Source of the DNA: Eubacteriales bacterium
GTDB lineage: Bacteria; Bacillota; Clostridia; Lachnospirales; Lachnospiraceae
Direction of reading: 5' to 3'
Length of the DNA: 57,880 bases
Assembly: GCA_030524225.1 (NCBI GenBank)
Contig: JAUNGV010000011.1
Location: 1-57,880, forward strand
Shown: positions 1 to 57,880 of the stretch, in pieces
Position numbering within the stretch: position 1 is the first letter of the stretch
How the letters are laid out: every line of letters begins with the position of its first letter
The notes under the pieces: generated by a model
What the model saw: only the letters and a program-made list of their open reading frames with translations
The model's database searches: none
What the model was told of the DNA's origin: nothing
Program-made: the position numbers and the translations under genes

Positions 1-50
1 GTTTTTTTTCGTAAACAGTTTTCTTCGTAAGCAGGGAGCGATTCTGGGAT

Positions 51-1448
51 TTATCGTGCTTCCTGCTTGCTCTGTGCATGGCGTTCTGCCAGCGTCCGTT
101 CAATGACAGGCATTTCCTTATCAAGACGGCCCAGCAGGCAGACGCAGACGATCAGACCAGCCAGCAGCGCCATGGGAACCAGACTGTACAGGCAGCGGAT
201 CATGGTAATGGCGCTCTGTGGCTGCGCGGCGGCCGTGCCGGACTGGGTGGCGACAAAGCCGCCCAGATCAAGCAGAATGCCGAGCAGGAAACCGCCGATG
301 CCCTGACCGATCTGCACGCTGACGCCGTGCGCCAGCTGATTTGTGGTGCCCTCCAGACGGGCCAGTCCCTTGTACTCGTTGTAATTGAACAGGTCCATCA
401 GCAGGACGGCGCACAGATAGGAGACGGGCAGATTGACGCAGGCCGTCAGCACGGAGGCGGCGCAGAGCATGCTCATATTGCCTCCGGCGAAGAAATTGAC
501 GCCATAACCGGCCATAGCCAGCACCGCGCCGCCCATAATGACCTGAGAGACGGTAAACTTTTTCAGAATCAGGGGCATGAGAAGCATCAGGGGGAGAAGC
601 AGGATGCCCATGATGCTCAGAATGCCGAGAATATCCGTATTCCCGACGATGTAGGTGAAGTAGTACGTCTGCACAGTCATATTCTGGATGACATTGAACA
701 GGATCGTCATTCCCGCGTAGCACCACACATATTTATTCCGGGTAAAGACCTGTATGACGTCGCCCAGAGTTACCTTTTCATGGCGGGCGTCCGCGTCGAT
801 CTGCGGATTCTCCTTTACGAAAACAAAGCGTCCGATTCCGAGCACGCACAGAGGCAGGGCATAGAGTGCGACCAGTTTCGTCCAGCCAGCCGCGCTCGTG
901 GCGATCGCACCCATCGCAACCGGAAAGGTCAGGGAGACGACCATGGAGCCGAGTGTGGTGACGATGCCGCCGTAGGAGCCGACCTTGCCCACCAGTTCCC
1001 TGTCGTTGTCAAAGGCGCGGATCAGATAGGCGGTGCTGCCGGCGCCGCGCAGAGTATTGAACACGCCGAAGATGAAGGTATACATAAAGAAAATCCAGAG
1101 AACCTTGACGCTCTGGGAGGCCTGTGCCGGTGTCGCGAACATCAGAACCGTGCAGATCCACATGCCGACGATCCCGATCTCATACGGGCGGCCCTTTCCC
1201 CATTTGCTGTGGGTGTTGTCAATGATAAATCCGGCGACCAGATCCGTGACCGCGTCGATCAGATTGCTGATCAGCAGAATTGTACCGACGAGGGTGCCGG
1301 AAACGCCCAGATAATTGGTGCAGTAAATGGTAAGGTATGTCGTGACAATGATGTTGAGACCGGCGGCGGAAATATCGGAAGTTTTCCATGCCAGAAAGCG
1401 GCCCATGGGGAACTTCTTTTTGTTTGCTGCATGTTTGGTGAAGGGCAT
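51..1448 (-). CDS. GPH-family (MelB-like) sugar:cation symporter
   Basis: A 465-residue polytopic membrane protein with about 12 hydrophobic segments, the usual size for glycoside-pentoside-hexuronide:cation symporters. Near residues 65-88 it carries the family pattern DAxTD, then G..ID.T, then GKGRPY, in the first cytoplasmic loop region. It would import an oligosaccharide or glycoside with Na+ or H+ across the plasma membrane. It is divergent from the GH78 rhamnosidase, which suggests a rhamnose-containing glycoside as substrate; that is inference. The start codon at 1448 follows a strong GAGGAGG ribosome site. The family is secure, the substrate is not. Confidence 0.9.
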   Translation of the reverse strand: MPFTKHAANKKKFPMGRFLAWKTSDISAAGLNIIVTTYLTIYCTNYLGVSGTLVGTILLISNLIDAVTDLVAGFIIDNTHSKWGKGRPYEIGIVGMWICTVLMFATPAQASQSVKVLWIFFMYTFIFGVFNTLRGAGSTAYLIRAFDNDRELVGKVGSYGGIVTTLGSMVVSLTFPVAMGAIATSAAGWTKLVALYALPLCVLGIGRFVFVKENPQIDADARHEKVTLGDVIQVFTRNKYVWCYAGMTILFNVIQNMTVQTYYFTYIVGNTDILGILSIMGILLLPLMLLMPLILKKFTVSQVIMGGAVLAMAGYGVNFFAGGNMSMLCAASVLTACVNLPVSYLCAVLLMDLFNYNEYKGLARLEGTTNQLAHGVSVQIGQGIGGFLLGILLDLGGFVATQSGTAAAQPQSAITMIRCLYSLVPMALLAGLIVCVCLLGRLDKEMPVIERTLAERHAQSKQEAR

Positions 1449-1550
1449 CGTTTTATCCTCCTCAATAAGATGGAATGTGTGCGGCGGATCCGTCCGCAGC
1501 GGCAGAAATAAATTGTATGAAAAGGATTATAAGAAGGAAAGAGGAGACTG

Positions 1551-1579
1551 TATATTTAATAATTCGATATTTTTGTCAA
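1551..1579 (-). promoter_or_regulatory. Candidate promoter for the GPH symporter
   Basis: On the minus strand a consensus -35 TTGACA (1574-1579) stands 17 bases from an AATATA -10 (1551-1556); a TATACA two bases further on is an alternative. It lies about 100 bases upstream of the symporter start. The -35 is perfect and the -10 mediocre. Confidence 0.35.
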
Positions 1580-1809
1580 ATTATAAATTCAAATAAATTA
1601 TACGTCGATTTATCAACAAAAAAAGCAATTTATTGACTCTCCAAACGGAAGAAACCGTGATACCTTGGAAAAAGGAATCAGGAAACGACGGCGTCAAAAA
1701 CGCGATGGTAAGAACATGATGGGAATGGGCCGACAGTGGGACAACAAACAGGAAAATGAAAAAAGGACGAAAACGATAAGACAAAAACAATAAAACAGGA
1801 GAGAAAGCA
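1580..1809. other. Divergent intergenic region, symporter/rhamnosidase
   Basis: AT-rich spacer between the symporter and the rhamnosidase. I see no gene. On plus, TTGACT near 1635 has no convincing -10 at normal spacing, so no plus promoter is called. The rhamnosidase has an AGGAG ribosome site just before 1810. An activator or repressor site may lie here but no clear palindrome stands out. Confidence 0.4.
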
Positions 1810-4542
1810 ATGAATTTGTATGATTTAGAGGTTGAATACCAGTCGCACCCGATCGGACTGGACAGTCTGCCGAGGTTTTCATGGAAAATTGCCTCCGGAG
1901 AAAGGGACGTGATGCAGTCCGCGTACCGCATTACAGTCAGGGCGGAAGGAGACGGGCGTAAGGTGTGGGACAGCGGCGAAAGGAGGAGCGACGCCTCCGT
2001 GCTGATCGAATACGCCGGGGAGGCGCTTGCGCCGCGCAGTGTGTACGAGGTCGCCGTGACGGTCTGGGACAACCACAGGAGACAGGCGCAGGCGCGGGCT
2101 GTCTTCGAAACCGGTCTGCTGGGAGAGGCGTGGAAAGGAAACTGGATCACCTGTCAGGAGGAGCCGGAGGCGCTGCCGGTCTTTTACAGGGAGTTTGCGT
2201 TACAGGATATGTCGCTGCGGCGCGCCAGACTGTATGCGACAGCCTGCGGCGTCTATGAGGCGAGACTCAACGGGGAGAAGGCCGGGGACTGCTTTCTCGC
2301 GCCGGGATGGACGTCGTACCATCACAGGCTCCAGTATCAGACGTATGATGTGACGGCGATGCTGCACGCCGGAAGCAACCGCATCGAACTCTGTGTCGGG
2401 AACGGCTGGTACAGGGGATATCTGAACTGCGAGGGGGAACGGGCCTTCTACGGAGACCGTCTCGCAGTGCGCGCCATGCTTTACTGTGAGTATGAAGACG
2501 GATCGGTACAGTGTCTGGCGACCGGGGATGACTGGAAGGTGACGACTTCGGAGATCGTCAGCGCCGAACTGTATTGCGGAGAGACGCAGGACTACACTGC
2601 TACCCCGGCCAGTGAGAAACAGGCGTGTCTTCTGGAAGAGGAGCCAAAGGGGGAGATCGTCGCCCAGCAGTCGGAGCCTGTCCGCATTACGAAGAGAATC
2701 CCGGCTGTCCGGAAAATCGTCACCCCGAAGGGAGAGCTCGTCCTTGATTTCGGTCAGAATATGGCGGGACTCGTGCAGATAGAGCTCCCCGCGCTGCAGG
2801 GCGATACGCTGCGGATCACCCATGCGGAGACGCTGGACAGGGACGGGAATTTCTACACTGACAATTACCGCAGCGCAGTCAGCGAAGACATTTACCGGTA
2901 CGGTCCGGAGGAGATTGGCCGCGTGGTCATGCCGCATTTTACCTATCACGGGTTCCGCTATATCCGCGCAGAGGGAGTGGGAGAGGATGTGGATATGGGC
3001 CGCTTTACCGCCTGTGCGATGCACACCGATATGGCGCGGATCGGTTTATTCCGGTGCAGCAATGAACAGATCAACCGGCTTCAGCAAAATATCGAATGGG
3101 GGCAGCGGAGCAATTACTTTGATATTCCGACGGACTGTCCGCAGAGGGACGAGCGGCTGGGGTGGACTGGCGACGCGCAGATCTTTGCGGCGACGGGCTG
3201 CTTTCAGTTCCGGACGGCTCGTTTCTGGACAAAGTGGCTGCGGGATGTGGCGGCGGAATCGACGCCGGAGAACGGCGTGCCGCAGATCGTCCCCAATATC
3301 ATTCCCCGGACGGTTGGGACGTCGGTCTGGAGCGACTGCGCCACCGTGATTCCGTGGTGTGTATACCAGAGCTACGGAGACGTCCGCGTGCTGGAAGAGC
3401 AGTATGAGACGATGCGGCTCTGGGTGGAGTATATTCGCAGGCGCGCGGCGGGGAACGGGCTGTGGATGGACGGTTTCCAACGGGGGGACTGGCTCAGTCT
3501 GGACAGCGACGAAAGTCTGCATCTGATGTCCGGCGCGACGGACAGAAATCTGATCGCCAATGTGTATTACGCGGTGTCCACGCGTATTTTGCGGGACAGC
3601 GCCCGTGTGCTGGGGCGGGAGGAGGATGCCGGAGAATATGGAACGCTGTATGAGGGGATCGTCCGGGCGCTGCGTGCCGAGTATGTGACGGCGACCGGAC
3701 GTCTGGTGAGCGAGACGCAGACGGCCTGTGCCCTGCTGCTTCATTTCGGATTGCTGGAGGAGAAGGACGAGGTGCGGGCGGCGCAGCTACTGGAAGAGAA
3801 TCTCTCCGCTCACAGGGGACATCTGACAACCGGGTTCGTGGGAACCGCTTTCCTGTGCCACGCCCTTTCCGACCACGAGCGGCATTCGCTCGCTGCGGAT
3901 GTGCTGCTGGCAGAGGATTATCCCGGCTGGCTGTACGCGGTGAACCGGGGCGCGACGACGATCTGGGAGCGGTGGAATTCGATTCTGCCGGACGGGAGCT
4001 TCGACCAGTCCGGCATGAACTCGCTGAACCATTACAGCTTCGGTTCCATCGGAGACTGGATATATCAGAAGATAGGCGGCATCCGTCCGCTGGAGCCCGG
4101 CTATAAGAAGATTCTGATCCGTCCGCTGCCGACCCGGACAATGCCGCAGGTGGAGACCAGTCTGGAATCTCCTTACGGAACGATCGCCTGCTCCCTGTGT
4201 TATGCGGACGGGCAGATGACGGTAAAGGTGACGGTGCCCGCCAACACCACGGCGGTGCTGGAACTGCCAGGCAGAGAGCGGGAGAGTATTGGCTCGGGAG
4301 AGTACTCGTACAGATATGCGCTGGAGAGCGATATTTTCGGGAAGCGGTACGGGATGAACAGCACGGTGGCGGAGATCGCGGCGGATCCGCAGATGTGGAC
4401 GATTTTCTGCGATATGGTGCCCGGCATGCGTGGGAATACGATGATGAGCTATCTGCGGGATAAGACACTGGCGCAGCTGGCCGCGATGTCGCCGGATTTC
4501 AGAGAACATCTGGAAAGCGCCGTCGCGCGGATGAATGAATAA
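1810..4542 (+). CDS. GH78 alpha-L-rhamnosidase
   Basis: A 910-residue enzyme that should release terminal alpha-L-rhamnose from plant glycans or flavonoid/saponin glycosides. The order is N-terminal beta-sandwich domains, an (alpha/alpha)6 catalytic barrel and a C-terminal beta domain. The barrel carries the GH78 hallmark DCPQRDERLGW at about 442-452 (acidic residues D447 and E448) and the second acidic motif TTIWERWNS with E720. There is no signal peptide, so it is probably cytoplasmic and works on imported glycosides. After the usual C-terminal domain it has roughly 70 further residues that look helical. The SDR gene follows 26 bases downstream, so they are likely co-transcribed. Confidence 0.93.
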   Translation: MNLYDLEVEYQSHPIGLDSLPRFSWKIASGERDVMQSAYRITVRAEGDGRKVWDSGERRSDASVLIEYAGEALAPRSVYEVAVTVWDNHRRQAQARAVFETGLLGEAWKGNWITCQEEPEALPVFYREFALQDMSLRRARLYATACGVYEARLNGEKAGDCFLAPGWTSYHHRLQYQTYDVTAMLHAGSNRIELCVGNGWYRGYLNCEGERAFYGDRLAVRAMLYCEYEDGSVQCLATGDDWKVTTSEIVSAELYCGETQDYTATPASEKQACLLEEEPKGEIVAQQSEPVRITKRIPAVRKIVTPKGELVLDFGQNMAGLVQIELPALQGDTLRITHAETLDRDGNFYTDNYRSAVSEDIYRYGPEEIGRVVMPHFTYHGFRYIRAEGVGEDVDMGRFTACAMHTDMARIGLFRCSNEQINRLQQNIEWGQRSNYFDIPTDCPQRDERLGWTGDAQIFAATGCFQFRTARFWTKWLRDVAAESTPENGVPQIVPNIIPRTVGTSVWSDCATVIPWCVYQSYGDVRVLEEQYETMRLWVEYIRRRAAGNGLWMDGFQRGDWLSLDSDESLHLMSGATDRNLIANVYYAVSTRILRDSARVLGREEDAGEYGTLYEGIVRALRAEYVTATGRLVSETQTACALLLHFGLLEEKDEVRAAQLLEENLSAHRGHLTTGFVGTAFLCHALSDHERHSLAADVLLAEDYPGWLYAVNRGATTIWERWNSILPDGSFDQSGMNSLNHYSFGSIGDWIYQKIGGIRPLEPGYKKILIRPLPTRTMPQVETSLESPYGTIACSLCYADGQMTVKVTVPANTTAVLELPGRERESIGSGEYSYRYALESDIFGKRYGMNSTVAEIAADPQMWTIFCDMVPGMRGNTMMSYLRDKTLAQLAAMSPDFREHLESAVARMNE

Positions 4543-4568
4543 AGAAGGCTGCAGAATGGAGAGGAAAA

Positions 4569-5540
4569 ATGACGAGAGTATTGGAAGATAAGGTTGCCAT
4601 TGTCACGGGATCGGGACAGGGGATCGGGCGGGAGATCGCCCGCTGCATGGCGGCGCAGGGCTGCCGCATCGTGACCAATAACCGGGCAAGAGGATCATCC
4701 ATTCATGCGTTTGAGAAAACGGAGATCGCGTTCTGCGAAGAGGAGAGAAAGGAACTGGAAAAGATGCAGGGCGACGCGCAGACGAGCGCGGATGAAATTG
4801 TGCGGGCGGGCGGAATCGCCGCACCGTTCTTCGGGGATGTGAGTGATTTTACTACGGCGCGGGAGATGGTGCGGTTTGCCGTGGAGACCTACGGCCGCCT
4901 TGACATCGTGGTGCACAATGCTTCGTCCAACTGGGAGGGGAGCTTTCTCGATATGGATGAGACGCTGTGGGACAGAAGTATTTCCTCGAAGCTGAAGGGA
5001 GCCTTTAACCTGATGCACCACGCTCTGCCGCAGATGCTGGAACAGAAATACGGCAGAATCCTGCTGTCCTCCTCTGACGCGTTCCTCGGCCTGCACGGAC
5101 TGGCCGCGTACAGCGCCGCCAACGCAGGGGTGGTGGCGCTGACCAGATCTGTGGCGAAAGAGATGGAGAATACGGGAATTACGGTCAATGCCTACACGCC
5201 GCTGGCAAGGACGAGAGCGTGGTACAATCAGGCCGCCAATTACCGGAGACGGGGCGTGCCGAAGGCGGTGCTGGAGGCGAATATCCCGGAGGCCATGAAG
5301 TACGGCGCGGAGGGAATGGTTCCTTTTCTGGCCTATCTGGCGAGTGAAAAGGCGGCGCAGATCACCGGGGAGCTCTTCAAACTCGCCGCCGACGGGGAGA
5401 TCGGCCTGTGGGGAGAGGCGGGTGTCATCTGCTCCATCCGCGAGCCGGACCGGATATGGACGATGGAAGAGCTGGAACGGAGAGTGCCCGGAGAACTTCT
5501 GGCGTTTACCAAGCAGGGACAGTCCGTCATTGAGGGGTAG
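4569..5540 (+). CDS. SDR-family oxidoreductase, atypical active site
   Basis: A 323-residue short-chain dehydrogenase/reductase. The Rossmann dinucleotide motif TGSGQGIG is at residues 13-20, with the HNAS motif near 115 and an SSS strand before the active site. The catalytic Tyr181 is present, but the residue four later, normally Lys in YxxxK, is Asn185 (YSAAN). The codon reads plainly as AAC. The sequence resembles the SDR subgroup related to the dehydrogenase part of multifunctional beta-oxidation enzymes. Placed directly behind the rhamnosidase, it may act on the released sugar or aglycone, but no substrate can be named. Without the lysine it could be weakly active, use a different proton relay, or bind ligand only. 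Confidence 0.82.
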   Translation: MTRVLEDKVAIVTGSGQGIGREIARCMAAQGCRIVTNNRARGSSIHAFEKTEIAFCEEERKELEKMQGDAQTSADEIVRAGGIAAPFFGDVSDFTTAREMVRFAVETYGRLDIVVHNASSNWEGSFLDMDETLWDRSISSKLKGAFNLMHHALPQMLEQKYGRILLSSSDAFLGLHGLAAYSAANAGVVALTRSVAKEMENTGITVNAYTPLARTRAWYNQAANYRRRGVPKAVLEANIPEAMKYGAEGMVPFLAYLASEKAAQITGELFKLAADGEIGLWGEAGVICSIREPDRIWTMEELERRVPGELLAFTKQGQSVIEG

Positions 5541-5600
5541 CTTTACAACTCAGCCAAGCATTTCGCCTTACAAACGGGCATCTCGTTTTACAACTCAGCA
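5541..5600. repeat. 13-bp direct repeat before the antitoxin gene
   Basis: TTTACAACTCAGC occurs at 5542-5554 and again at 5587-5599, 45 bases apart. A related CCTTACAAACGGG lies between them. The second copy abuts the AGGAGG ribosome site of the RelB-type gene. It could be an operator for antitoxin autorepression or a small duplication. Confidence 0.5.
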
Positions 5601-5612
5601 AGGAGGTTTGTT

Positions 5613-5900
5613 TTGGCGAGTACAATACAAATTCGGGTAGATGATGAGTTGAAGGAAAAATCGGATCAGCTTTTTCGGGATCTTGGCACGGATACAACGT
5701 CAGCCATCAGAATGTTTCTAACACAGGCGGTAGCCAATAATGGAGTTCCCTTTGAAATCAAAAGAACCATCAGGAATCCCTACGTTGTCATGCCGGAAGA
5801 GGAACTGTTTGCGAAACTGGAAAAATCCAAAAGAGCAGCAGAACGTGGGAATTACAAGTCTGCTGATGCCGTTGTCTCAAAGATGAGGGAGAAATATTAA
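5613..5900 (+). CDS. RelB/DinJ-family antitoxin, apparently orphan
   Basis: A 95-residue protein with the RelB/DinJ ribbon-helix-helix N terminus: a short IQIRVDDELK strand followed by two helices (residues 4-45, including TTSAIRMFLTQA). These proteins bind their own operator as dimers, and their C-terminal tail wraps a RelE/YafQ-type mRNA interferase. The start is TTG, chosen because AGGAGG lies six bases upstream and the strand begins right after it. A terminator follows within about 65 bases and no RelE-like reading frame is present, so the toxin partner is missing. The gene begins a lower-GC accessory stretch. Confidence 0.85.
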   Translation: MASTIQIRVDDELKEKSDQLFRDLGTDTTSAIRMFLTQAVANNGVPFEIKRTIRNPYVVMPEEELFAKLEKSKRAAERGNYKSADAVVSKMREKY

Positions 5901-5964
5901 AGAAAGTAGCCGGTAGTTTGAAGCTGAGCGATAATCCGCGACTCCGGGAAAAAGGGTATCGCAA

Positions 5965-6022
5965 AACAGGGACTAACATTAGGTGCAGATCGTTCCCGTA
6001 CCGGTGTGAGTCCTTGTTTTTT
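5965..6022 (+). terminator. Rho-independent terminator after the RelB-type gene
   Basis: AACAGGGACT (5965-5974) pairs with AGTCCTTGTT (6009-6018) with one G-U pair, around a partly structured loop, and is followed by a run of T. Confidence 0.7.
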
Positions 6023-6184
6023 ATTTTGTGACAGCCCGTACTTTCAGGTCAGACTTCATCCGGCAGCGTTCTTGCTGATGTTGCCAGAGGTGAAGTAGCC
6101 CATGGGCAGTTTCCGCAAATTTCGTCAGATCGCGAGAGCATGGAAAATTAAGGAGTGAAGGGCAGCGGCAGATAGACGACAGAC
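6023..6184. other. Non-coding stretch before the AbiE operon
   Basis: I see no gene, repeat or strong motif between the RelB terminator and the AbiE promoter. It may be decayed accessory DNA. Confidence 0.4.
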
Positions 6185-6213
6185 TTGCTATTTTACACCG
6201 GAACTGATAGGAT
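6185..6213 (+). promoter_or_regulatory. Candidate promoter of the AbiE pair
   Basis: TTGCTA (6185-6190), a 17-base spacer, then TAGGAT (6208-6213), about 48 bases before the antitoxin start. Spacing is ideal and both hexamers match in 4 of 6 positions. Confidence 0.4.
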
Positions 6214-6260
6214 AGAAACAAAAGAGAAGAAAAAAACTTCTAATTTGTGAAAGGACGCGT

Positions 6261-6896
6261 ATGGATCGTTTTTATCAGTATCTGGTGAATACTTACAAAG
6301 AAAATGAACCGATTTTTCTTGCAGATCTTCGGATAGAAGGCATGAGCGACAGCAACATTCGGAGACAATTGAAAAATATGGCGGATGCAGGAAAAGTGCG
6401 CCGATTTGATACAGGTATTTACTTTCTGCCCAAAAAAACAATTTTTAAGTCCGGTTCACAGCTTGCACCGGAAAAGGTCTTAGAGCAAAAATATCTTTTG
6501 GACAACAATACACGGTGCGGGTATCTCAGCGGTTTGCTGTTTTTTAATCAGATAGGTCTGACAACACAGATTCCGATGCAGTATGAGGTGGTTTCGAATA
6601 AGGCGACGAAGGATTATCGCGAAACAACGCTTGCCAAATCCTGTGTCATTGTGAGACGTCCAAGGGTTCCTGTGACGGAAGAAAATTATAAGGCACTGCA
6701 GTTTTTGGACATGCTGAAAGATGTTGATCTGTATTCTGAACTGACGGGAGAGCGTCTGCAGAGTCGGCTGTATTACTATATGGATGATGTGGGAATCCGT
6801 TTATCGGAATTGGAACCTTATTTTTCTTATTATCCTGATAAGTTATGCAGGAACTTAATAGAAACGAAGGTGATTTACAATGGCGTACTTGCATGA
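6261..6896 (+). CDS. AbiEi-type antitoxin, type IV toxin-antitoxin
   Basis: A 211-residue protein of the AbiEi/DUF6088 kind. The N-terminal 60 residues form a winged-helix domain (NIRRQLKNMADAGKVRRFDTGIYFLP), and the C-terminal part is the antitoxin domain. In characterised AbiE systems the antitoxin represses the operon and counteracts the toxin without a stable protein complex. The start follows an AAAGGA ribosome site. The 3' end overlaps the toxin gene by 17 bases, so the two are translationally coupled. The region is more AT-rich than the flanking housekeeping genes, consistent with horizontal acquisition. Confidence 0.85.
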   Translation: MDRFYQYLVNTYKENEPIFLADLRIEGMSDSNIRRQLKNMADAGKVRRFDTGIYFLPKKTIFKSGSQLAPEKVLEQKYLLDNNTRCGYLSGLLFFNQIGLTTQIPMQYEVVSNKATKDYRETTLAKSCVIVRRPRVPVTEENYKALQFLDMLKDVDLYSELTGERLQSRLYYYMDDVGIRLSELEPYFSYYPDKLCRNLIETKVIYNGVLA

Positions 6897-7800
6897 CGAT
6901 AAGGGGTTGTTTCGGGAGGCGATCGCTCTTGCGTATACGCAGAGCGGAATCATCACGCAGGCAATCGAAAAGGATTATTATGTCACAATGCTGCTGCAGC
7001 TTCTGGCAGCGAGGCTTCCCTATATCGTCTTTAAGGGAGGAACGTCTCTGAGCAAGTGTTATAAGGTTATTCATCGTTTTTCGGAGGATATCGATATTGC
7101 GATTGACAGCCTGCTGTCACAAGGCCAAAAGAAAAAGATAAAGCAGGAAATTGCAAATGCGGCAGAAGCGCTTGGTATGACAATTGAAAACATGGAGAAG
7201 ACCAGAAGCCGCCGCGATTATAACCAATATATAATTTCATATGAATCGGTGCTTCCAATGGAAAGTACGGCGCTGAAGCCGGCTGTATTGCTTGAAACCT
7301 CGTATACAGCCGCTTCCTTTCCAACTGTGATTCTGCCTGTACATAGTTTTATAGGCGATATGATGGAACATGAGGCGCCTGCTTCCATGAAAGAATTTTC
7401 TCTTCTGCCGTTTTCTATGAAGGTCCAGGGAATCGATCGGACGCTGGCAGATAAGGTTTTTGCCGTATGTGATTACTATCTGCAGGGAAGAGTGGCAAAG
7501 CATTCCCGGCATTTATATGATATCTATAAACTGCTCCCGCTTGTGCCGCAGGACGAGAAGTACAGGGAACTGATTCAAAAGGTGCGGGAAGTTCGTGCGC
7601 AGGCAAAGATTTGCCCGTCGGCGCTTCCGGAGGTTGATATCCCTGCGCTGCTCACAAAGATTATAGAGGAAAAAGTTTATCAGCCTGATTATGATGATCT
7701 GACGACACAGCTGCTGGACGAAGAGATTCCGTATGAGAAAGCGATTCAGTCGTTGAAAATGATAGCTGACAGTGATTTATTTACTGCTTATCATGAATGA
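6880..7800 (+). CDS. AbiEii-type nucleotidyltransferase toxin
   Basis: A 306-residue AbiEii/AbiGii nucleotidyltransferase toxin. The core motif is intact: KGGTSL at residues 52-57 followed by SEDIDI at 68-73, giving the metal-binding D70/D72 pair. A basic and aromatic C-terminal half (KVFAVCDYYLQGRVAKHSRHLYDI) fits the family. Characterised relatives transfer nucleotides to tRNA acceptor ends and stop growth, giving phage abortive infection. It overlaps the antitoxin gene by 17 bases. The product is full length and looks functional. Confidence 0.87.
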   Translation: MAYLHDDKGLFREAIALAYTQSGIITQAIEKDYYVTMLLQLLAARLPYIVFKGGTSLSKCYKVIHRFSEDIDIAIDSLLSQGQKKKIKQEIANAAEALGMTIENMEKTRSRRDYNQYIISYESVLPMESTALKPAVLLETSYTAASFPTVILPVHSFIGDMMEHEAPASMKEFSLLPFSMKVQGIDRTLADKVFAVCDYYLQGRVAKHSRHLYDIYKLLPLVPQDEKYRELIQKVREVRAQAKICPSALPEVDIPALLTKIIEEKVYQPDYDDLTTQLLDEEIPYEKAIQSLKMIADSDLFTAYHE

Positions 7801-7963
7801 AAAATTTAATTCTTCCTCAGACTGTACCAGTGAAAGTCTTGTCTTTTATATTTCGAAAGGGCAGGTGGTGGATGTGCTGGACAGCTCCTATACCAGAACG
7901 GCGGTCAAAGTCAGTTATGCGGGAGGCACGGGATACACCAGAAAAAGTAATCTGAAGTTTTAA
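7793..7963 (+). pseudogene. Remnant of a bacterial SH3-domain protein
   Basis: A 56-codon frame beginning inside the end of the AbiEii gene. Its second half resembles the closing strands of an SH3b domain: ISKGQVVDVLDSS, then AVKVSYAGGTGYT. Nothing upstream supplies the rest of the domain or a leader. I read it as the tail of a cell-wall-targeting protein truncated when the AbiE module arrived. It might instead be a small gene of its own. Confidence 0.4.
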
Positions 7964-8021
7964 GGAGATTCGGAATATCCATCATCATTTTTATTTTTCA
8001 GGGAGTCCTCATACTCCTTTC

Positions 8022-8050
8022 CAAAAGGCAGGCGTCACGCTTGCCTTTTT
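8022..8050 (+). terminator. Rho-independent terminator
   Basis: AAAAGGCAGGCG pairs with CGCTTGCCTTTT around a TCA loop, with one G-T wobble, and ends in T. It closes the accessory patch. Confidence 0.75.
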
Positions 8051-8100
8051 GTGGTATGATAGAGAACAGTGACGCAGGAAACTGCGGCAGGGAGATCATA

Positions 8101-8289
8101 GATTGAACAATAAGCCCGATAGCTTATTGTTCAATCCCGATATTTGTGCCGGGGCGTCACAAATATCGATCATGAGCAAAGGCAGCCGCGAAGCGGCGAA
8201 GAGCGCGGCAGCGCGGCTTTGCGAATGGCGCGGCTGAACTGTTACCATTTGTGTCGCCCCGTCGCGCGAAAGCGATCCGGAATGGAGAT
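8101..8289 (+). repeat. Composite RBS-linked repeat, copy 1 (TPR gene)
   Basis: Plus-oriented copy with hairpin 3 at 8101-8136 (arms GATTGAACAATAAGC and GCTTATTGTTCAATC) and hairpin 2 at 8138-8168 (arms CGATATTTGTG and CACAAATATCG, loop CCGGGGCGT). Hairpin 1 is replaced by an 80-base insert (element B, 8171-8249). The copy ends with GTCGCCCCGTCGCG and the box CGATCCGGAATGGAGAT, whose TGGAGAT is the ribosome site for the ATG at 8295. Confidence 0.75.
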
Positions 8290-8294
8290 TAAAC

Positions 8295-9011
8295 ATGGAA
8301 GAAATGTTACAGGAAATAGAGCGGATGTTTCAGGAGGGCAGGCAGGACGAGGTGGAGCCTTACCTAATCCGGGCGCTGCAGAGAGCGGACGAGGAGAAGC
8401 AGTATGAGGCGTACGCCGCGATTGCGAATCAGATGGTGGGCTTTTATCAGATGACCGGCCAGTATAACAAGGCGGCGGAGGCCTCCGAGGATCTGCTGCT
8501 TCTGCTGGAGGAACTGCAGCAGGAGGACTCGGAATACTTCACGATGGTGCTCTTGAATTACGCCAACGGCTACCGGGACAACGGGCAGATGAAGGAGGCG
8601 GAGGAGAATTACCACCGCTGTGAATTGATCCTGAACCGGATTGCGGGAGGCGATCTGGCCTACGCGGCGCTGTACTCGAATCAGGGGCTGTTCTGTCTGC
8701 GGGCGGAGCGCTATCAGGAGGCGGAGGCGGCCTTCCGCATGTCCAATGAGAGATTTGCAGCCGCAGGGCAGGAGCAGGATCCGCACTTCGTGAGCAACAT
8801 TGCGGGGATCGGAGAGGCGCTGTACCGGCAGGGCGACTGCGAGGGGGCGCTGGCATCCTATGAAAAGGCGCTGGAACTCATCCGGGATAACGAAGGCGAG
8901 GGCGAGAGCTATGCGCTGCTGTGCAGGAACTGCGCGGCGATCGCGGAGAGCATGCACGATGCGGTGACGGCGCAGTCGTACCGGGACAAGGCGGAGAGAA
9001 TACTGGCATGA
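8295..9011 (+). CDS. Tetratricopeptide-repeat protein
   Basis: A 238-residue soluble protein built of about five TPR-like helix pairs, recognisable by alternating small and aromatic positions (for example YANGYRDNGQMKEAEENYHRC, then GEALYRQGDCEGALASYEKALEL). It has no signal peptide or membrane segment. TPR folds mediate protein contacts; no specific partner can be deduced. The ATG is preceded by the box of repeat copy 1. Its stop overlaps the ruvA start in ATGA, so translation is coupled and it is co-expressed with the Holliday-junction genes, though a role in recombination is only inference. Confidence 0.8.
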   Translation: MEEMLQEIERMFQEGRQDEVEPYLIRALQRADEEKQYEAYAAIANQMVGFYQMTGQYNKAAEASEDLLLLLEELQQEDSEYFTMVLLNYANGYRDNGQMKEAEENYHRCELILNRIAGGDLAYAALYSNQGLFCLRAERYQEAEAAFRMSNERFAAAGQEQDPHFVSNIAGIGEALYRQGDCEGALASYEKALELIRDNEGEGESYALLCRNCAAIAESMHDAVTAQSYRDKAERILA

Positions 9012-9643
9012 TAGCGTATGTAAAAGGAATTGTTGCGGACGTATCAGAGACGGGCGTGGTGCTCGACGTCGGAGGGATCGGATATCAGATCACGGTCTCG
9101 CCGGACACGGCGGCCAGAGTCGGCGGACGCGGGGAAGAAGCGCAGCTTTTCACCTATATGTATGTGCGGGAGGATCAGTTTGCCCTTTACGGGTTCCTCT
9201 CGCGGGACGAGCTGGAACTGTTCAAAAAGCTGATTACGGTCAGCGGAATTGGCCCCAAGGGAGGCCTCTCGATTCTGTCGGTCATCAGCGCGGACGATCT
9301 GCGCTTTGCGATACTCTCCGGAGACGCGAAGGCGATCTCCCGCGCGCCGGGCATCGGGAAAAAGACAGCGGAGCGGTTGATTCTCGACTTGCGGGACAAG
9401 CTGGAGATGCCGGTCTGGGACGGCGGGGGAGAGCAGGGGGAGAGCACTTCCTCCGGGACATCTCTCTCCGGTGCGGACGGGTTGTCCGGCGCTGCGGAGA
9501 GCGTGCTGGCAGACGCGGCAGAGGCTCTGGTGGCGCTCGGCTACGCGCGCATGGACGCGTTAAAGGCGGTGCGCAAAGCGGCGGCGGGCGGCGCGTCCGA
9601 CACAGAGGCGCTCCTGAAAGCGGCTTTGAAATATATGGTGTGA
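9008..9643 (+). CDS. ruvA: Holliday junction branch migration protein RuvA
   Basis: RuvA tetramers bind four-way DNA junctions and load the RuvB motor. The 211-residue protein begins MIAYVKGIVADV with the N-terminal OB fold, then two helix-hairpin-helix motifs (SGIGPKGGLSILS and APGIGKKTAERLILDLRDK), an acidic/serine linker around 140-160 and the C-terminal domain III that contacts RuvB. The ATG at 9008 is chosen because it starts the conserved N terminus and overlaps the upstream stop in ATGA. ruvB follows after 177 bases; ruvC is not in the window, as expected for Firmicutes, which use RecU (present at 50.5 kb). Confidence 0.96.
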   Translation: MIAYVKGIVADVSETGVVLDVGGIGYQITVSPDTAARVGGRGEEAQLFTYMYVREDQFALYGFLSRDELELFKKLITVSGIGPKGGLSILSVISADDLRFAILSGDAKAISRAPGIGKKTAERLILDLRDKLEMPVWDGGGEQGESTSSGTSLSGADGLSGAAESVLADAAEALVALGYARMDALKAVRKAAAGGASDTEALLKAALKYMV

Positions 9644-9820
9644 GATACGGCGCGGTCTATGGAGCGATCTATGGCGTGACGGAACGATTGCTCGGCTGTC
9701 CGATCAAAGCACGGGGCGGACATGGCATTCATTCGATGCGGAGAGAAAAGCGCCGAGATAGAAGTGGCGGGATAGAAGTGCCGAGATAAGAGGCGGAGCA
9801 AGGGAGAAACAGAAATCGCA

Positions 9821-10828
9821 ATGGAAAAACGGATGATCGAAACAAACTTTACCGAGGAGGACGCCCCGATTGAGGGATCTCTGCGCCCCAAAAAGCTGGA
9901 GGATTATATCGGGCAGACCAAGATCAAGGAGAATCTCTCGATTTCCATCGAGGCGGCCAGACGAAGAGGGGATCCGCTGGATCACGTCCTTTTTTACGGG
10001 CCTCCCGGACTGGGCAAAACGACGCTCTCCTGCATCATCGCCAATGAGATGGGAGTGAACGTCAAGATCACCAGCGGCCCGGCAATTGAGAAGCCGGGGG
10101 AGATGGCCGCGATTCTGAACGGTCTGCAGGAGGGGGATATTCTGTTTGTGGACGAGATTCATCGCCTGAACAAGCAGGTGGAGGAAGTTCTCTATCCGGC
10201 CATGGAGGATTTCGCGATTGATATCATGATCGGAAAAGGAGCGAGCGCCAAATCGATCCGCCTTGATCTGCCGAAGTTCACGCTCGTGGGCGCGACGACG
10301 CGGGCGGGACTCCTCTCCGCGCCGCTGCGGGATCGCTTCGGGATGATTCACCGTCTGGAATTCTATTCCATTGCGGAACTGCAGCAGATTCTGCGCCACT
10401 CCGCCAGGATTCTGGATGTGCCGATGGACGAGGAGGGCGCAGAAGAGATGGCGAGGCGCAGCAGGGGGACGCCGCGTCTTGCCAACCGGATCTTAAAGAG
10501 AGTGCGGGATTACGCGCAGGTGCGCTACGACGGCGTGATTACGAAGGAGATCGCGCGGACGGCGCTGGATCTGATGGAAGTGGACCGGATGGGACTCGAC
10601 CGGATGGACAGAGGGATTCTGCTCACCCTGATCGAGAAATTCGGCGGCGGTCCGGCAGGACTGGATACGTTGGCAGCCTCTATCGGAGAGGATGCGGGAA
10701 CGATTGAGGATGTGGTGGAGCCGTACCTGCTCCAGAACGGTCTGATCAACCGCACGCCCCGGGGACGCGTCGTCACACCGCTGGCCTATACGCATCTGGG
10801 GCTGAGCGCGCCGGAGGAGACAGACTGA
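9821..10828 (+). CDS. ruvB: Holliday junction branch migration ATPase RuvB
   Basis: The AAA+ motor of branch migration, 335 residues, normal length. Walker [10 protein letters not shown] is at about 60-68, Walker [11 protein letters not shown] at about 107-116, sensor 1 in [20 protein letters not shown] and a C-terminal winged helix ([13 protein letters not shown]). It follows ruvA after 177 bases. That gap holds no gene but contains an irregular run of GATAGAAGTG and GCCGAGATA copies (9767-9800), a decayed short repeat. Start at the ATG at 9821. Confidence 0.97.
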
Positions 10829-10917
10829 GGGGATCCATAAAGACTTCGCGTACACGGATCATCAGCCTGTCAAAATTGGTAACAGTTCAGCCTGCGCAGA
10901 AATATCTGTTCTTTTTC

Positions 10918-10947
10918 TTGCCAGTGCCGCGCAGGCCGATATATAAT
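10918..10947 (+). promoter_or_regulatory. Sigma-A promoter of zapA
   Basis: TTGCCA (10918-10923), an 18-base spacer and a perfect TATAAT (10942-10947), giving a leader of about 35 bases to the GTG start. Upstream, 10872-10917 resembles a reverse-oriented fragment of element B. Confidence 0.6.
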
Positions 10948-10988
10948 AAAAAAGTATGAAAAAACTCTAATGGATCGAGGGGAATGAC

Positions 10989-11507
10989 GTGTCAAACAAA
11001 ATTGACTGCGAAGTGGTGATTGGCGGCAAAGTGTATACGCTCAGCGGGTATGAGAGCGAGGAGTATCTGCAGAGAGTGGCGTCTTATCTGAACGGGAAGC
11101 TGGCGGATTTTTCCAAAGAGGCCGGATATACGCGTCTGCCTCTGGATCTGCAGAATATTTTGATGCAGATTAATATTGCGGACGATTATTTCAAGGCCAG
11201 AAATGAGATCGCCCTGCTCGAGGAGGATGTCGAGGCGAAGGAGAAGGATCTCTATGATCTGAAACACGAGCTGATCGCCGCGCAGATGAAGCTGGAAAAT
11301 ACGGAGAAGAATTACCGGGCGCTTCAGACGGAGAACAACGAGAACGCCAAGAAGATGATCCGTATCGAGACGGAATTAAAGAATGCGCGCGAGCCGCACT
11401 ACGACCGGAACCGGGATAGAAACAGGCAGTCCGGAAACCAGCAGCACACGCATGGGCGCGAGGGCGGAAGCGAGGCAGACAAGGGAAACACGGAGAATGA
11501 AGGGTAA
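10989..11507 (+). CDS. zapA: Cell division protein ZapA
   Basis: ZapA cross-links FtsZ protofilaments at the division ring. The 172-residue protein has the ZapA N-terminal globular domain (CEVVIGGKVYTLSGYESEEYLQRVASYLN) followed by a long coiled coil (about 70-135). The final 40 residues are a charged, disordered tail rich in Arg, Asn and His, longer than in typical ZapA. The start is GTG, placed after a GAGGGGAA ribosome site and before the conserved core. Its end overlaps the U32 peptidase start by 11 bases, so the two are coupled. Confidence 0.88.
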   Translation: MSNKIDCEVVIGGKVYTLSGYESEEYLQRVASYLNGKLADFSKEAGYTRLPLDLQNILMQINIADDYFKARNEIALLEEDVEAKEKDLYDLKHELIAAQMKLENTEKNYRALQTENNENAKKMIRIETELKNAREPHYDRNRDRNRQSGNQQHTHGREGGSEADKGNTENEG

Positions 11508-14500
11508 GAAGATCAAAAATGGCGCTGCGCGCCGTGCAGAAGCCGGAAGCGACCGGAAGCGGGAAGAGCAGAAGAGGAACGGGCGCGGGCAGAAGCCGCT
11601 TCTTGAGGAGCCGCGCGGGAAGGGACAGAGCAGAGTCCGCCGCGGGACGAATCAGAACGGCGGATACAGCGAATCCAATAAGAAGAAAGAACAGAAGACG
11701 GAATATAAGGCGGAGCATAGGACTGGGGAGTTCCGCGGGGAGGGGCGGCCGAAAGGCGGCCCTTTTGTCGTAAAGGCGACTGGCGCGGCGGCTGCGAAGA
11801 CGACCGGCGCTGTGGCTGTAAAGGCGGTTGCGGAGACGACCGACGCTGCAACTGTAAAGGCGGCTGCGGAGACAGCGAATACTTCTGTACCGCAGTGGCT
11901 GATGCCGGAGGGGAGGAGCGGAACCGGGATTCTGACGAAGCCGCTCCGGTACGAGGCGGGCCGCTTCGTGACAGAGACGGTGCGCGCGCCTGAACTTCTT
12001 GCGCCCGCAGGAAGCATGGAGTCGTTCCGCGGCGCACTGGCGGCGGGAGCGGATGCGGTGTATCTGGCAGGCAGCCGTTTCGGGGCCAGAGCGTATGCGG
12101 CGAATTTTACAGAGGAGGAAATTGTTCTGGCGCTGCGGGAGGCGCATTTATTCGGGAGAAGAGTCTATCTGACCGTCAATACGCTGACGAGGCAGGAGGA
12201 GCTGCCGGAACTCGTCTCCTTTGTGGAGTGGCTGGCCGCGCAGGGACTGGACGGAGCGATCGTGCAGGATCTGGGCGTGGTGCGCGCCCTGCACAGAGCC
12301 TGTCCGGAACTGGAACTGCACGCGAGCACCCAGATGTCCGTGACTGGCGCGGAGGCGGTGCGTTTCCTGAAAGAACAGGGCGTCTGCCGCGTTGTTCCGG
12401 CGCGTGAGATGACACTGCGGGAGCTGCGCGGAATCCGGGAGAGGGAACCCGTTGCGCTGGAGGTCTTTATCCACGGGGCAATGTGCTACTGCTATTCGGG
12501 AAAATGCCTCTTTTCCAGTCTGATAGGGGGAAGGAGCGGCAATCGCGGGCGGTGTGCGCAGCCCTGCCGCCTGCCCTATGCGGTTCTGGATGAAAACAGG
12601 AAGGAGACCGGGCCTGACGCGGGGCGCGGAGAGTGCTATCCGATCTCGATGCGGGATCTGTGCACCATAGACCGGATTCCGGAGCTGATCGAGGCGGGCA
12701 TCGACTCGTTCAAGATTGAGGGACGGATGAAGAAGCCGGAGTACGCGGCGGGGGTGACAGCGGTTTACCGCAAATACATCGACCGCTATCTGGAGCTGGC
12801 CTCCTGTGGCCGCTCGAAGGAATGGCGGATTGAGCCGGAAGATCGCCTTTTTCTGGAAAAACTGTACCTGCGCGCCCAGAGAAGCGAGGGCTATTACCAT
12901 GAGCAGAATGGGCGCGATATGGAGACGATCACGCAGCCCGGCTATCGCGGAGCCGATGAGGAGATTCTGCGGACAATCCGGGCCCGCTATCTGGACGGGC
13001 GTCCGCAGCGGAGAGTGGACGGGACAGTCTCTCTGCGCGCCGGAGAGCGGGCCTCGCTGCGGGTGAGCGTGAGCCTTGCGGATGCCGACGTAACCCACCG
13101 GAGCACGCTCAGAGAACAGGGGTCGCAGGCGGGGCAGAGGCCCGGCGTTGAGGAGGCAGCAGGGCAGAGGCTCGGCATTGTGGAGGCAGCAGGGGCGGGG
13201 CAGACGCTCAGCGTTACGGCACAGACGCAGGAGATTGTGCAGCGGGCGCAGAATCGCCCTCTGGGCGCGGAAGAGATAGAATCGCGGCTGCGTAAGAGCG
13301 GTGAGAGCAGTTTTGTGTTCGGTACACTTTCTGTGGAAACGGACGGTGACAGTTTCCTGCCGGTGGCGGCGCTGAATCGTCTGCGACGGGATGCGCTGGA
13401 GGGGTTGCAGGAGAGAATCCTCGAGGTATACGAACGCGGAAGGAAGAGGAACACGCCGCTGGAAATGACGGCTGGCACGGTTTGTGCAGCCTCTCAGGAG
13501 ACAGCGGAGCCGCGTGGCAGCGGCGCAGACAGAGGCGAAACCGACGCGGCAGCGTCTATGCGCGGCGAAAATAGCGCTGACAGTTCTGCGCACAGTATTC
13601 CCGGGGCAGAAGGCGGGGATCTCTTTGCATCGGAGAAGGGAGCATCCCGCCCGGCGCTCTGGGCGCAGGTAATCAGCCGGGCCCAGTGGGAGGCGGCGCT
13701 TGCGGAGGGCGTCACCGCCGTGATCGACGACAGCGGGGCGTTTCTCTCGGAGAGAACTTCTCCTTCCCGTTCTCTGCGCTATCTGGCGCTTCCGCATGTG
13801 CTCCGGGAGCAGAGCCGCGGGTGGATGGAAGAGGCGTACCGGGTGCTGACGGACGGGCGGTATGACGGGGCGCTGGTGCGCACGCTGGAAGAACTGGAAT
13901 TTCTGCGGGAGCGTGGGTATGCGGGAGAGCTGGTGGCGGACGCCGGGCTGTACCGCTGGAACAGAGAGAGCGAGGCGCTGCTGGCGGCGTATTGCACCGT
14001 CGGGGTGTATCCGTACGAACTAAATCGCCGGGAACTGGAGACGGTATTCGGCGCGGACAGAGACACAGGGAGCGCTGCTCCGGCCAAACGCGGCGCGCAG
14101 GACACGGAGGGACGGCCTGAACCGGACAGCCGCGGTGCGCAGAACACGGAGGGACGGCCTGAACCGGTTAGCCGCACCGCGCTGCCCGGGATTCTGACCG
14201 TATACGGCAGGCTGCCGATGATGATTACCGCGAACTGCGTGCGGAAGACGGAGAATGCCTGCACGGGAGAGCGGGGAGGGGCCGGAGACGGCTTCTGGTA
14301 TCTGCGCGACCGAAAAGGGGAGGAACAGCCGGTGCGCCACCACTGCCGGTTCTGTTATAATGTGGTATATAACAGTGTGCCGCTTTCCCTCCATTTGTGC
14401 GCGGAGGACAGAATTTTCCGGGAATCCGCCGCAGTCCTGTGCTGCTTTACCACGGAGAACGCAGAGGAGAGCGGAGAGATTCTGCGCGCCTACCAGGCGC

Positions 14501-14577
14501 TCGCCGCAGGAGAACGGATAGGCGGATTCCCCGCCGCGCGATACACGACAGGACATTACCGCAAAGGCGCGGAGTAA
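11497..14577 (+). CDS. U32-family peptidase with DUF3656-type C terminus
   Basis: A large (1026-residue) member of the U32 peptidase/collagenase-like family, whose members act in peptide breakdown or, in some branches, RNA hydroxylation. The core starts at APELLAPAGSMESFRGALAAGADAV. The signature with clustered cysteines (IHGAMCYCYSGKC) is near 326-338 with Cys330, and GRCAQPCRLPY and FKIEGRMKKPEYA follow. Unusual are a 160-residue Lys/Arg/Ala-rich N-terminal extension and several low-complexity insertions in the C-terminal half, including tandem duplications. The start at 11497 (ATG, overlapping zapA) includes the extension; a later start near the core cannot be excluded. Confidence 0.88.
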   Translation: MKGKKIKNGAARRAEAGSDRKREEQKRNGRGQKPLLEEPRGKGQSRVRRGTNQNGGYSESNKKKEQKTEYKAEHRTGEFRGEGRPKGGPFVVKATGAAAAKTTGAVAVKAVAETTDAATVKAAAETANTSVPQWLMPEGRSGTGILTKPLRYEAGRFVTETVRAPELLAPAGSMESFRGALAAGADAVYLAGSRFGARAYAANFTEEEIVLALREAHLFGRRVYLTVNTLTRQEELPELVSFVEWLAAQGLDGAIVQDLGVVRALHRACPELELHASTQMSVTGAEAVRFLKEQGVCRVVPAREMTLRELRGIREREPVALEVFIHGAMCYCYSGKCLFSSLIGGRSGNRGRCAQPCRLPYAVLDENRKETGPDAGRGECYPISMRDLCTIDRIPELIEAGIDSFKIEGRMKKPEYAAGVTAVYRKYIDRYLELASCGRSKEWRIEPEDRLFLEKLYLRAQRSEGYYHEQNGRDMETITQPGYRGADEEILRTIRARYLDGRPQRRVDGTVSLRAGERASLRVSVSLADADVTHRSTLREQGSQAGQRPGVEEAAGQRLGIVEAAGAGQTLSVTAQTQEIVQRAQNRPLGAEEIESRLRKSGESSFVFGTLSVETDGDSFLPVAALNRLRRDALEGLQERILEVYERGRKRNTPLEMTAGTVCAASQETAEPRGSGADRGETDAAASMRGENSADSSAHSIPGAEGGDLFASEKGASRPALWAQVISRAQWEAALAEGVTAVIDDSGAFLSERTSPSRSLRYLALPHVLREQSRGWMEEAYRVLTDGRYDGALVRTLEELEFLRERGYAGELVADAGLYRWNRESEALLAAYCTVGVYPYELNRRELETVFGADRDTGSAAPAKRGAQDTEGRPEPDSRGAQNTEGRPEPVSRTALPGILTVYGRLPMMITANCVRKTENACTGERGGAGDGFWYLRDRKGEEQPVRHHCRFCYNVVYNSVPLSLHLCAEDRIFRESAAVLCCFTTENAEESGEILRAYQALAAGERIGGFPAARYTTGHYRKGAE
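14092..14175 (+). repeat. In-frame 42-bp tandem duplication in the U32 gene
   Basis: Two adjacent 42-base units (14092-14133 and 14134-14175), nearly identical, encode GAQDTEGRPEPDSR and GAQNTEGRPEPVSR. A further imperfect pair lies near 13127-13205 in the same gene. Confidence 0.85.
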
Positions 14578-14591
14578 GGAGGCGCTGTGAT

Positions 14592-17500
14592 ATGAGAGTT
14601 TATATTGTAGAGCTTTCCGGCTATGTGATTGCGGCGCTGATGCTCCTTTATACAGTTTCGGCCCTGTCAGGGCTGCTGCTGAGGAGCGGCAAAAAACGTG
14701 CGGTTATAGAGTGGACGCAGCTTGTTCTGCTGTTTTTGCTGCAGTTCTCCCTGTTCTTTACGCTGGCGGTGGTAAAGAGAGATATGCAGACGTATTTCTC
14801 TTTTTATCTGTTTCAGGCGGCTGCGCTGGCGGCGGCCTGCGCGCTCGTCTGGATTCTTTATCCGAGGGTGAACCGTTCGCTGTTTCATCACGCGTCTGTG
14901 CTGATTGTCACGGGGCTTGCGGTGAATGCGCGGCTCTCCTATGACCGCGCGGCGCGTCAGTTTGTGATCGCGCTCGTGGGATTGTCCGCAGCGCTTGCCC
15001 TGCCGTTTCTGATGCGCCGTTTTTGCAGACTTCCTGTTGTGAGGCGGTATTTTACAGGACTGCGCACCTGGAAGAAACTGACGTGGATCTATGCGGCGGC
15101 GGGGATTTTCCTGCTTGGAATCGTTCTGGTGCTCGGCGCAGTGACGCAGGGGTCTAAAATTACCTATACGGTCATGGGGATCACACTGCAGCCGTCAGAG
15201 TTTGTCAAACTCCTGTTTATTCTGTTTCTGGCGGCGGCGCTTTACCGCAGTGCGGATGTGAAACGGGTTGCTCTCGTGTCGGCTGTTTCCGCCGTTCACG
15301 TCGTGATTCTGGTGCTCTCTCGTGATCTGGGAAGCGCTCTGATTTTCTTTGTGATCTGGCTGTTTGTCGTCTGGTACGCCACGGGAAAATGGTATTATCC
15401 GCTGGCGGGAATCGGAATCGGAGCGGCTGGAGCTGTTATAAGCTACCATCTCTTCTCTCATGTGAGAGTGCGAGTGCAGGCGTTCCTCGATCCGTGGAGC
15501 GTTATCGACGGAATTGGTTATCAGATCACGCAGTCGCTGTTCTCGATCAGTAACGGGGGAGCTTTTGGTCAGGGACTCGGACAGGGATCTCCGGACAAGA
15601 TTCCGTATGTGGAATCTGACTTTATCTTTGCGGCGGTGGCAGAGGAACTGGGACTTGTCTTTGCTGTCTGTCTGCTGATTCTCTGTCTGTGCTGCTTTAT
15701 GGAAATGCTCGCAATCGCGGGGCGGCAGACAGATCGTTTCTGCAGGCTGGCGGTGTTCGGCGCGGCGGTTTCTTATATTTTCCAGACCTTTCTCACGGTC
15801 GGCGGGGAGGTCAGATTCATCCCACTGACAGGGGTGACGCTGCCGTTTGTCAGTTACGGGGGCAGTTCGATGCTGGCGACGATTTTCCTGTTCGCCCTCG
15901 TGGAGGGCTGCGTCAATCTGCAGGCCGAGCATGAGGAGAGAATCAGGGAGGTGCGCCGCGCACAGGCACAGAGAGCGCGGCGGATGCGGAGAGGATCAGC
16001 GGCGCCGCAGCAGGCGGAGCGTCTGCGTATGGAGCGGGGGGATTCGGATGCGCGGCTGGGAAGCAGAAGGCGGTCGCAGGCGCAGACCCAGCGAACGCGC
16101 AGGGAACGTCCGGAGAGAGCGGCGGAGCTGCGCGGTGCAAAGCGCAGATCCATGATGGCACAGTGGCTCTTCGTCGCACTGTTCGGGGCAATGAGCGTAT
16201 ATTTTGTTCATTACGCGGCGGTGAACCGGCAGGAGCTCTTCGATAACGATTACAATACGCGCCAGAGCCAGCTCCTCGAACAGAATGTGCGAGGCTCTAT
16301 TCTGGCGGCGGACGGACAGGTGCTGGCGCAGACGGTGACCGTGGTGGCGGACGATGCGGCAGGAACTGCGGCACAGACACAGGAAGCTGATACGGCAAAT
16401 GCTGCCGATACTTCCGACGCGCAAACCAGCGAGAACGATACGGCGAACGCATCCGCGCAGACGGTGCAGCGGCGGGAGTATCCGTTCGGTGCGCTCTTCG
16501 CCCATATCGTCGGCTATGCGACCAAAGGCAGGAGCGGTCTGGAGGACGCTTACAATTACGAGCTGTCTCACTCGGATCTGACATTATCGGAAAAAGCGGA
16601 TTACGAGAGCCGCGGAGAGAAATATCCGGGGAACAATATTGTCACGACGCTGGATCCCGCGCTGCAGCAGGCGGCGTCCGATGCGATGGGAATCTACCGC
16701 GGCGCGATCGTGGTCTCGGATCCCGCGACGGGAGAGATTCTGGCGATGGTGAGCAAGCCGGATTTTGATCCGAATGAGATCAGCAGCGAATGGGAGAAGC
16801 TCTCGCAGGATGAGGAGTCCGCAGCGCTCCTAAACCGTGCGTCCCAGGGCCTCTATCCGCCCGGCTCCACGTTCAAGATTATGGATGCGGTGGAATATCT
16901 TGAGGAGCACCCGGACGACTGGGAGCAGTACACCTTTCAGTGTGCGGGCAGCTTTACGCGGGACGGAGAGACGATTCACTGTTTTCACAATGAATCGCAC
17001 GGGACGGTTACTTTCATGGAATCCTTTGCGGAATCCTGTAATTCCTCCTTTGCCAACATCGGCCTGTCTCTGGATGAAGATCGGTTTACCGAGCTGCTTC
17101 GAACCATGATGTTCGGCGAGGAGCTTCCCTATGAACTGCCCAGTTCTGTCAGCAGGACGGTTCTGACGGAGAGCGGGGAGGAGGCGTCGGGGAAAGGAGA
17201 GGGAAATGATGGCGGTATTTCCACGAAGGACAGGATGCAGCTGGCGATCGGACAGGGGACGACAGGAATGTCGCCGCTCCACCTGAACCTGATCACGGCG
17301 GCGATTGCCAACGACGGCGTGTTAATGAAGCCTTACGTGGTTTCCTCGGTGCAGACGGCCTCCGGGACGGTGCTTTCCCGGACGGAGCCGCAGGCGTACC
17401 GTCAGCTGATGAGCGCGGATACAGCGGCGCAGATGCGCAAGCTGATGGAAGCGGTTGTCGAGGAGGGAACAGCCACTAAGCTGAAGGGGTACGGCTATAC

Positions 17501-17702
17501 GGCGGCGGGTAAGACGGGATCGGCGGAGTATGAGGATGATTCCACCGCGTCGCACGCATGGTTTACCGGATTTGCGCCCGCTGAGAATCCGCAGGTCGCG
17601 GTCACAGTGATTATTGAAGGCGCGGGAAGCGGAGGCGATTACGCGGTGCCGATGGCGCGGCGTGTGTTTGACGCTTATTTTGCAGAGGCAGAGGGAAACT
17701 GA
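14592..17702 (+). CDS. SEDS (RodA/FtsW)-class B PBP fusion protein
   Basis: A 1036-residue fusion of a peptidoglycan polymerase and a transpeptidase. Residues 1 to about 450 form a SEDS protein with some ten membrane segments and the family signature (QPSEFVKLLFILFLA, SRDLGSALIFF, FAAVAEELG, PFVSYGGSSML). A basic Arg-rich cytoplasmic linker (about 450-540) leads to one more membrane helix (QWLFVALFGAMSVYFVHYAAV). A short pedestal with RGSILAADGQVLA precedes the penicillin-binding domain: SxxK with Ser759 (STFK), SCN at 815-817 and KTG at 974-976. All catalytic motifs are intact. The start has AAGGAGG nine bases upstream. SEDS and bPBP partners are normally separate; here they are one chain, with no stop or frameshift between them. 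Confidence 0.93.
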   Translation: MRVYIVELSGYVIAALMLLYTVSALSGLLLRSGKKRAVIEWTQLVLLFLLQFSLFFTLAVVKRDMQTYFSFYLFQAAALAAACALVWILYPRVNRSLFHHASVLIVTGLAVNARLSYDRAARQFVIALVGLSAALALPFLMRRFCRLPVVRRYFTGLRTWKKLTWIYAAAGIFLLGIVLVLGAVTQGSKITYTVMGITLQPSEFVKLLFILFLAAALYRSADVKRVALVSAVSAVHVVILVLSRDLGSALIFFVIWLFVVWYATGKWYYPLAGIGIGAAGAVISYHLFSHVRVRVQAFLDPWSVIDGIGYQITQSLFSISNGGAFGQGLGQGSPDKIPYVESDFIFAAVAEELGLVFAVCLLILCLCCFMEMLAIAGRQTDRFCRLAVFGAAVSYIFQTFLTVGGEVRFIPLTGVTLPFVSYGGSSMLATIFLFALVEGCVNLQAEHEERIREVRRAQAQRARRMRRGSAAPQQAERLRMERGDSDARLGSRRRSQAQTQRTRRERPERAAELRGAKRRSMMAQWLFVALFGAMSVYFVHYAAVNRQELFDNDYNTRQSQLLEQNVRGSILAADGQVLAQTVTVVADDAAGTAAQTQEADTANAADTSDAQTSENDTANASAQTVQRREYPFGALFAHIVGYATKGRSGLEDAYNYELSHSDLTLSEKADYESRGEKYPGNNIVTTLDPALQQAASDAMGIYRGAIVVSDPATGEILAMVSKPDFDPNEISSEWEKLSQDEESAALLNRASQGLYPPGSTFKIMDAVEYLEEHPDDWEQYTFQCAGSFTRDGETIHCFHNESHGTVTFMESFAESCNSSFANIGLSLDEDRFTELLRTMMFGEELPYELPSSVSRTVLTESGEEASGKGEGNDGGISTKDRMQLAIGQGTTGMSPLHLNLITAAIANDGVLMKPYVVSSVQTASGTVLSRTEPQAYRQLMSADTAAQMRKLMEAVVEEGTATKLKGYGYTAAGKTGSAEYEDDSTASHAWFTGFAPAENPQVAVTVIIEGAGSGGDYAVPMARRVFDAYFAEAEGN

Positions 17703-17740
17703 GCGACTGAGCGGTTGCATGGCTGTGGAACAGAGTGTGG

Positions 17741-17854
17741 GCGAGTCTGTTTGGAAAACATCCGGAAAGAAAACGCGGCGAGTCCGTAGTGAAAGAACCT
17801 TCGGAAAGAAAGTGCGGTGAGTCCGTATGGGAAAATCTCCGGAAAGAAAACGCA
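17741..17854 (+). repeat. Three imperfect 37-39 bp tandem repeats
   Basis: Units at 17741-17777, 17778-17816 and 17817-17854 each begin GYGAGTCYGT and end in CGGAAAGAAARYGCR. They lie between the SEDS-PBP fusion and the next gene. An open frame across them (17735-17929) encodes a 13-residue repeat containing GESV, but has no good ribosome site, so I do not call a gene. Confidence 0.8.
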
Positions 17855-17901
17855 GCAGAGGAGCAGTATATGACTTGGAAGGAACGGCGGGAGGGAAATA
17901 G

Positions 17902-18258
17902 GTGTACTTCTATAAAAAACTCTATGTGAGCGACAAAATCAGGCATCCCTCTCTCGTAAAGTGGAAGCTGCGTCATCAGGCGGGACAGCTGACGGTTTAT
18001 GTGCTGATCCTTTGTGAAGATGGGATGGACAATCAGCTCGAACTGATGCACAGCGCGTTTCTGCAGCAGCCGTTTTACCGGAAGAATCCGCCGTATATCA
18101 TTGGACTGGCGGCGGGGCAGAGCGATGGAATCGAGCTGATTCGCCGGATCGTGCAGGAGGTGTATGACCATACTGGAACCACAGATGTGCGCGCGTATCT
18201 GTTTCCGCACGGAGTGCGGCGCGGAAACAGGGAAGACGGATCGAATCTGGAAGAATAG
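17902..18258 (+). CDS. Conserved hypothetical protein, small soluble
   Basis: A 118-residue protein I do not recognise as a named family. It has a compact mixed alpha/beta pattern (VSDKIRHPSLVKWKLRHQAGQLTVYVLILCE, then ELMHSAFLQQPFYRKNPPYIIGLAAG), no membrane segment and no obvious catalytic motif. Start is GTG at 17902, immediately before MYFYKKLYVSD. It lies between cell-wall synthesis and sporulation-type genes and is likely in the same transcription unit as the SEDS-PBP fusion. The frame is well used and free of low-complexity sequence, so it is probably a real gene. Confidence 0.65.
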   Translation: MYFYKKLYVSDKIRHPSLVKWKLRHQAGQLTVYVLILCEDGMDNQLELMHSAFLQQPFYRKNPPYIIGLAAGQSDGIELIRRIVQEVYDHTGTTDVRAYLFPHGVRRGNREDGSNLEE

Positions 18259-18432
18259 GATGACAGAACGGCAGGGAATGCCGCGACAGGAGAACTGCGT
18301 GCTGCGGGCGGAGAACGCCGATATTGAGCAAGGCAAGGATCCTGTGCTTTCGGGCGAGAGGGATTTGCGAGTTGCGGGCGGGAATCGGGATAGAAATGAC
18401 ACGTCGCGCAGAGAGAAGATAAGGAGGAGCAG

Positions 18433-19734
18433 TTGACGATTGTATTGCTGATAGTAAAAATCATAGGGGGGATCCTTCTGGCTTTGCTCATCCTTGCGCT
18501 GGCAGCTGTGCTGCTCGTGCTCTTCGTCCCGATCCGTTATCGTCTGAGCGGGGCGACGAACGATCCGGAAAGACGGGAGGAGTTCGCATTTGATTCTCTG
18601 CCCCAAACGGTGACGGCTCAGGGGCATGTCTCGTGGCTTCTTCATCTGGTCAACGGCCATATTTCCTATCCGGAGGACCCGGAGTTCACACTCCGGATTC
18701 TGTGCTTTCCGATTTTCCGGACCCGTCTCTTTGAGGAAGACGATTCTGCGCAGGACAGGGAGGATGCAGACCAGACGAAAGAAACGGTACAGAGTGGAAA
18801 TAATGTCGGGCAGAGGGGGGAAGCGTCGCGGAGTGGGAAGAATGCCGGACAGACTAAGGAGACAGAGAGAAGCGGGAAGCGGGAGGAACCATCGGACGGG
18901 AAAAATGAAGAGTCGGCCGGAGGAGGCGCTGTGACAGAGCAAAGCGCGCGGACAGAGAGAGGCTTAAGGGAAACAAAAACGGAAACGTTCGGAACCTCCG
19001 GGGAAACAGGGCGTTCCTCACAGAGCCAGGCACAGAAGAGTCCAAAGTACCAGATACAGGAGAAAACACAGCCGAATCAGGAATATTCAGGCGGAGCAAG
19101 ACAATCGCCAGATCCGGGACACTCAAGCGGAGCAGGACAAATGCAGGCTCCGAAACACTCAGGCAGAGCAGGGCAATCGCCGGACCCGGAACGCTCGGGC
19201 GGAACGGGGCAATCGCCGGATCCGGAGCGCTCGGGCAGGGCGGGACAACCGTCAAATCCGAAGAGCTCTGGCAAAGCGGGACAGTCAACGAATCGGGCGC
19301 GGCGTTTTGAGAGGAAACTGCGGTACACTTTGCGTAGCTTTTGTGTTAAGATGAAAAAGATCTGTTCCGACGCGTCGTACTACCGGCGCGTGCTGGAGAG
19401 TGAGACATTTGCGAGAGCGTTCCAAAAAGGAAAGAGACAGACACAGAAAGTGATCCGGCAGCTGTTTCCCAGAGACTGGAATCTTTCAGGAACCGTGGGA
19501 TTCGGAGATCCTGCCGCAGCGGGCAAATTCATGGAGATACAGGGACTTCTCTATCCGTGGACGGCGGGACACCTGTTCGTGGAGCCGGATTTTGACTTCT
19601 GTGTTCTCGATCTGTCCGGATGGGCGAGAGGAAGGATCACGATTTTTGTGCTGCTGAAGGCGGCGTTGATTTTTTATTTTGACGGGGATATCAGGAAAGT
19701 GCTGCGGCGGATCAGGCGGCGCGGCACTCGATAA
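18433..19734 (+). CDS. DUF2953-type membrane-anchored protein
   Basis: A 433-residue protein with one strong N-terminal membrane helix (residues 3-32), then a beta-rich segment (PIRYRLSG...AQGHVSWLLHLVNGHISY) and a C-terminal part (VGFGDPAAAGKFMEIQGLLYPW...LFVEPDFDFCVLDLSGWARGRI) typical of DUF2953 proteins, often found beside gerW/ytfJ in spore formers. The middle 190 residues are low-complexity, rich in Glu, Gly and Ser, and hold a 12-residue tandem repeat. The start is TTG behind AAGGAGG. gerW follows after 119 bases, which supports a link to sporulation; the molecular role is unknown. Confidence 0.72.
   Translation: MTIVLLIVKIIGGILLALLILALAAVLLVLFVPIRYRLSGATNDPERREEFAFDSLPQTVTAQGHVSWLLHLVNGHISYPEDPEFTLRILCFPIFRTRLFEEDDSAQDREDADQTKETVQSGNNVGQRGEASRSGKNAGQTKETERSGKREEPSDGKNEESAGGGAVTEQSARTERGLRETKTETFGTSGETGRSSQSQAQKSPKYQIQEKTQPNQEYSGGARQSPDPGHSSGAGQMQAPKHSGRAGQSPDPERSGGTGQSPDPERSGRAGQPSNPKSSGKAGQSTNRARRFERKLRYTLRSFCVKMKKICSDASYYRRVLESETFARAFQKGKRQTQKVIRQLFPRDWNLSGTVGFGDPAAAGKFMEIQGLLYPWTAGHLFVEPDFDFCVLDLSGWARGRITIFVLLKAALIFYFDGDIRKVLRRIRRRGTR
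19087..19282 (+). repeat. 36-bp in-frame tandem repeat (12 residues)
   Basis: About 5.5 units of 36 bases (19087, 19123, 19159, 19195, 19231, 19267) encode variants of SGRAGQSPDPER. They sit in the disordered linker of the DUF2953-type protein. Confidence 0.88.
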
Positions 19735-19853
19735 AACGATAGGATGTTCGAATTGAACCGCAGAGCGTTTTCGGGGCGTTGATTGCAGGGCATAAAACGC
19801 CTGCGCGGAGTTCTGCTCGCAGTGCCGCAGTATAATGCGGCGAGGAGGTATGT

Positions 19854-20258
19854 ATGGCGGAGAATAATATTACAACAGTGGTAAAGTCCCTGATGGATGG
19901 GGCAAGCGGTGTGCTGAGCGCCAAAACTGTTCTGGGCGAGCCGATTCAGGTCGGGGATACAACGATCATTCCGCTTACGGATATTACGGTCGGCTGCGCC
20001 GCAGGGGCGAACAATGCCGACAGAAAGAATGCGGGGGCGGGTGGATTTTCCGCGAAGATGTCTCCGAACTCCGTGCTGATTATCCGGAATGGAATCGTCA
20101 AAGTGGTGAATATCAGGAATCAGGATGCGGCTTCGCGGCTGATCGATTTGATTCCGGAACTGATTGACAAATTCACCGGCGGCACCGAGGAGTCTGACCT
20201 GATGGGTGACGACGAGGCGGTGGAGATGGCATTTCCGGAGGGCAGAACGCCGCAGTAA
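19854..20258 (+). CDS. ytfJ: GerW/YtfJ-family sporulation protein
   Basis: A 134-residue protein matching the GerW (YtfJ) family: ITTVVKSLMDGASGVLSAKTVLGEPIQVGDTTIIPLTDITVG at the N terminus, a Gly/Ala-rich middle (GAGGFSAKMSPNSVLII) and a C-terminal helix. In Bacillus GerW is a spore-core protein needed for normal response to germinants. The gene indicates a spore-forming host. The start follows GAGGAGG. The last codons (GRTPQ) and the following 45 bases are repeated at the end of the HEPN gene 792 bases downstream, marking the edge of an inserted module. Confidence 0.9.
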   Translation: MAENNITTVVKSLMDGASGVLSAKTVLGEPIQVGDTTIIPLTDITVGCAAGANNADRKNAGAGGFSAKMSPNSVLIIRNGIVKVVNIRNQDAASRLIDLIPELIDKFTGGTEESDLMGDDEAVEMAFPEGRTPQ

Positions 20259-20306
20259 AAGAGCCGAGGACGTCCCAATCGCTTGCCTGTAGCCGGGAAG
20301 AGAGAG
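20239..20306 (+). repeat. Left direct repeat flanking the MNT-HEPN pair
   Basis: An imperfect direct repeat of about 68 bases with 21031-21099. It spans the last codons of ytfJ (GRTPQ-stop) and the spacer. Shared blocks include AGGGCAG, CAGTAAAAGA and TTGCCTG. Confidence 0.75.
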
Positions 20307-20316
20307 GAGGCCGATT

Positions 20317-20646
20317 ATGACGGAAAACCTCAGGGAATTGCTGCTGAGATATAAAACGCGGTGCGAGGATGAGTTAAATGGAGTCCCGGTTAAGGTGATT
20401 GTTTTTGGCTCCTATGCCCGCGGTGATTTCCGGGCAGATTCAGATCTCGATCTGATGATTCTGGCGGAACTGCCGCCGGAGAAATTGGTGGGATATACCG
20501 ATCCGATTTACGACCTGACCTATGATTTTGAGGAGGAATCAGGTCTGGAGATCAATCCCGTGATCCAGAGCGCACAGACATACGAATACTGGAAAGATGT
20601 CAATCCCTTTTTTATCAACATAGAGAGAGAGGGGGTGGATGTATGA
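20317..20646 (+). CDS. MNT-domain nucleotidyltransferase, MNT-HEPN pair
   Basis: A 109-residue minimal nucleotidyltransferase. The motif GSYARGDFRADSDLDLMIL (residues 31-49) supplies the GS pair and metal-binding D43/D45. In studied MNT-HEPN systems the MNT protein acts as antitoxin by AMPylating or otherwise neutralising the HEPN toxin. The start follows AGAGAGGAGG. It overlaps the HEPN gene by four bases (ATGA), the usual arrangement. The pair is more AT-rich than its neighbours and lies within a flanking direct repeat. Confidence 0.87.
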   Translation: MTENLRELLLRYKTRCEDELNGVPVKVIVFGSYARGDFRADSDLDLMILAELPPEKLVGYTDPIYDLTYDFEEESGLEINPVIQSAQTYEYWKDVNPFFINIEREGVDV

Positions 20647-21050
20647 GAGAAAAACCGTTTGCGGAGGATTTAGCGAGATATAAGCTGAAAAGGGCAAAAG
20701 AGGAACTGGAAACGGCGAGACTGCTCTGTGAAAATGTACGGTGGAAAGCGGCGAATAATCGTGCCTATTATTCGATTTATTATGCGTTGACAGCTGTTTT
20801 GAGTTTGGAAACAACAGCATTTAAAAGGCACAAGGATACACTGGCATATTTTAATCAACATTATGTGCATACGGGAAAATTTTCCAGAGAGCTGGGGCGA
20901 AAGATCGCCACTGCTGAGAAAATTCGCAATGCCAGCGATTATGATGATTTTTATATAGCAAATAAAGACGAGACACAGAGACAAATGGAAACGGCAGAAC
21001 AGGTCATTCGGGAGGCAGAAAATTTTATGCAGGGCAGGGCGCCACAGTAA
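20643..21050 (+). CDS. HEPN-domain protein, partner of the MNT protein
   Basis: A 135-residue all-helical HEPN protein (RYKLKRAKEELETARLLCEN, then NNRAYYSIYYALTAVL). The core helix keeps the family arginine and aromatic residues, but the position where RNase-active HEPN proteins have His is Tyr (R-AYYSI-YY), and there is no separate RxxxxH motif. It may therefore act by binding rather than as an RNase; this subgroup is common in gut Firmicutes. The C-terminal GRAPQ and the stop lie in the right-hand direct repeat, so its last residues may derive from duplicated host sequence. Confidence 0.83.
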   Translation: MREKPFAEDLARYKLKRAKEELETARLLCENVRWKAANNRAYYSIYYALTAVLSLETTAFKRHKDTLAYFNQHYVHTGKFSRELGRKIATAEKIRNASDYDDFYIANKDETQRQMETAEQVIREAENFMQGRAPQ

Positions 21051-21099
21051 AAGAACTGCGGACGGTCCCGGTCACATTTGCCTGCCTCGGGGAGAAAGA
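21031..21099 (+). repeat. Right direct repeat flanking the MNT-HEPN pair
   Basis: Partner of 20239-20306, with the stop codon at the same offset in both copies. It ends in the 70-base spacer before the converging methyltransferase gene. Confidence 0.75.
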
Positions 21100-21119
21100 G
21101 TGCGAAACCGCAAGGCAGC

Positions 21120-21866
21120 CTATTTCACACACCATGAGGCAATGAAAGAGGCGATGTTGTGCTCGTGAAGATTTCCGCTGCTGTTGGTATCGTCATACAG
21201 ACTTTTCAAGGTGAAGCCTGCTTCCAGCTGCCCGTTAATTTGCTCCTCAATCGTATGAGAAAACTGGATGCCGCCTCCGCTTTCCTGCAGCTGTCTGAGG
21301 TGGTCTTTGTTTTTTAACGGGTTAAACGGAAGTGTATTCGTCACTGTCTGTTCATCGTTGTCAAAGATATAGTTGACGCCAATATCAAGGCCGGAAAGCA
21401 GCGAGCCCCCTTCTTTTAATACACGATAGCATTCTTTCCATATCGGTTTAACTTCTTCTACATAGCAATTTGAGACAGGATGGAATATCATGTCAAAACT
21501 ACCGTCTTCAAAGGGCAGAGGTTTTGTCATATCGGCCTTCACAATATGTATGGCGTAATCTTCTCTTTTTGCGACAATTCGCTCATTTTCCAACTGTCTG
21601 TCCGAATAATCAAGAACGGTACATTTCGCTCCTAATGCGGTGCACACGGGCATCTGCTGACCGCCGCCGCTGGCTAACCCCAATATCTTTTTCCCTTTCA
21701 GATTTCCGAGCCACTCTTTGGGAACGTTTTTGGTCGGTGTCAGTCTCACTTCAAACGTTCCGTTTAAAGCGCTGAGATATTCGTCATGTGTGAGATATCT
21801 GCCCCATTCCCAGCCGTTATCCACCCATGAATCTATGACGGCGGCATTGATTTTTGTATATTCCAT
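21120..21866 (-). CDS. Class I SAM-dependent methyltransferase
   Basis: A 248-residue Rossmann methyltransferase. Motif I is KILGLASGGGQQMPVCTALGA, followed by an acidic strand end (CTVLDYSDRQLENE), motif II around VKADMTKPLPFEDGSFDMIFHPVSNCYVEEV and a C-terminal substrate half. The N terminus (MEYTKINAAVIDSWVDNGWEWG) is typical of a Firmicutes subgroup of small-molecule methyltransferases of unknown substrate. I chose the ATG at 21866, behind a GGAGG site, rather than an earlier in-frame ATG at 21902 that lacks one. It converges on the MNT-HEPN pair and is divergent from queT. Confidence 0.85.
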   Translation of the reverse strand: MEYTKINAAVIDSWVDNGWEWGRYLTHDEYLSALNGTFEVRLTPTKNVPKEWLGNLKGKKILGLASGGGQQMPVCTALGAKCTVLDYSDRQLENERIVAKREDYAIHIVKADMTKPLPFEDGSFDMIFHPVSNCYVEEVKPIWKECYRVLKEGGSLLSGLDIGVNYIFDNDEQTVTNTLPFNPLKNKDHLRQLQESGGGIQFSHTIEEQINGQLEAGFTLKSLYDDTNSSGNLHEHNIASFIASWCVK

Positions 21867-22006
21867 AGTGAACCTCCATTTTGCAGTGCCCCTTGCGCCC
21901 ATGGGACAATCTGTGGTACACTGGCACTTGCTGCCGGGAATTCCGGCGGCGTACCAAGGTCGCGGCGTCTGTTGCTTCCCTCAGCGGGGCGTCCGCATTA
22001 CTGACC

Positions 22007-22049
22007 GGTGAGTTCGAGACCTTCCTCACCTAAAACAAAACTAAAGGAG
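22007..22049 (+). promoter_or_regulatory. preQ1-I riboswitch upstream of queT
   Basis: P1 is GGTGAG (22007-22012) with CTCACC (22025-22030). The 12-base loop ends ACCTTC, followed by an A-rich strand (TAAAACAAAACTAAAGG) typical of the class. CCTT of the loop can pair with AAGG (22044-22047), forming the second pseudoknot helix. That AAGG is part of the AAAGGAG ribosome site, so ligand binding should block translation. The gene behind it is a preQ1-type transporter, as expected. Confidence 0.78.
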
Positions 22050-22059
22050 AAAACTGAAT

Positions 22060-22650
22060 ATGAAACAGAAACAAGCAACGAATGTGTACTTTCTGACCTC
22101 GTCGGCTGTCATCGCGGCTGTCTATGTCGTGCTGACGCTGGCGCTCGCGCCGATCAGCTTCGGACCGGTGCAGTTCCGCGTGAGCGAGATGCTCTGCGTG
22201 CTGCCCGCTTTTACGCCAGCTGGAATCTACGGCGTGACGATCGGCTGCCTGCTGGCGAATATTCTGGGAGGAGCCATGCTGCCGGATATCGTGTTCGGGA
22301 CGCTGGCGACGTTACTCGGCGCGCTCGGCACCTATGTTCTGTGCCGCGGTGGGAATGCTGCGGACGCTCTGTCGGCAGGGGCTGCCGGGAGCGGAGCGGA
22401 CAGCCGTTTCCTGACAGACGCCGCAGGACTCCGCTATCGCCTGTGCGCCGTGCTGCCGCCGATTGTCAGCAACGCGGTGATCATCCCGCTGGTCCTTAAG
22501 TACGCTTACCATATGGAGGACGCCGTCTGGTTCATGGTGCTCACCGTGGGCCTCGGGGAGGTGCTGGCCGTGGGGGTGCTGGGAAATCTACTGATGGGGA
22601 TCCTGCACCGCTACCGCGGATTTTTCTTCAGAATTCCTTCCGTTCGATAA
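22060..22650 (+). CDS. queT: QueT-family queuosine precursor transporter
   Basis: A 196-residue membrane protein of the QueT family, thought to be the substrate-binding S component of an energy-coupling-factor transporter for queuosine precursors such as preQ1. It has about five hydrophobic segments and the family N terminus (VYVVLTLALAPISFGPVQFRVSEMLCVLPAF). A hydrophilic insert (GGNAADALSAGAAGSGADSR) interrupts the middle, making it about 30 residues longer than usual. It sits behind a preQ1-I riboswitch whose pseudoknot covers its ribosome site. Its 3' end overlaps the convergent ABC permease gene by 23 bases. Confidence 0.9.
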   Translation: MKQKQATNVYFLTSSAVIAAVYVVLTLALAPISFGPVQFRVSEMLCVLPAFTPAGIYGVTIGCLLANILGGAMLPDIVFGTLATLLGALGTYVLCRGGNAADALSAGAAGSGADSRFLTDAAGLRYRLCAVLPPIVSNAVIIPLVLKYAYHMEDAVWFMVLTVGLGEVLAVGVLGNLLMGILHRYRGFFFRIPSVR

Positions 22651-23305
22651 TGGCCAGACTGATCAGACCGGAGAGCGCGAACAGCAGGAGCGTACCGGCC
22701 AAAGAGAACAGAAGGACAGGAACCGTGATCTGAGCCGCCGTTTCGGCGAGCAGGTTTATATTCCTTAAAACGCCGCTTTGCAGCGCGGGGAGCTGAGGGA
22801 GCGCGCCGATGAGGATGACGGCGAGGAAGACGACCGCCATCATGGCGATGGATGCTTTTTCCCTGCCGAAATGCAGCGTCAGGGGAAGCAGGAAGACCAG
22901 CATGAACAGGGCGGAGAGCAGTACGGGAAATGCCTGCACGAAAACAGTGTACGGAGAGGAAGTCATTCCGTGCAGCAGAAGGAAAAGCGCGCGCAGCAGT
23001 GCGGCGATCAGCCAGCTGGCGGCGCTGATCAGCAGGGCAAAAATATACTTTTCTATCACATAGGTTCTTCTCGAGAACGGCAGCGCAAATAAGAAGGCGC
23101 TGCCGTTCTCTGCTTCATCCAGACCGATCGTGCTGATCACGAACGTGGCTCCGCCCACGGTGAAATAGATCAGCAGAAAAGAGGCGCCGAAATCGGAGGA
23201 GGAAAAAACAGAAATTCCAGCGATGGCCAGGATAATGAGAAAAAAAATGCGCTGCGCCCTGAAAAATTTGAAATCCTTAATCAGTAATCCAAGTAATCCG
23301 TTCAT
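22628..23305 (-). CDS. ABC-2-type transporter permease
   Basis: A 225-residue membrane protein with six hydrophobic helices, last gene of a GntR-ATPase-permease operon on minus. It starts MNGLLGLLIKDFKFFRAQR and carries the ISTIGLDEAENGSAFLFALPFSRRTYVIEKY loop typical of ABC-2 permeases of the YtrC/bacitracin-like gut Firmicutes group. Such operons export or sense cell-envelope-active compounds; the substrate is not evident. I chose the ATG at 23305, placed behind the GGAGAT box of repeat copy 2, not the earlier in-frame ATG at 23392. The stop lies inside queT. Confidence 0.85.
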   Translation of the reverse strand: MNGLLGLLIKDFKFFRAQRIFFLIILAIAGISVFSSSDFGASFLLIYFTVGGATFVISTIGLDEAENGSAFLFALPFSRRTYVIEKYIFALLISAASWLIAALLRALFLLLHGMTSSPYTVFVQAFPVLLSALFMLVFLLPLTLHFGREKASIAMMAVVFLAVILIGALPQLPALQSGVLRNINLLAETAAQITVPVLLFSLAGTLLLFALSGLISLAIIERKEF

Positions 23306-23308
23306 AGA

Positions 23309-23376
23309 TAATCTCCATTCCAGAGCGTTCCTTGCATCTGCCATGTATTGTGATTTGCGACGCTCCGGCACAAATC
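23309..23376 (-). repeat. Composite RBS-linked repeat, copy 2 (permease)
   Basis: Minus-oriented and shortened: the box at 23310-23329 (sense AACGCTCTGGAATGGAGAT) supplies the permease ribosome site. Hairpin 2 lies at 23352-23376 (arms GATTTG and CAAATC, sense loop CCGGAGCGT). Hairpins 1 and 3 are missing. Confidence 0.65.
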
Positions 23377-23436
23377 TTACCTCCGGCCGCAATCCTGCGG
23401 CGCCGTAATCAGAAATTCAGATCCGTATGTCCGTTT

Positions 23437-24291
23437 TTACGCTGCCGGCGTTCCCGTAACCATCATGGAAATCACATGATCAATGGAACCGCACTCCGCC
23501 GCGATCTGTGGATAGTTCTCGAGATAGTACTGTTTCTGGTTGGTCAGGCAGCTGTATCCGAAGCTCTCTGGCTTCGCGCGCAGCAGATAACGTTTGTCCA
23601 GCGTCTGATACTGCTCTCTGCCGATTTTCAGCAGGGCGTAGTCGGAGAGCAGAACGTCCGTGTCCTCATGCAGAAGAATCCCGCCCTGATGAATCATGTA
23701 GAAATCGTCGCACAGACTCTCCAGGTCGCTGGAAATATGGGAACTGATGAGCATGGAGCGGCGCTCATCCCGGGCCATATACGTCCGAAGCAGATCAAGC
23801 AGGGATTCTCTGGCGACGACATCCAGTCCGGCGGTCGGCTCGTCGAGAATCAGGAGACGGGCGTCGTGGGAGATCGCACAGAGAATCTTGAGCTTGGCCT
23901 TCATGCCTGATGAGAACTCCCGGATTTTCTGCTTCATCGGAAGATGAAATTGTTCCGCCTGTTCGAGAAAGAACGCCCGGTCGAAGGTTGCGTAAAAATG
24001 CGAGAGCAGAGGAAGCAGATCGGCGACTGTCAGGTAACCGTTAAATCCGGAGGTTGCGAGTGCAACGCCGAGCTCCTGTTTCTCCTGCGCGCTGAGCGAG
24101 CGCGGATCTTTTCCCAGAAGTGAGATGGAGCCGCCATCCGGTCGGATCAGACCGAGAATTGCCTTGAAGAGCGTGGTTTTGCCCGCGCCGTTCTGCCCGA
24201 CCAGACCGGTGATTCGCCCGTCGGGAACTTCGAGCGAGCAGTGCAGGGAAAAGGTCTTATAATGCTTTTGCAGCTGATCGATCTGTAACAT
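23437..24291 (-). CDS. ABC transporter ATP-binding protein
   Basis: A 284-residue ABC ATPase. Walker A GQNGAGKTT is at residues 32-40, the signature EFSSGMKAK, Walker B LLILDEPTAGLD and the switch histidine in SSHIS all follow at normal spacing. The C-terminal 80 residues form the extra domain common in YtrB-like ATPases. It works with the permease downstream and is encoded 24 bases after the GntR regulator. Expression is likely controlled by that regulator through the operator at 24871-24917. Confidence 0.92.
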   Translation of the reverse strand: MLQIDQLQKHYKTFSLHCSLEVPDGRITGLVGQNGAGKTTLFKAILGLIRPDGGSISLLGKDPRSLSAQEKQELGVALATSGFNGYLTVADLLPLLSHFYATFDRAFFLEQAEQFHLPMKQKIREFSSGMKAKLKILCAISHDARLLILDEPTAGLDVVARESLLDLLRTYMARDERRSMLISSHISSDLESLCDDFYMIHQGGILLHEDTDVLLSDYALLKIGREQYQTLDKRYLLRAKPESFGYSCLTNQKQYYLENYPQIAAECGSIDHVISMMVTGTPAA

Positions 24292-24315
24292 AGGAATCGT
24301 CCTTTCTTTTGCCTC

Positions 24316-24687
24316 TCACCCTTCCAGCAGCAGTGAAAACAAAGTGTGGATCTCTTCGTCGGAGAGCCCGCAGCGACGGCCCTTCTGGATCGCGGCATCG
24401 AGATCGCTCTCCACCTCTTTGCGCTGCTCCTCAAGCAGAAGAGCAGGATTGGAGGCGGTGATATACGTCCCCTTTCCGTGTATGGTGACGGCGAATCCCT
24501 CCGCTTCGAGGGCGTCGTAGGCCTTTTTGACTGTCAGGGCACTGATCCGCAGCTCTTTGGCGAGAATGCGGACGGAAGGAAGCACGTCGTCCGTGTGCAG
24601 CGCGCCGCGCCGGATCATCGCCTTAACCTGATCCACGATCTGTTCGTATATGGGCACCATGGAGGAGTGATTGATAATAAGATTCAT
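24316..24687 (-). CDS. GntR-family (YtrA subgroup) transcriptional regulator
   Basis: A 123-residue regulator with the GntR winged helix (VPIYEQIVDQVKAMIRRGAL...LPSVRILAKELRISALTVKKAYDALEAEGF, residues 10-65) and only a short helical C-terminal tail, as in YtrA proteins that control adjacent ABC transporters. I chose the ATG at 24687. A start 12 bases upstream would place the ATG inside the repeat box, where GGAATGGAAG more likely serves as ribosome site. A perfect 14-bp inverted repeat overlapping a consensus promoter upstream is its probable autoregulatory operator. Confidence 0.9.
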   Translation of the reverse strand: MNLIINHSSMVPIYEQIVDQVKAMIRRGALHTDDVLPSVRILAKELRISALTVKKAYDALEAEGFAVTIHGKGTYITASNPALLLEEQRKEVESDLDAAIQKGRRCGLSDEEIHTLFSLLLEG

Positions 24688-24692
24688 GTTTT

Positions 24693-24845
24693 CTTCCATT
24701 CCGGAGCGTTCCTCGTGACGGGGCGACGCGAATCTCCAATTCGCGTCTGTCATAATTGAGATTTGTGACGCTCCGGCACAAATCTCGGGATTGAAAAATA
24801 AGCTATCGAGCTTATTTTTCAATCTTCTATTGCCTCCGTTCCAGA
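24693..24845 (-). repeat. Composite RBS-linked repeat, copy 3 (gntR), complete
   Basis: Minus-oriented full copy. Box 24693-24710 (sense AACGCTCCGGAATGGAAG). Hairpin 1 at 24725-24747 (arms GACGCGAAT and ATTCGCGTC). Hairpin 2 at 24758-24786 (arms GAGATTTGTG and CACAAATCTC, sense loop CCGGAGCGT). Hairpin 3 at 24789-24824 (arms GATTGAAAAATAAGCT and AGCTTATTTTTCAATC). A second box-like sequence (sense TTCTGGAACGGAGG) lies on the far side near 24832-24845. Confidence 0.85.
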
Positions 24846-24870
24846 ATACTGCGCAGTGATTCTTTCGATA

Positions 24871-24917
24871 AACAGCATATAACAGCTGATAACTGTTGTC
24901 AAGTGTTATATGCTGTT
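24871..24917 (-). promoter_or_regulatory. GntR operon promoter with palindromic operator
   Basis: On minus, TTGACA (24897-24902), 17 bases, then TATGCT (24874-24879). The promoter is framed by a perfect 14-bp inverted repeat, AACAGCATATAACA (24871-24884) and TGTTATATGCTGTT (24904-24917). A nested AACAG/CTGTT pair lies at 24881-24897, a spacing like known YtrA-type sites. Transcription would start upstream of repeat copy 3, so the repeat lies in the leader. Confidence 0.75.
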
Positions 24918-24971
24918 TTGCAATTGAGTATTTTACAGTTGAATATTTCAAGGTTGGGTATTTTTATAGTT

Positions 24972-25012
24972 GGATGCTGTTGGTGATACGGTTCGAATCC
25001 GTTCAAGCATCC
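24972..25012. other. tRNA-like T-arm and acceptor hairpin
   Basis: GGATGCT (24972-24978) pairs with AGCATCC (25006-25012). Between them lies a stem-loop ACGG-TTCGAAT-CCGT resembling a tRNA T arm. There is no D arm or anticodon arm, so it is not a functional tRNA. It overlaps the last codons of the TetR gene. It may be a tRNA relic or chance. Confidence 0.35.
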
Positions 25013-25599
25013 TGAGCGCGCGCGGCGTCCTGCTGAGCCGCTTTTTCAATGACATCGTAAATGTTCTGATACTCTTTGAGAAGCTGATGGGTCTCGTAAG
25101 TCTGTTCCGTCTCCATGATATGCCGGTAGGAGGTCAGCACAAACGCGGAAAACATGTAGGACTGCAGCATGACGTCCCCCGGCGTTTCGTATCGGGCGGC
25201 CAGATGCCGGTAGACTTTCTGCAGCCGTTCGCTGATCTCGCTGAATACGTTGATGTGATCTGTCTGAATACTCCAGATGGCAGAGAGTTCCTTTTTATCC
25301 TGATACAGTGCGGCGTAGAGTTCCCCGATGGGAAACGCGGCGGGGGAGGTGCATGGAGAGTCGGAAAAGCGCCGGGAGAGAAGTTCATCAAAGCGTTTCA
25401 GAAACTCAGAGGCGATCTGTTCCGCCAGATCATATTTGTCGTGGTAATAGGTATAGAAGGTCTTGCGGTTAATGAGTGCCTCATCGAGAATATCCTGAAC
25501 CGTCATGGCGGTAAGGCCCTTGGTGCCCAGCAGGTGAATAAATGCGTTGTGGATAGCCTTTTTCGTTTTAATCACTCTTAAATCTGTTTTCTGTTTCAT
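25003..25599 (-). CDS. TetR/AcrR-family transcriptional regulator
   Basis: A 198-residue regulator. The N-terminal helix-turn-helix is clear (KTKKAIHNAFIHLLGTKGLTAMTVQDILDEALINRKTFYTYYHDKYDLAEQI, residues 11-62) and the rest is the helical ligand-binding and dimerisation domain of the C-terminal TetR_C type. It is divergent from the CrtC/AttH-like gene, with two short inverted repeats in the shared spacer, so it probably controls that gene. The ligand is unknown. The start at 25599 is preceded by GAAGGAGAAGGG. Confidence 0.9.
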   Translation of the reverse strand: MKQKTDLRVIKTKKAIHNAFIHLLGTKGLTAMTVQDILDEALINRKTFYTYYHDKYDLAEQIASEFLKRFDELLSRRFSDSPCTSPAAFPIGELYAALYQDKKELSAIWSIQTDHINVFSEISERLQKVYRHLAARYETPGDVMLQSYMFSAFVLTSYRHIMETEQTYETHQLLKEYQNIYDVIEKAAQQDAARAQDA

Positions 25600-25810
25600 G
25601 TTCCCTTCTCCTTCTTTCTTCTTTCAATATAGTACCACAGGAGCGCGCAGGGTGCGAACAGATGGCGGAATGTCATTCGGGTATATACGGGCGTCCGAAA
25701 CGCTGTCATCTGAAAAGTGATCATCCGAATGCTGCCTGTTCCTGAAAGCTGTCCATGGAAATCACACCGAAATCACCGAAAACACACCGATAATATCAGT
25801 CCGGATATGC

Positions 25811-25862
25811 CAATAAGCTACAAAAAGCAAACAAATTGTTTCTTATTGGAACGTGATAAGAA
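25811..25862. promoter_or_regulatory. Candidate TetR operator region
   Basis: Two overlapping inverted repeats: CAATAAG (25811-25817) with CTTATTG (25842-25848), and TTCTTAT (25840-25846) with ATAAGAA (25856-25862, nine-base spacer). They lie in the spacer between the divergent TetR and CrtC/AttH-like genes. The rest of 25600-25955 shows no gene and no clear sigma-A promoter. Confidence 0.4.
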
Positions 25863-25955
25863 AAATTATCGGTGGTGAAGGTCGAAACTGCGGTGGTATA
25901 GTGGACGAAAATAAAAGGAAAAACGCAGACAGAGAGCACTGGAAAGGAGATTATT

Positions 25956-27038
25956 ATGGCAAAAGCAAGACTGATGAACCGGCCGGAGGACTATAAGATG
26001 CTCGGAGTCAATCCGGACAAAATTGAGCTGTGGGAGGACGGCCGCCGCAGCCAGTCGGATAAGGGAACGTGGGAGTGGTGGTATTTTGACGCTATGCTGG
26101 ACGATGGGACGAGTGTGGTCATCCAGTTTTTTACCAAATCCAGCGGACACACCAATTCAGACAAGGACCATCCCAAGTTTAAAATACGAATCACACGGCC
26201 GGACGGCACGGAATATAAGCAGGGACGGGACTTTTCCGTAGGGGAATCGTCGTGGAGCAAACTGCAGTGCGACGTGCGCTACGGCAATAATTTCTTCACC
26301 GGAGATCTGCAGGAGTACAGCATTTATGTGGAACCGCTGAAAGGAATCGGAGCGGATCTGAAGCTGCACAGTCTCTCCAGACCCTACCGCCCCGGGAGCG
26401 CCTATCTGGAGTTCGGGGAAGCGGGAAGATATTACACATGGTTCTGCACCGTACCGAAAGGAGAGGTGAGTGGAACGCTGACGATACAGGGGCAGGAGAT
26501 TCCTGTTCACGGATACGGGTATCATGATCATCAGTGGGGCAACGTGACCTTTGTGAAGGAGTGGAATCACTGGGTATGGGCGCGGCAGAGTTTTGAAGAT
26601 TACTCCATGCTGGTGTTTGACATGGTCTCGAACCAGAATACGGAATATACGCGTTTTCCGATCGTGTTTATTCAGGACAGCGAAGGAAATCTTGTCTTTG
26701 AGAGCACGGACAATGTACAGTGTGAGATTCTGGAGGAGTATCAGGATGACGTGAGTGAGAAAACATATCCCGGGGCCATTCATTACGTTTTTGAAAATAA
26801 CGGAAAGAAAGCGGACTATACCCTGCGAATGCAGAAGATTATAGAGAACAACGGGAAGAATAATCTGCCTCTGCCGCAAAAGCTTCTGATGAAAACACTG
26901 GGAATTGACGGTTCCTATACCCGGTATGAAGCTGTCGGATCGCTGGTACTGACGGATGGAGCGCAGAAGATCGAGAGAGAGGGAACGCTGATTTATGAAT
27001 TCATGTATCCCGGGAAGAGTTATCAGGGACATATGTGA
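25956..27038 (+). CDS. CrtC/AttH lipocalin-like domain protein
   Basis: A 360-residue protein with the two-domain beta-barrel layout of the CrtC (hydroxyneurosporene synthase)/AttH family. Hallmarks are the early WEWWYFDAMLDDGTSVVIQFF and the central GYHDHQWGN motif followed by WARQSFEDYSMLVFDM. Relatives hydrate or cyclise hydrophobic substrates such as carotenoids or terpenes; no carotenoid genes are near, so the substrate here is unknown. It lacks a signal peptide. An AAAGGAG site precedes the ATG. Being single and divergent from a TetR regulator, it may form a self-contained detoxification or lipid-modifying unit. Confidence 0.8.
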   Translation: MAKARLMNRPEDYKMLGVNPDKIELWEDGRRSQSDKGTWEWWYFDAMLDDGTSVVIQFFTKSSGHTNSDKDHPKFKIRITRPDGTEYKQGRDFSVGESSWSKLQCDVRYGNNFFTGDLQEYSIYVEPLKGIGADLKLHSLSRPYRPGSAYLEFGEAGRYYTWFCTVPKGEVSGTLTIQGQEIPVHGYGYHDHQWGNVTFVKEWNHWVWARQSFEDYSMLVFDMVSNQNTEYTRFPIVFIQDSEGNLVFESTDNVQCEILEEYQDDVSEKTYPGAIHYVFENNGKKADYTLRMQKIIENNGKNNLPLPQKLLMKTLGIDGSYTRYEAVGSLVLTDGAQKIEREGTLIYEFMYPGKSYQGHM

Positions 27039-27106
27039 GCAGCCGGTTCGATGCAGTCCGGGCGTGAGGCGTTCTTTCACTGATCATGGGAGTATGGCGG
27101 AGTAAC

Positions 27107-27688
27107 CTATTTCCGTTTCTGTCTGTCCCGATAGAGCTCCGGAAACGCTGCCTTGCAGCGGCGGATCAGCCTGCGCAGCGGGGCAAAGAGGCAGAGGCAG
27201 AGTACGAAATTGCCGCCGAAATGCAGCAGATCGTAGGGAATGCCGGAGACCCAGGTGGTAAAGAAGAGAGAAGGGCCTCCGATCGGCAGATAGACGAGAG
27301 CGCAGAGCGCACCGAAGCACAGGCCGAAGCTCCCGGAGAGGATCGCCCAGAACAGGGGCGAGTTCTGGCGGCGGAAGAGGCGTGCGAGAATTGCGAGCAC
27401 CGGCCAGCTGTAGAGATACATGATCACCCAGAGTCCCATACCATAGACGCCGCATTCCACGAGGACGAAGACGGGGAGGATGCAGAAAATCAGCGCGGGG
27501 AATTCCAGCGCATAGAGAATGACGAGCAGGGAAACCAGCTCGATATTGGGCAGGAAGGAGAGAGCGAGTTTGGCCGCCTCCATCACCGCGACAAGTATGC
27601 CGCCGAGAACGATGTTTCCGGCGGCATATCTGATGGAAAAATGAGAGTCGGAAGAATTTTTCCGGGAAAACGGAGGACGTCTATTCAT
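27107..27688 (-). CDS. ECF-type transporter S component, putative
   Basis: A 193-residue integral membrane protein with about six helices and the soft, Gly- and aromatic-rich look of energy-coupling-factor S components (AAGNIVLGGILVAVMEAAKLALSFLPNIELVSLL; SGSFGLCFGALCALVYLPIGG). It is the last gene behind metF, the MetH activator, metH and a DUF4430 protein, and DUF4430 proteins commonly accompany such S components. I infer a role in cobalamin or related corrinoid uptake; the energising module is not in the window. The ATG is preceded by the box of repeat copy 4. Confidence 0.68.
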   Translation of the reverse strand: MNRRPPFSRKNSSDSHFSIRYAAGNIVLGGILVAVMEAAKLALSFLPNIELVSLLVILYALEFPALIFCILPVFVLVECGVYGMGLWVIMYLYSWPVLAILARLFRRQNSPLFWAILSGSFGLCFGALCALVYLPIGGPSLFFTTWVSGIPYDLLHFGGNFVLCLCLFAPLRRLIRRCKAAFPELYRDRQKRK

Positions 27689-27691
27689 AGA

Positions 27692-27768
27692 ATCTCCATT
27701 CCGGAGCGCTTTACGCGACGGGGCGACGCAAATTTCAAATTTGCGTCTGCCACACTATCTCCATGTTG
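27692..27768 (-). repeat. Composite RBS-linked repeat, copy 4 (ECF S gene)
   Basis: Minus-oriented. The box at 27692-27710 (sense CGCTCCGGAATGGAGAT) gives the ribosome site. Hairpin 1 is at 27725-27747 (arms GACGCAAAT and ATTTGCGTC). Hairpins 2 and 3 are absent; instead the sense sequence AACATGGAGATAGTGTG (27752-27768) abuts hairpin 1. The same 17 bases precede hairpin 3 at the right end of the window, so this looks like an internal deletion. Confidence 0.75.
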
Positions 27769-27853
27769 GAACGCGCGGTGCGGCGAACAGAGCCCGCGCA
27801 TGGTTCTGCGTCTGCGCTGCCGCATTGCGGGACTGTGTGAGAACTGCGAAATG

Positions 27854-27906
27854 AAGAGACCGCTAAGCGAGAGCCGGTGCAGGCCATCGCCATTTAGCGG
27901 TCTCTT
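27854..27906 (-). terminator. Long hairpin after the DUF4430 gene
   Basis: A perfect 13-bp inverted repeat AAGAGACCGCTAA (27854-27866) and TTAGCGGTCTCTT (27894-27906), just behind the DUF4430 stop on minus. The T tract after it is weak, so it may be an attenuating or processing hairpin. Confidence 0.5.
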
Positions 27907-27910
27907 GCAT

Positions 27911-28327
27911 TTACTGTGCGGGGGTGTAGACGATGTCAAACTCGTCGCCGTCCGCGACCGGCTGTTCGTCCACGCCGTACTGGCAGTATTCGCCGTTGAC
28001 GTAAAAAGCCCAGTAGGCGCTGTCCTCGTTCCAGTCGGCGCGCTCGCCGTTGATGGTGATGACCATGCCGTCCGTCATCTCATATGTCAGTCCGTCGGCC
28101 TCGTCCATGGCCTGCCGCAGATATTCGGCGTCGGTCAAAACGGCATAGTCCGTGGTAGCGCCGTCGGCGGACTCCACGGAGATTGTCAGAGATTTATTGC
28201 CTGCGGAGGTCTGCGGCCCGAACTGGCGGTAGACCAGAAGCAGGGCGACGACGGCAAGTGCGAGTACGAGAAGAGCTGTCATCAGTTTTTTGTTGTTTTT
28301 CTTTTGGTTAGTTGCATTCGTAGCCAT
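27911..28327 (-). CDS. DUF4430 membrane-anchored protein
   Basis: A 138-residue extracytoplasmic protein: basic N terminus, one membrane helix (about 15-33) without a lipobox cysteine, then a DUF4430 domain (LTDAEYLRQAMDEADGL; VITINGERADWNEDSAYWAFYVNGEYCQYGVDEQPVADGDEFDIVYTP). DUF4430 resembles the C-terminal domain of intrinsic factor/transcobalamin and is often paired with ECF S components. Between metH and the putative S component, it is a reasonable surface binder for cobalamin, by inference. It could also bind another small ligand. Confidence 0.82.
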   Translation of the reverse strand: MATNATNQKKNNKKLMTALLVLALAVVALLLVYRQFGPQTSAGNKSLTISVESADGATTDYAVLTDAEYLRQAMDEADGLTYEMTDGMVITINGERADWNEDSAYWAFYVNGEYCQYGVDEQPVADGDEFDIVYTPAQ

Positions 28328-28404
28328 AGGGATTACTTCCTTTCTTTTTGCATCTGTTTATTATTTTTGTAAACAGTTCAGTCTGCGTCATTCGCAGTGC
28401 CGCA

Positions 28405-31071
28405 CTATTTGCAGCCCTGCGCAGCCGCGCTTTCCGCCGCTTCGCGCATGACCTCCTCGGCGTAGCGCACGGTTTCCATCGCATCTCTGGCGTAGTGATC
28501 CGCACCGATCATGTCGGCGTATTTCTGCGTCATGACCGCGCCGCCGACCACGACCTTGCACCACGGCGCGCTTTCCCGCAGCTGGCGGATCGTCTCCTCC
28601 ATGGCGGGAACGGTCGTTGTCATCAGGGCGGAGAGCCCGGCCAGCGGGGCGTGTTCGCGCACGACAGCCTCGACGACGGTCTCCGGCGGCACATCCTTGC
28701 CCAGATCAATCACATCGAAATCATAATTTTCCAGCAGCGCCTTGACGATATTTTTTCCGATGTCGTGAATGTCGCCCTTGACTGTGGCGATGACGACCTT
28801 GCCCTTTTTCTCACCGGCTGTGCCGTGCTCCTCCATGAAGCGGCGCAGGACGGCGAACGCGGCCTTGGCGGCCTCCGCGCTCATCAGGAGCTGGGGCAGA
28901 AAGACGGTCTTCTTCTCAAAGCCCTTGCCGACTTCATCGAGAGCGGGGATCATTTTGGTGTCGATCAGAGCGAGGGGGGCGGTTCCTGCCTCGAGCGCCT
29001 CTCCGGCGAGAGCGGCGGCCTGCTCCTTCAATCCTTTCCGGATCGCGTGAACGAGAGGATCCTCCGCGCCGCCTTCGCCAGCTGAGCCGACTGTGCTGCC
29101 TGCCGCACTGTTCGCGCCGCCCGCTGCGCCGACTGCAGCGTTTGCCCCCGCTGCGCCTGTTCCGGCTCCCGCGCCCGCGTTTCCGCCGCCTGAGAGCAGC
29201 GCGCGGCGCTCCTGCATCTCTGATCCGGTGGCGAACCCGATATAGTCCATACACTGCGGATCGTCGGCGTGGAGGGCGCAGAAGCTGTAATACGCCTCCC
29301 GCATCGGCAGGGAGGCGGGATTCATGATGGCGGCGGAGAGTCCCGCGGTCATCGTCATGAGGAAAAAGGCGGCGTTGACAGAACCTCTCTCCGGCAGTCC
29401 GAAGGAAATGTTGGAGACACCCAGACTCGTCAGACCATGGTATTCCTCGGTGATGCGGCGGACGGTCTCGAGGGTGACCATACCGGCGCGGTCGTCGGTG
29501 GAGACGGTCATCGTCAGTGCGTCGAGAATGATGTCCTTCTGCGGAATCCCGTACTCTGCGGCGGTGTCGTAGATCCGGCGCGCGATGGCAAGACGTCCCT
29601 CTACGGTTTCGGGGATGCCGTCCTCATCCAGCAGCAGCCCGACGACGAGACCGCCATATTTGCGAACGAGAGGGAAGATCTCATGCATGACCTCCTGTTT
29701 GCCGTTGACGGAGTTCACCATCGGTTTGCCGTTGTAATGGCGCAGCGCCGTCTCCATGGCCCGCACGTCTGTTGTGTCGATCTGCAGCGGCAGGTCGCAG
29801 ACGCTCTGGAGCGTGCGGACGACCTCGTCCATGGTCGCTTCTTCGTCGATCTCGGGGAGCCCTACGTTGACGTCGAGGACGTGCGCGCCGTTCTCCTGCT
29901 GGGAGAGTCCCTGGGCGAGAATATATTCCATGTCGCGCTCGCGCAGCGCCTGCTGGAACCGCTTCTTGCCGGTGGGATTGATGCGCTCGCCGATCAGAAT
30001 CGGTTTTGCGCCGAACCGGACGGCGTTCGTATAGGAGGAGATCAGCGTCTCGTTTTTATCCGAGAGAGGAACCGGATCGGTCTGCGCCGTGCTCCCGATC
30101 ATGGCGTGCATATGGGCAGGCGTCGTGCCGCAGCAGCCGCCGAGAATCCGTGCGCCGCAGGCGGCGATCTGCGTCATGGCGTCGGCGAACTCCGCGGGGC
30201 CGACGTCGTAGACGGTGCGTCCGTTCTCCACATGCGGCAGTCCGGCATTCGGATTGACGATCACCGGAACGGAGGCGTGGGCGGTCAGCTCGCGGACGAC
30301 CGGGAGCATCTGGAGAGGCCCGAGAGAGCAGTTGACGCCGAGGGCGTCCACACGGAGACCCTCGAGCAGCGCCACCATAGCGGCGGGGGAAGCCCCTGTC
30401 ATGAGCTTGCCGCTCTCGTCGTAGGCGCAGGTGGCAAAGACGGGAAGATCGCAGTTCTCTTTTGCGGCGAGGACGGCGGCCTTCATCTCGTAGCTGTCGT
30501 TCATCGTCTCGATCAGAATCAGGTCCGCGCCCGCCGCTGCGCCCAGTCGGATCGTCCGGGCGAACAGTTCGACCGCATCCTCAAAGGCGAGATCGCCGAG
30601 AGGCTGCAGGAGCTTGCCCGTCGGGCCGACGTCGAGGGCGACATAGGCCTGCGGTTGCGGAGTCGCGGCGGCTGTCGCATCTTCGCAGACGGATTTTCCG
30701 GCGTTCGAGCCTTCACAGGCAGACGTTCCGTCTGCCGGAGCGCTGCCGACAGCGGAAGCGCTGGAATCGCCGCCGCAAACATCCCGGATCACGCCGCGGG
30801 CGAGATCGATGGCGGCGGTGATAACGGCGGAGAGCTCTTCCTCCTCATATTTCAAGGCATTCGCGCCGAAGGTGTTGGCTTTCAGAATATGGCATCCGGC
30901 TTCTAAATAGGAGCGGTGGATTCCGGCGATGATTTCCGGATGAGAGAGATTCCATCTCTCGGGCAGTTCGCCTGCGGCGAGTCCCTGTTCCTGCAGAAGA
31001 GTTCCCATACCGCCGTCAAAATAGACGTAGCCGGATCTGACCTGTTCCATCAGAGAGGTGTGATTTTTCAT
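28405..31071 (-). CDS. metH: Cobalamin-dependent methionine synthase MetH, no activation domain
   Basis: Methylates homocysteine using 5-methyl-THF and a cobalamin cofactor. The 888-residue chain has the homocysteine domain with zinc-binding Cys (GVNCSLGP and GGCCGTT), the pterin domain (IGERINPTGKKRFQQAL), an Ala/Gly-rich insert of about 45 residues (GAGAGTGAAGANAAVG and following), the cap and the B12 domain with the axial His769 in GDIHDIGKN. The reactivation domain of E. coli MetH is absent; a separate activation protein is encoded just upstream. The glycine-rich insert lies between pterin and cap domains, where flexibility is tolerated. The ribosome site comes from repeat copy 5. Confidence 0.95.
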   Translation of the reverse strand: MKNHTSLMEQVRSGYVYFDGGMGTLLQEQGLAAGELPERWNLSHPEIIAGIHRSYLEAGCHILKANTFGANALKYEEEELSAVITAAIDLARGVIRDVCGGDSSASAVGSAPADGTSACEGSNAGKSVCEDATAAATPQPQAYVALDVGPTGKLLQPLGDLAFEDAVELFARTIRLGAAAGADLILIETMNDSYEMKAAVLAAKENCDLPVFATCAYDESGKLMTGASPAAMVALLEGLRVDALGVNCSLGPLQMLPVVRELTAHASVPVIVNPNAGLPHVENGRTVYDVGPAEFADAMTQIAACGARILGGCCGTTPAHMHAMIGSTAQTDPVPLSDKNETLISSYTNAVRFGAKPILIGERINPTGKKRFQQALRERDMEYILAQGLSQQENGAHVLDVNVGLPEIDEEATMDEVVRTLQSVCDLPLQIDTTDVRAMETALRHYNGKPMVNSVNGKQEVMHEIFPLVRKYGGLVVGLLLDEDGIPETVEGRLAIARRIYDTAAEYGIPQKDIILDALTMTVSTDDRAGMVTLETVRRITEEYHGLTSLGVSNISFGLPERGSVNAAFFLMTMTAGLSAAIMNPASLPMREAYYSFCALHADDPQCMDYIGFATGSEMQERRALLSGGGNAGAGAGTGAAGANAAVGAAGGANSAAGSTVGSAGEGGAEDPLVHAIRKGLKEQAAALAGEALEAGTAPLALIDTKMIPALDEVGKGFEKKTVFLPQLLMSAEAAKAAFAVLRRFMEEHGTAGEKKGKVVIATVKGDIHDIGKNIVKALLENYDFDVIDLGKDVPPETVVEAVVREHAPLAGLSALMTTTVPAMEETIRQLRESAPWCKVVVGGAVMTQKYADMIGADHYARDAMETVRYAEEVMREAAESAAAQGCK

Positions 31072-31080
31072 GGTAGTAGT

Positions 31081-31173
31081 AATCTCCGTTCCGGAGCGTT
31101 TGCGCGGCAGGGCGGGCGGCCCTTCGGGCTGCGTCTGTTATCCGCGGGCTTTGCGGCGCTCCGGCGCAAAGCC
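31081..31173 (-). repeat. Composite RBS-linked repeat, copy 5 (metH), diverged
   Basis: Minus-oriented. The box at 31081-31100 (sense AACGCTCCGGAACGGAGATT) serves metH. Hairpin 2 at 31147-31173 has a very different but fully paired stem, GGCTTTGCG and CGCAAAGCC, with sense loop CCGGAGCGC. A GC-rich hairpin at 31116-31132 (GCGGCCC with GGGCTGC) stands in the hairpin 1 position. Hairpin 3 is absent. Confidence 0.7.
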
Positions 31174-31192
31174 TGTCAAAGTCTGTCAATAA

Positions 31193-31810
31193 TTACTGCG
31201 GAGTTTCGATTCCGATCAGTGCGGTTACGGATTTGCTCGGCACCATCAGCATTCCCTCCGTGAGACTGATGCCGAGGCGTACCGGGCATTCGAGCACACG
31301 GAAAAAGTCGCGCTGGTGGGTCAGGGCAAAATCCCCGTAGCCCGGGGAATAGCGTCTGCGGGTGAGGTGCCCGAGCGCGTCCTCTTCCCTGTTCAGACGA
31401 TCGTTTAAATCATTGCAGTAGCTCTCGATCGCGGCCGCGCCGACGGCCTGCAGCACGGCGGAGCGGGAAGGGGAGAGGAGTTCCGCTCCGCGGATCAGAC
31501 GGTCAGTCTGTGCTCCGATCGTGGCGGCGAAGAGGATGACCTCGCTGCAGCCGGCGATGTGGCGCGCCAGCAGACGGCTGTGAATGTCCATGCAGGGAAG
31601 TGTGACCTGTTCCTCGTCCAGATGCAGGATCGGAAAGCGGGCGTAGCAGGCGCGCGGATCCATGGCGGCGCTGATTTTATCGATTCCCTCCCGGACAAGC
31701 GCTTCGGCTTCCGGGGAGATTTCCATATGATAGCCGCCCAGATAGCGGATGACCTCCGCGTAGGGAATTTCGATTTTATGGCCCTGTGCGGGCCGGTCCA
31801 GAGTTGGCAT
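31193..31810 (-). CDS. MetH activation-domain protein
   Basis: A 205-residue stand-alone version of the methionine synthase activation domain, which binds SAM and supports reductive remethylation of inactive cob(II)alamin. The diagnostic motif RRYSPGYGDFALTHQRDFF is near 150-168, and the C terminus has LGISLTEGMLMVPSKSVTALIG. It is encoded between metF and metH in the same direction, 21 bases behind metF, and supplies the domain that MetH here lacks. Start at the ATG at 31810. Confidence 0.9.
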   Translation of the reverse strand: MPTLDRPAQGHKIEIPYAEVIRYLGGYHMEISPEAEALVREGIDKISAAMDPRACYARFPILHLDEEQVTLPCMDIHSRLLARHIAGCSEVILFAATIGAQTDRLIRGAELLSPSRSAVLQAVGAAAIESYCNDLNDRLNREEDALGHLTRRRYSPGYGDFALTHQRDFFRVLECPVRLGISLTEGMLMVPSKSVTALIGIETPQ

Positions 31811-31831
31811 ATTGTCTCCTGTATCGTTTCC

Positions 31832-32698
31832 TTAGGAAAGAAGGTCCGAGATTCCGTCGTACACGCTCTTGGCGACTTCGAAATTGTTCATCGCGTACAG
31901 ATGAACGCCGTCTGCCCCGCCTTCAATCAGATCGCGGATCTGATTGACCGCATAATCGATTCCGGCATCCCAGAGTCCCTGTTCGTCGTCCTGATAGCGT
32001 GCGATCATCTTCGTGAATTCGGAGGGAAGGCTGGCGCTGGAGAGGGCGATCGTCCGCTCGATCTGCGATTTCTTCACAATAGGCATGACACCCGCCGAGA
32101 CGGGGAGCGAGAGGTCGGCTTTGCGCATGCGGTTCAGGAAACGGTAGAATTTCGCATTGTCGAAGAACAGCTGCGTGATCAGATGATCCGCTCCGGCAGC
32201 CTGTTTGATGCGCAGCGCTTCAATATCAAATGCGGGCGTATCGCTCTCGGGATGTCCCTCCGGATAGCAGGCCCCTGCGAGACCCAGCTCCGGGGAGAGA
32301 AAACGCAGATAGAACATCAGATCGCTGGCGTGGGCAAAATCCGCACTTCTGGGACGAAGCGGGGTGACGTCACCGCGCAGTGCGAGTACATTGTGCACGT
32401 TCTCCTTCGACAACTGAGCGAGGGTTTCCTTTGCGCTGGTCTTGTCAGATCCCATACAGATCAGATGAGCCAGCGGCTCGATGTGCAGTTCGTTTTTCAG
32501 AAAAGAGGCGAGCTCGACCGTGGAGACACCGCCCGCGGAGCCGCCCGCGCCGTATGTCACGCTGATGAAATCGGGGGAAAGCTCTGCCATCGAGGAGAGC
32601 GTCGTCTTTAACTTCTCGAAATTGGCGGTCTGCTTCGGAGGGAAGCACTCAATGGAAAAAACGCAGGATTTCTGTCGGTACAATTCGCTGATCTTCAT
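31832..32698 (-). CDS. metF: Methylenetetrahydrofolate reductase
   Basis: Reduces 5,10-methylene-THF to 5-methyl-THF, the methyl donor for MetH. The 288-residue TIM barrel shows FSIECFPPKQTANFEKL near the N terminus, SVTYGAGGSAGG, the folate/FAD stretch HLICMGSDK and ALRGD, and DHLITQLFFDNAKFYRFL. An upstream in-frame ATG at 32884 would add 62 unrelated residues that read through the promoter. I use the ATG at 32698, with AAGGAG before it. It heads the metF-activator-metH unit. Confidence 0.95.
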   Translation of the reverse strand: MKISELYRQKSCVFSIECFPPKQTANFEKLKTTLSSMAELSPDFISVTYGAGGSAGGVSTVELASFLKNELHIEPLAHLICMGSDKTSAKETLAQLSKENVHNVLALRGDVTPLRPRSADFAHASDLMFYLRFLSPELGLAGACYPEGHPESDTPAFDIEALRIKQAAGADHLITQLFFDNAKFYRFLNRMRKADLSLPVSAGVMPIVKKSQIERTIALSSASLPSEFTKMIARYQDDEQGLWDAGIDYAVNQIRDLIEGGADGVHLYAMNNFEVAKSVYDGISDLLS

Positions 32699-32786
32699 GG
32701 TGAGAAAACTCCTTCTATATAATATGGTAGGGATCATCCTTCTGCTCGATCCGCATGGCGCGCCGTCCTCAGGGCGCTGCGGTACT

Positions 32787-32815
32787 AGTATATAATGTTT
32801 TTCCCGGTTTGACAA
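32787..32815 (-). promoter_or_regulatory. Sigma-A promoter of the metF operon
   Basis: On minus, TTGTCA (32810-32815), 17 bases, TATACT (32787-32792). The leader of about 80 bases includes a GC-rich imperfect hairpin. I looked for S-box or cobalamin riboswitch features here and saw none. The rest of 32816-33002 holds no gene. Confidence 0.7.
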
Positions 32816-33002
32816 AGAAATTTCGTATAGGGATTCGTGAGGAGCAGTGAGATAGTAAGAACCAAATAGATCCTGTGAAGGCAATTCGGGGATAGGCAGG
32901 GGAGAAAAAAAGGAATAAAATATAAATGATGCCTAAAATAGTACCTCGTCTGCAGTTGTGGTCTGTCTATGAGAAGTCGATTTATTTAGGAAGAGGGAAT
33001 TT

Positions 33003-33347
33003 ATGACGGATATAGCAAGAAAGAGTGTCAATCAGTTTTCACGACAAATGCGGCATATATTTGGAACACATTTATCCAAGGTCATTGTGTATGGTTCTTA
33101 TGCGAGAGGGGATTATAAAAACAATTCCGATATCGATATTATGGTACTGGTTGATCTAACAGAAGAAGAAATAAAGAAGATGGAAAATGCCGTATACGAT
33201 TTTGCCTTTGATATTGAAATGAATACAGGCATAGATATTTCACCGGTGATTAAAAGCGAGATGCAGTACAATGATTGGGCAGATGTATTGCCGTATTACA
33301 GGAATGTTCGGGAAGAAGGTATTATTGTAAATGGGGAAGGTGAATAA
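33003..33347 (+). CDS. Solo MNT-domain nucleotidyltransferase
   Basis: A 114-residue minimal nucleotidyltransferase with the intact motif GSYARGDYKNNSDIDIMVL (about 32-50). It is similar in plan to the MNT protein at 20.3 kb (both have YDFxFDIE and SPVIxSxxxYxxWxDV), but no HEPN gene follows: about 120 bases later comes the rpmB leader. It is either an orphan antitoxin or a module that lost its toxin. Low GC suggests separate acquisition. The start has AGGAAGAGGG upstream. Confidence 0.82.
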   Translation: MTDIARKSVNQFSRQMRHIFGTHLSKVIVYGSYARGDYKNNSDIDIMVLVDLTEEEIKKMENAVYDFAFDIEMNTGIDISPVIKSEMQYNDWADVLPYYRNVREEGIIVNGEGE

Positions 33348-33393
33348 AGGTACAGAGAGGTACAGAGGCGGCGGAACTGGCGAAAATTTCTTC

Positions 33394-33422
33394 TTGCTTT
33401 TTTGAAATTGATCTGTTAAAAT
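33394..33422 (+). promoter_or_regulatory. Promoter of rpmB
   Basis: TTGCTT (33394-33399), 17 bases, TAAAAT (33417-33422), giving a 40-base leader. AGGGAGG precedes the start. Confidence 0.55.
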
Positions 33423-33467
33423 GCAAATGTTGTGTAAGACCTATTATGTATGTAGGGAGGTGTAAAA

Positions 33468-33653
33468 ATGGCGAAGTGTGATATCTGTGGAAAAGGCGCT
33501 CATTTCGGAAACAACGTCAGCCATTCACATAGAAGATCCAACAGAATCTGGAATTCCAACGTTCAGAACGTGAGCTGCAAGGTAAACGGCGGCACGAAGA
33601 AGATGCATGTCTGCACGAGCTGCCTGAGATCTGGCAAAGTCGAACGCGCATAA
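33468..33653 (+). CDS. rpmB: 50S ribosomal protein L28
   Basis: A 61-residue L28. It keeps the family core GNNVSHSHRRSNRIWNSNVQNV. It carries both cysteine pairs (CDIC at the N terminus and CTSC near residue 50), i.e. the zinc-binding form. It has its own promoter and a strong terminator. It stands just upstream of the Asp23-FakA-like pair, an arrangement common in Firmicutes. Confidence 0.97.
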   Translation: MAKCDICGKGAHFGNNVSHSHRRSNRIWNSNVQNVSCKVNGGTKKMHVCTSCLRSGKVERA

Positions 33654-33680
33654 GCGGTAAGACGCCTGATGGAATGAGTC

Positions 33681-33711
33681 AAAAGTCCGGTTTTTCCGGA
33701 CTTTTTCTTTT
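33681..33711 (+). terminator. Rho-independent terminator of rpmB
   Basis: AAAAGTCCGG pairs with CCGGACTTTT around TTTTT, followed by a T-rich tail. Confidence 0.92.
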
Positions 33712-33764
33712 GCCGGAAGATCCGGGCGGATTTTTAGGGTATTCCTTTTTTGCGGGAAAGCAGT

Positions 33765-33770
33765 TATAAT
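33765..33770 (+). promoter_or_regulatory. Candidate -10 of the asp23 operon
   Basis: A perfect TATAAT, but the -35 at 17 bases is poor (TTCCTT). It lies between the rpmB terminator and the Asp23-family gene. Confidence 0.4.
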
Positions 33771-33847
33771 TCTACTGAATGGGATTTTCGCGCGCTGCCC
33801 GGCAATGCGGGAGACGGGCGCGGGAGTCTGGAAAGGAGCGAATACAT

Positions 33848-34210
33848 ATGAGATCATCTTCCATGAATACACATATGGGAAACATTTCCATTGACAACGA
33901 AGTGATTGCCCAGTACGCGGGCACTGTCGCGACGGAATGCTTCGGCATCGTCGGCATGGCGGGCGTCAATATGAAAGAGGGTTTCGTCAACCTTCTGAAA
34001 AAGGATTCCATGACGCGGGGAATCAGCGTCTCTCTGAGCGCAAACGGCAAGCTGACGATTGATTTTCATGTGATCGTATCGTACGGCGTCAACATTTCCA
34101 CAGTGGCGGATAACCTGATCAGCAGCGTCCGCTATAAGGTGGAGGAGTTTACAGGGCTGGAAATCGAGAAGATCAACATTTATGTCGAGGGCGTCAGAGT
34201 AATTGACTGA
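33848..34210 (+). CDS. Asp23/Gls24-family envelope stress protein
   Basis: A 120-residue Asp23/Gls24 protein (YqhY/YloU type): GNISIDNEVIAQYAGTVATECFGIVGMAG at the start, then ISVSLSANGKLTIDFHVIVSYGVNISTVADNLISSVRYKVEEFTGLEIEKINIYVEGVRV. In Bacillus, YloU is encoded next to YloV (FakA-like), the same order as here, and YqhY affects fatty acid synthesis. I chose the ATG at 33848, behind AAAGGAG, over an earlier in-frame ATG. The FakA-like gene follows after 35 bases. Confidence 0.92.
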   Translation: MRSSSMNTHMGNISIDNEVIAQYAGTVATECFGIVGMAGVNMKEGFVNLLKKDSMTRGISVSLSANGKLTIDFHVIVSYGVNISTVADNLISSVRYKVEEFTGLEIEKINIYVEGVRVID

Positions 34211-34245
34211 TCCTTACGAAGAACCATTGTGCAGGAGGAAACAAC

Positions 34246-35937
34246 GTGAGCAACCAAGCAATCGACGCCAGAACGCTTTCCAGGATGTTTTTGGCGGGAG
34301 CAAAAAATCTGGAAGCCAATAAAGAGTGGATTAATGAATTGAATGTCTTTCCCGTGCCGGACGGAGATACCGGAACGAACATGACGATGACGATCATGTC
34401 GGCGGTGAGAGAGGTCGTGAGTCTCGGCGATACGGACGATATGATGACGATCTGCAAGGCGATCTCTTCCGGTTCTCTGCGGGGTGCAAGAGGAAATTCC
34501 GGCGTTATTCTGTCGCAGCTGCTGCGGGGATTCTGCAAGGGAGTCAGGGAACATGTGCAGGTGAGCGTGCCGGTTTTTGCGGACGCTTTTGATAAGGCGG
34601 TGGAGACGGCGTACAAGGCCGTCATGAAGCCGAAGGAAGGAACGATCCTGACCGTGGCCAAGGGTGCTGCGGCGAAGTCGAGAGAACTCGCGGATCAGGG
34701 CGAGGAGGATCTGGACGTCTATTTCAAAGCGGTTATCGCCTACGCGGACGAGGTTCTGGCGAGCACGCCGGATCTGCTTCCGGTTCTGAAGCAGGCGGGT
34801 GTCGTGGACTCCGGCGGACAGGGACTGATGCAGGTCTTAAAGGGAGCGTACGACGGCTATCTTGGCAAGGAGATCGACTATGCGGCGATCGCAAAGGAGG
34901 TTTCCGCTCCGAAGGAGAACGCGCACAAGGATCTTGTTAACCCGGAGATGCGCGCGAACGCGGAGATCAAATTCGGTTACTGCACCGAGTTTATCATTAT
35001 GCTGAACAAGCATTTCGGCTCCAAGACAGAGAAGGATTTCAAGGCATATCTGGAATCCATCGGCGACTCGATTGTGTGCGTGGCGGATGATGAGGTTGTC
35101 AAGGTTCATGTGCACACCAACGATCCGGGTCTGGCGATCCAGAGAGGTCTGCTCTACGGACAGCTCTCGAATCTGAAGATCGACAATATGCGGCTCGAGC
35201 ACCAGGAAACGCTCTTTAAGCTGGACGGCGCGGGGCAGACGGCGGAGAGCGGACAGACAGCTCCCGCGGAGCCCAGAAAAGACGTGGGCTTTATTGCGGT
35301 TTCTGTGGGGGACGGCATTGCGGAGATCTTCAAGGGACTCGGCGTAGACTACATTATTTCCGGAGGACAGACGATGAATCCCAGCACGGAGGATGTGCTG
35401 GACGCTATCGCCAAGGTCAATGCGGATACGATATTCATCCTGCCGAACAACAAAAATATCATTCTGGCGGCGAATCAGGCGGCCGGCATGACGAAGGACA
35501 AGAACGTGATCGTGATCCCGACCAAGACGATTCCGCAGGGAATTACGGCGGTCATCAATTTCATGCCGGATCTCGACAGCGATGTGAACAGGGAGAATAT
35601 GTCAGAGGAGATCCGTCATGTCAAGAGCGCGGAGATCACCTATGCGGTCCGCAATACGGTTCTGGACGGCATCGAGATCAAAGAAGGAGATATGATGGGA
35701 ATCGGCGACAGCGGCATTGTGGCGGTTGACACCGACCGCGACGAAGCGGCACTCGCAACGCTGGCGAAGATTGTCGGCGAGGATACGGAACTGATCAGCG
35801 TGTACTACGGCGCGGATGTGACGCAGGAGGAGGCAGAGACATTGCGCGGACGTATCGCGGAGAAGTTTTCGAAGTGCGACGTGGAGCTGCAGAACGGCGG
35901 CCAGCCGATTTACTACTATATTCTGAGCGCAGAGTAG
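34246..35937 (+). CDS. DAK2/DegV-containing FakA-like protein
   Basis: A 563-residue fatty acid kinase A-like protein. The N-terminal DhaL/DAK2 kinase domain has the Mg-ATP motif PVPDGDTGTN (36-45, with D39 and D41). A middle domain follows, then a DegV-like C-terminal domain. FakA phosphorylates exogenous fatty acids presented by DegV-family FakB proteins. A DegV protein is encoded at 39.4 kb, so both halves are present in the window. The start is GTG behind AGGAGG. It forms an operon with the Asp23-family gene. Confidence 0.9.
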   Translation: MSNQAIDARTLSRMFLAGAKNLEANKEWINELNVFPVPDGDTGTNMTMTIMSAVREVVSLGDTDDMMTICKAISSGSLRGARGNSGVILSQLLRGFCKGVREHVQVSVPVFADAFDKAVETAYKAVMKPKEGTILTVAKGAAAKSRELADQGEEDLDVYFKAVIAYADEVLASTPDLLPVLKQAGVVDSGGQGLMQVLKGAYDGYLGKEIDYAAIAKEVSAPKENAHKDLVNPEMRANAEIKFGYCTEFIIMLNKHFGSKTEKDFKAYLESIGDSIVCVADDEVVKVHVHTNDPGLAIQRGLLYGQLSNLKIDNMRLEHQETLFKLDGAGQTAESGQTAPAEPRKDVGFIAVSVGDGIAEIFKGLGVDYIISGGQTMNPSTEDVLDAIAKVNADTIFILPNNKNIILAANQAAGMTKDKNVIVIPTKTIPQGITAVINFMPDLDSDVNRENMSEEIRHVKSAEITYAVRNTVLDGIEIKEGDMMGIGDSGIVAVDTDRDEAALATLAKIVGEDTELISVYYGADVTQEEAETLRGRIAEKFSKCDVELQNGGQPIYYYILSAE

Positions 35938-35979
35938 AAAACGGACGTTGAGAGAAAACGCCGTCTTTTCAAACGCGGG

Positions 35980-36030
35980 GACGTCGGAGGAATGCGTGCT
36001 GCGAAAGGCAGAGTGCATTCCTCCGACGTC
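35980..36030. repeat. Perfect 16-bp inverted repeat
   Basis: GACGTCGGAGGAATGC (35980-35995) and GCATTCCTCCGACGTC (36015-36030) with a 19-base loop that itself can form CTGC/GCAG. It lies between the FakA-like gene and the convergent hicB. There is no T tract on either strand, so it is not an ordinary terminator. The region 36031-36080 holds nothing else. Confidence 0.8.
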
Positions 36031-36080
36031 AGGGCAGAGGAAAAGGCGGCGGTTTTATTCTTTGGTTTTATATTTCTGCT

Positions 36081-36488
36081 TTACACGTTTCTGTTACGAT
36101 ACATAGAAGCGAGTGCATCCTGCAGAACCTGTGAGAAATTGATGTGATTTTTCTCAGCGAATGTATTCATCCATGCGGGGATTGTCAGATTCTTTCTTAC
36201 TGCTTTATTGCCGTATTTTTCAGCATAGGCGTCCATATCCAGAACAAGGGTGGTTATGAACCCGCCCTGATCAGGAACAATTTCGGAGAACGGCGTGGCC
36301 AGGGGAAGATCTCTTCCCTCTTCTAATTCATCAAGAATCCATCCGGAGGCGGCATCTGTCGCCATTAAGATGGCGTCGGCAAGCGTAGCGCCCTCACTGA
36401 CACAGCCGGGAAGATCGGGTACTTCAACCGTGTATCCGCCCTGTTTTTCTTCACAGGGATAAAAGCAAGCTGGATATGTTAATTTCAT
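36081..36488 (-). CDS. hicB: HicB-family antitoxin
   Basis: A 135-residue HicB. The N-terminal partial RNase H-like domain (YPACFYPCEEKQGGYTVEVPDLPGCVSEGATLADAILMATDAASGWI) binds HicA. The C-terminal ribbon-helix-helix (RKNLTIPAWMNTFAEKNHINFSQVLQDAL) binds the operator. It lies 50 bases behind hicA on minus, the standard order. I take the ATG at 36488; an ATG 12 bases earlier is the one inside the repeat box, whose GGAGAT acts as the ribosome site. The 50-base gap carries that box (sense GAATGGAGATTAC). Confidence 0.9.
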   Translation of the reverse strand: MKLTYPACFYPCEEKQGGYTVEVPDLPGCVSEGATLADAILMATDAASGWILDELEEGRDLPLATPFSEIVPDQGGFITTLVLDMDAYAEKYGNKAVRKNLTIPAWMNTFAEKNHINFSQVLQDALASMYRNRNV

Positions 36489-36538
36489 TGTAATCTCCAT
36501 TCTGGAGCGTTTCTCGTCTCCTTTTGGGTGATCGGAAT

Positions 36539-36718
36539 TCAGAGGCCGGCCTGTTTCAGGATAGATTTTATTGTTCGGGGATCAAGATCTCCGGGGTGAT
36601 TCGGGATAGTGAGTTTGCCAGGCTTGGTCGGATGGATGTAGGAGTAATGAGAGCCTCTTGCTGTTTTGAAGCGCCATCCGTCAGCAAGGATTATTTTTTC
36701 GATTTCCCGGAATTTCAT
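36539..36718 (-). CDS. hicA: HicA mRNA interferase toxin
   Basis: A small 59-residue toxin: it begins MKFREIEKIILADGWRF and has the catalytic His in the GSHYSYIHP strand, followed by KLTIPNHPGDLDPRTIKSILKQAGL. This is a complete double-stranded-RNA-binding-like HicA fold that cleaves mRNA until HicB neutralises it. The start at 36718 follows a GGAGG site. A sigma-A-like promoter with TATAAT lies just upstream. Length and motif are normal, so the toxin should be active. Confidence 0.92.
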   Translation of the reverse strand: MKFREIEKIILADGWRFKTARGSHYSYIHPTKPGKLTIPNHPGDLDPRTIKSILKQAGL

Positions 36719-36736
36719 GGAATGGCCTCCTTATAA

Positions 36737-36765
36737 ATTATACACACTATGCGCATGAACAACAA
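36737..36765 (-). promoter_or_regulatory. Promoter of hicAB
   Basis: On minus, TTGTTG (36760-36765), 17 bases, TATAAT (36737-36742). The spacer contains the palindrome ATGCGCAT, a possible HicB operator. The rest of 36766-36987 shows no gene. Confidence 0.6.
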
Positions 36766-36987
36766 GAAAAAGAAATTGATTGCGTGGAGAACAATATGCG
36801 CTGTGCGGAGAAGGTGTGAATGGTGCGGAAACAGGTCCTTTTGAGGCGGGAACAGATGGTGTCGATAGAGTATGTGTTCTGTGATATGTCGTAAATAAGA
36901 TAATGGTATATTGTATTCATCATATCTCATTAAGCTCTGATTGACAAGAAGTAAGGCTGCAAAAATAGGCCTGCATTGCAAGTGCGG

Positions 36988-37012
36988 AAAGGACGGGATT
37001 CCCGTCCTTTTC
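36988..37012 (+). terminator. Terminator-like hairpin upstream of recG
   Basis: AAAGGACGGG (36988-36997) pairs with CCCGTCCTTT (37001-37010) around ATT. It precedes the recG start by 43 bases. No gene ends before it on plus, so it may terminate a short upstream transcript or attenuate recG. Confidence 0.55.
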
Positions 37013-37054
37013 GCTTTGGATAGGATTGGGAGAGAACAGGGGAGGGAGTGCGTG

Positions 37055-39241
37055 ATGGAGCGAGAGACGCCGCTTTCAAAATTCAAAGGAGTCGGAGATA
37101 AGACAGCTGCCCTGCTGCAGAAAAGGGAACTGGCAACCGCCGGAGATCTTCTGCAGTACTATCCGCGCGCCTATGAGGCGTATGATTTGCCCAAGGCTCT
37201 GCCGGACTGCATAGAGGGAGAGATGGCGACGCTGCGTCTTGCGGTCACGGGAGGACAGACGATCCGCTCCAGTGGGCGCTCGATCACGCACCTGCAGGCG
37301 GTGTGGCTGGCGGCGGACGCGGGGCAGCTTCCTGCTGCGAATGCTTCCGGGGGCTCCGCGCCCTCCGCCGGATCGGAATCTGCCCGCGGTCCGGTTCCGA
37401 TCCGTCTTACCTACTTTAACATGCCCTATCTGCGCAAGAATCTTCCGGCGGGTACAGTGCGCCTGTTCCGGGGTGTGGTGCAGCGCTTTAAGAACGGCGC
37501 CTTCTATATGGAACAGCCCCAGATCTTTACCGAGAGCGAATACGCCGCCCTCGCCGGGACGCTTCAGCCCAGATACAGCGTTCCGCAGGGCGTGCGGCGC
37601 AAAATCTTCGGGCGTTTCGTACAGGAGGCGCTGCAGGAATGTCCGCCGCAGGCCGAATACCTGAGCGATGCGGAGCGGGGCCGGGCGGGGGAGGTCTACG
37701 GACTCGATCTGGAACGGGAGGAAGAGGCGGAGAAAAACGTACACTTCCCTCCCTCGGAGGAGGCGATGCGGCGCGCGAGGAACCGTCTCGTTTTTGATGA
37801 ATTTTATCTGTTTCTCGCAGCGGTTCATCTCGAGAAAGAAGGAACCGGGGCGCTGCGAAATCCCCATCCCATGAACCGCGCCGGGGAGACGAAGCGTCTG
37901 ATCCTGGCGCTTCCCTATGAACTGACGCGGGCGCAGCGGCAGGCTTGGTCGCAGATCGAGGCGGACCTGACGGGGGAGTATGTGATGAACCGGCTCCTCG
38001 AGGGCGACGTGGGCTCCGGCAAGACGATTCTCGCCTTTCTGGCGCTGCTGCTGTGCGCGGCGAACGGACGGCAGGGGGCGATGATGGCGCCGACAGAAGT
38101 GCTGGCCGCACAGCATATGCAGTCTCTGACGCAGTTGGTCGAGACGTATGATCTTCCGATCCGTCCTGTTCTGCTGACGGGCTCGGTGAAAGGCAGGGCG
38201 CGCCGCTCCGCCTACGAATCGATTGCGACGGGAGCGGCCAATGTGGTCATTGGTACCCATGCCCTGATCGAGGATGCTGTGGAGTACCGGGATCTGGGAC
38301 TTGTGATCACGGATGAGCAGCACCGCTTCGGCGTCCGGCAGAGGGAACGGCTGGCGGGAAAGGGCGAGGTCGTCCCGGTGCTCGTGATGAGCGCGACGCC
38401 GATTCCACGCACCCTGGCGATTATTCTCTACGGGGATCTGCAGATTTCCGTGCTGCGGGAGCTGCCCAGCGGCAGACTCCCGATCCGCAACTGTGTCACG
38501 ATGCAGAGCGATCGGGAAAAGGCGTACCGCTTCCTGCTGCGCGAGGTACAGCAGGGGCGGCAGGCCTATGTGATCTGTCCGGCGATTGAGGAGAGCGACG
38601 CCGAGGAGGGGATCTGCCGCGTGGAGGGCGGATCGATGGCCAATGTGGCGGATACGGCACAGCGGCTGCGGGACTTTCTGCCGCAGACGGTGCGGATTGC
38701 CAGTCTCCACGGGCGTATGAAGCCGCAGGAGAAGGAGGCTGTTATGGCGGCCTTTGCGGCGGGAGAGACGGACGTGCTCGTCTCGACGACGGTGGTGGAG
38801 GTCGGGATCAACGTGCCGAACGCCACGGTGATGGTCGTGGAGAATGCGGAACGCTTCGGGCTCGCCCAGCTCCACCAGCTGCGGGGGAGGATCGGGCGCG
38901 GATCGCACCAGTCGTACTGCGTGTTCCTCTGCGGGGGAACCGGGGAGAAGAAGCCCAAACGGCTCGAAATTCTGGAAAAGAGCAACGACGGTTTCGCCAT
39001 AGCGGAGCAGGATCTGCAGCTGCGGGGGCCGGGAGATCTTTTCGGTGTGCGCCAGAGCGGGGAGATGGGCTTCGTGCTGGCGGACATCTATACGGACGCG
39101 AATGTGCTCCGGACGGCGGCGGCTCTTCTGGGCGAGGCGACGGCGGACGATCCGCGGCTGGAAGCGCCCTGTCACGAGGCGCTGCGCGCGCGGCTGCGGG
39201 AGAAGCAGAGGAAATCATCGGTTGACTTTAGAACCATCTGA
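37055..39241 (+). CDS. recG: ATP-dependent DNA helicase RecG
   Basis: RecG reverses stalled forks and migrates branched DNA. The 728-residue protein has the N-terminal wedge domain (LSKFKGVGDKTAALLQKRELATAGDLLQYYPRAYE), helicase motif I (GDVGSGKT near 318), the DEQH box (ITDEQHRFGVRQRE), motif III SATPIPRT and the C-terminal LRGRIGRG and RGPGDLFGVRQSG. A short Ala/Ser/Gly linker is inserted in the wedge (ANASGGSAPSAGSESA). The ATG at 37055 is chosen for its GGGAGGGAG site and because it starts the conserved region. Confidence 0.96.
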   Translation: MERETPLSKFKGVGDKTAALLQKRELATAGDLLQYYPRAYEAYDLPKALPDCIEGEMATLRLAVTGGQTIRSSGRSITHLQAVWLAADAGQLPAANASGGSAPSAGSESARGPVPIRLTYFNMPYLRKNLPAGTVRLFRGVVQRFKNGAFYMEQPQIFTESEYAALAGTLQPRYSVPQGVRRKIFGRFVQEALQECPPQAEYLSDAERGRAGEVYGLDLEREEEAEKNVHFPPSEEAMRRARNRLVFDEFYLFLAAVHLEKEGTGALRNPHPMNRAGETKRLILALPYELTRAQRQAWSQIEADLTGEYVMNRLLEGDVGSGKTILAFLALLLCAANGRQGAMMAPTEVLAAQHMQSLTQLVETYDLPIRPVLLTGSVKGRARRSAYESIATGAANVVIGTHALIEDAVEYRDLGLVITDEQHRFGVRQRERLAGKGEVVPVLVMSATPIPRTLAIILYGDLQISVLRELPSGRLPIRNCVTMQSDREKAYRFLLREVQQGRQAYVICPAIEESDAEEGICRVEGGSMANVADTAQRLRDFLPQTVRIASLHGRMKPQEKEAVMAAFAAGETDVLVSTTVVEVGINVPNATVMVVENAERFGLAQLHQLRGRIGRGSHQSYCVFLCGGTGEKKPKRLEILEKSNDGFAIAEQDLQLRGPGDLFGVRQSGEMGFVLADIYTDANVLRTAAALLGEATADDPRLEAPCHEALRARLREKQRKSSVDFRTI

Positions 39242-39374
39242 ACGTATAGTAGAAATGTATGTCCGCATGGATGGACATGAGGAAATAGTCGGGCAGTTTT
39301 GTGGAGAGCGTTACAGGACTGCCGCATCGCAGCGGAAGACTGCCCTCGCAGCTTCCGGTGCATTCTTGGCCAAA

Positions 39375-39392
39375 ACGCTCCGGAATGGAGAT
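39375..39392 (+). repeat. RBS-linked repeat box, copy 6 (degV)
   Basis: ACGCTCCGGAATGGAGAT directly before the degV start. Upstream (39331-39357) is a weak hairpin (CGGAAG with CTTCCG). The conserved hairpins 1-3 are not recognisable. Confidence 0.7.
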
Positions 39393-39397
39393 GAATG

Positions 39398-40267
39398 ATG
39401 GGAAAAGTAGCAATCGTAACCGACAGCAACAGTGGAATTACGCAGGCGCAGGCCGCCGGGATGGGAATCAGCGTGGTTCCGATGCCGTTTATGATCGGTG
39501 AGGAAACCTATTATGAAGATATTAATCTGACGAAGCCGCAGTTCTACGAGCGGCTGGCAGGAGAGGAGTCGATCGTCACGAGCCAGCCCTCGCCGACGGA
39601 GGTTCTGAAGGTGTGGGATGCGTTGCTCCAGGAGTATGACGAGGTCGTCCATATTCCAATGAGCAGCGGACTCTCCGGTTCGTGTCAGAGTGCGATGATG
39701 CTCTCGAGCGATTATGACGGCAGGGTACAGGTCGTCAATAATCAGCGCATCTCCGTGACGCAGAAGCGCTCCGTGCAGGACGCGCTGGAGATGGCGGCGG
39801 CGGGAAAGAGCGCCGTGCAGATCCGCGAGGAGCTCGAGAGAGTGAAATTCGAGTCGAGCATCTATATCATGCTCGATACCCTTCACTATCTGAAAAAGGG
39901 CGGCAGAATCACGCCGGCGGCCGCGGCGATTGGCAGTCTTCTCAAATTAAAGCCTGTGCTCCAGATCAAGGGAGAACGTCTTGACGCCTTTTCCAAGGCG
40001 CGCAGCGCGGCGCAGGGCAAGACGACGATGATCAATGCGATGCGCAATGATATTGAGACGATGTACGGCGGCACGCAGAGCGAGACGGTCTGGCTCTATG
40101 TCGTACACGCGAATGTGCCGGAGCAGGCGGAGCAGTTCAAGGCGGAGGTTGAGGCGGCCTTCCCGAATTTCCGCGTCGGAATGGATTCGCTCTCCCTGAG
40201 CGTTTCCTGTCACATCGGTCCGGGCGCACTGGCAATCGCCTGCTCGAAGAAGCTGACGATACAGTAA
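39398..40267 (+). CDS. DegV-family fatty-acid-binding protein
   Basis: A 289-residue DegV/FakB-type protein that binds a fatty acid in a deep cavity and presents it to FakA for phosphorylation. Features are VAIVTDSNSGI at the N terminus, HIPMSSGLSGSCQSA (lipid head-group site), LDTLHYLKKGGRI and the closing HIGPGALAIAC. Two adjacent ATGs exist; I use the second (39398) because the box GGAGAT lies seven bases upstream of it. It is 67 bases before the topoisomerase pair. Its likely kinase partner is the FakA-like protein at 34.2 kb. Confidence 0.92.
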   Translation: MGKVAIVTDSNSGITQAQAAGMGISVVPMPFMIGEETYYEDINLTKPQFYERLAGEESIVTSQPSPTEVLKVWDALLQEYDEVVHIPMSSGLSGSCQSAMMLSSDYDGRVQVVNNQRISVTQKRSVQDALEMAAAGKSAVQIREELERVKFESSIYIMLDTLHYLKKGGRITPAAAAIGSLLKLKPVLQIKGERLDAFSKARSAAQGKTTMINAMRNDIETMYGGTQSETVWLYVVHANVPEQAEQFKAEVEAAFPNFRVGMDSLSLSVSCHIGPGALAIACSKKLTIQ

Positions 40268-40334
40268 AACCGTTCGCTCTGCGGGCGGCGCATTGCTCCG
40301 GGCAAGGCGCGCAGGGGCAGTACAGGAAGAGTAA

Positions 40335-42260
40335 ATGGCAAATCAGATAAATCAATACAATGCAAATAGTATCAAAGTGCTGGAGGGTCTGGAGGCGGTT
40401 CGCACCAGACCCGGCATGTATATCGGGAGCGTTTCGACCAGAGGATTAAATCACCTGGTCTATGAAATCGTGGACAACTCCGTCGACGAGCATCTGGCGG
40501 GCTTCTGCGATACGATCCGGGTTACGCTCGAAGCGGACGGATCCTGTACGGTGGAAGACAACGGGCGTGGGATTCCGGTGGGAATGCATGAGAAGGGCGT
40601 GAGCGCCGAGCGAATCGTGCTGACGACGCTCCATGCGGGCGGCAAGTTCGACAACGAGGCGTACAAGACGAGCGGCGGCCTTCACGGTGTTGGTTCCTCC
40701 GTCGTCAACGCACTCTCCGCGCACATGAACGTGACGATCAAAAACGGCGGTTTTATCTACGAGGACCGCTACGAGCGGGGGGTTCCGGCCATGGAGCTGG
40801 AGAACGGCCTGCTTCCCGTTGTGGGCAAGACGCGGGAGAGCGGCACGAAGATCAATTTCCTGCCGGACAGCGAGATTTTTGAAAAGACGAGATTCCGTGA
40901 GGAGGAGATCAAGAGCCGCATGCACGAGACGGCGTATCTGAATCCGAATCTCACGATCGTTTACACGGACAGGCGGCCGGGAACAGAGGAAACCCAGACG
41001 TACCACGAGCCGGACGGGATCATCGGCTTTATCCGGGATCTGAACAAGAGCAAAGAGGCTGTCAGCGACGTCATCTATTTCACCGGGGAAGCGGAGGGGA
41101 TCTCCGTCGAGGTCGCGCTGCAGTATGTCAATGAGTTCCATGAGAACGTGATGGGGTTCTGCAACAACATTTACAACGCAGAGGGCGGCACGCATCTGAC
41201 CGGTTTCAAGACTATGTTCACGAACGTGATCAACACCTATGCGAGGGAGCTGAACATCCTGAAGGAAAAGGATCAGAATTTCACCGGGGCGGACGTGCGC
41301 AACGGCATGACCGCCGTCGTTTCGATCAAGCACCCGGATCCGCGTTTTGAGGGACAGACCAAGACGAAACTGGACAATCAGGACGCCGCCAAGGTCGTCA
41401 GCAAGGTGACCGGCGAGGAGGTTGTCCGCTTTTTTGACAGAAATGTCGAGACACTGCGCCAGATCATAGGTTGCGCCGAGAAGGCGGCGAAAATCCGCAG
41501 GAGCGAAGAGAAGGCGAAGACGAACATGCTGACCAGGCAGAAGTTTTCGTTTGATTCCAACGGAAAGCTGGCGAACTGCGAGAGCCGGGACGCATCGAAG
41601 TGCGAGATCTTCATCGTGGAGGGAGACTCGGCGGGCGGCAGCGCCAAGACGGCCAGAAACCGGATGTTTCAGGCGATTCTGCCGATCCGCGGTAAGATTC
41701 TGAACGTGGAGAAGGCGAGCATCGACAAGATTCTCGCCAACGCCGAGATCAAGACGATGATCAACGCGTTCGGCTGCGGATTTTCGGAAGGGTACGGCAA
41801 CGATTTTGACATCACGAAGCTTCGCTACGACAAGATTATCATCATGGCGGACGCCGACGTGGACGGAGCGCATATCTCGACGCTGTTGTTGACACTGTTT
41901 TACCGCTTTATGCCGGATCTGATTTTCGAGGGGCACGTCTATGTGGCGATGCCGCCTCTGTATAAGGTGATGCCGTCGAAGGGGAAGGAGGAGTACCTCT
42001 ACGACGACTATGCACTGGAGAAATACAGGAAGCGTCACAAGGGACCGTTTTCCCTGCAGCGGTATAAGGGACTCGGAGAGATGAATCCCGAACAGCTCTG
42101 GGAGACGACGCTCAATCCCGAGACGCGGATGATGAAGCTCGTGCAGATCGAGGACGCCCGCATGGCGAATGAGATGACAGAGCTGCTGATGGGGGTGGAG
42201 GTGCCGCCCCGCAAGCAGTTCATTTACTCGCATGCACACGATGCGGAACTCGATATCTGA
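40335..42260 (+). CDS. Type IIA DNA topoisomerase subunit B (GyrB/ParE)
   Basis: The ATPase subunit of a gyrase or topoisomerase IV, 641 residues. The GHKL ATP site is intact (EIVDNSVDEHLAG, VEDNGRGIPVGMH, TSGGLHGVGSSVVNALS), and the TOPRIM domain has EGDSAGGSAK and the DADVDGAHI metal motif. The end PRKQFIYSHAHDAELDI is normal. The partner A subunit is 45 bases downstream. No recF or dnaA is nearby, so this is not the oriC-linked gyrase set. Together with the A subunit lacking a GyrA box, topoisomerase IV (ParE) is the more likely identity, though the sequence alone does not settle it. Confidence 0.93.
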   Translation: MANQINQYNANSIKVLEGLEAVRTRPGMYIGSVSTRGLNHLVYEIVDNSVDEHLAGFCDTIRVTLEADGSCTVEDNGRGIPVGMHEKGVSAERIVLTTLHAGGKFDNEAYKTSGGLHGVGSSVVNALSAHMNVTIKNGGFIYEDRYERGVPAMELENGLLPVVGKTRESGTKINFLPDSEIFEKTRFREEEIKSRMHETAYLNPNLTIVYTDRRPGTEETQTYHEPDGIIGFIRDLNKSKEAVSDVIYFTGEAEGISVEVALQYVNEFHENVMGFCNNIYNAEGGTHLTGFKTMFTNVINTYARELNILKEKDQNFTGADVRNGMTAVVSIKHPDPRFEGQTKTKLDNQDAAKVVSKVTGEEVVRFFDRNVETLRQIIGCAEKAAKIRRSEEKAKTNMLTRQKFSFDSNGKLANCESRDASKCEIFIVEGDSAGGSAKTARNRMFQAILPIRGKILNVEKASIDKILANAEIKTMINAFGCGFSEGYGNDFDITKLRYDKIIIMADADVDGAHISTLLLTLFYRFMPDLIFEGHVYVAMPPLYKVMPSKGKEEYLYDDYALEKYRKRHKGPFSLQRYKGLGEMNPEQLWETTLNPETRMMKLVQIEDARMANEMTELLMGVEVPPRKQFIYSHAHDAELDI

Positions 42261-42272
42261 CGGAAATGGGAA

Positions 42273-42299
42273 GGAGCGGTCTGCCGCTCCGGAATGGAG
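42273..42299 (+). repeat. RBS-linked repeat box, copy 7 (topoisomerase A)
   Basis: GGAGCGG (42273-42279) pairs with CCGCTCC (42284-42290) around TCTG, continuing into GGAATGGAGAT. The box doubles as hairpin arm and ribosome site for the GTG start at 42306. Confidence 0.65.
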
Positions 42300-42305
42300 A
42301 TATTT

Positions 42306-44564
42306 GTGGCAATCACGATAACGAAGGACGACGACCGCATTGTCAAGACAGAATATGCGGAGCTGATGCAGAAATCCTATATCGACTACGCGATGAGCGT
42401 CATCATCGCCAGAGCCCTGCCGGACGTGCGCGACGGATTAAAGCCGGTGCAGCGCCGCACGCTCTACGACATGAGGGAACTGGGAATCCGGCATGACAGA
42501 CCGCACAGGAAGAGCGCGCGTATCGTCGGCGATACGATGGGTAAATATCATCCCCACGGGGATTCCTCTATTTATGACGCTCTTGTCGTGATGGCGCAGG
42601 ATTTTAAAAAAGAACTGCCGCTCGTGGACGGACACGGCAATTTCGGCAGCATCGAGGGAGACGGCGCGGCGGCTATGCGCTACACGGAGGCCCGCCTGCA
42701 GAAGATCACCGAGGAGGCCTTTCTCGCCGATCTCGACAAGGATGTTGTGGACTTTATCCCGAACTTTGACGAGACGGAGAAGGAGCCGGCGGTTCTGCCG
42801 GTCAAGATTCCGAATTTCCTCATAAACGGTTCGGAGGGAATCGCGGTGGGTATGACGACCTCCACGCCCCCGCATAATCTGGCGGAGGTCATCGATGCGG
42901 AGCTGGCGTATCTCGCCGATCCGGAGATCACGACGAAGGGGCTGATGCGGTACGTCAAGGGACCGGATTTCCCGACCGGCGGCATTGTGACGAACGAGGA
43001 GGATCTGCCAGCGATCTACGAGAGCGGCACGGGACGGATCAAGCTGCGGGGCCGCGTGGAGACCGAGAAGGGCAAGGCGGGACGCACCAATCTCGTCATC
43101 ACGGAGATTCCCTATACGATGGTCGGCGCAGGCATCGCCAAATTTCTCTCCGACGTGGCGGCTCTCTCCGAGAACAAGGTGACGCAAGACATCGTAGATA
43201 TCACGAACCAGTCGAGCAAAGAGGGAATCCGCATCGTCATCGAGCTGCGAAAGGACGCGGACGTCGAGAATTTCAAGAATCTCCTCTATAAAAAGACCCG
43301 CCTCGAGGATACTTTCGGCGTCAATATGCTCGCGATTTCCCACGGGCGTCCCGAGACGCTGGGGCTGCGCGACATTATCCGTGAGAGCGTTGACTTCCAG
43401 TTCGAGACGGCCCGCCGCAAATATACGAATCTACTGGAAAAGGAGAGGGATCGGCGCGAGATTCAGGAGGGGCTGATCAAGGCCTGCAATGTGATCGACC
43501 TGATCATTGAGATTCTGCGCGGTTCTAAAGACCGGGCTATGGCAAAGGACTGCCTCGTGCGCGGCGCGACCGAGGGAATCCAGTTCAAGTCCAAGGAATC
43601 CCTCGTGATGGCACAGCAGCTGCAGTTCACCGAGGCGCAGGCCAACGCGATTCTCGATATGCGTCTCTACAAGCTGATCGGTCTGGAACTGCAGGCGCTG
43701 ATCAAAGAGCACGAGGAGACTGTCGCGAATATTTACCGCTATGAGGATATTCTCGAGGAGCGCTCCTCGATGACGCAGGTGATCCGCAAGGAGCTGCTGG
43801 CAATTAAAAAGGAGTACGCCGTCGTCCGCAGGACGCAGATCACACAGGCGCAGGAGGCCGTCTATATCGAAAAGGCGCCGGAAGAGATGGATGTCTACTT
43901 CGTGATGGACCGTTTCGGCTACGCCAAAACCTTTGATACGGCGACGTACCAGCGCAATAAGGAGACGATCGACGAGGAGTACCGCTATGTGTTCCCGTGC
44001 AAAAACACGGGACGGATCTGTATCTTCACGAACACGGGACAGCTGCATACCATCAAGGCGGCGGATCTGCCTCTCTCCAAACTGCGGGACAAGGGCGTAC
44101 CGGTGGATAACGTGAGCAACTACGATTCCTCTAAGGAGGAGATCGTCCTGCTGACGAGCCAGTCGGCTCTGAATCTCTACCGGGTGATCTTTGCGACGAA
44201 GCTCTCGATGCTGAAAATCGTGGACGGAGGAGAGTTCGACGTGACGAAGCGCACGGTTGCCTCGACGAAGCTGACAGAGGGGGACGAGGTGATTTCCGTG
44301 ACGGTGCTCGACGGACAGCAGAACATGGTGCTCCAGACAAGGGACGGGTATTTCCTCAAATTCCCGGTGGAACAGATTCCGGAGAAAAAAAAGACGGCGG
44401 TTGGCGTGCGCGGCATGAAGCTGACGAAAGACGATGTGGTGGAGAACGTATATTTTACCCGCAATCTGGAATCAAAGTCTATTCAATACCATGAAAAAGA
44501 AGTAGAATTAAATAAATTAAAACTCGGCTCCCGGGACAGCAAGGGGACGAAGATCCGGATGTAG
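42306..44564 (+). CDS. Type IIA DNA topoisomerase subunit A (GyrA/ParC)
   Basis: The DNA-cleaving subunit, 752 residues. The winged-helix/tower region has KPVQRRTLYDM, ARIVGDTMGKYHPHGDSSIYDALV and the catalytic tyrosine in AAMRYTEARL. The C-terminal beta-pinwheel has about five blades (for example GRICIFTNTGQLHTI and VDGGEFDVTKR). No GyrA box (QRRGGKG-like) is present in the first blade, and the chain is shorter than typical GyrA (over 800), which favours ParC. I start at GTG 42306. The ATG at 42294 lies inside the repeat box and would destroy the ribosome site assignment. Confidence 0.92.
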   Translation: MAITITKDDDRIVKTEYAELMQKSYIDYAMSVIIARALPDVRDGLKPVQRRTLYDMRELGIRHDRPHRKSARIVGDTMGKYHPHGDSSIYDALVVMAQDFKKELPLVDGHGNFGSIEGDGAAAMRYTEARLQKITEEAFLADLDKDVVDFIPNFDETEKEPAVLPVKIPNFLINGSEGIAVGMTTSTPPHNLAEVIDAELAYLADPEITTKGLMRYVKGPDFPTGGIVTNEEDLPAIYESGTGRIKLRGRVETEKGKAGRTNLVITEIPYTMVGAGIAKFLSDVAALSENKVTQDIVDITNQSSKEGIRIVIELRKDADVENFKNLLYKKTRLEDTFGVNMLAISHGRPETLGLRDIIRESVDFQFETARRKYTNLLEKERDRREIQEGLIKACNVIDLIIEILRGSKDRAMAKDCLVRGATEGIQFKSKESLVMAQQLQFTEAQANAILDMRLYKLIGLELQALIKEHEETVANIYRYEDILEERSSMTQVIRKELLAIKKEYAVVRRTQITQAQEAVYIEKAPEEMDVYFVMDRFGYAKTFDTATYQRNKETIDEEYRYVFPCKNTGRICIFTNTGQLHTIKAADLPLSKLRDKGVPVDNVSNYDSSKEEIVLLTSQSALNLYRVIFATKLSMLKIVDGGEFDVTKRTVASTKLTEGDEVISVTVLDGQQNMVLQTRDGYFLKFPVEQIPEKKKTAVGVRGMKLTKDDVVENVYFTRNLESKSIQYHEKEVELNKLKLGSRDSKGTKIRM

Positions 44565-44679
44565 CGTAGTGGAAGCAGAACACTTCGGATCGCGGAGTGG
44601 TGAATGAACCAGCACCGGGATGCGGGATAAGAGCACCAAATGCTTTCAGTGTGATAAAGATAGTAAGGAAGGGTACGGT

Positions 44680-45237
44680 ATGAGAGTAATTGCAGGAGAG
44701 GCGCGGCGTCTGCCGCTGGTGACGCCGGACGGGCTGGATACCCGCCCGACGCAGGACCGGATCAAGGAAACTCTATTTAATATTTTGCAGATGGAGACGC
44801 CGGGGGCGGTATTTCTCGATCTGTGCGCGGGCAGCGGCGGAATCGGCATCGAAGCACTGAGCCGGGGTGCGCGCCACTGTTATTTCGTGGAAAACGGGCG
44901 CGACGCCGTGGCCTGTATCCAGCAGAACCTTCACAAGACGCACTTTGAGGAGAAGGCGACCCTCCTTAAGCAGGATGTGCTCAACGCAATCCGCAACATT
45001 CACGAGAAAGAGGCGGATCTGATCTATCTCGACCCGCCGTATGAATCGCCGGCGCAGAAGGCGGCGCTGCTGGCGCTGGCAGAGGCGTCGTATGTGACAG
45101 AGAATACGATGATTATTGTGGAGGCTCTTCTTGACACGGATTTTTCCTATCTGGAGGAGACGGATCTGGAAATCGTCCGGGAGAAGCGGTACAAAGCGAA
45201 CGAGCATGTTTTCATTCGCAGAAAGACGGGACAGTAA
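44680..45237 (+). CDS. rsmD: 16S rRNA (guanine966-N2)-methyltransferase RsmD
   Basis: A 185-residue methyltransferase that modifies G966 of 16S rRNA. It begins MRVIAGEARRLPLVTPDGLDTRPTQDRIKETLFNIL, typical of RsmD. The SAM site is FLDLCAGSGGIGIEALSRGA and the catalytic motif is LDPPYESP. An upstream in-frame ATG at 44620 would add an atypical 20 residues. The ATG at 44680 has AAGGAAGG. rsmD next to coaD is the widespread bacterial arrangement. Confidence 0.95.
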   Translation: MRVIAGEARRLPLVTPDGLDTRPTQDRIKETLFNILQMETPGAVFLDLCAGSGGIGIEALSRGARHCYFVENGRDAVACIQQNLHKTHFEEKATLLKQDVLNAIRNIHEKEADLIYLDPPYESPAQKAALLALAEASYVTENTMIIVEALLDTDFSYLEETDLEIVREKRYKANEHVFIRRKTGQ

Positions 45238-45270
45238 CCAATCGGCAGGCAGCAAAGGAGTGGAGCGCCT

Positions 45271-45325
45271 GACGCAAATTTGATATTTGCGTCGCCCCGT
45301 CGCGAGGGGCGCTCCGGAATGGGGA
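45271..45325 (+). repeat. Composite RBS-linked repeat, copy 8 (coaD)
   Basis: Plus-oriented. Hairpin 1 at 45271-45293 (arms GACGCAAAT and ATTTGCGTC, loop TTGAT), then GCCCCGTCGCG and the box GCGCTCCGGAATGGGGA, whose GGGG serves as ribosome site for the ATG at 45331. Hairpins 2 and 3 are absent. An AAAGGAGTGG lies upstream of hairpin 1, perhaps the original ribosome site. Confidence 0.75.
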
Positions 45326-45330
45326 ATGAT

Positions 45331-45837
45331 ATGAAGGCAGCGATTTATCCCGGAAGTTTTGATCCGGTCACCTATGGACATATCGATGTGATCCGCCGGG
45401 CGGCGGAAATGTTCGATGAACTGATTGTTTCCGTACTGGATAACAGGGCAAAGACGCCGTTGTTTTCCGTAGAGGAACGTGTTAAAATGTTACAGGATGT
45501 GACGCGTGATATTCCGAACGTCAAGGTGGATTCTTTTCATGGCCTTCTGATCGATTATGCCAGACGGCTGAATGTTCACATTGCGATCCGGGGACTGCGC
45601 GCCATTACCGATTTTGAGTATGAACTTCAGATTTCGCAGACGAACCGGAAGCTCTCCAACGGGAATCTGGATACGATCTTTCTGACGACAAGTCTGGAAT
45701 ACGCATATCTGAGCTCTTCGAGCGTCAAGGAGATTGCGTGTTTCGGCGGCGATATTTCCCAGTGCGTGCCGCCCGAGGTGGCGGCGCTGATCGAACAGAA
45801 ATACCGCGAGCTCAGAGCGCAGGGGATCAATCCGTAA
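45331..45837 (+). CDS. coaD: Phosphopantetheine adenylyltransferase
   Basis: Transfers AMP from ATP to 4'-phosphopantetheine in coenzyme A synthesis. The 168-residue protein has the nucleotidyltransferase motif [16 protein letters not shown] near the N terminus, [14 protein letters not shown] and the SSSSVKEIA motif at the C terminus. The ATG at 45331 is right for the family; an ATG 51 bases earlier is inside the repeat and rejected. It is downstream of rsmD and probably co-transcribed. Confidence 0.97.
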
Positions 45838-45879
45838 TCCGTCTGTGGCAGCAGAAATAACGGCAGGGAGAACATTGAT

Positions 45880-46566
45880 ATGAGCAGCAAAATCGAACAG
45901 CAGATTGATCAGATAGAGGATTATATTGATAACTGTAAGTATCAGCCCTTTTCCAATTCCAAGATTATTGTGGACAGGGATGAGTTTGACGGGCTGCTCC
46001 AGCAGCTGCGCGCCAAGGTGCCGGAGGAAATCAAGCACTATCAGCGGATCATCAATAACAAAGAGGCGATTCTGGCTGACGCACGCAAGAAGGCGGAGGA
46101 GCTGATCAACGAGGCGACGGTGCATACCAACGAGCTGATCAACGAGCACGAGATCATGCAGCAGGCGTACGCACAGGCCAACGAGGTCGTGAAGCTCGCC
46201 TCCAAGCAGGCGCAGGATATTCTCGACAAGGCGATCGGGGAGGCGAATTCCTACCGGGCGTCGGCGGTGCAGTATATGGACGATATGCTGCAACAGCTCG
46301 AGAATATCACAGCGCAGACGATGGAGAATTCCAACGCGATCTACAGCAATTTCGCGAACACGCTGGGCGGTTATGCCGAGATCCTGCGTCAGAACCGGAG
46401 CGATCTGCTGCCGCAGGAGGAAGAGGGATACGATCAGACCGCGGAGGCGACGCCGGAGGACGGGTATTATCCCGAGGCGGGACAGGTTGCACCGGAGGAT
46501 GTGTATCAGGGAGGAGCGCCGCAGGGCGTGACACAGGATACGGGAAGCCTGACAATGATGAACTAA
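45880..46566 (+). CDS. Coiled-coil protein, DivIVA/F-ATPase-b-like, unknown role
   Basis: A 228-residue protein with long amphipathic helices (about 1-160: IEQQIDQIEDYIDNC, then HYQRIINNKEAILADARKKAEELINEAT, then QAQDILDKAIGEANSY). The acidic, Pro/Gly/Gln-rich tail looks disordered. It has no membrane segment. The helix pattern recalls the b subunit of F-ATPases or DivIVA tails, but no specific signature is present, and I do not assign a function. A similar gene often sits behind coaD in Lachnospiraceae, from memory. A strong terminator follows. Confidence 0.72.
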   Translation: MSSKIEQQIDQIEDYIDNCKYQPFSNSKIIVDRDEFDGLLQQLRAKVPEEIKHYQRIINNKEAILADARKKAEELINEATVHTNELINEHEIMQQAYAQANEVVKLASKQAQDILDKAIGEANSYRASAVQYMDDMLQQLENITAQTMENSNAIYSNFANTLGGYAEILRQNRSDLLPQEEEGYDQTAEATPEDGYYPEAGQVAPEDVYQGGAPQGVTQDTGSLTMMN

Positions 46567-46573
46567 TAAACGG

Positions 46574-46609
46574 GGCCGATTTTGCATACGCTGTGAAATC
46601 GGCCTTTTT
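46574..46609 (+). terminator. Rho-independent terminator
   Basis: GGCCGATTT (46574-46582) pairs with AAATCGGCC (46596-46604), followed by TTTTT. It ends the rsmD-coaD-coiled-coil unit. Confidence 0.93.
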
Positions 46610-46721
46610 CTGTAAGCGGGAAGCAGAGCCTCCACTTTATCTGCGCGCGTATCTTTCGTCCACGGCGGAGGAGGTTTGTGCGAGGTCCCGTGAATGGGAA
46701 TAGAGACAGGAGATTGACAGA

Positions 46722-47384
46722 ATGAGGATTGACACATCGGCGGTGCGGGCACTGCTGTTTGATCTGGACGGGACGCTGGTGGATTCCATGTGGGTCTGGG
46801 GCGCGATCGATATCGAGTATCTGGCGCGATTCGGTCTGACGGCTCCGGAGGATCTGCAGGAGGAGATCGGCGGCTGTAGCTTTCAGGAGACGGCGGTTTA
46901 TTTCAAGGAGAGATTCCATATCCCGGATTCTCTGGAGAAAATCTGTGCGGACTGGACGCAGATGGCATGGGACAAATACACGCGGGAAGTCCCCCTGAAA
47001 TCCGGCGTGCGCGAACTTCTTGCGTGGTGCAGAGAAAACGGAATTCCCTGCGCGATCGCCACGAGCAACTTCCGGGAGCTGACGGAACAGGTGCTGCTCT
47101 CGCACGGAATTGAGGACTGCTTTGCCGCGGTGGTGACGGGCAAAGAGGTGGCGAAGGGCAAGCCGATGCCGGACATCTATCTGGAGGCGGCGCGCCGCGT
47201 CGGCGTTTCCGCCGGGCAGTGCCTCGTCTTTGAAGATATTATTTCCGGAATTCAGGCCGGTAAGGCGGCAGGGATGAAGGTCTGCGCCGTCCGGGACGGG
47301 GACGATCCGCAGCGCGAGAAAGAGAAACGGGCGCTGGCGGATTTCTATCTCAGCGACTATAGGGAAATTGAAAATATCAGGTAA
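46722..47384 (+). CDS. HAD-superfamily phosphatase, beta-phosphoglucomutase-like
   Basis: A 220-residue haloacid dehalogenase-type hydrolase of the subfamily IA group. Motif I is LLFDLDGTLVDS (nucleophile Asp and the acid/base Asp two later), motif II is in AIATSN, the Lys is in KGKPMPDIYLEA and motif IV is LVFEDIISGI. A helical cap of type C1 lies between motifs I and II. It probably dephosphorylates a small sugar phosphate; the substrate is not clear. It is monocistronic between a terminator and element B. Confidence 0.88.
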   Translation: MRIDTSAVRALLFDLDGTLVDSMWVWGAIDIEYLARFGLTAPEDLQEEIGGCSFQETAVYFKERFHIPDSLEKICADWTQMAWDKYTREVPLKSGVRELLAWCRENGIPCAIATSNFRELTEQVLLSHGIEDCFAAVVTGKEVAKGKPMPDIYLEAARRVGVSAGQCLVFEDIISGIQAGKAAGMKVCAVRDGDDPQREKEKRALADFYLSDYREIENIR

Positions 47385-47393
47385 CGCCCGATT

Positions 47394-47476
47394 ATGAGCA
47401 AAGGCAGCCGCGAAGCGGCGGAGAGCGCGGCAGCGCGACTTTACGAATGGCGCGGGCTGAACTGTCACAAGTAAGA
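47394..47476 (+). repeat. Element B, full copy 2
   Basis: About 80 bases nearly identical to 8171-8249 (inside repeat copy 1). It contains a GCCGC-GAA-GCGGC hairpin and ends CTGAACTGTYAC. Here it stands alone, without the box. Reverse-oriented partial copies are near 28363-28404 and 10872-10935. Confidence 0.75.
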
Positions 47477-47562
47477 CGGGTTGGTTCAAACTGACTTAGT
47501 CAAAAGATTGACTGAGTTGAATAAACCGAATTGGTCAATGAATAAGGAAAGGAACTGAATTT

Positions 47563-48129
47563 ATGTTCGGAAAGAAAAAAGGTGAATTTGGATATATCGA
47601 GGCGGGAAAGAAAAAGATGATTCTGCTGACGGCGCTGATGCTCATCATGGTGCTGTTGCTCTATTTCGTGCCTCTCTGGTATTTCGGGACGAATAAGAAT
47701 CTCTTCACGATTCTGGCGGCGCTGGGCTGTCTGCCACTGGGCAAGTCCGCGGTCAGCATGGTGATGTTCCTGCGCGCCAGGGGCTGTTCCCCGCAGGTGC
47801 GCAGCGCGGTACTGGCGCATGCGGGAGAAGTGAGCGGCGCTTATGATCTCTATATGACGAGTTACTCCAAGAATTTCCAGCTGAGCCATCTCGCAGCGGC
47901 AGGAAAGAATGTCTGCGCCTTTACGGAGACGGCGTCCTGCGACGCGCAGGCCGGTGAGAAACACATTCTCAAGATGATGGAAGACAACGGATTTCACGGC
48001 TATACCGTCAAAATTTTCTATAACCTCGACAAGTATGTAAAGAGGCTCGATGAGCTGAATGCACTGCAGGGGGAGAGCCGGAAGGATTTTTCGGCGCTGT
48101 TCCGTCTGCTCTACTCAATTTCACTGTAA
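47563..48129 (+). CDS. Conserved membrane protein of unknown function
   Basis: A 188-residue protein with two adjacent membrane helices (about 19-38 and 46-66) after a basic N terminus (MFGKKKGEFGYIEAGKKK). A soluble C-terminal domain follows, with a possible nuclease- or ligand-like fold (CDAQAGEKHILKMMEDNGFHGYTVKIF). I do not recognise a named family. The start has AAGGAAAGGAA upstream. It is followed after 122 bases by the nitrilase-family gene. The gap 47477-47562 holds AT-rich leader sequence with an imperfect inverted repeat around TTGACT. Confidence 0.6.
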   Translation: MFGKKKGEFGYIEAGKKKMILLTALMLIMVLLLYFVPLWYFGTNKNLFTILAALGCLPLGKSAVSMVMFLRARGCSPQVRSAVLAHAGEVSGAYDLYMTSYSKNFQLSHLAAAGKNVCAFTETASCDAQAGEKHILKMMEDNGFHGYTVKIFYNLDKYVKRLDELNALQGESRKDFSALFRLLYSISL

Positions 48130-48251
48130 TAACGCCAAAAGTGCTCGGCACACGAATCGGAGCATAGCTCCGATTCAGAATTGCAGGTCAGAAACCGCCT
48201 GTGCGGATTTCTGACCGCAGAGCCGCAGGCAAGCTGCGGCATGGGGTGAGG

Positions 48252-49133
48252 ATGGAGAAACTTCGGATAGCGTTGCTGCAGATTGCACCCTGCGGGACTG
48301 TGGAAGGCAATCTGGAGAAAGGAATCAAAGCCTGCAGAAAAGCGAAGGAGATGGGCGCTGACATTGCGCTTTTTCCTGAAATGTGGAGTATCGGTTATCG
48401 TATCTGGGACCGTCCCGCCGATGAGTGGACGGCGGAAGCCATCGCGGCGGACAGTCCGTTTGTTCGTATCTTCGGAGCGCTGGCGGCAGAGCTGCGCATG
48501 GCGATCGGGATTACCCTGCTGGAACAGTGGGATAACGGGCCGCGCAATACGCTCGTTCTGTTTGATCGTTTCGGAGAAAGGCGGCTGACATACGCGAAGG
48601 TACATACCTGTGATTTCAGCGTGGAGAAGCATCTGACGCCCGGAGACGGTTTCTCTGTGACAGAGCTGGATACCGCCTGCGGCATCGTTCAGGTTGGCGC
48701 GATGATCTGCTATGACCGTGAATTTCCGGAGAGCGCCAGAATCCTGATGCTGCAGGGAGCGGAGCTGATCCTCGTTCCGAACGCCTGCCCGATGGAGAGC
48801 AACCGTCTCTCCCAGCTGCGCGCGAGGGCCTATGAGAATATGACGGCGGTGGCGACCTGCAATTATCCAGCCATGGTGCCGGACTGCAACGGCGGCTCGA
48901 GCGTCTTTGACGGCGTGGCCTACCTTCCTGATGCGGAGAGCTCGCGGGATACCTGTATCCTGCAGGCCGGGGAGGAAGAGGGAATTTATCTGGCAGACCT
49001 TGATCTGGAGCAGCTGCGCGCCTACCGGAAAACGGAGGTGCACGGCAACGCCTACCGCCATCCGAAGAAGTACGGACTGCTGACGGACACACAGATCCGG
49101 GAACCCTTTTGCCGGGCGGATTACCGGGAATAG
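48252..49133 (+). CDS. Nitrilase-superfamily carbon-nitrogen hydrolase
   Basis: A 293-residue amidase of the carbon-nitrogen hydrolase family. The catalytic triad is readable: Glu43 in FPEMW, Lys116 in YAKVH and Cys153 in MICYDREFPES. It is predicted to hydrolyse an amide, nitrile or omega-amide in the cytoplasm; the branch (omega-amidase, carbamoylputrescine hydrolase or other) cannot be told. I use the ATG at 48252, behind GGGGTGAGG, rather than one 51 bases earlier. A GC-rich palindromic spacer (48150-48245) precedes it. Confidence 0.9.
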   Translation: MEKLRIALLQIAPCGTVEGNLEKGIKACRKAKEMGADIALFPEMWSIGYRIWDRPADEWTAEAIAADSPFVRIFGALAAELRMAIGITLLEQWDNGPRNTLVLFDRFGERRLTYAKVHTCDFSVEKHLTPGDGFSVTELDTACGIVQVGAMICYDREFPESARILMLQGAELILVPNACPMESNRLSQLRARAYENMTAVATCNYPAMVPDCNGGSSVFDGVAYLPDAESSRDTCILQAGEEEGIYLADLDLEQLRAYRKTEVHGNAYRHPKKYGLLTDTQIREPFCRADYRE

Positions 49134-49216
49134 AGGGAACAAATTTCCGGGACTTAAGAAATATACAAAATGTACTGAAATCGGTATGGAAGGATGGGCA
49201 TGAAAGAAAGGTAATT

Positions 49217-50410
49217 ATGCAGAAATGGATCATCACGGCGAACGAGCAGAATCAGCGGCTGGATAAGTACCTGCGCCGCAGACTTCCTGCGGCGGGAAGT
49301 TCGTTCCTGTACAAAATGATGCGCAAGAAAAATATCACGCTGAACGGAAAGAAGGCGGGTGGCTCAGAGCTGATTGAGGAGGGAGACGAGATCACCCTCT
49401 TTCTCTCGGATGAGACGATCGCCAAATTTGCAGGAAGTATAGCTGGGCGAACCAGCGAGGCTGGAGCCAGAGCCGGAGCGAGCGAGCTGTCTGCCGCAGG
49501 TGCTGCCGGACTGGCTGCGTCGGCGCATACAGGGCGCAGCGTTTCCGGGACAAAACGGATGACGCAGGCTGGTAACCATGCTTCCGGAACGGCAGGGGAA
49601 TCCGGCGATCTGCTGCGCCGGATTACACCTGCTTCCATCTTGTACGAGGACGAGCATCTGCTCTTTGTCGTAAAGCCCGCCGGGGTGCTCTCGCAGAAGG
49701 CGCACCCGGAGGATATCTCGATGAACGAGTGGCTGCTGGACTATCTGCGCGGGACAGGATATCTGACGCCGGAGCGGCTTTCCATGTACCGGCCGTCCGT
49801 CTGCAACCGCCTCGACCGCAACACGGGAGGGATTCTGCTCTGTGCCAAGACGCTTCCCGCCAGTCAGATGCTCTCCGCGCTGCTGCGCTCCCGCGAACTG
49901 GAGAAATATTACCGTATGGTTGTCCGGGGGACAATCACAGACCCCGGCGAGATCCGCGGTATGATGGAAAAAGACAGCCGCAGCAATACGGTGCGGTTCA
50001 CAACGTCGCCGGATTGTTCTGCGGCAAATACTCACAATTCTGTGGTGAATCTCCCCAAAAGAGGAGACGGGACGCTGAAACAGGGAGTGGACGGCGTCTG
50101 CAGTGAGACGCGCTACCGGCCTCTGCGAACGCAGAACAGTCTGACGCTGGTGGAGGCTCTTCTCGTCACAGGCAAGACTCATCAGCTGCGCGCCCATTTT
50201 GCGTCGATCGGACACCCGATCGCAGGCGATCCCAAATACGGGGATCCGGCGCTGAACCGGCGGATGCGCTCACAGTACGGCGTGCGCCATCAGCTGCTCT
50301 TTGCCTGCCGCCTGCAGTTTCCGCCGCAACTGCCGGAACCCTTCGGTTATCTGGCGGGTCGGGTGTTTGAGGCCGCAGAACCGGAGGTGTTCCGCAGGGT
50401 TATGAGATAA
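49217..50410 (+). CDS. RluC/RluD-family pseudouridine synthase
   Basis: A 397-residue RNA pseudouridine synthase: N-terminal S4 domain (QRLDKYLRRRLPAAGSSFLYKMMRKKNITLNGKKAG), then the catalytic domain with CNRLDRNTGG and Asp200. Two insertions are unusual: an Ala/Gly/Ser-rich linker of about 60 residues between the S4 and catalytic domains (GRTSEAGARAGASELSAAG), and about 30 residues within the catalytic domain. Most relatives are near 300 residues. The start at 49217 has GAAAGG upstream. Which rRNA uridines it modifies is not determined. Confidence 0.9.
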   Translation: MQKWIITANEQNQRLDKYLRRRLPAAGSSFLYKMMRKKNITLNGKKAGGSELIEEGDEITLFLSDETIAKFAGSIAGRTSEAGARAGASELSAAGAAGLAASAHTGRSVSGTKRMTQAGNHASGTAGESGDLLRRITPASILYEDEHLLFVVKPAGVLSQKAHPEDISMNEWLLDYLRGTGYLTPERLSMYRPSVCNRLDRNTGGILLCAKTLPASQMLSALLRSRELEKYYRMVVRGTITDPGEIRGMMEKDSRSNTVRFTTSPDCSAANTHNSVVNLPKRGDGTLKQGVDGVCSETRYRPLRTQNSLTLVEALLVTGKTHQLRAHFASIGHPIAGDPKYGDPALNRRMRSQYGVRHQLLFACRLQFPPQLPEPFGYLAGRVFEAAEPEVFRRVMR

Positions 50411-50525
50411 ACCGCGACACGTTTTCAGAAGGCGGGCTGAGCTGGTCAAAAAGCAGCGGGATTTTATAAAGCGGGCCCCGAATGGTTCACAACATTTTTA
50501 ATCGTTTCTTATAAGGAGTACTCCC

Positions 50526-51059
50526 ATGGCGACATGGAATTCCCGCGGGCTGCGCGGTTCCACATTAGAGGAACTCGTCAACCGCACCAATGATAAATAC
50601 CGCGAGCAGCGGCTTGCACTCATTCAGAAGGTGCCTACGCCGATCACGCCGATGAAAATTGACAAGGAACACCGCCATATCACGCTGGCGTATTTTGAGC
50701 AGAAGAGCACGGTTGATTATATCGGCGTGATTCAGGGGCTTCCGGTCTGCTTCGACGCGAAGGAGTCGGCGCAGATGACGTTCGCACTCCAGAATATCCA
50801 CCCGCATCAGGTGGCGTTTATGCAGGAGTTCGAGCGGCAGGACGGGATCGCCTTTTTCCTGATTTACTATACGGCGAAGGATCTCTATTACTATCTGCCG
50901 TTCCGGGATTTTCTGCCATTCTGGGAGAGAGCGCAGAGCGGCGGACGCAAGAGTTTTCGCTTCGATGAGCTGGATCAGACGTATATCCTGCCGAAGAAGC
51001 AGGGCGTGATGGTGCCGTATCTGGAGATGATCAACAAGGATCTGGCGGAGCGAGAGTAA
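50526..51059 (+). CDS. recU: Holliday junction resolvase RecU
   Basis: A 177-residue RecU-type resolvase, the Firmicutes counterpart of RuvC. It carries WNSRGLRGSTLEELVNRTNDKYR, a VPTPITPMKID stretch, the catalytic acid region FEQKSTVDYIGVIQGLPVCFDAKES and FERQDGIAFFLIYY, then FDELDQTYILPK. In this organism it would resolve junctions moved by RuvAB (9 kb) and RecG (37 kb). The start follows AAGGAG. Length is slightly below the Bacillus protein, which has a longer N terminus. Confidence 0.93.
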   Translation: MATWNSRGLRGSTLEELVNRTNDKYREQRLALIQKVPTPITPMKIDKEHRHITLAYFEQKSTVDYIGVIQGLPVCFDAKESAQMTFALQNIHPHQVAFMQEFERQDGIAFFLIYYTAKDLYYYLPFRDFLPFWERAQSGGRKSFRFDELDQTYILPKKQGVMVPYLEMINKDLAERE

Positions 51060-51067
51060 GATAAGCA

Positions 51068-51096
51068 TTGACAGAGATAGTGTTTGCATATATACT
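51068..51096 (+). promoter_or_regulatory. Promoter of the his operon
   Basis: Consensus TTGACA (51068-51073), 17 bases, TATACT (51091-51096), 111 bases before hisZ. The leader shows no T-box features (no GGTGG-type anticodon-proximal motif seen) and no clear attenuator. Confidence 0.75.
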
Positions 51097-51207
51097 TCAA
51101 AAGGATTTAGTACGTTACCATGATAAAGTGATGGCTGCCGGGAAGCCGGAGCAGAGGAGCTGGTTACTGAAGATCCCAAAGCAAAGAAACGGAGCAGGAA
51201 CGATTGT

Positions 51208-52356
51208 ATGAGTGAGAATAGCAAAAACATGACCGCCGCGGCGCGGCAGGAGCTGCTGCATACGCCGGAGGGCGTGCGGGATATTTACGGGAAGGAATAC
51301 GGACGAAAGATTGCGGTGATCGCCGCAGTGCGGGAGCAGATGCGGCTTTTCGGGTACGAGGATATTCAGACGCCGACGTTTGAGTTTTTTGATGTTTTTT
51401 CGAGGGAGATCGGCACGACGCCCTCCCGGGAGCTGTATAAATTTTTTGACAAAGAGGGCAATACCCTCGTTCTGCGGCCCGACTTTACGCCGTCTGTCGC
51501 GCGCTGCGCCGCCAAATACTATATGGACGATACGCAGCCGCTGCGATTCTGTTACCAGGGAAGCGCGTTCTGCAACACCTCAAATCTGCAGGGCAAGCTC
51601 AAGGAATCGACGCAGATGGGGGCGGAGCTGGTCAACGACGGCAGCGCGTGGGCTGACGCGGAGATGATCGCGCTTCTAATCGAATCGCTGCGTCATACCG
51701 GTCTTGTCAATTTCCAGATCAGTATCGGCAATGCGGGTTATTTCAAGGGAATCTGCGCCGAGGCGGGAATCGACAGAGAGACGGAGCGCGCCCTGCGCGA
51801 GCACATCTCCGGGAAAAATTACTTTGCCGCGGAGCGGCTTCTGATTGAGAGAGGGATTCCGGAAAAGGAGAGGGAACAGCTCCTCAATGTCACGGAATTT
51901 ATCGGCTCTGCGGATGCGCTTGATCAGGCCAAGGCGACGGCGGGCAACGAGCGCTCGATGGAGGCACTGCGGCGTCTGGAGGCGATTTATCAGATCCTTG
52001 AGGAATACGGCCTGTCTAACTATGTGAGCTTTGACCTCTCGATGCTGAACCGTTATGATTATTATACCGGCGTGATCTTTAAGGGATACACCTACGGGGT
52101 TGGGGACGCAATTGCGACCGGAGGGCGGTATGACACGCTGCTTTCGCACTTCGGAAAGAACGCGGATGCCATCGGGGCGATGATTCAGGTGGATTCGCTG
52201 CTCGAGGCGCTGCGCCGGCAGAATATTGAGGTGGCGACACAGCCGGAGGCGGTGTGGATTGAGTATACGCCGGAGACGTATCGGGAGGCGCTGCAGAAGG
52301 CGCAGTCGCTGCGCGCACAGGGAACTGCCGTGGTGCTGCATCGCTCAGCGACATAG
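51208..52356 (+). CDS. hisZ: ATP phosphoribosyltransferase regulatory subunit HisZ
   Basis: A 382-residue histidyl-tRNA-synthetase-like protein that activates the short form of HisG. Motif 2-like LRPDFTPSVARCAAKY and motif 3-like GDAIATGGRYDTLL are present, while the tRNA-charging residues are not expected to be functional. Its C terminus ends at RAQGTAVVLHRSAT. The next 85 bases still resemble coding sequence, but in other frames (SWYMDYAQR, then GCFLNEVQEEET), so the gene may be frameshifted close to its end. It is the first gene of the his operon. Confidence 0.93.
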   Translation: MSENSKNMTAAARQELLHTPEGVRDIYGKEYGRKIAVIAAVREQMRLFGYEDIQTPTFEFFDVFSREIGTTPSRELYKFFDKEGNTLVLRPDFTPSVARCAAKYYMDDTQPLRFCYQGSAFCNTSNLQGKLKESTQMGAELVNDGSAWADAEMIALLIESLRHTGLVNFQISIGNAGYFKGICAEAGIDRETERALREHISGKNYFAAERLLIERGIPEKEREQLLNVTEFIGSADALDQAKATAGNERSMEALRRLEAIYQILEEYGLSNYVSFDLSMLNRYDYYTGVIFKGYTYGVGDAIATGGRYDTLLSHFGKNADAIGAMIQVDSLLEALRRQNIEVATQPEAVWIEYTPETYREALQKAQSLRAQGTAVVLHRSAT

Positions 52357-52476
52357 CTGGTATATGGACTACGCACAGCGAGGGATGCTTTCTGAACGAG
52401 GTGCAGGAGGAGGAAACTTAGCTGTTCGTTTGGCGCGTCGTCTGTCGTGTGAAAACATTCCGAAATGGAGATTATT

Positions 52477-53118
52477 ATGCGTTATTTGACATTTGCCCTG
52501 ACGAAGGGGCGTCTCGCCAGCAAAACGTTGGCGCTTCTGGAGCAGGTCGGTATTTCCTGCGAGGAAATGAAGGATAAGGATACGAGAAAGCTGATTTTCA
52601 CGAATGAGGAACTGGGGCTGCGCTTCTTCCTCGCCAAGGGACCGGACGTCCCGACGTATGTGGAATACGGCGCGGCGGATATCGGGGTCGTCGGTTCAGA
52701 CACGATCCGCGAGGAGAACAGACGGGTGTATGAGGTGCTGGATCTGGGCTTTGGGAAATGCCGGATGTGTGTCTGCGGTCCTGAGGAGGCACAGACGCTG
52801 CTGCAGCATCACGAGAGAATCCGCGTGGCGACGAAATATCCGAATATCGCGCGGGAATATTTTTATAATAAAAAGAATCAGACGGTGGACATCATCAAGC
52901 TGAACGGCTCTGTCGAACTGGGACCGATCGTGAAGCTCTCCGATGTGATCGTTGACATTGTGGAGACGGGATCGACATTGCGGGAGAACGGTCTGACGGT
53001 TCTCGAGGAGATCTGTCCGCTCTCCGCACGCATGATCGTCAATCAGGTCAGTATGCAGATGGAGACGGAGAGAATCAAGGATCTGATCGCCAGACTCCGC
53101 AAAGTGGTGGAGGTCTGA
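52477..53118 (+). CDS. hisG: ATP phosphoribosyltransferase, short form
   Basis: First step of histidine synthesis: joins ATP and PRPP. The 213-residue protein is the short HisG that needs HisZ. The N terminus (YLTFALTKGRLASKTLALLEQVGI), the phosphate-binding DIVETGSTLRENGL and FLAKGPDVPTYVEYGAADIGVVG fit. I choose the ATG at 52477; an ATG 12 bases earlier is within a degenerate repeat box (CCGAAATGGAGAT) that supplies the ribosome site. The product should be feedback-inhibited by histidine through HisZ. Confidence 0.96.
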   Translation: MRYLTFALTKGRLASKTLALLEQVGISCEEMKDKDTRKLIFTNEELGLRFFLAKGPDVPTYVEYGAADIGVVGSDTIREENRRVYEVLDLGFGKCRMCVCGPEEAQTLLQHHERIRVATKYPNIAREYFYNKKNQTVDIIKLNGSVELGPIVKLSDVIVDIVETGSTLRENGLTVLEEICPLSARMIVNQVSMQMETERIKDLIARLRKVVEV

Positions 53119-53163
53119 ATAGGATCGCAGTGCCACAGCAAAGCTGTGGCAAGAAAGGAAATT

Positions 53164-54453
53164 ATGCGTATTTTAGAGTTGACGAAAGAAGAACAGGATA
53201 AGGTGCTCGACGCGCTTCTGCAGCGCAGTCCTGCCAATTATACGGAGCAGGAGGCGGCGGTGCGGGAGATCATTGCGAGTGTCCGCGCCGGAGGCGATGA
53301 GGCGCTGTTTGCGTATGAGGAGCGGTTCGATCACTGCGCACTGACGAAGGAGACGGTTCGCGTCACGAGACAGGAGATCGAGGAGGCGTACCGGGCGCTG
53401 GATCCGGAGCTGGTCGAGGTGATGCGCCGGGCGGCCGCCAATATCCGCGCTTTCCATGAAAAGCAGAAAACGAACAGCTGGATCACGACGACCGAGGAGG
53501 GGACGATTCTCGGTCAGAAGGTGACGCCGATCGCGATTTCCGGCTGCTATGTGCCGGGCGGCCGGGCGGTCTATCCCTCCAGCGTTCTGATGAACGTGAT
53601 TCCGGCGAAGGTGGCGGGTGTGCCGCGGATCATTGTTTGCACGCCGCCGAACGCGGAGGGAAAGTGCCCGACGGGAACGCTGGTGGCGGCGGACATCGCG
53701 GGCGTGGACGAGGTCTATAAGGCGGGCGGCGCGCAGGCCATCGCGGCGATGGCGTTCGGGACGGAGTCGGTTCCGCGGGTCGATAAGATCACCGGCCCCG
53801 GCAATATCTACGTTGCGCTCGCCAAGAAGGCGTGTTTTGGTTACACGGGGATCGATTCCGTGGCTGGGCCGAGCGAGATTCTCGTCATTGCGGACGAGAC
53901 CGCGAACCCGCGCTATATTGCGGCGGATCTTCTCTCTCAGGCGGAGCATGATCCGCTGGCGAGCGCGATTCTGCTGACGACGAGCCGTTCCTTTGCGGAG
54001 GCGGTCTCTGCGGAGATCGACGGATTCCTGCAGACCCTCTCCCGCGCGGAGATCATCCGGCAGTCGTTGGAGAATTACGGCTATATTTTCGTTGGAGAGA
54101 CGATGGAGGAGTTGACCGAGGCGGCGAACGCAATTGCTTCGGAACATATGGAGATTGTGACGGCGAATCCGTTCGAGGTGATGACGAAGATCCGCAACGC
54201 GGGCGCGATTTTCCTCGGCCCCTACTCTTCGGAGCCCCTCGGCGATTACTACGCGGGACCGAATCACATCCTGCCGACGAACGGCACGGCGCGTTTCTTC
54301 TCGCCGCTGAGCGTCGATGATTTCGTGAAAAAGAGCAGCATCATTTCCTACTCGAGAGAAGCACTGGAAAAGGTGCATGAGGATATTGAGAAATTCGCGC
54401 AGAGCGAGGGACTGACCGCGCACGCGAATTCGGTGCATGTGAGATTTGAGTAA
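53164..54453 (+). CDS. hisD: Histidinol dehydrogenase
   Basis: Oxidises histidinol to histidine, using two NAD+ and zinc. The 429-residue protein shows AISGCYVPGGRAVYPSSVLMNVIPAKVAGV (NAD and fold), KITGPGNIYVALAKK, GIDSVAGPSEILVIAD and the zinc ligands in LSQAEHDPLASAIL. The end LPTNGTARFFSPLSVDDFVKKSS is characteristic. The ATG at 53164 is preceded by AAAGGA; one 18 bases earlier has no site. It lies 45 bases behind hisG. Confidence 0.97.
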   Translation: MRILELTKEEQDKVLDALLQRSPANYTEQEAAVREIIASVRAGGDEALFAYEERFDHCALTKETVRVTRQEIEEAYRALDPELVEVMRRAAANIRAFHEKQKTNSWITTTEEGTILGQKVTPIAISGCYVPGGRAVYPSSVLMNVIPAKVAGVPRIIVCTPPNAEGKCPTGTLVAADIAGVDEVYKAGGAQAIAAMAFGTESVPRVDKITGPGNIYVALAKKACFGYTGIDSVAGPSEILVIADETANPRYIAADLLSQAEHDPLASAILLTTSRSFAEAVSAEIDGFLQTLSRAEIIRQSLENYGYIFVGETMEELTEAANAIASEHMEIVTANPFEVMTKIRNAGAIFLGPYSSEPLGDYYAGPNHILPTNGTARFFSPLSVDDFVKKSSIISYSREALEKVHEDIEKFAQSEGLTAHANSVHVRFE

Positions 54454-54590
54454 GCCGCTCTGTGCGGTGGGCGCATAGAAAGAGTAGGTACTTGCCCTGC
54501 GGAGGCGGAGCGGCTTCCGGCTCTGGATGGTGTGTGCCTGCGGAAGTTTACCGGATATATTTTACGGGATATATTAGGAGGAGATTGGCT

Positions 54591-55184
54591 ATGTCCAGAA
54601 TGGCGGAGATCAAACGGGAGACGGGAGAGACAAGGATCGCCCTCTCCCTTTCCCTCGACGGAAGCGGGAAGGCGCAGCTTTCGACGGGAATCGGATTTTT
54701 TGATCATATGATGGATGCGTTTGCCAGACACGGCCTGTTCGATGTGACGCTCTCCGTGCAGGGCGATCTGGAAGTGGACGGCCACCACAGCGTCGAGGAT
54801 ACGGGGATCGTGCTGGGAGAGGCGATCCGGCAGGCGATCGGGGATAAGAAGGGGATCCGGCGTTACGGATACTTTATCCTGCCGATGGACGAGGCTCTGG
54901 TGCTCTGCGCCGTGGACCTCTGCGGGAGACCGTATTTCGTGATGGACGGGGAAGAGAAGATCGCCGCACCGATGGTCGGCGGGTTTGACACCGAGCTGGT
55001 GAGGGAGTTCTTTTACTCCGTCTCCTATGCGGCGGGCATGAATCTGCATTTTAAGATTCTATCCGGCGCAAACAGCCATCACATCATCGAGGCCATGTTC
55101 AAGGCTTTTGCCAAGGCACTCGACATGGCGACAGGATATGACACCAGAATAGAGGACGTGCTGAGCACGAAAGGATGTTTATGA
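54591..55184 (+). CDS. hisB: Imidazoleglycerol-phosphate dehydratase
   Basis: Dehydrates imidazoleglycerol phosphate. The 197-residue monofunctional enzyme carries the manganese-binding HH motifs: [11 protein letters not shown] near 61-71 and [12 protein letters not shown] near 163, plus [17 protein letters not shown]. There is no histidinol-phosphatase fusion. The ATG at 54591 has AGGAGG. The stop overlaps the next gene start by four bases, so translation is coupled. The 137-base gap to hisD holds no gene. Confidence 0.96.
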
Positions 55185-56488
55185 GAGAACAATTCAAGAA
55201 ATTCATTCCGTGTATCTATTTAAAAGAGGGAAAAGCGGTCAAAGGACTGCAGGATCCGACGATTGTTTCCCTTGATCCCGTGGCGCTGGCAGGCAGCTAC
55301 AACAACGGCAATGCGGACGGACTGCTGATCTTCGATCAGTCCAATACGGATGCGGAGCATGAAGAGGCGCTCGATTTGATCAAGGAGATCTGCGGACAGG
55401 TCAAGATTCCCGTGATCGGCGCGGGCAATGTCAAACGCATGGAGGATGTCAAGAAGCTCCTCTACGCGGGGTGTCAGATGGCGGCGCTCAACTACTCCAA
55501 ACCGGAGAATGTCGCGATCACGAAGGAGGTCTCCGAGAAATTCGGTAAGGACAGAATCGCGGCCTGCTACCGCGCGGCGGATGCGGTGACAGAGCATAAA
55601 GAGCTGATTGCGGCGTATGTGGAGAAGATGATCCTGATCGATGAGACAGCGATCAAGGAAGCGCTGGCGATTAAGGATATTCCGACGATTATCTCCCTGC
55701 CGGAGGTCTCGCTGGACAAGATTCTGGACTTTTTCACCTATGAGAATATTGACGGAATCACGGGAAACGCCGTGAATGAGAACATCGGAGAGCTGCGCAA
55801 TATCAAGGTGCTCTGCCGGGAAAACGGAATTACAGTCAATCTTCATGAGGCAAAGCTGGCGTGGAGCGATTTCAAACTCAACAGCGACGGGCAGCTGCCG
55901 GTCGTCGTGCAGGAGGCGGATACCGACGAGGTTCTGATGGTCGCCTACATGAACGAGGAGGCGTATAACCTGACTGTAGCGACGGGGCGGATGACTTACT
56001 TCTCCCGCAGCCGCCAGAGTCTCTGGATCAAGGGAGAGACGAGCGGCCACTTCCAGTATGTGAAGTCCCTGACAGCGGACTGCGACAGGGATACGCTGCT
56101 GGCGAAGGTCGATCAGATCGGTCCCGCCTGCCATACGGGGAGTCATTCCTGCTTTTTCAATGAGGTGGCCGTCTACGGCGCGCCCGAGAACAACCCGCAG
56201 AAGGTGCTCGAACAGGTCTATGGTACGATTCTCGACCGGCGCGAGCACCCGAAGGAGGGCTCCTATACGAACTATCTCTTTGAAAAGGGAATTGACAAGA
56301 TGCTCAAGAAGCTCGGCGAGGAGTCCACGGAGATCGTGATCGCGGCCAAAAATCCGAACGCGAACGAGATCAAGTACGAGATGGCCGACTACCTCTATCA
56401 CATGATGGTCGTGATGGCGGAGAAGGGCGTCACATGGCGGGACATTACCGAGGAACTGGCGAGACGGGAGAGGCCCAAAGAGGGATAA
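55181..56488 (+). CDS. hisIE: HisIE with an N-terminal HisF-like pseudo-domain
   Basis: A 435-residue chain of three parts. Residues 1-215 form a HisA/HisF-type barrel ([15 protein letters not shown] at the start; [22 protein letters not shown]). The two catalytic aspartates of HisF are replaced: the first sits in CIYLKEG (Tyr for Asp), the second in AACYRAAD (Tyr for Asp). Residues 220-340 are HisI, phosphoribosyl-AMP cyclohydrolase, with [15 protein letters not shown] and [11 protein letters not shown] zinc/metal sites. Residues 345-435 are HisE, phosphoribosyl-ATP pyrophosphatase ([25 protein letters not shown]). HisI and HisE look active; the barrel does not. The ATG at 55181 overlaps hisB in ATGA. 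Confidence 0.92.
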
Positions 56489-56490
56489 GA

Positions 56491-56536
56491 GCAGGGAGGG
56501 ATAAAAAGCGGGAGCGGGCGTTTTATCCCTCCCTGC
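56491..56536. terminator. Convergent-gene hairpin after the his operon
   Basis: A perfect 16-bp inverted repeat GCAGGGAGGGATAAAA (56491-56506) and TTTTATCCCTCCCTGC (56521-56536), directly between two converging stop codons. It probably ends transcription from both sides, though neither side has a long T tract. Confidence 0.65.
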
Positions 56537-56538
56537 GC

Positions 56539-57378
56539 TCATGTCCCGGTAAAATCAATGCGGACGATCTTCATCTTCATCAGATTGTCTCCGACGCGGG
56601 ACAGAATCCGGTGCATCTTTTTGACAGACGGCAGATCCAGGCTCTGGTAGCCCAGCATATAGCCCCTACAGGATACGCGGAAGGTTTCTGACCACACAGC
56701 GAGATCCTTTTGTGTGTCCCCGACGGAAAAATAGGCGTCCACATCCTGGATGCCCGCCTGTTTGAGCCACGTTTTCCGCATCATTTTGGCGCCTGCTTTT
56801 CCGCAGGAGTCAAAGACAAGCCTTCCCCCCGGAAACCGTTTCTCCAGTGCGAGAAACAGAGTTTTCACGTCTTCTGTCAGGAAATAATAAAACACGCCTG
56901 CGGCGAAAAAGACAACGCCCTGACTGGAATCAATTTCCTGAAACCACGCGGGATCCCGCAAATCGGAAGCAATATTCTTCTCTCGTTCTCCGGCGGGCAG
57001 CAGCTGATTTCTGATCTCTATCACATCAGGAAAATCGATATTGTAAATACGGCAGGAGCCGTTGTCGCAGTTTCTCCCCGTATTGTCCAGTCCGCAGCCC
57101 ATGTTCACAACGGCTGCGCGTGGATGGCTCTTTAAGTAATCTTTGATTTCAAAGGTCAGATCATTCTGTCGCATGGCGACTTCCAGAAAGCCGAATTCCT
57201 GCATGGAGCTGCCGCTCTTCTTTTCCAATTCCGAAAAATCATAATCAATTTCATCCATGAAGTGCAGGGCGAATTCATCCTGAAAGAGATCCGGAAATTT
57301 CTCCGTGCATTTTTTCCGGGCATACAGAGGGATAATCAGCGTTTCCTGCACTGTGTTTTTTTCAATATGATATTTCAT
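56539..57378 (-). CDS. LCM/TcmP-type SAM-dependent O-methyltransferase
   Basis: A 279-residue methyltransferase of the leucine carboxyl methyltransferase/TcmP-like family: VVNMGCGLDNTGRNCD (SAM loop), the acidic strand IYNIDFPDVIEIRNQLLPAGER and SDLRDPAWFQEID, then FFAAGVFYYFLTEDVKTLF. Relatives methylate carboxyl or hydroxyl groups of small molecules; the target is not known. I chose the ATG at 57378, behind the GGAGG box of repeat copy 9, not an in-frame ATG 45 bases earlier. A promoter candidate lies 280 bases upstream, before the repeats. Confidence 0.87.
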   Translation of the reverse strand: MKYHIEKNTVQETLIIPLYARKKCTEKFPDLFQDEFALHFMDEIDYDFSELEKKSGSSMQEFGFLEVAMRQNDLTFEIKDYLKSHPRAAVVNMGCGLDNTGRNCDNGSCRIYNIDFPDVIEIRNQLLPAGEREKNIASDLRDPAWFQEIDSSQGVVFFAAGVFYYFLTEDVKTLFLALEKRFPGGRLVFDSCGKAGAKMMRKTWLKQAGIQDVDAYFSVGDTQKDLAVWSETFRVSCRGYMLGYQSLDLPSVKKMHRILSRVGDNLMKMKIVRIDFTGT

Positions 57379-57383
57379 AAGAA

Positions 57384-57535
57384 CCTCCATTCCGGAGCGC
57401 ACTGCGCGACGGGGGCGACGCAAATATCAGATTTGCGTCTGCCATTTTCGAGATTTGTGACGCTCCGACACAAATCTCGGTGTGAAAAATAAGCTATCGA
57501 GCTTATTTTTCACACTAACCTCCATTCCGGAGCGC
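57384..57535 (-). repeat. Composite RBS-linked repeat, copy 9, complete with two boxes
   Basis: Minus-oriented. Proximal box 57384-57400 (sense GCGCTCCGGAATGGAGG) gives the methyltransferase ribosome site. Hairpin 1 at 57417-57439 (arms GACGCAAAT and ATTTGCGTC). Hairpin 2 at 57449-57479 (arms CGAGATTTGTG and CACAAATCTCG, sense loop TCGGAGCGT). Hairpin 3 at 57480-57515 (arms GTGTGAAAAATAAGCT and AGCTTATTTTTCACAC). An exact second copy of the box stands on the far side at 57519-57535. Confidence 0.88.
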
Positions 57536-57655
57536 TCTGCGCGACAGATTTGCGGTGGCCGTCACAGTAGTCTCCTGTTCAGTCTGTCCTGACATAAAGC
57601 AGCAGGCAGAGCGTTAATTTCTGCAGTATGACAGCGGTTAGCTATTGCTAATTCA

Positions 57656-57683
57656 ATGATAGCATAACAGGATAGAATTTCAA
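57656..57683 (-). promoter_or_regulatory. Candidate promoter of the methyltransferase
   Basis: On minus, TTGAAA (57678-57683), 16 bases, TATCAT (57656-57661). The transcript would include repeat copy 9 in its leader. Between 57684 and 57810 I see no gene; an imperfect GCGGGAG/CTCCCGC pair spans 57738-57770. Confidence 0.4.
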
Positions 57684-57810
57684 CGTTTAAATCACGCAAA
57701 AGCATTTCGGAAAAGCCTCTTGTCAGAGAAAACGCGGGAGACTGTAATCTGCTTGCAATTGCTCCCGCTTCATCCTACAATTTTGTGGGAACAGTTCGCT
57801 GTATAAGACG

Positions 57811-57880
57811 CTCTGAAACATGGAGATAGTGTGAAAAATAAGCTTGATAGCTTATTTTTCACACCGAGATTTGTGCTGGA
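57811..57880 (+). repeat. Composite RBS-linked repeat, copy 10, cut by window end
   Basis: Plus-oriented: far-side box-like CGCTCTGAAACATGGAGAT, hairpin 3 at 57829-57864 (same arms as copy 9, loop TGAT), then the first arm of hairpin 2 (CGAGATTTGTG, 57865-57875), where the window ends. It predicts a plus-strand gene just beyond. Confidence 0.75.

Follow-up and report, generated by a model that had tools for sequence, protein, structure and literature searches.

A folded repeat family ending in a Shine-Dalgarno sequence lies ahead of the start codons of unrelated genes in a gut Lachnospiraceae bacterium

Results

A conserved box precedes eleven genes of the window

The window analysed here, 57,880 nucleotides of contig JAUNGV010000011.1, carries eleven genes at which the first-pass annotation had reported a common box containing a Shine-Dalgarno (SD) sequence. 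The box was present at all eleven sites, in the sense of the gene and 2-10 nt ahead of the start codon, and a twelfth box, absent from that earlier set, lies at 57518-57534 as the upstream partner of a tandem pair. By chance 0.42 box matches would be expected in the window, and 12 were reached in none of 100 shuffles. The downstream genes had been called unrelated, and this is borne out by a Pfam run on 10 of the 11, in which nine gave differing matches: TPR, ABC-2 permease, GntR, MetH domains, HicB-like, DegV, gyrase/topoisomerase IV subunit A, cytidylyltransferase-like (coaD) and HisG. The gene at 27107-27688, earlier labelled an ECF S gene, had no Pfam match, and the last gene (start 57378) is presumably a methyltransferase, as labelled on first reading. 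At 42306 the box stood but the label "topoisomerase A" did not, the Pfam match being to the gyrase/topoisomerase IV A subunit; the degV start at 39398 is possible, and that reading frame can also open at 39395. An ATG inside the box opens the listed reading frame at 42294, 36500 and 52465, in line with the earlier warning about start misannotation, and can misplace called gene starts. Copies in the window, scored with model R1 (bits, with E where given), are as follows.

8100..8289, +: copy before the TPR gene (start 8295), 86.6 bits; P1 8101-8136, P2 about 8143-8163, box 8273-8289
23311..23409, -: short copy before the ABC-2 permease gene, 26.2 bits, E 0.0065; P2 about 23354-23374, box 23311-23327
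24692..24825, -: full copy (P1, P2, P3, P4, box) before gntR, 132.2 bits; left flank CGGAGG
27692..27800, -: copy before gene 27107-27688, 66.9 bits; P3 27725-27747, P4 strand, box; left flank ATGGAGAT
31082..31210, -: copy before metH, 59.7 bits; P2, diverged P3, box; ATG 10 nt downstream
36493..36509, -: box alone, ahead of the hicB-like gene and a little downstream of AAAAGGAGA; box match, no hit with model R1
39376..39392, +: box before degV, exact consensus; weak upstream similarity, 22.7 bits, E 0.036
42285..42301, +: box-only copy before the gyrase/topoisomerase IV A gene, exact consensus, in-box ATG at 42294; no hit with model R1
45259..45326, +: copy before coaD, 48.1 bits; P3 45271-45293, P4 strand, box; left flank AAAGGAGTGGAG
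52456..52472, +: degenerate box ahead of hisG, 3 mismatches; P4-like strand GTCGTG upstream; no hit with model R1
57383..57516, -: full copy before the last gene, 147.6 bits; P1 57480-57515, P2, P3 57417-57439, P4 strand, box 57383-57399
57518..57534, -: upstream box of the tandem pair, box match; its GGAGGTTA directly adjoins P1 of the next copy
57828..57880, +: partial copy, P1 and part of P2, 50.7 bits; its 3' side ends with the contig

Upstream hairpins, claimed for the fuller copies, are present in some, along a gradient from box-only sites to P1, P2, P3 and box. The earlier term "mosaic" is apt if taken to mean that modules are lost, stretches deleted internally and copies arranged in tandem. 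In the copy before the TPR gene, a 67-nt stretch (8167-8233) that recurs at 47389 occupies the expected place of P3.

The box is the 3' end of a folded unit

Across the whole 2.9 Mb genome we counted 250 box matches, compared with 1 for the reversed control; allowing at most 2 mismatches, this genome holds 173, whereas 35 of 36 genomes of the same genus hold 0-6 and the remaining one 23. That the box represents nothing more than the usual ribosome-site consensus in this species, as its internal GGAG at normal SD distance might suggest, can be practically dismissed given the few matches in congeners, its link to conserved, covarying hairpins upstream and its lack at orthologous genes of a sister species.

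The box forms the 3' end of an element of about 133 nt with hairpins P1 to P4. The standard unit, about 131-142 nt long, begins with a head that is usually TAGTGTGAAAAAT or AGATTGAAAAAT, continues with P1, P2, P3 and P4, and closes with GGAATGGAG(G). P1-P3 covary: together with the pseudoknot described below, they gave 160 cells changed on both sides compared with 50.7 after shuffling (42 sequences), and P1-P4 gave 405 compared with 100.5 over 76 distinct rows, in an alignment fitted to that structure and including weak hits. Covariation over several sequence types also links the P2 loop to the 5' half of the box, which implies a pseudoknot between them. A copy's own loop and box formed on average 6.77 contiguous pairs compared with 5.14 when shuffled (maximum 5.91 in 5000 shuffles, 35 distinct loop/box combinations), and mismatched pairs occur in some copies (e.g. 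L240 and L277 2256-2388). The predicted pseudoknot is thus well supported by comparison of copies.

Two roles of the fold were rejected. A fold that exposes the SD was not supported, the SD being less open than in shuffled controls (0.287 vs 0.358, pseudoknot-free folding), and universal sequestration of the SD by CTCC-GGAAT-GGAG pairing, read from the sequences, fits the commonest box type but fails in the GCCTGCGG and GTCTGCGG types and in G306.

Structure conserved by covariation upstream of a start codon is a property of riboswitches and other cis-regulatory RNAs, raising the possibility of a large regulon in which a shared signal (ligand, protein, temperature or small RNA) tunes translation of many genes through a cis-acting switch, the 5' half of the box pairing beside the SD with either the 5' strand of P4 or the P2 loop. 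Both of these mutually exclusive pairings of one strand covary, a classical sign of a switch (with the P4 alignment fitted to P4), and the distance to the SD and start codon is fixed. The preQ1 and SAM-II translational riboswitches have a pseudoknot next to the SD, and the element here resembles them as a pseudoknot leader with mutually exclusive pairings that ends at the SD. It differs in being multi-copy before unrelated genes, in keeping the SD outside the pseudoknot and in being present or absent at orthologous genes. A switch is nonetheless improbable: the ten window genes run are unrelated housekeeping and accessory genes rather than functionally coherent targets conserved across species, orthologous genes of sister species lack the element at three sites, congeners hold few boxes at equal stringency (0-6 in 35 of 36, against 173 here), and many copies retain the box without P1, P2 or P3.

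No Rfam family reached its gathering cut-off in the window and five stretches. TD-2 RNA originates from Treponema. A sub-threshold match to this family (RF03162, clan CL00124) was found in some copies on the strand opposite to P1/P2 (28.6-36.5 bits vs a cut-off of 48.7, laxer scans of 5 and 8 loci). Apart from strand, the printed TD-2 consensus differs in having three hairpins, a short loop at the place of the pseudoknot loop and no SD end.

Most units occupy the gap from an SD-like word to the start codon

This gut bacterium has hundreds of copies, and other gut bacteria carry related repeats. The bias of orientation and distance to start codons on which the first-pass annotation had staked its reading was found in the part of the genome that was tested (27%, 792 kb). 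Among the best 64 of 94 model hits there, a start codon lay 0-12 nt downstream in 56, and at 3-5 nt, most commonly 4 nt, in 52; antisense, the count was 5 of 64, and for random positions 3278 of 20000 (16%). Other genomes gave 57 of 68 hits within 0-12 nt, mostly at 4 nt, compared with 1 of 68 antisense. No qualifying start codon followed 8 of the 64 hits in this genome and 11 of the 68 in the others.

Of 115 copies, 101 have an SD-like word immediately to the left of the unit (20-26 of 115 farther up) and 14 have none, with a variable gap to the unit head, mostly 4-6 nt before NTG. The native SD is kept on the left of the unit, and on its right the box provides a new one, normally spaced. The two flanks have 4-mers in common in 37 of 119 copies, compared with 19.9 when re-paired (maximum 33); shared 2-mers are not above chance, and the shared words show no fixed length of the kind seen in the target-site duplications of MITEs. 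Terminal inverted repeats, likewise typical of MITEs (miniature inverted-repeat transposable elements), were not detected in the 119 copies (best end-to-end match 3.8/14 vs 4.5 for shuffled ends).

A start-like head behind an SD could also mean that the native SD drives a short reading frame from the head NTG, and that ribosomes then re-initiate, in a coupled manner, at the box SD to translate the gene. At the head, 110 of 119 copies have NTG and then an A-rich codon, 72 of them 4-6 nt past an SD-like word, and in 15 copies the stop overlaps the start codon of the gene. We consider such a translated leader very improbable, however, as length variants of P1 and P3 shift the frame, the stems conserve pairing and not codons, and early stops in the other frames are owed partly to the head sequence itself. 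Peptide coding was likewise rejected: an open frame spans much of the unit (median 45 codons), but the length variants leave no conserved peptide.

Occupied and empty sites in related species

At all three of the G310/G383 sites tried, SD-element-SD-start in one sister species corresponds to plain SD-start in the other, by gain in the one or loss in the other. Junctions differ among these sites: in the first pair the empty site has GCCC as its 4-nt spacer where the filled one has TATT, so that this is not a clean splice, in the second the filled site also has an older box, and in the third the sequence upstream of the SD differs between the species. One further site has the element in both G310 and G383 (L239, L241). 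Elsewhere clean cases were not obtained: genus-wide comparison yielded no empty sites, congeners being mostly only 65-78% alike, G043 and G113 had too little sequence in common at the place tried, and an all-against-all comparison of named loci gave none.

In G113, another species, we found 28 further places with at least 124 nt at 90-98% identity, and in 18 aligned copies the left unit edge falls after the SD and the right edge at GGAGG. Contig ends of G113 fall inside element copies. Copies overall were seen as tandem, truncated, internally deleted and nearly identical.

Discussion

The filled and empty orthologous sites and the near-identical dispersed copies in G113 support one of the two explanations first offered, an element that spreads between ribosome sites; as judged from sequence comparison it is favoured over a common regulator, which is not needed, though conceivable. 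Most probably, then, these are small mobile repeats of one family, non-coding and non-autonomous, which share a conserved single-strand fold, are sited between SD and start codon and re-supply the SD.

Several known families share parts of this description. The BOX, RUP and SPRITE repeats of Streptococcus pneumoniae are likewise small, dispersed, folded and non-autonomous, and BOX is modular (boxA, boxB, boxC) and strain-variable (PMC3049150). BOX and RUP are described there with terminal inverted repeats, target duplications and insertions within genes and regulatory regions (PMC3049150), whereas the element here lacks inverted-repeat ends, usually sits in the SD-to-start gap, supplies an SD and has a covarying pseudoknot. 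REP/BIME sequences with RAYT transposases are similar in their more than 100 copies per genome, hairpins and extragenic location (PMC2817692). REPs are described as palindromic, headed by GT(A/G)G, often alternating in orientation and tied to a Y1 transposase (PMC2817692). Another abstract gives their length as 20-40 bp. Here, the unit of about 133 nt has a single orientation to the gene and is not a GTAG/GTGG-headed 20-40 bp palindrome of alternating orientation, and its genome yielded no Y1 gene.

The search for a mobiliser covered this 81%-complete genome, in which we found neither a Y1 transposase (PF01797; matches in 5 of 14 control genomes) nor a reverse transcriptase (PF00078, as in group II introns and retroelements; 3 of 14). 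An autonomous copy with a reading frame between two ends was sought and rejected, the partial copies of G113 (nine stretches) and G043 (one stretch) looking truncated, internally deleted or tandem (judged by position only). No exact match to two patterns was found in the IMG/VR phage set, and no copy in a plasmid search. Most of the unit is matched at 72-78% by three unannotated faecal "Bacteriophage sp." scaffolds and part of it by another; these scaffolds are possibly bacterial contamination.

As a special case of such a mobile repeat, a single-strand transposase could cut 3' of a GGAG-type word, as for an IS200/IS605- or REP/RAYT-like repeat, in which case orientation and position would follow from the target sequence alone. 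Hairpins near both ends without terminal inverted repeats, the fixed orientation and the GGAG-like word on the left are consistent with this, but it is unlikely given the missing Y1 transposase in this 81%-complete genome, the varying spacing from GGAG word to head and the few copies away from start codons, where GGAG words are presumably common too.

For the non-autonomous repeat in general, we propose that the unit head would mimic a start codon and the unit end act as an SD, so that insertion would leave an SD-to-start arrangement on both sides. Because that order is preserved, the host gene would still be translated and the element tolerated many times. The conserved fold may be what a trans-acting putative mobiliser recognises, in single-stranded DNA or RNA. 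Insertion appears to be aimed at the SD-to-start gap, rather than selection merely filtering sites there, because insertions upstream of the native SD ought to be tolerated too, yet look rare. We found no precedent for such target specificity in open-licence PMC papers. Tentatively, and at somewhat less than even chances, the family may represent a new class of mobile element that has a functional target (the SD-to-start gap, with no fixed sequence), travels in single-stranded form (RNA or ssDNA), folded and with a P2-loop pseudoknot, and runs from start-codon mimic to SD such that any ribosome-binding site entered leaves an intact one on each side.

If this is right, a selfish or co-opted repeat has colonised the translation-initiation sites of many genes in one genome without breaking them, and the element may serve as a ready-made ribosome-binding cassette.

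The box and its genomic distribution

Searching the window with the box, CGCTCCGGAATGGAGAT, at up to three mismatches revealed 12 matches (shuffles: mean 0.42, maximum 2), comprising the eleven genes listed in the first-pass annotation and a further box at 57518, which is the more upstream of two in tandem. As that annotation had reported, the box reads in the gene sense at each of the eleven; its distance to a start codon is 2–10 nt. Nine of the ten genes behind the box that were run against Pfam found a match, the families being unrelated. Across the whole assembly of this genome, G000 (2.9 Mb, 127 contigs, 81% complete), there were 250 box matches, compared to one for the pattern read backwards. 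At up to two mismatches, G000 had 173 matches, compared to 0–6 in 35 of 36 same-genus genomes and 23 in the remaining one, G014, which argues against the alternative that the box is simply the ordinary ribosome binding site of the species; it is not the species consensus.

Structure of the repeat unit

Full copies follow the order native Shine-Dalgarno (SD) word, hairpin P1, hairpin P2 (loop CCGGAGCG), hairpin P3, P4 5′ strand (CCGTCGCG), box and start codon, and no terminal inverted repeats occur at the unit ends. In a 147-column alignment of 42 copies from G000, G014, G043 and named records, 94.7% of cells were paired for P1, P2, P3 and a pseudoknot joining the P2 loop to the 5′ half of the box, and 160 cells had changed on both sides, compared to 50.7 in shuffles (reached in none of 500). 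Within this set the pseudoknot was nearly invariant, with both-side change in two of its eight pairs. The covariance model built from this alignment, R1, covers P1–P4 without the pseudoknot.

An order-wide search of 392 genomes, scoring up to eight candidates per genome, gave matches in 29 genomes including G000, 24 in the window's family and five in family f8, some of which may be spurious at the weak end of the range (E 1e-4 to 1e-3). The resulting 84-row alignment, fitted to P1–P4 and not to the loop–box pairing, contained further types of box, each with a P2 loop to match (CGCTTCGG/CCGAAGCG, CGCTCAGA/TCTGAGCG, GTCTGCGG and GCCTGCGG/CCGCAGGC), and, in G306, the combination GCTCGTC/GACGAGC. 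For the 35 distinct loop/box combinations that passed length filters, the longest loop–box pairing averaged 6.77, compared to 5.14 in shuffles (maximum 5.91 in 5000). The 23 boxes outside the CGCTCC type averaged 6.78 with their own loops; combined with loops taken from CGCTCC elements they averaged 5.48, and re-pairing within the 23 gave 4.68 (maximum 6.0). P4 also covaries, with both-side changes in six of six pairs in a P4-fitted alignment; it shares a strand with the pseudoknot, and the two pairings are mutually exclusive.

Several structural variants and other repeats were also observed. In G382, two tandem head-to-tail units of different pseudoknot types (CGCTCAGA and GCCTGCGG) share one leader (L276, 4698–4982). 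Some G000 units carry a recurring P3 variant with a longer insert instead of the simple hairpin (e.g. before the boxes at L046 17186, L060 1629 and L080 minus strand 1234). A 67-nt repeat of the window (8167–8233 and 47389–47455, 94% identity), with one copy at the expected P3 place of the 8273 element and the other just past the ORF end at 47384, may represent a variant of P3 or another, separate repeat family. The window further contains five tandem 36-nt units within an open frame (19071–19250, 67–72% identity to the first) and, next to where the hicB-like gene has its 3′ end, a long imperfect inverted repeat whose 48-nt arms are separated by 5 nt (35955–36055).

Position relative to start codons

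R1 was scanned over 792 kb of G000 (27% of the assembly), comprising the window and 40 stretches picked for holding or adjoining box matches, so that the result describes position and not density. The scan gave 94 matches at E ≤ 1; among the best 64, 56 had the start codon of an ORF of at least 60 aa, or of an ORF running off the stretch, 0–12 nt downstream (52 at 3–5 nt), compared to five of 64 reading out of the 5′ end and 3278 of 20000 random places. Within this 27% of the genome, the bias in distance and orientation anticipated by the first-pass annotation was borne out. The eight misses comprised one copy cut by a contig end, one tandem copy, two before very short ORFs, two that lack the box, one in which it has decayed and one not before an ORF. 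Start codons were placed likewise for 57 of 68 matches in other genomes (84 minus seven repeats of the same place, two of G000 and seven weak), part of which (G014, G043) had been taken from around box matches, compared to one of 68 antisense; the eleven misses include two tandem copies and one contig-end cut.

The left flank and the unit head

In 101 of 115 copies, an SD-like 4-mer is found within the 14 nt to the left of the unit, compared to 20–26 of 115 in five windows farther upstream. The left and right flanks had 4-mers in common in 34 of 116 copies (eight of 124 rows removed by a head filter), compared to 17.6 when re-paired (maximum 30). With re-pairing restricted to copies of the same genome group and head type, the count was 37 of 119 (five of 124 left out), compared to 19.9 for re-paired flanks (maximum 33). 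Shared 5- and 6-mers were likewise in excess (p 0.001–0.004); 2-mers showed no excess over re-paired flanks. Judged from its sequence, the unit head resembles a start region: NTG with an A-rich second codon occurs in 110 of 119 copies, 72 of these 4–6 nt after an SD-like word. A leader ORF from the head is possible, but the copies share no conserved peptide. Since the SD was less accessible than it was in shuffled controls (0.287 compared to 0.358; first 90 copies, folded without the pseudoknot), we make no claim of an SD-exposing fold.

Presence and absence at orthologous sites

Comparison of the sister species G310 and G383 (75–94% identity in matched pieces) revealed presence/absence differences at all three sites tried. 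At the first, G310 is empty (GTGAGGAGATGCCCATGG) and G383 filled (GTGAGGAGAT-element-GGGGATTATTATGG), with collinear coding flanks; at the second, the element is in G310 and not in G383; and at the third, G310 is again empty (CAGGAGGCAAACAAAATGG) and G383 filled (AAGGAGGACAACA-element-GGAGGATACAATGG). A further site (L239, L241) carries the element in both. Each of these differences may be a gain or a loss. The G310 copy at the second site lies between direct repeats of ~27 nt that include a private box variant. In L286, L345 and L350 such a variant is common to the right-end box and a box on the left side of the unit, a pattern that would fit duplication or conversion of the target box.

In G113, which belongs to a different family within the order, one copy has matches at 28 further places, each over at least 124 nt and at 90–98% identity, several being contig ends, so that two pieces of one copy may count twice. 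Eighteen copies could be aligned (the query region and 17 of 20 stretches taken; the other three held no copy by the criteria used). Their identity begins near TAGTGTG, mostly 0–5 bases past a GGAGG-like word native to the site. It stops at GGAATGGAGG, from which 5–8 nt lead to the ATG. Tandem, truncated and internally deleted units (head joined to box) also occur.

Relationship to known families and proposed mechanism

The pattern GTCGCG-N2-6-CGCTCCGGAATGGAG occurred in at least 107 stretches of the GTDB species collection. Among the 80 matches listed, 78 had Bacillota-type titles (Lachnospiraceae, Acetatifactor, Roseburia, Eisenbergiella, Lachnospira and others), one was titled only 'bacterium', and one was a Pseudomonadales record (L168) with the element absent; a start codon followed GGAG by exactly 6 nt in 55 of the 80 and by 3–10 nt in 66. 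In a 398-genome sample of the phylum, G000 was the sole carrier. The element is also present in three scaffolds from human faeces that carry the label 'Bacteriophage sp.' and no annotation (MT838414.1 1700–1845, MT837007.1 6690–6833 and MT836788.1 1973–2112).

The window and five stretches gave no Rfam match at threshold. TD-2 matched some copies (L228, L243, L265) below threshold on the opposite strand; it is possibly a remote relative that was entered in Rfam in the reverse sense. Nothing like the element was found in the open-licence PMC papers searched, and no Y1 transposase or reverse transcriptase was found in the 81% complete G000 assembly. The element lacks some of the features that define MITEs, REP/RAYT and riboswitches and may be of a new kind, although it could equally be classed as a very unusual small interspersed repeat. 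Given its established structure, its place before start codons, the SD on its left, the new SD in its box and its presence or absence at orthologous sites, we propose an element that would be mobilised in trans, with targeted insertion that would be neutral for translation of the gene downstream.
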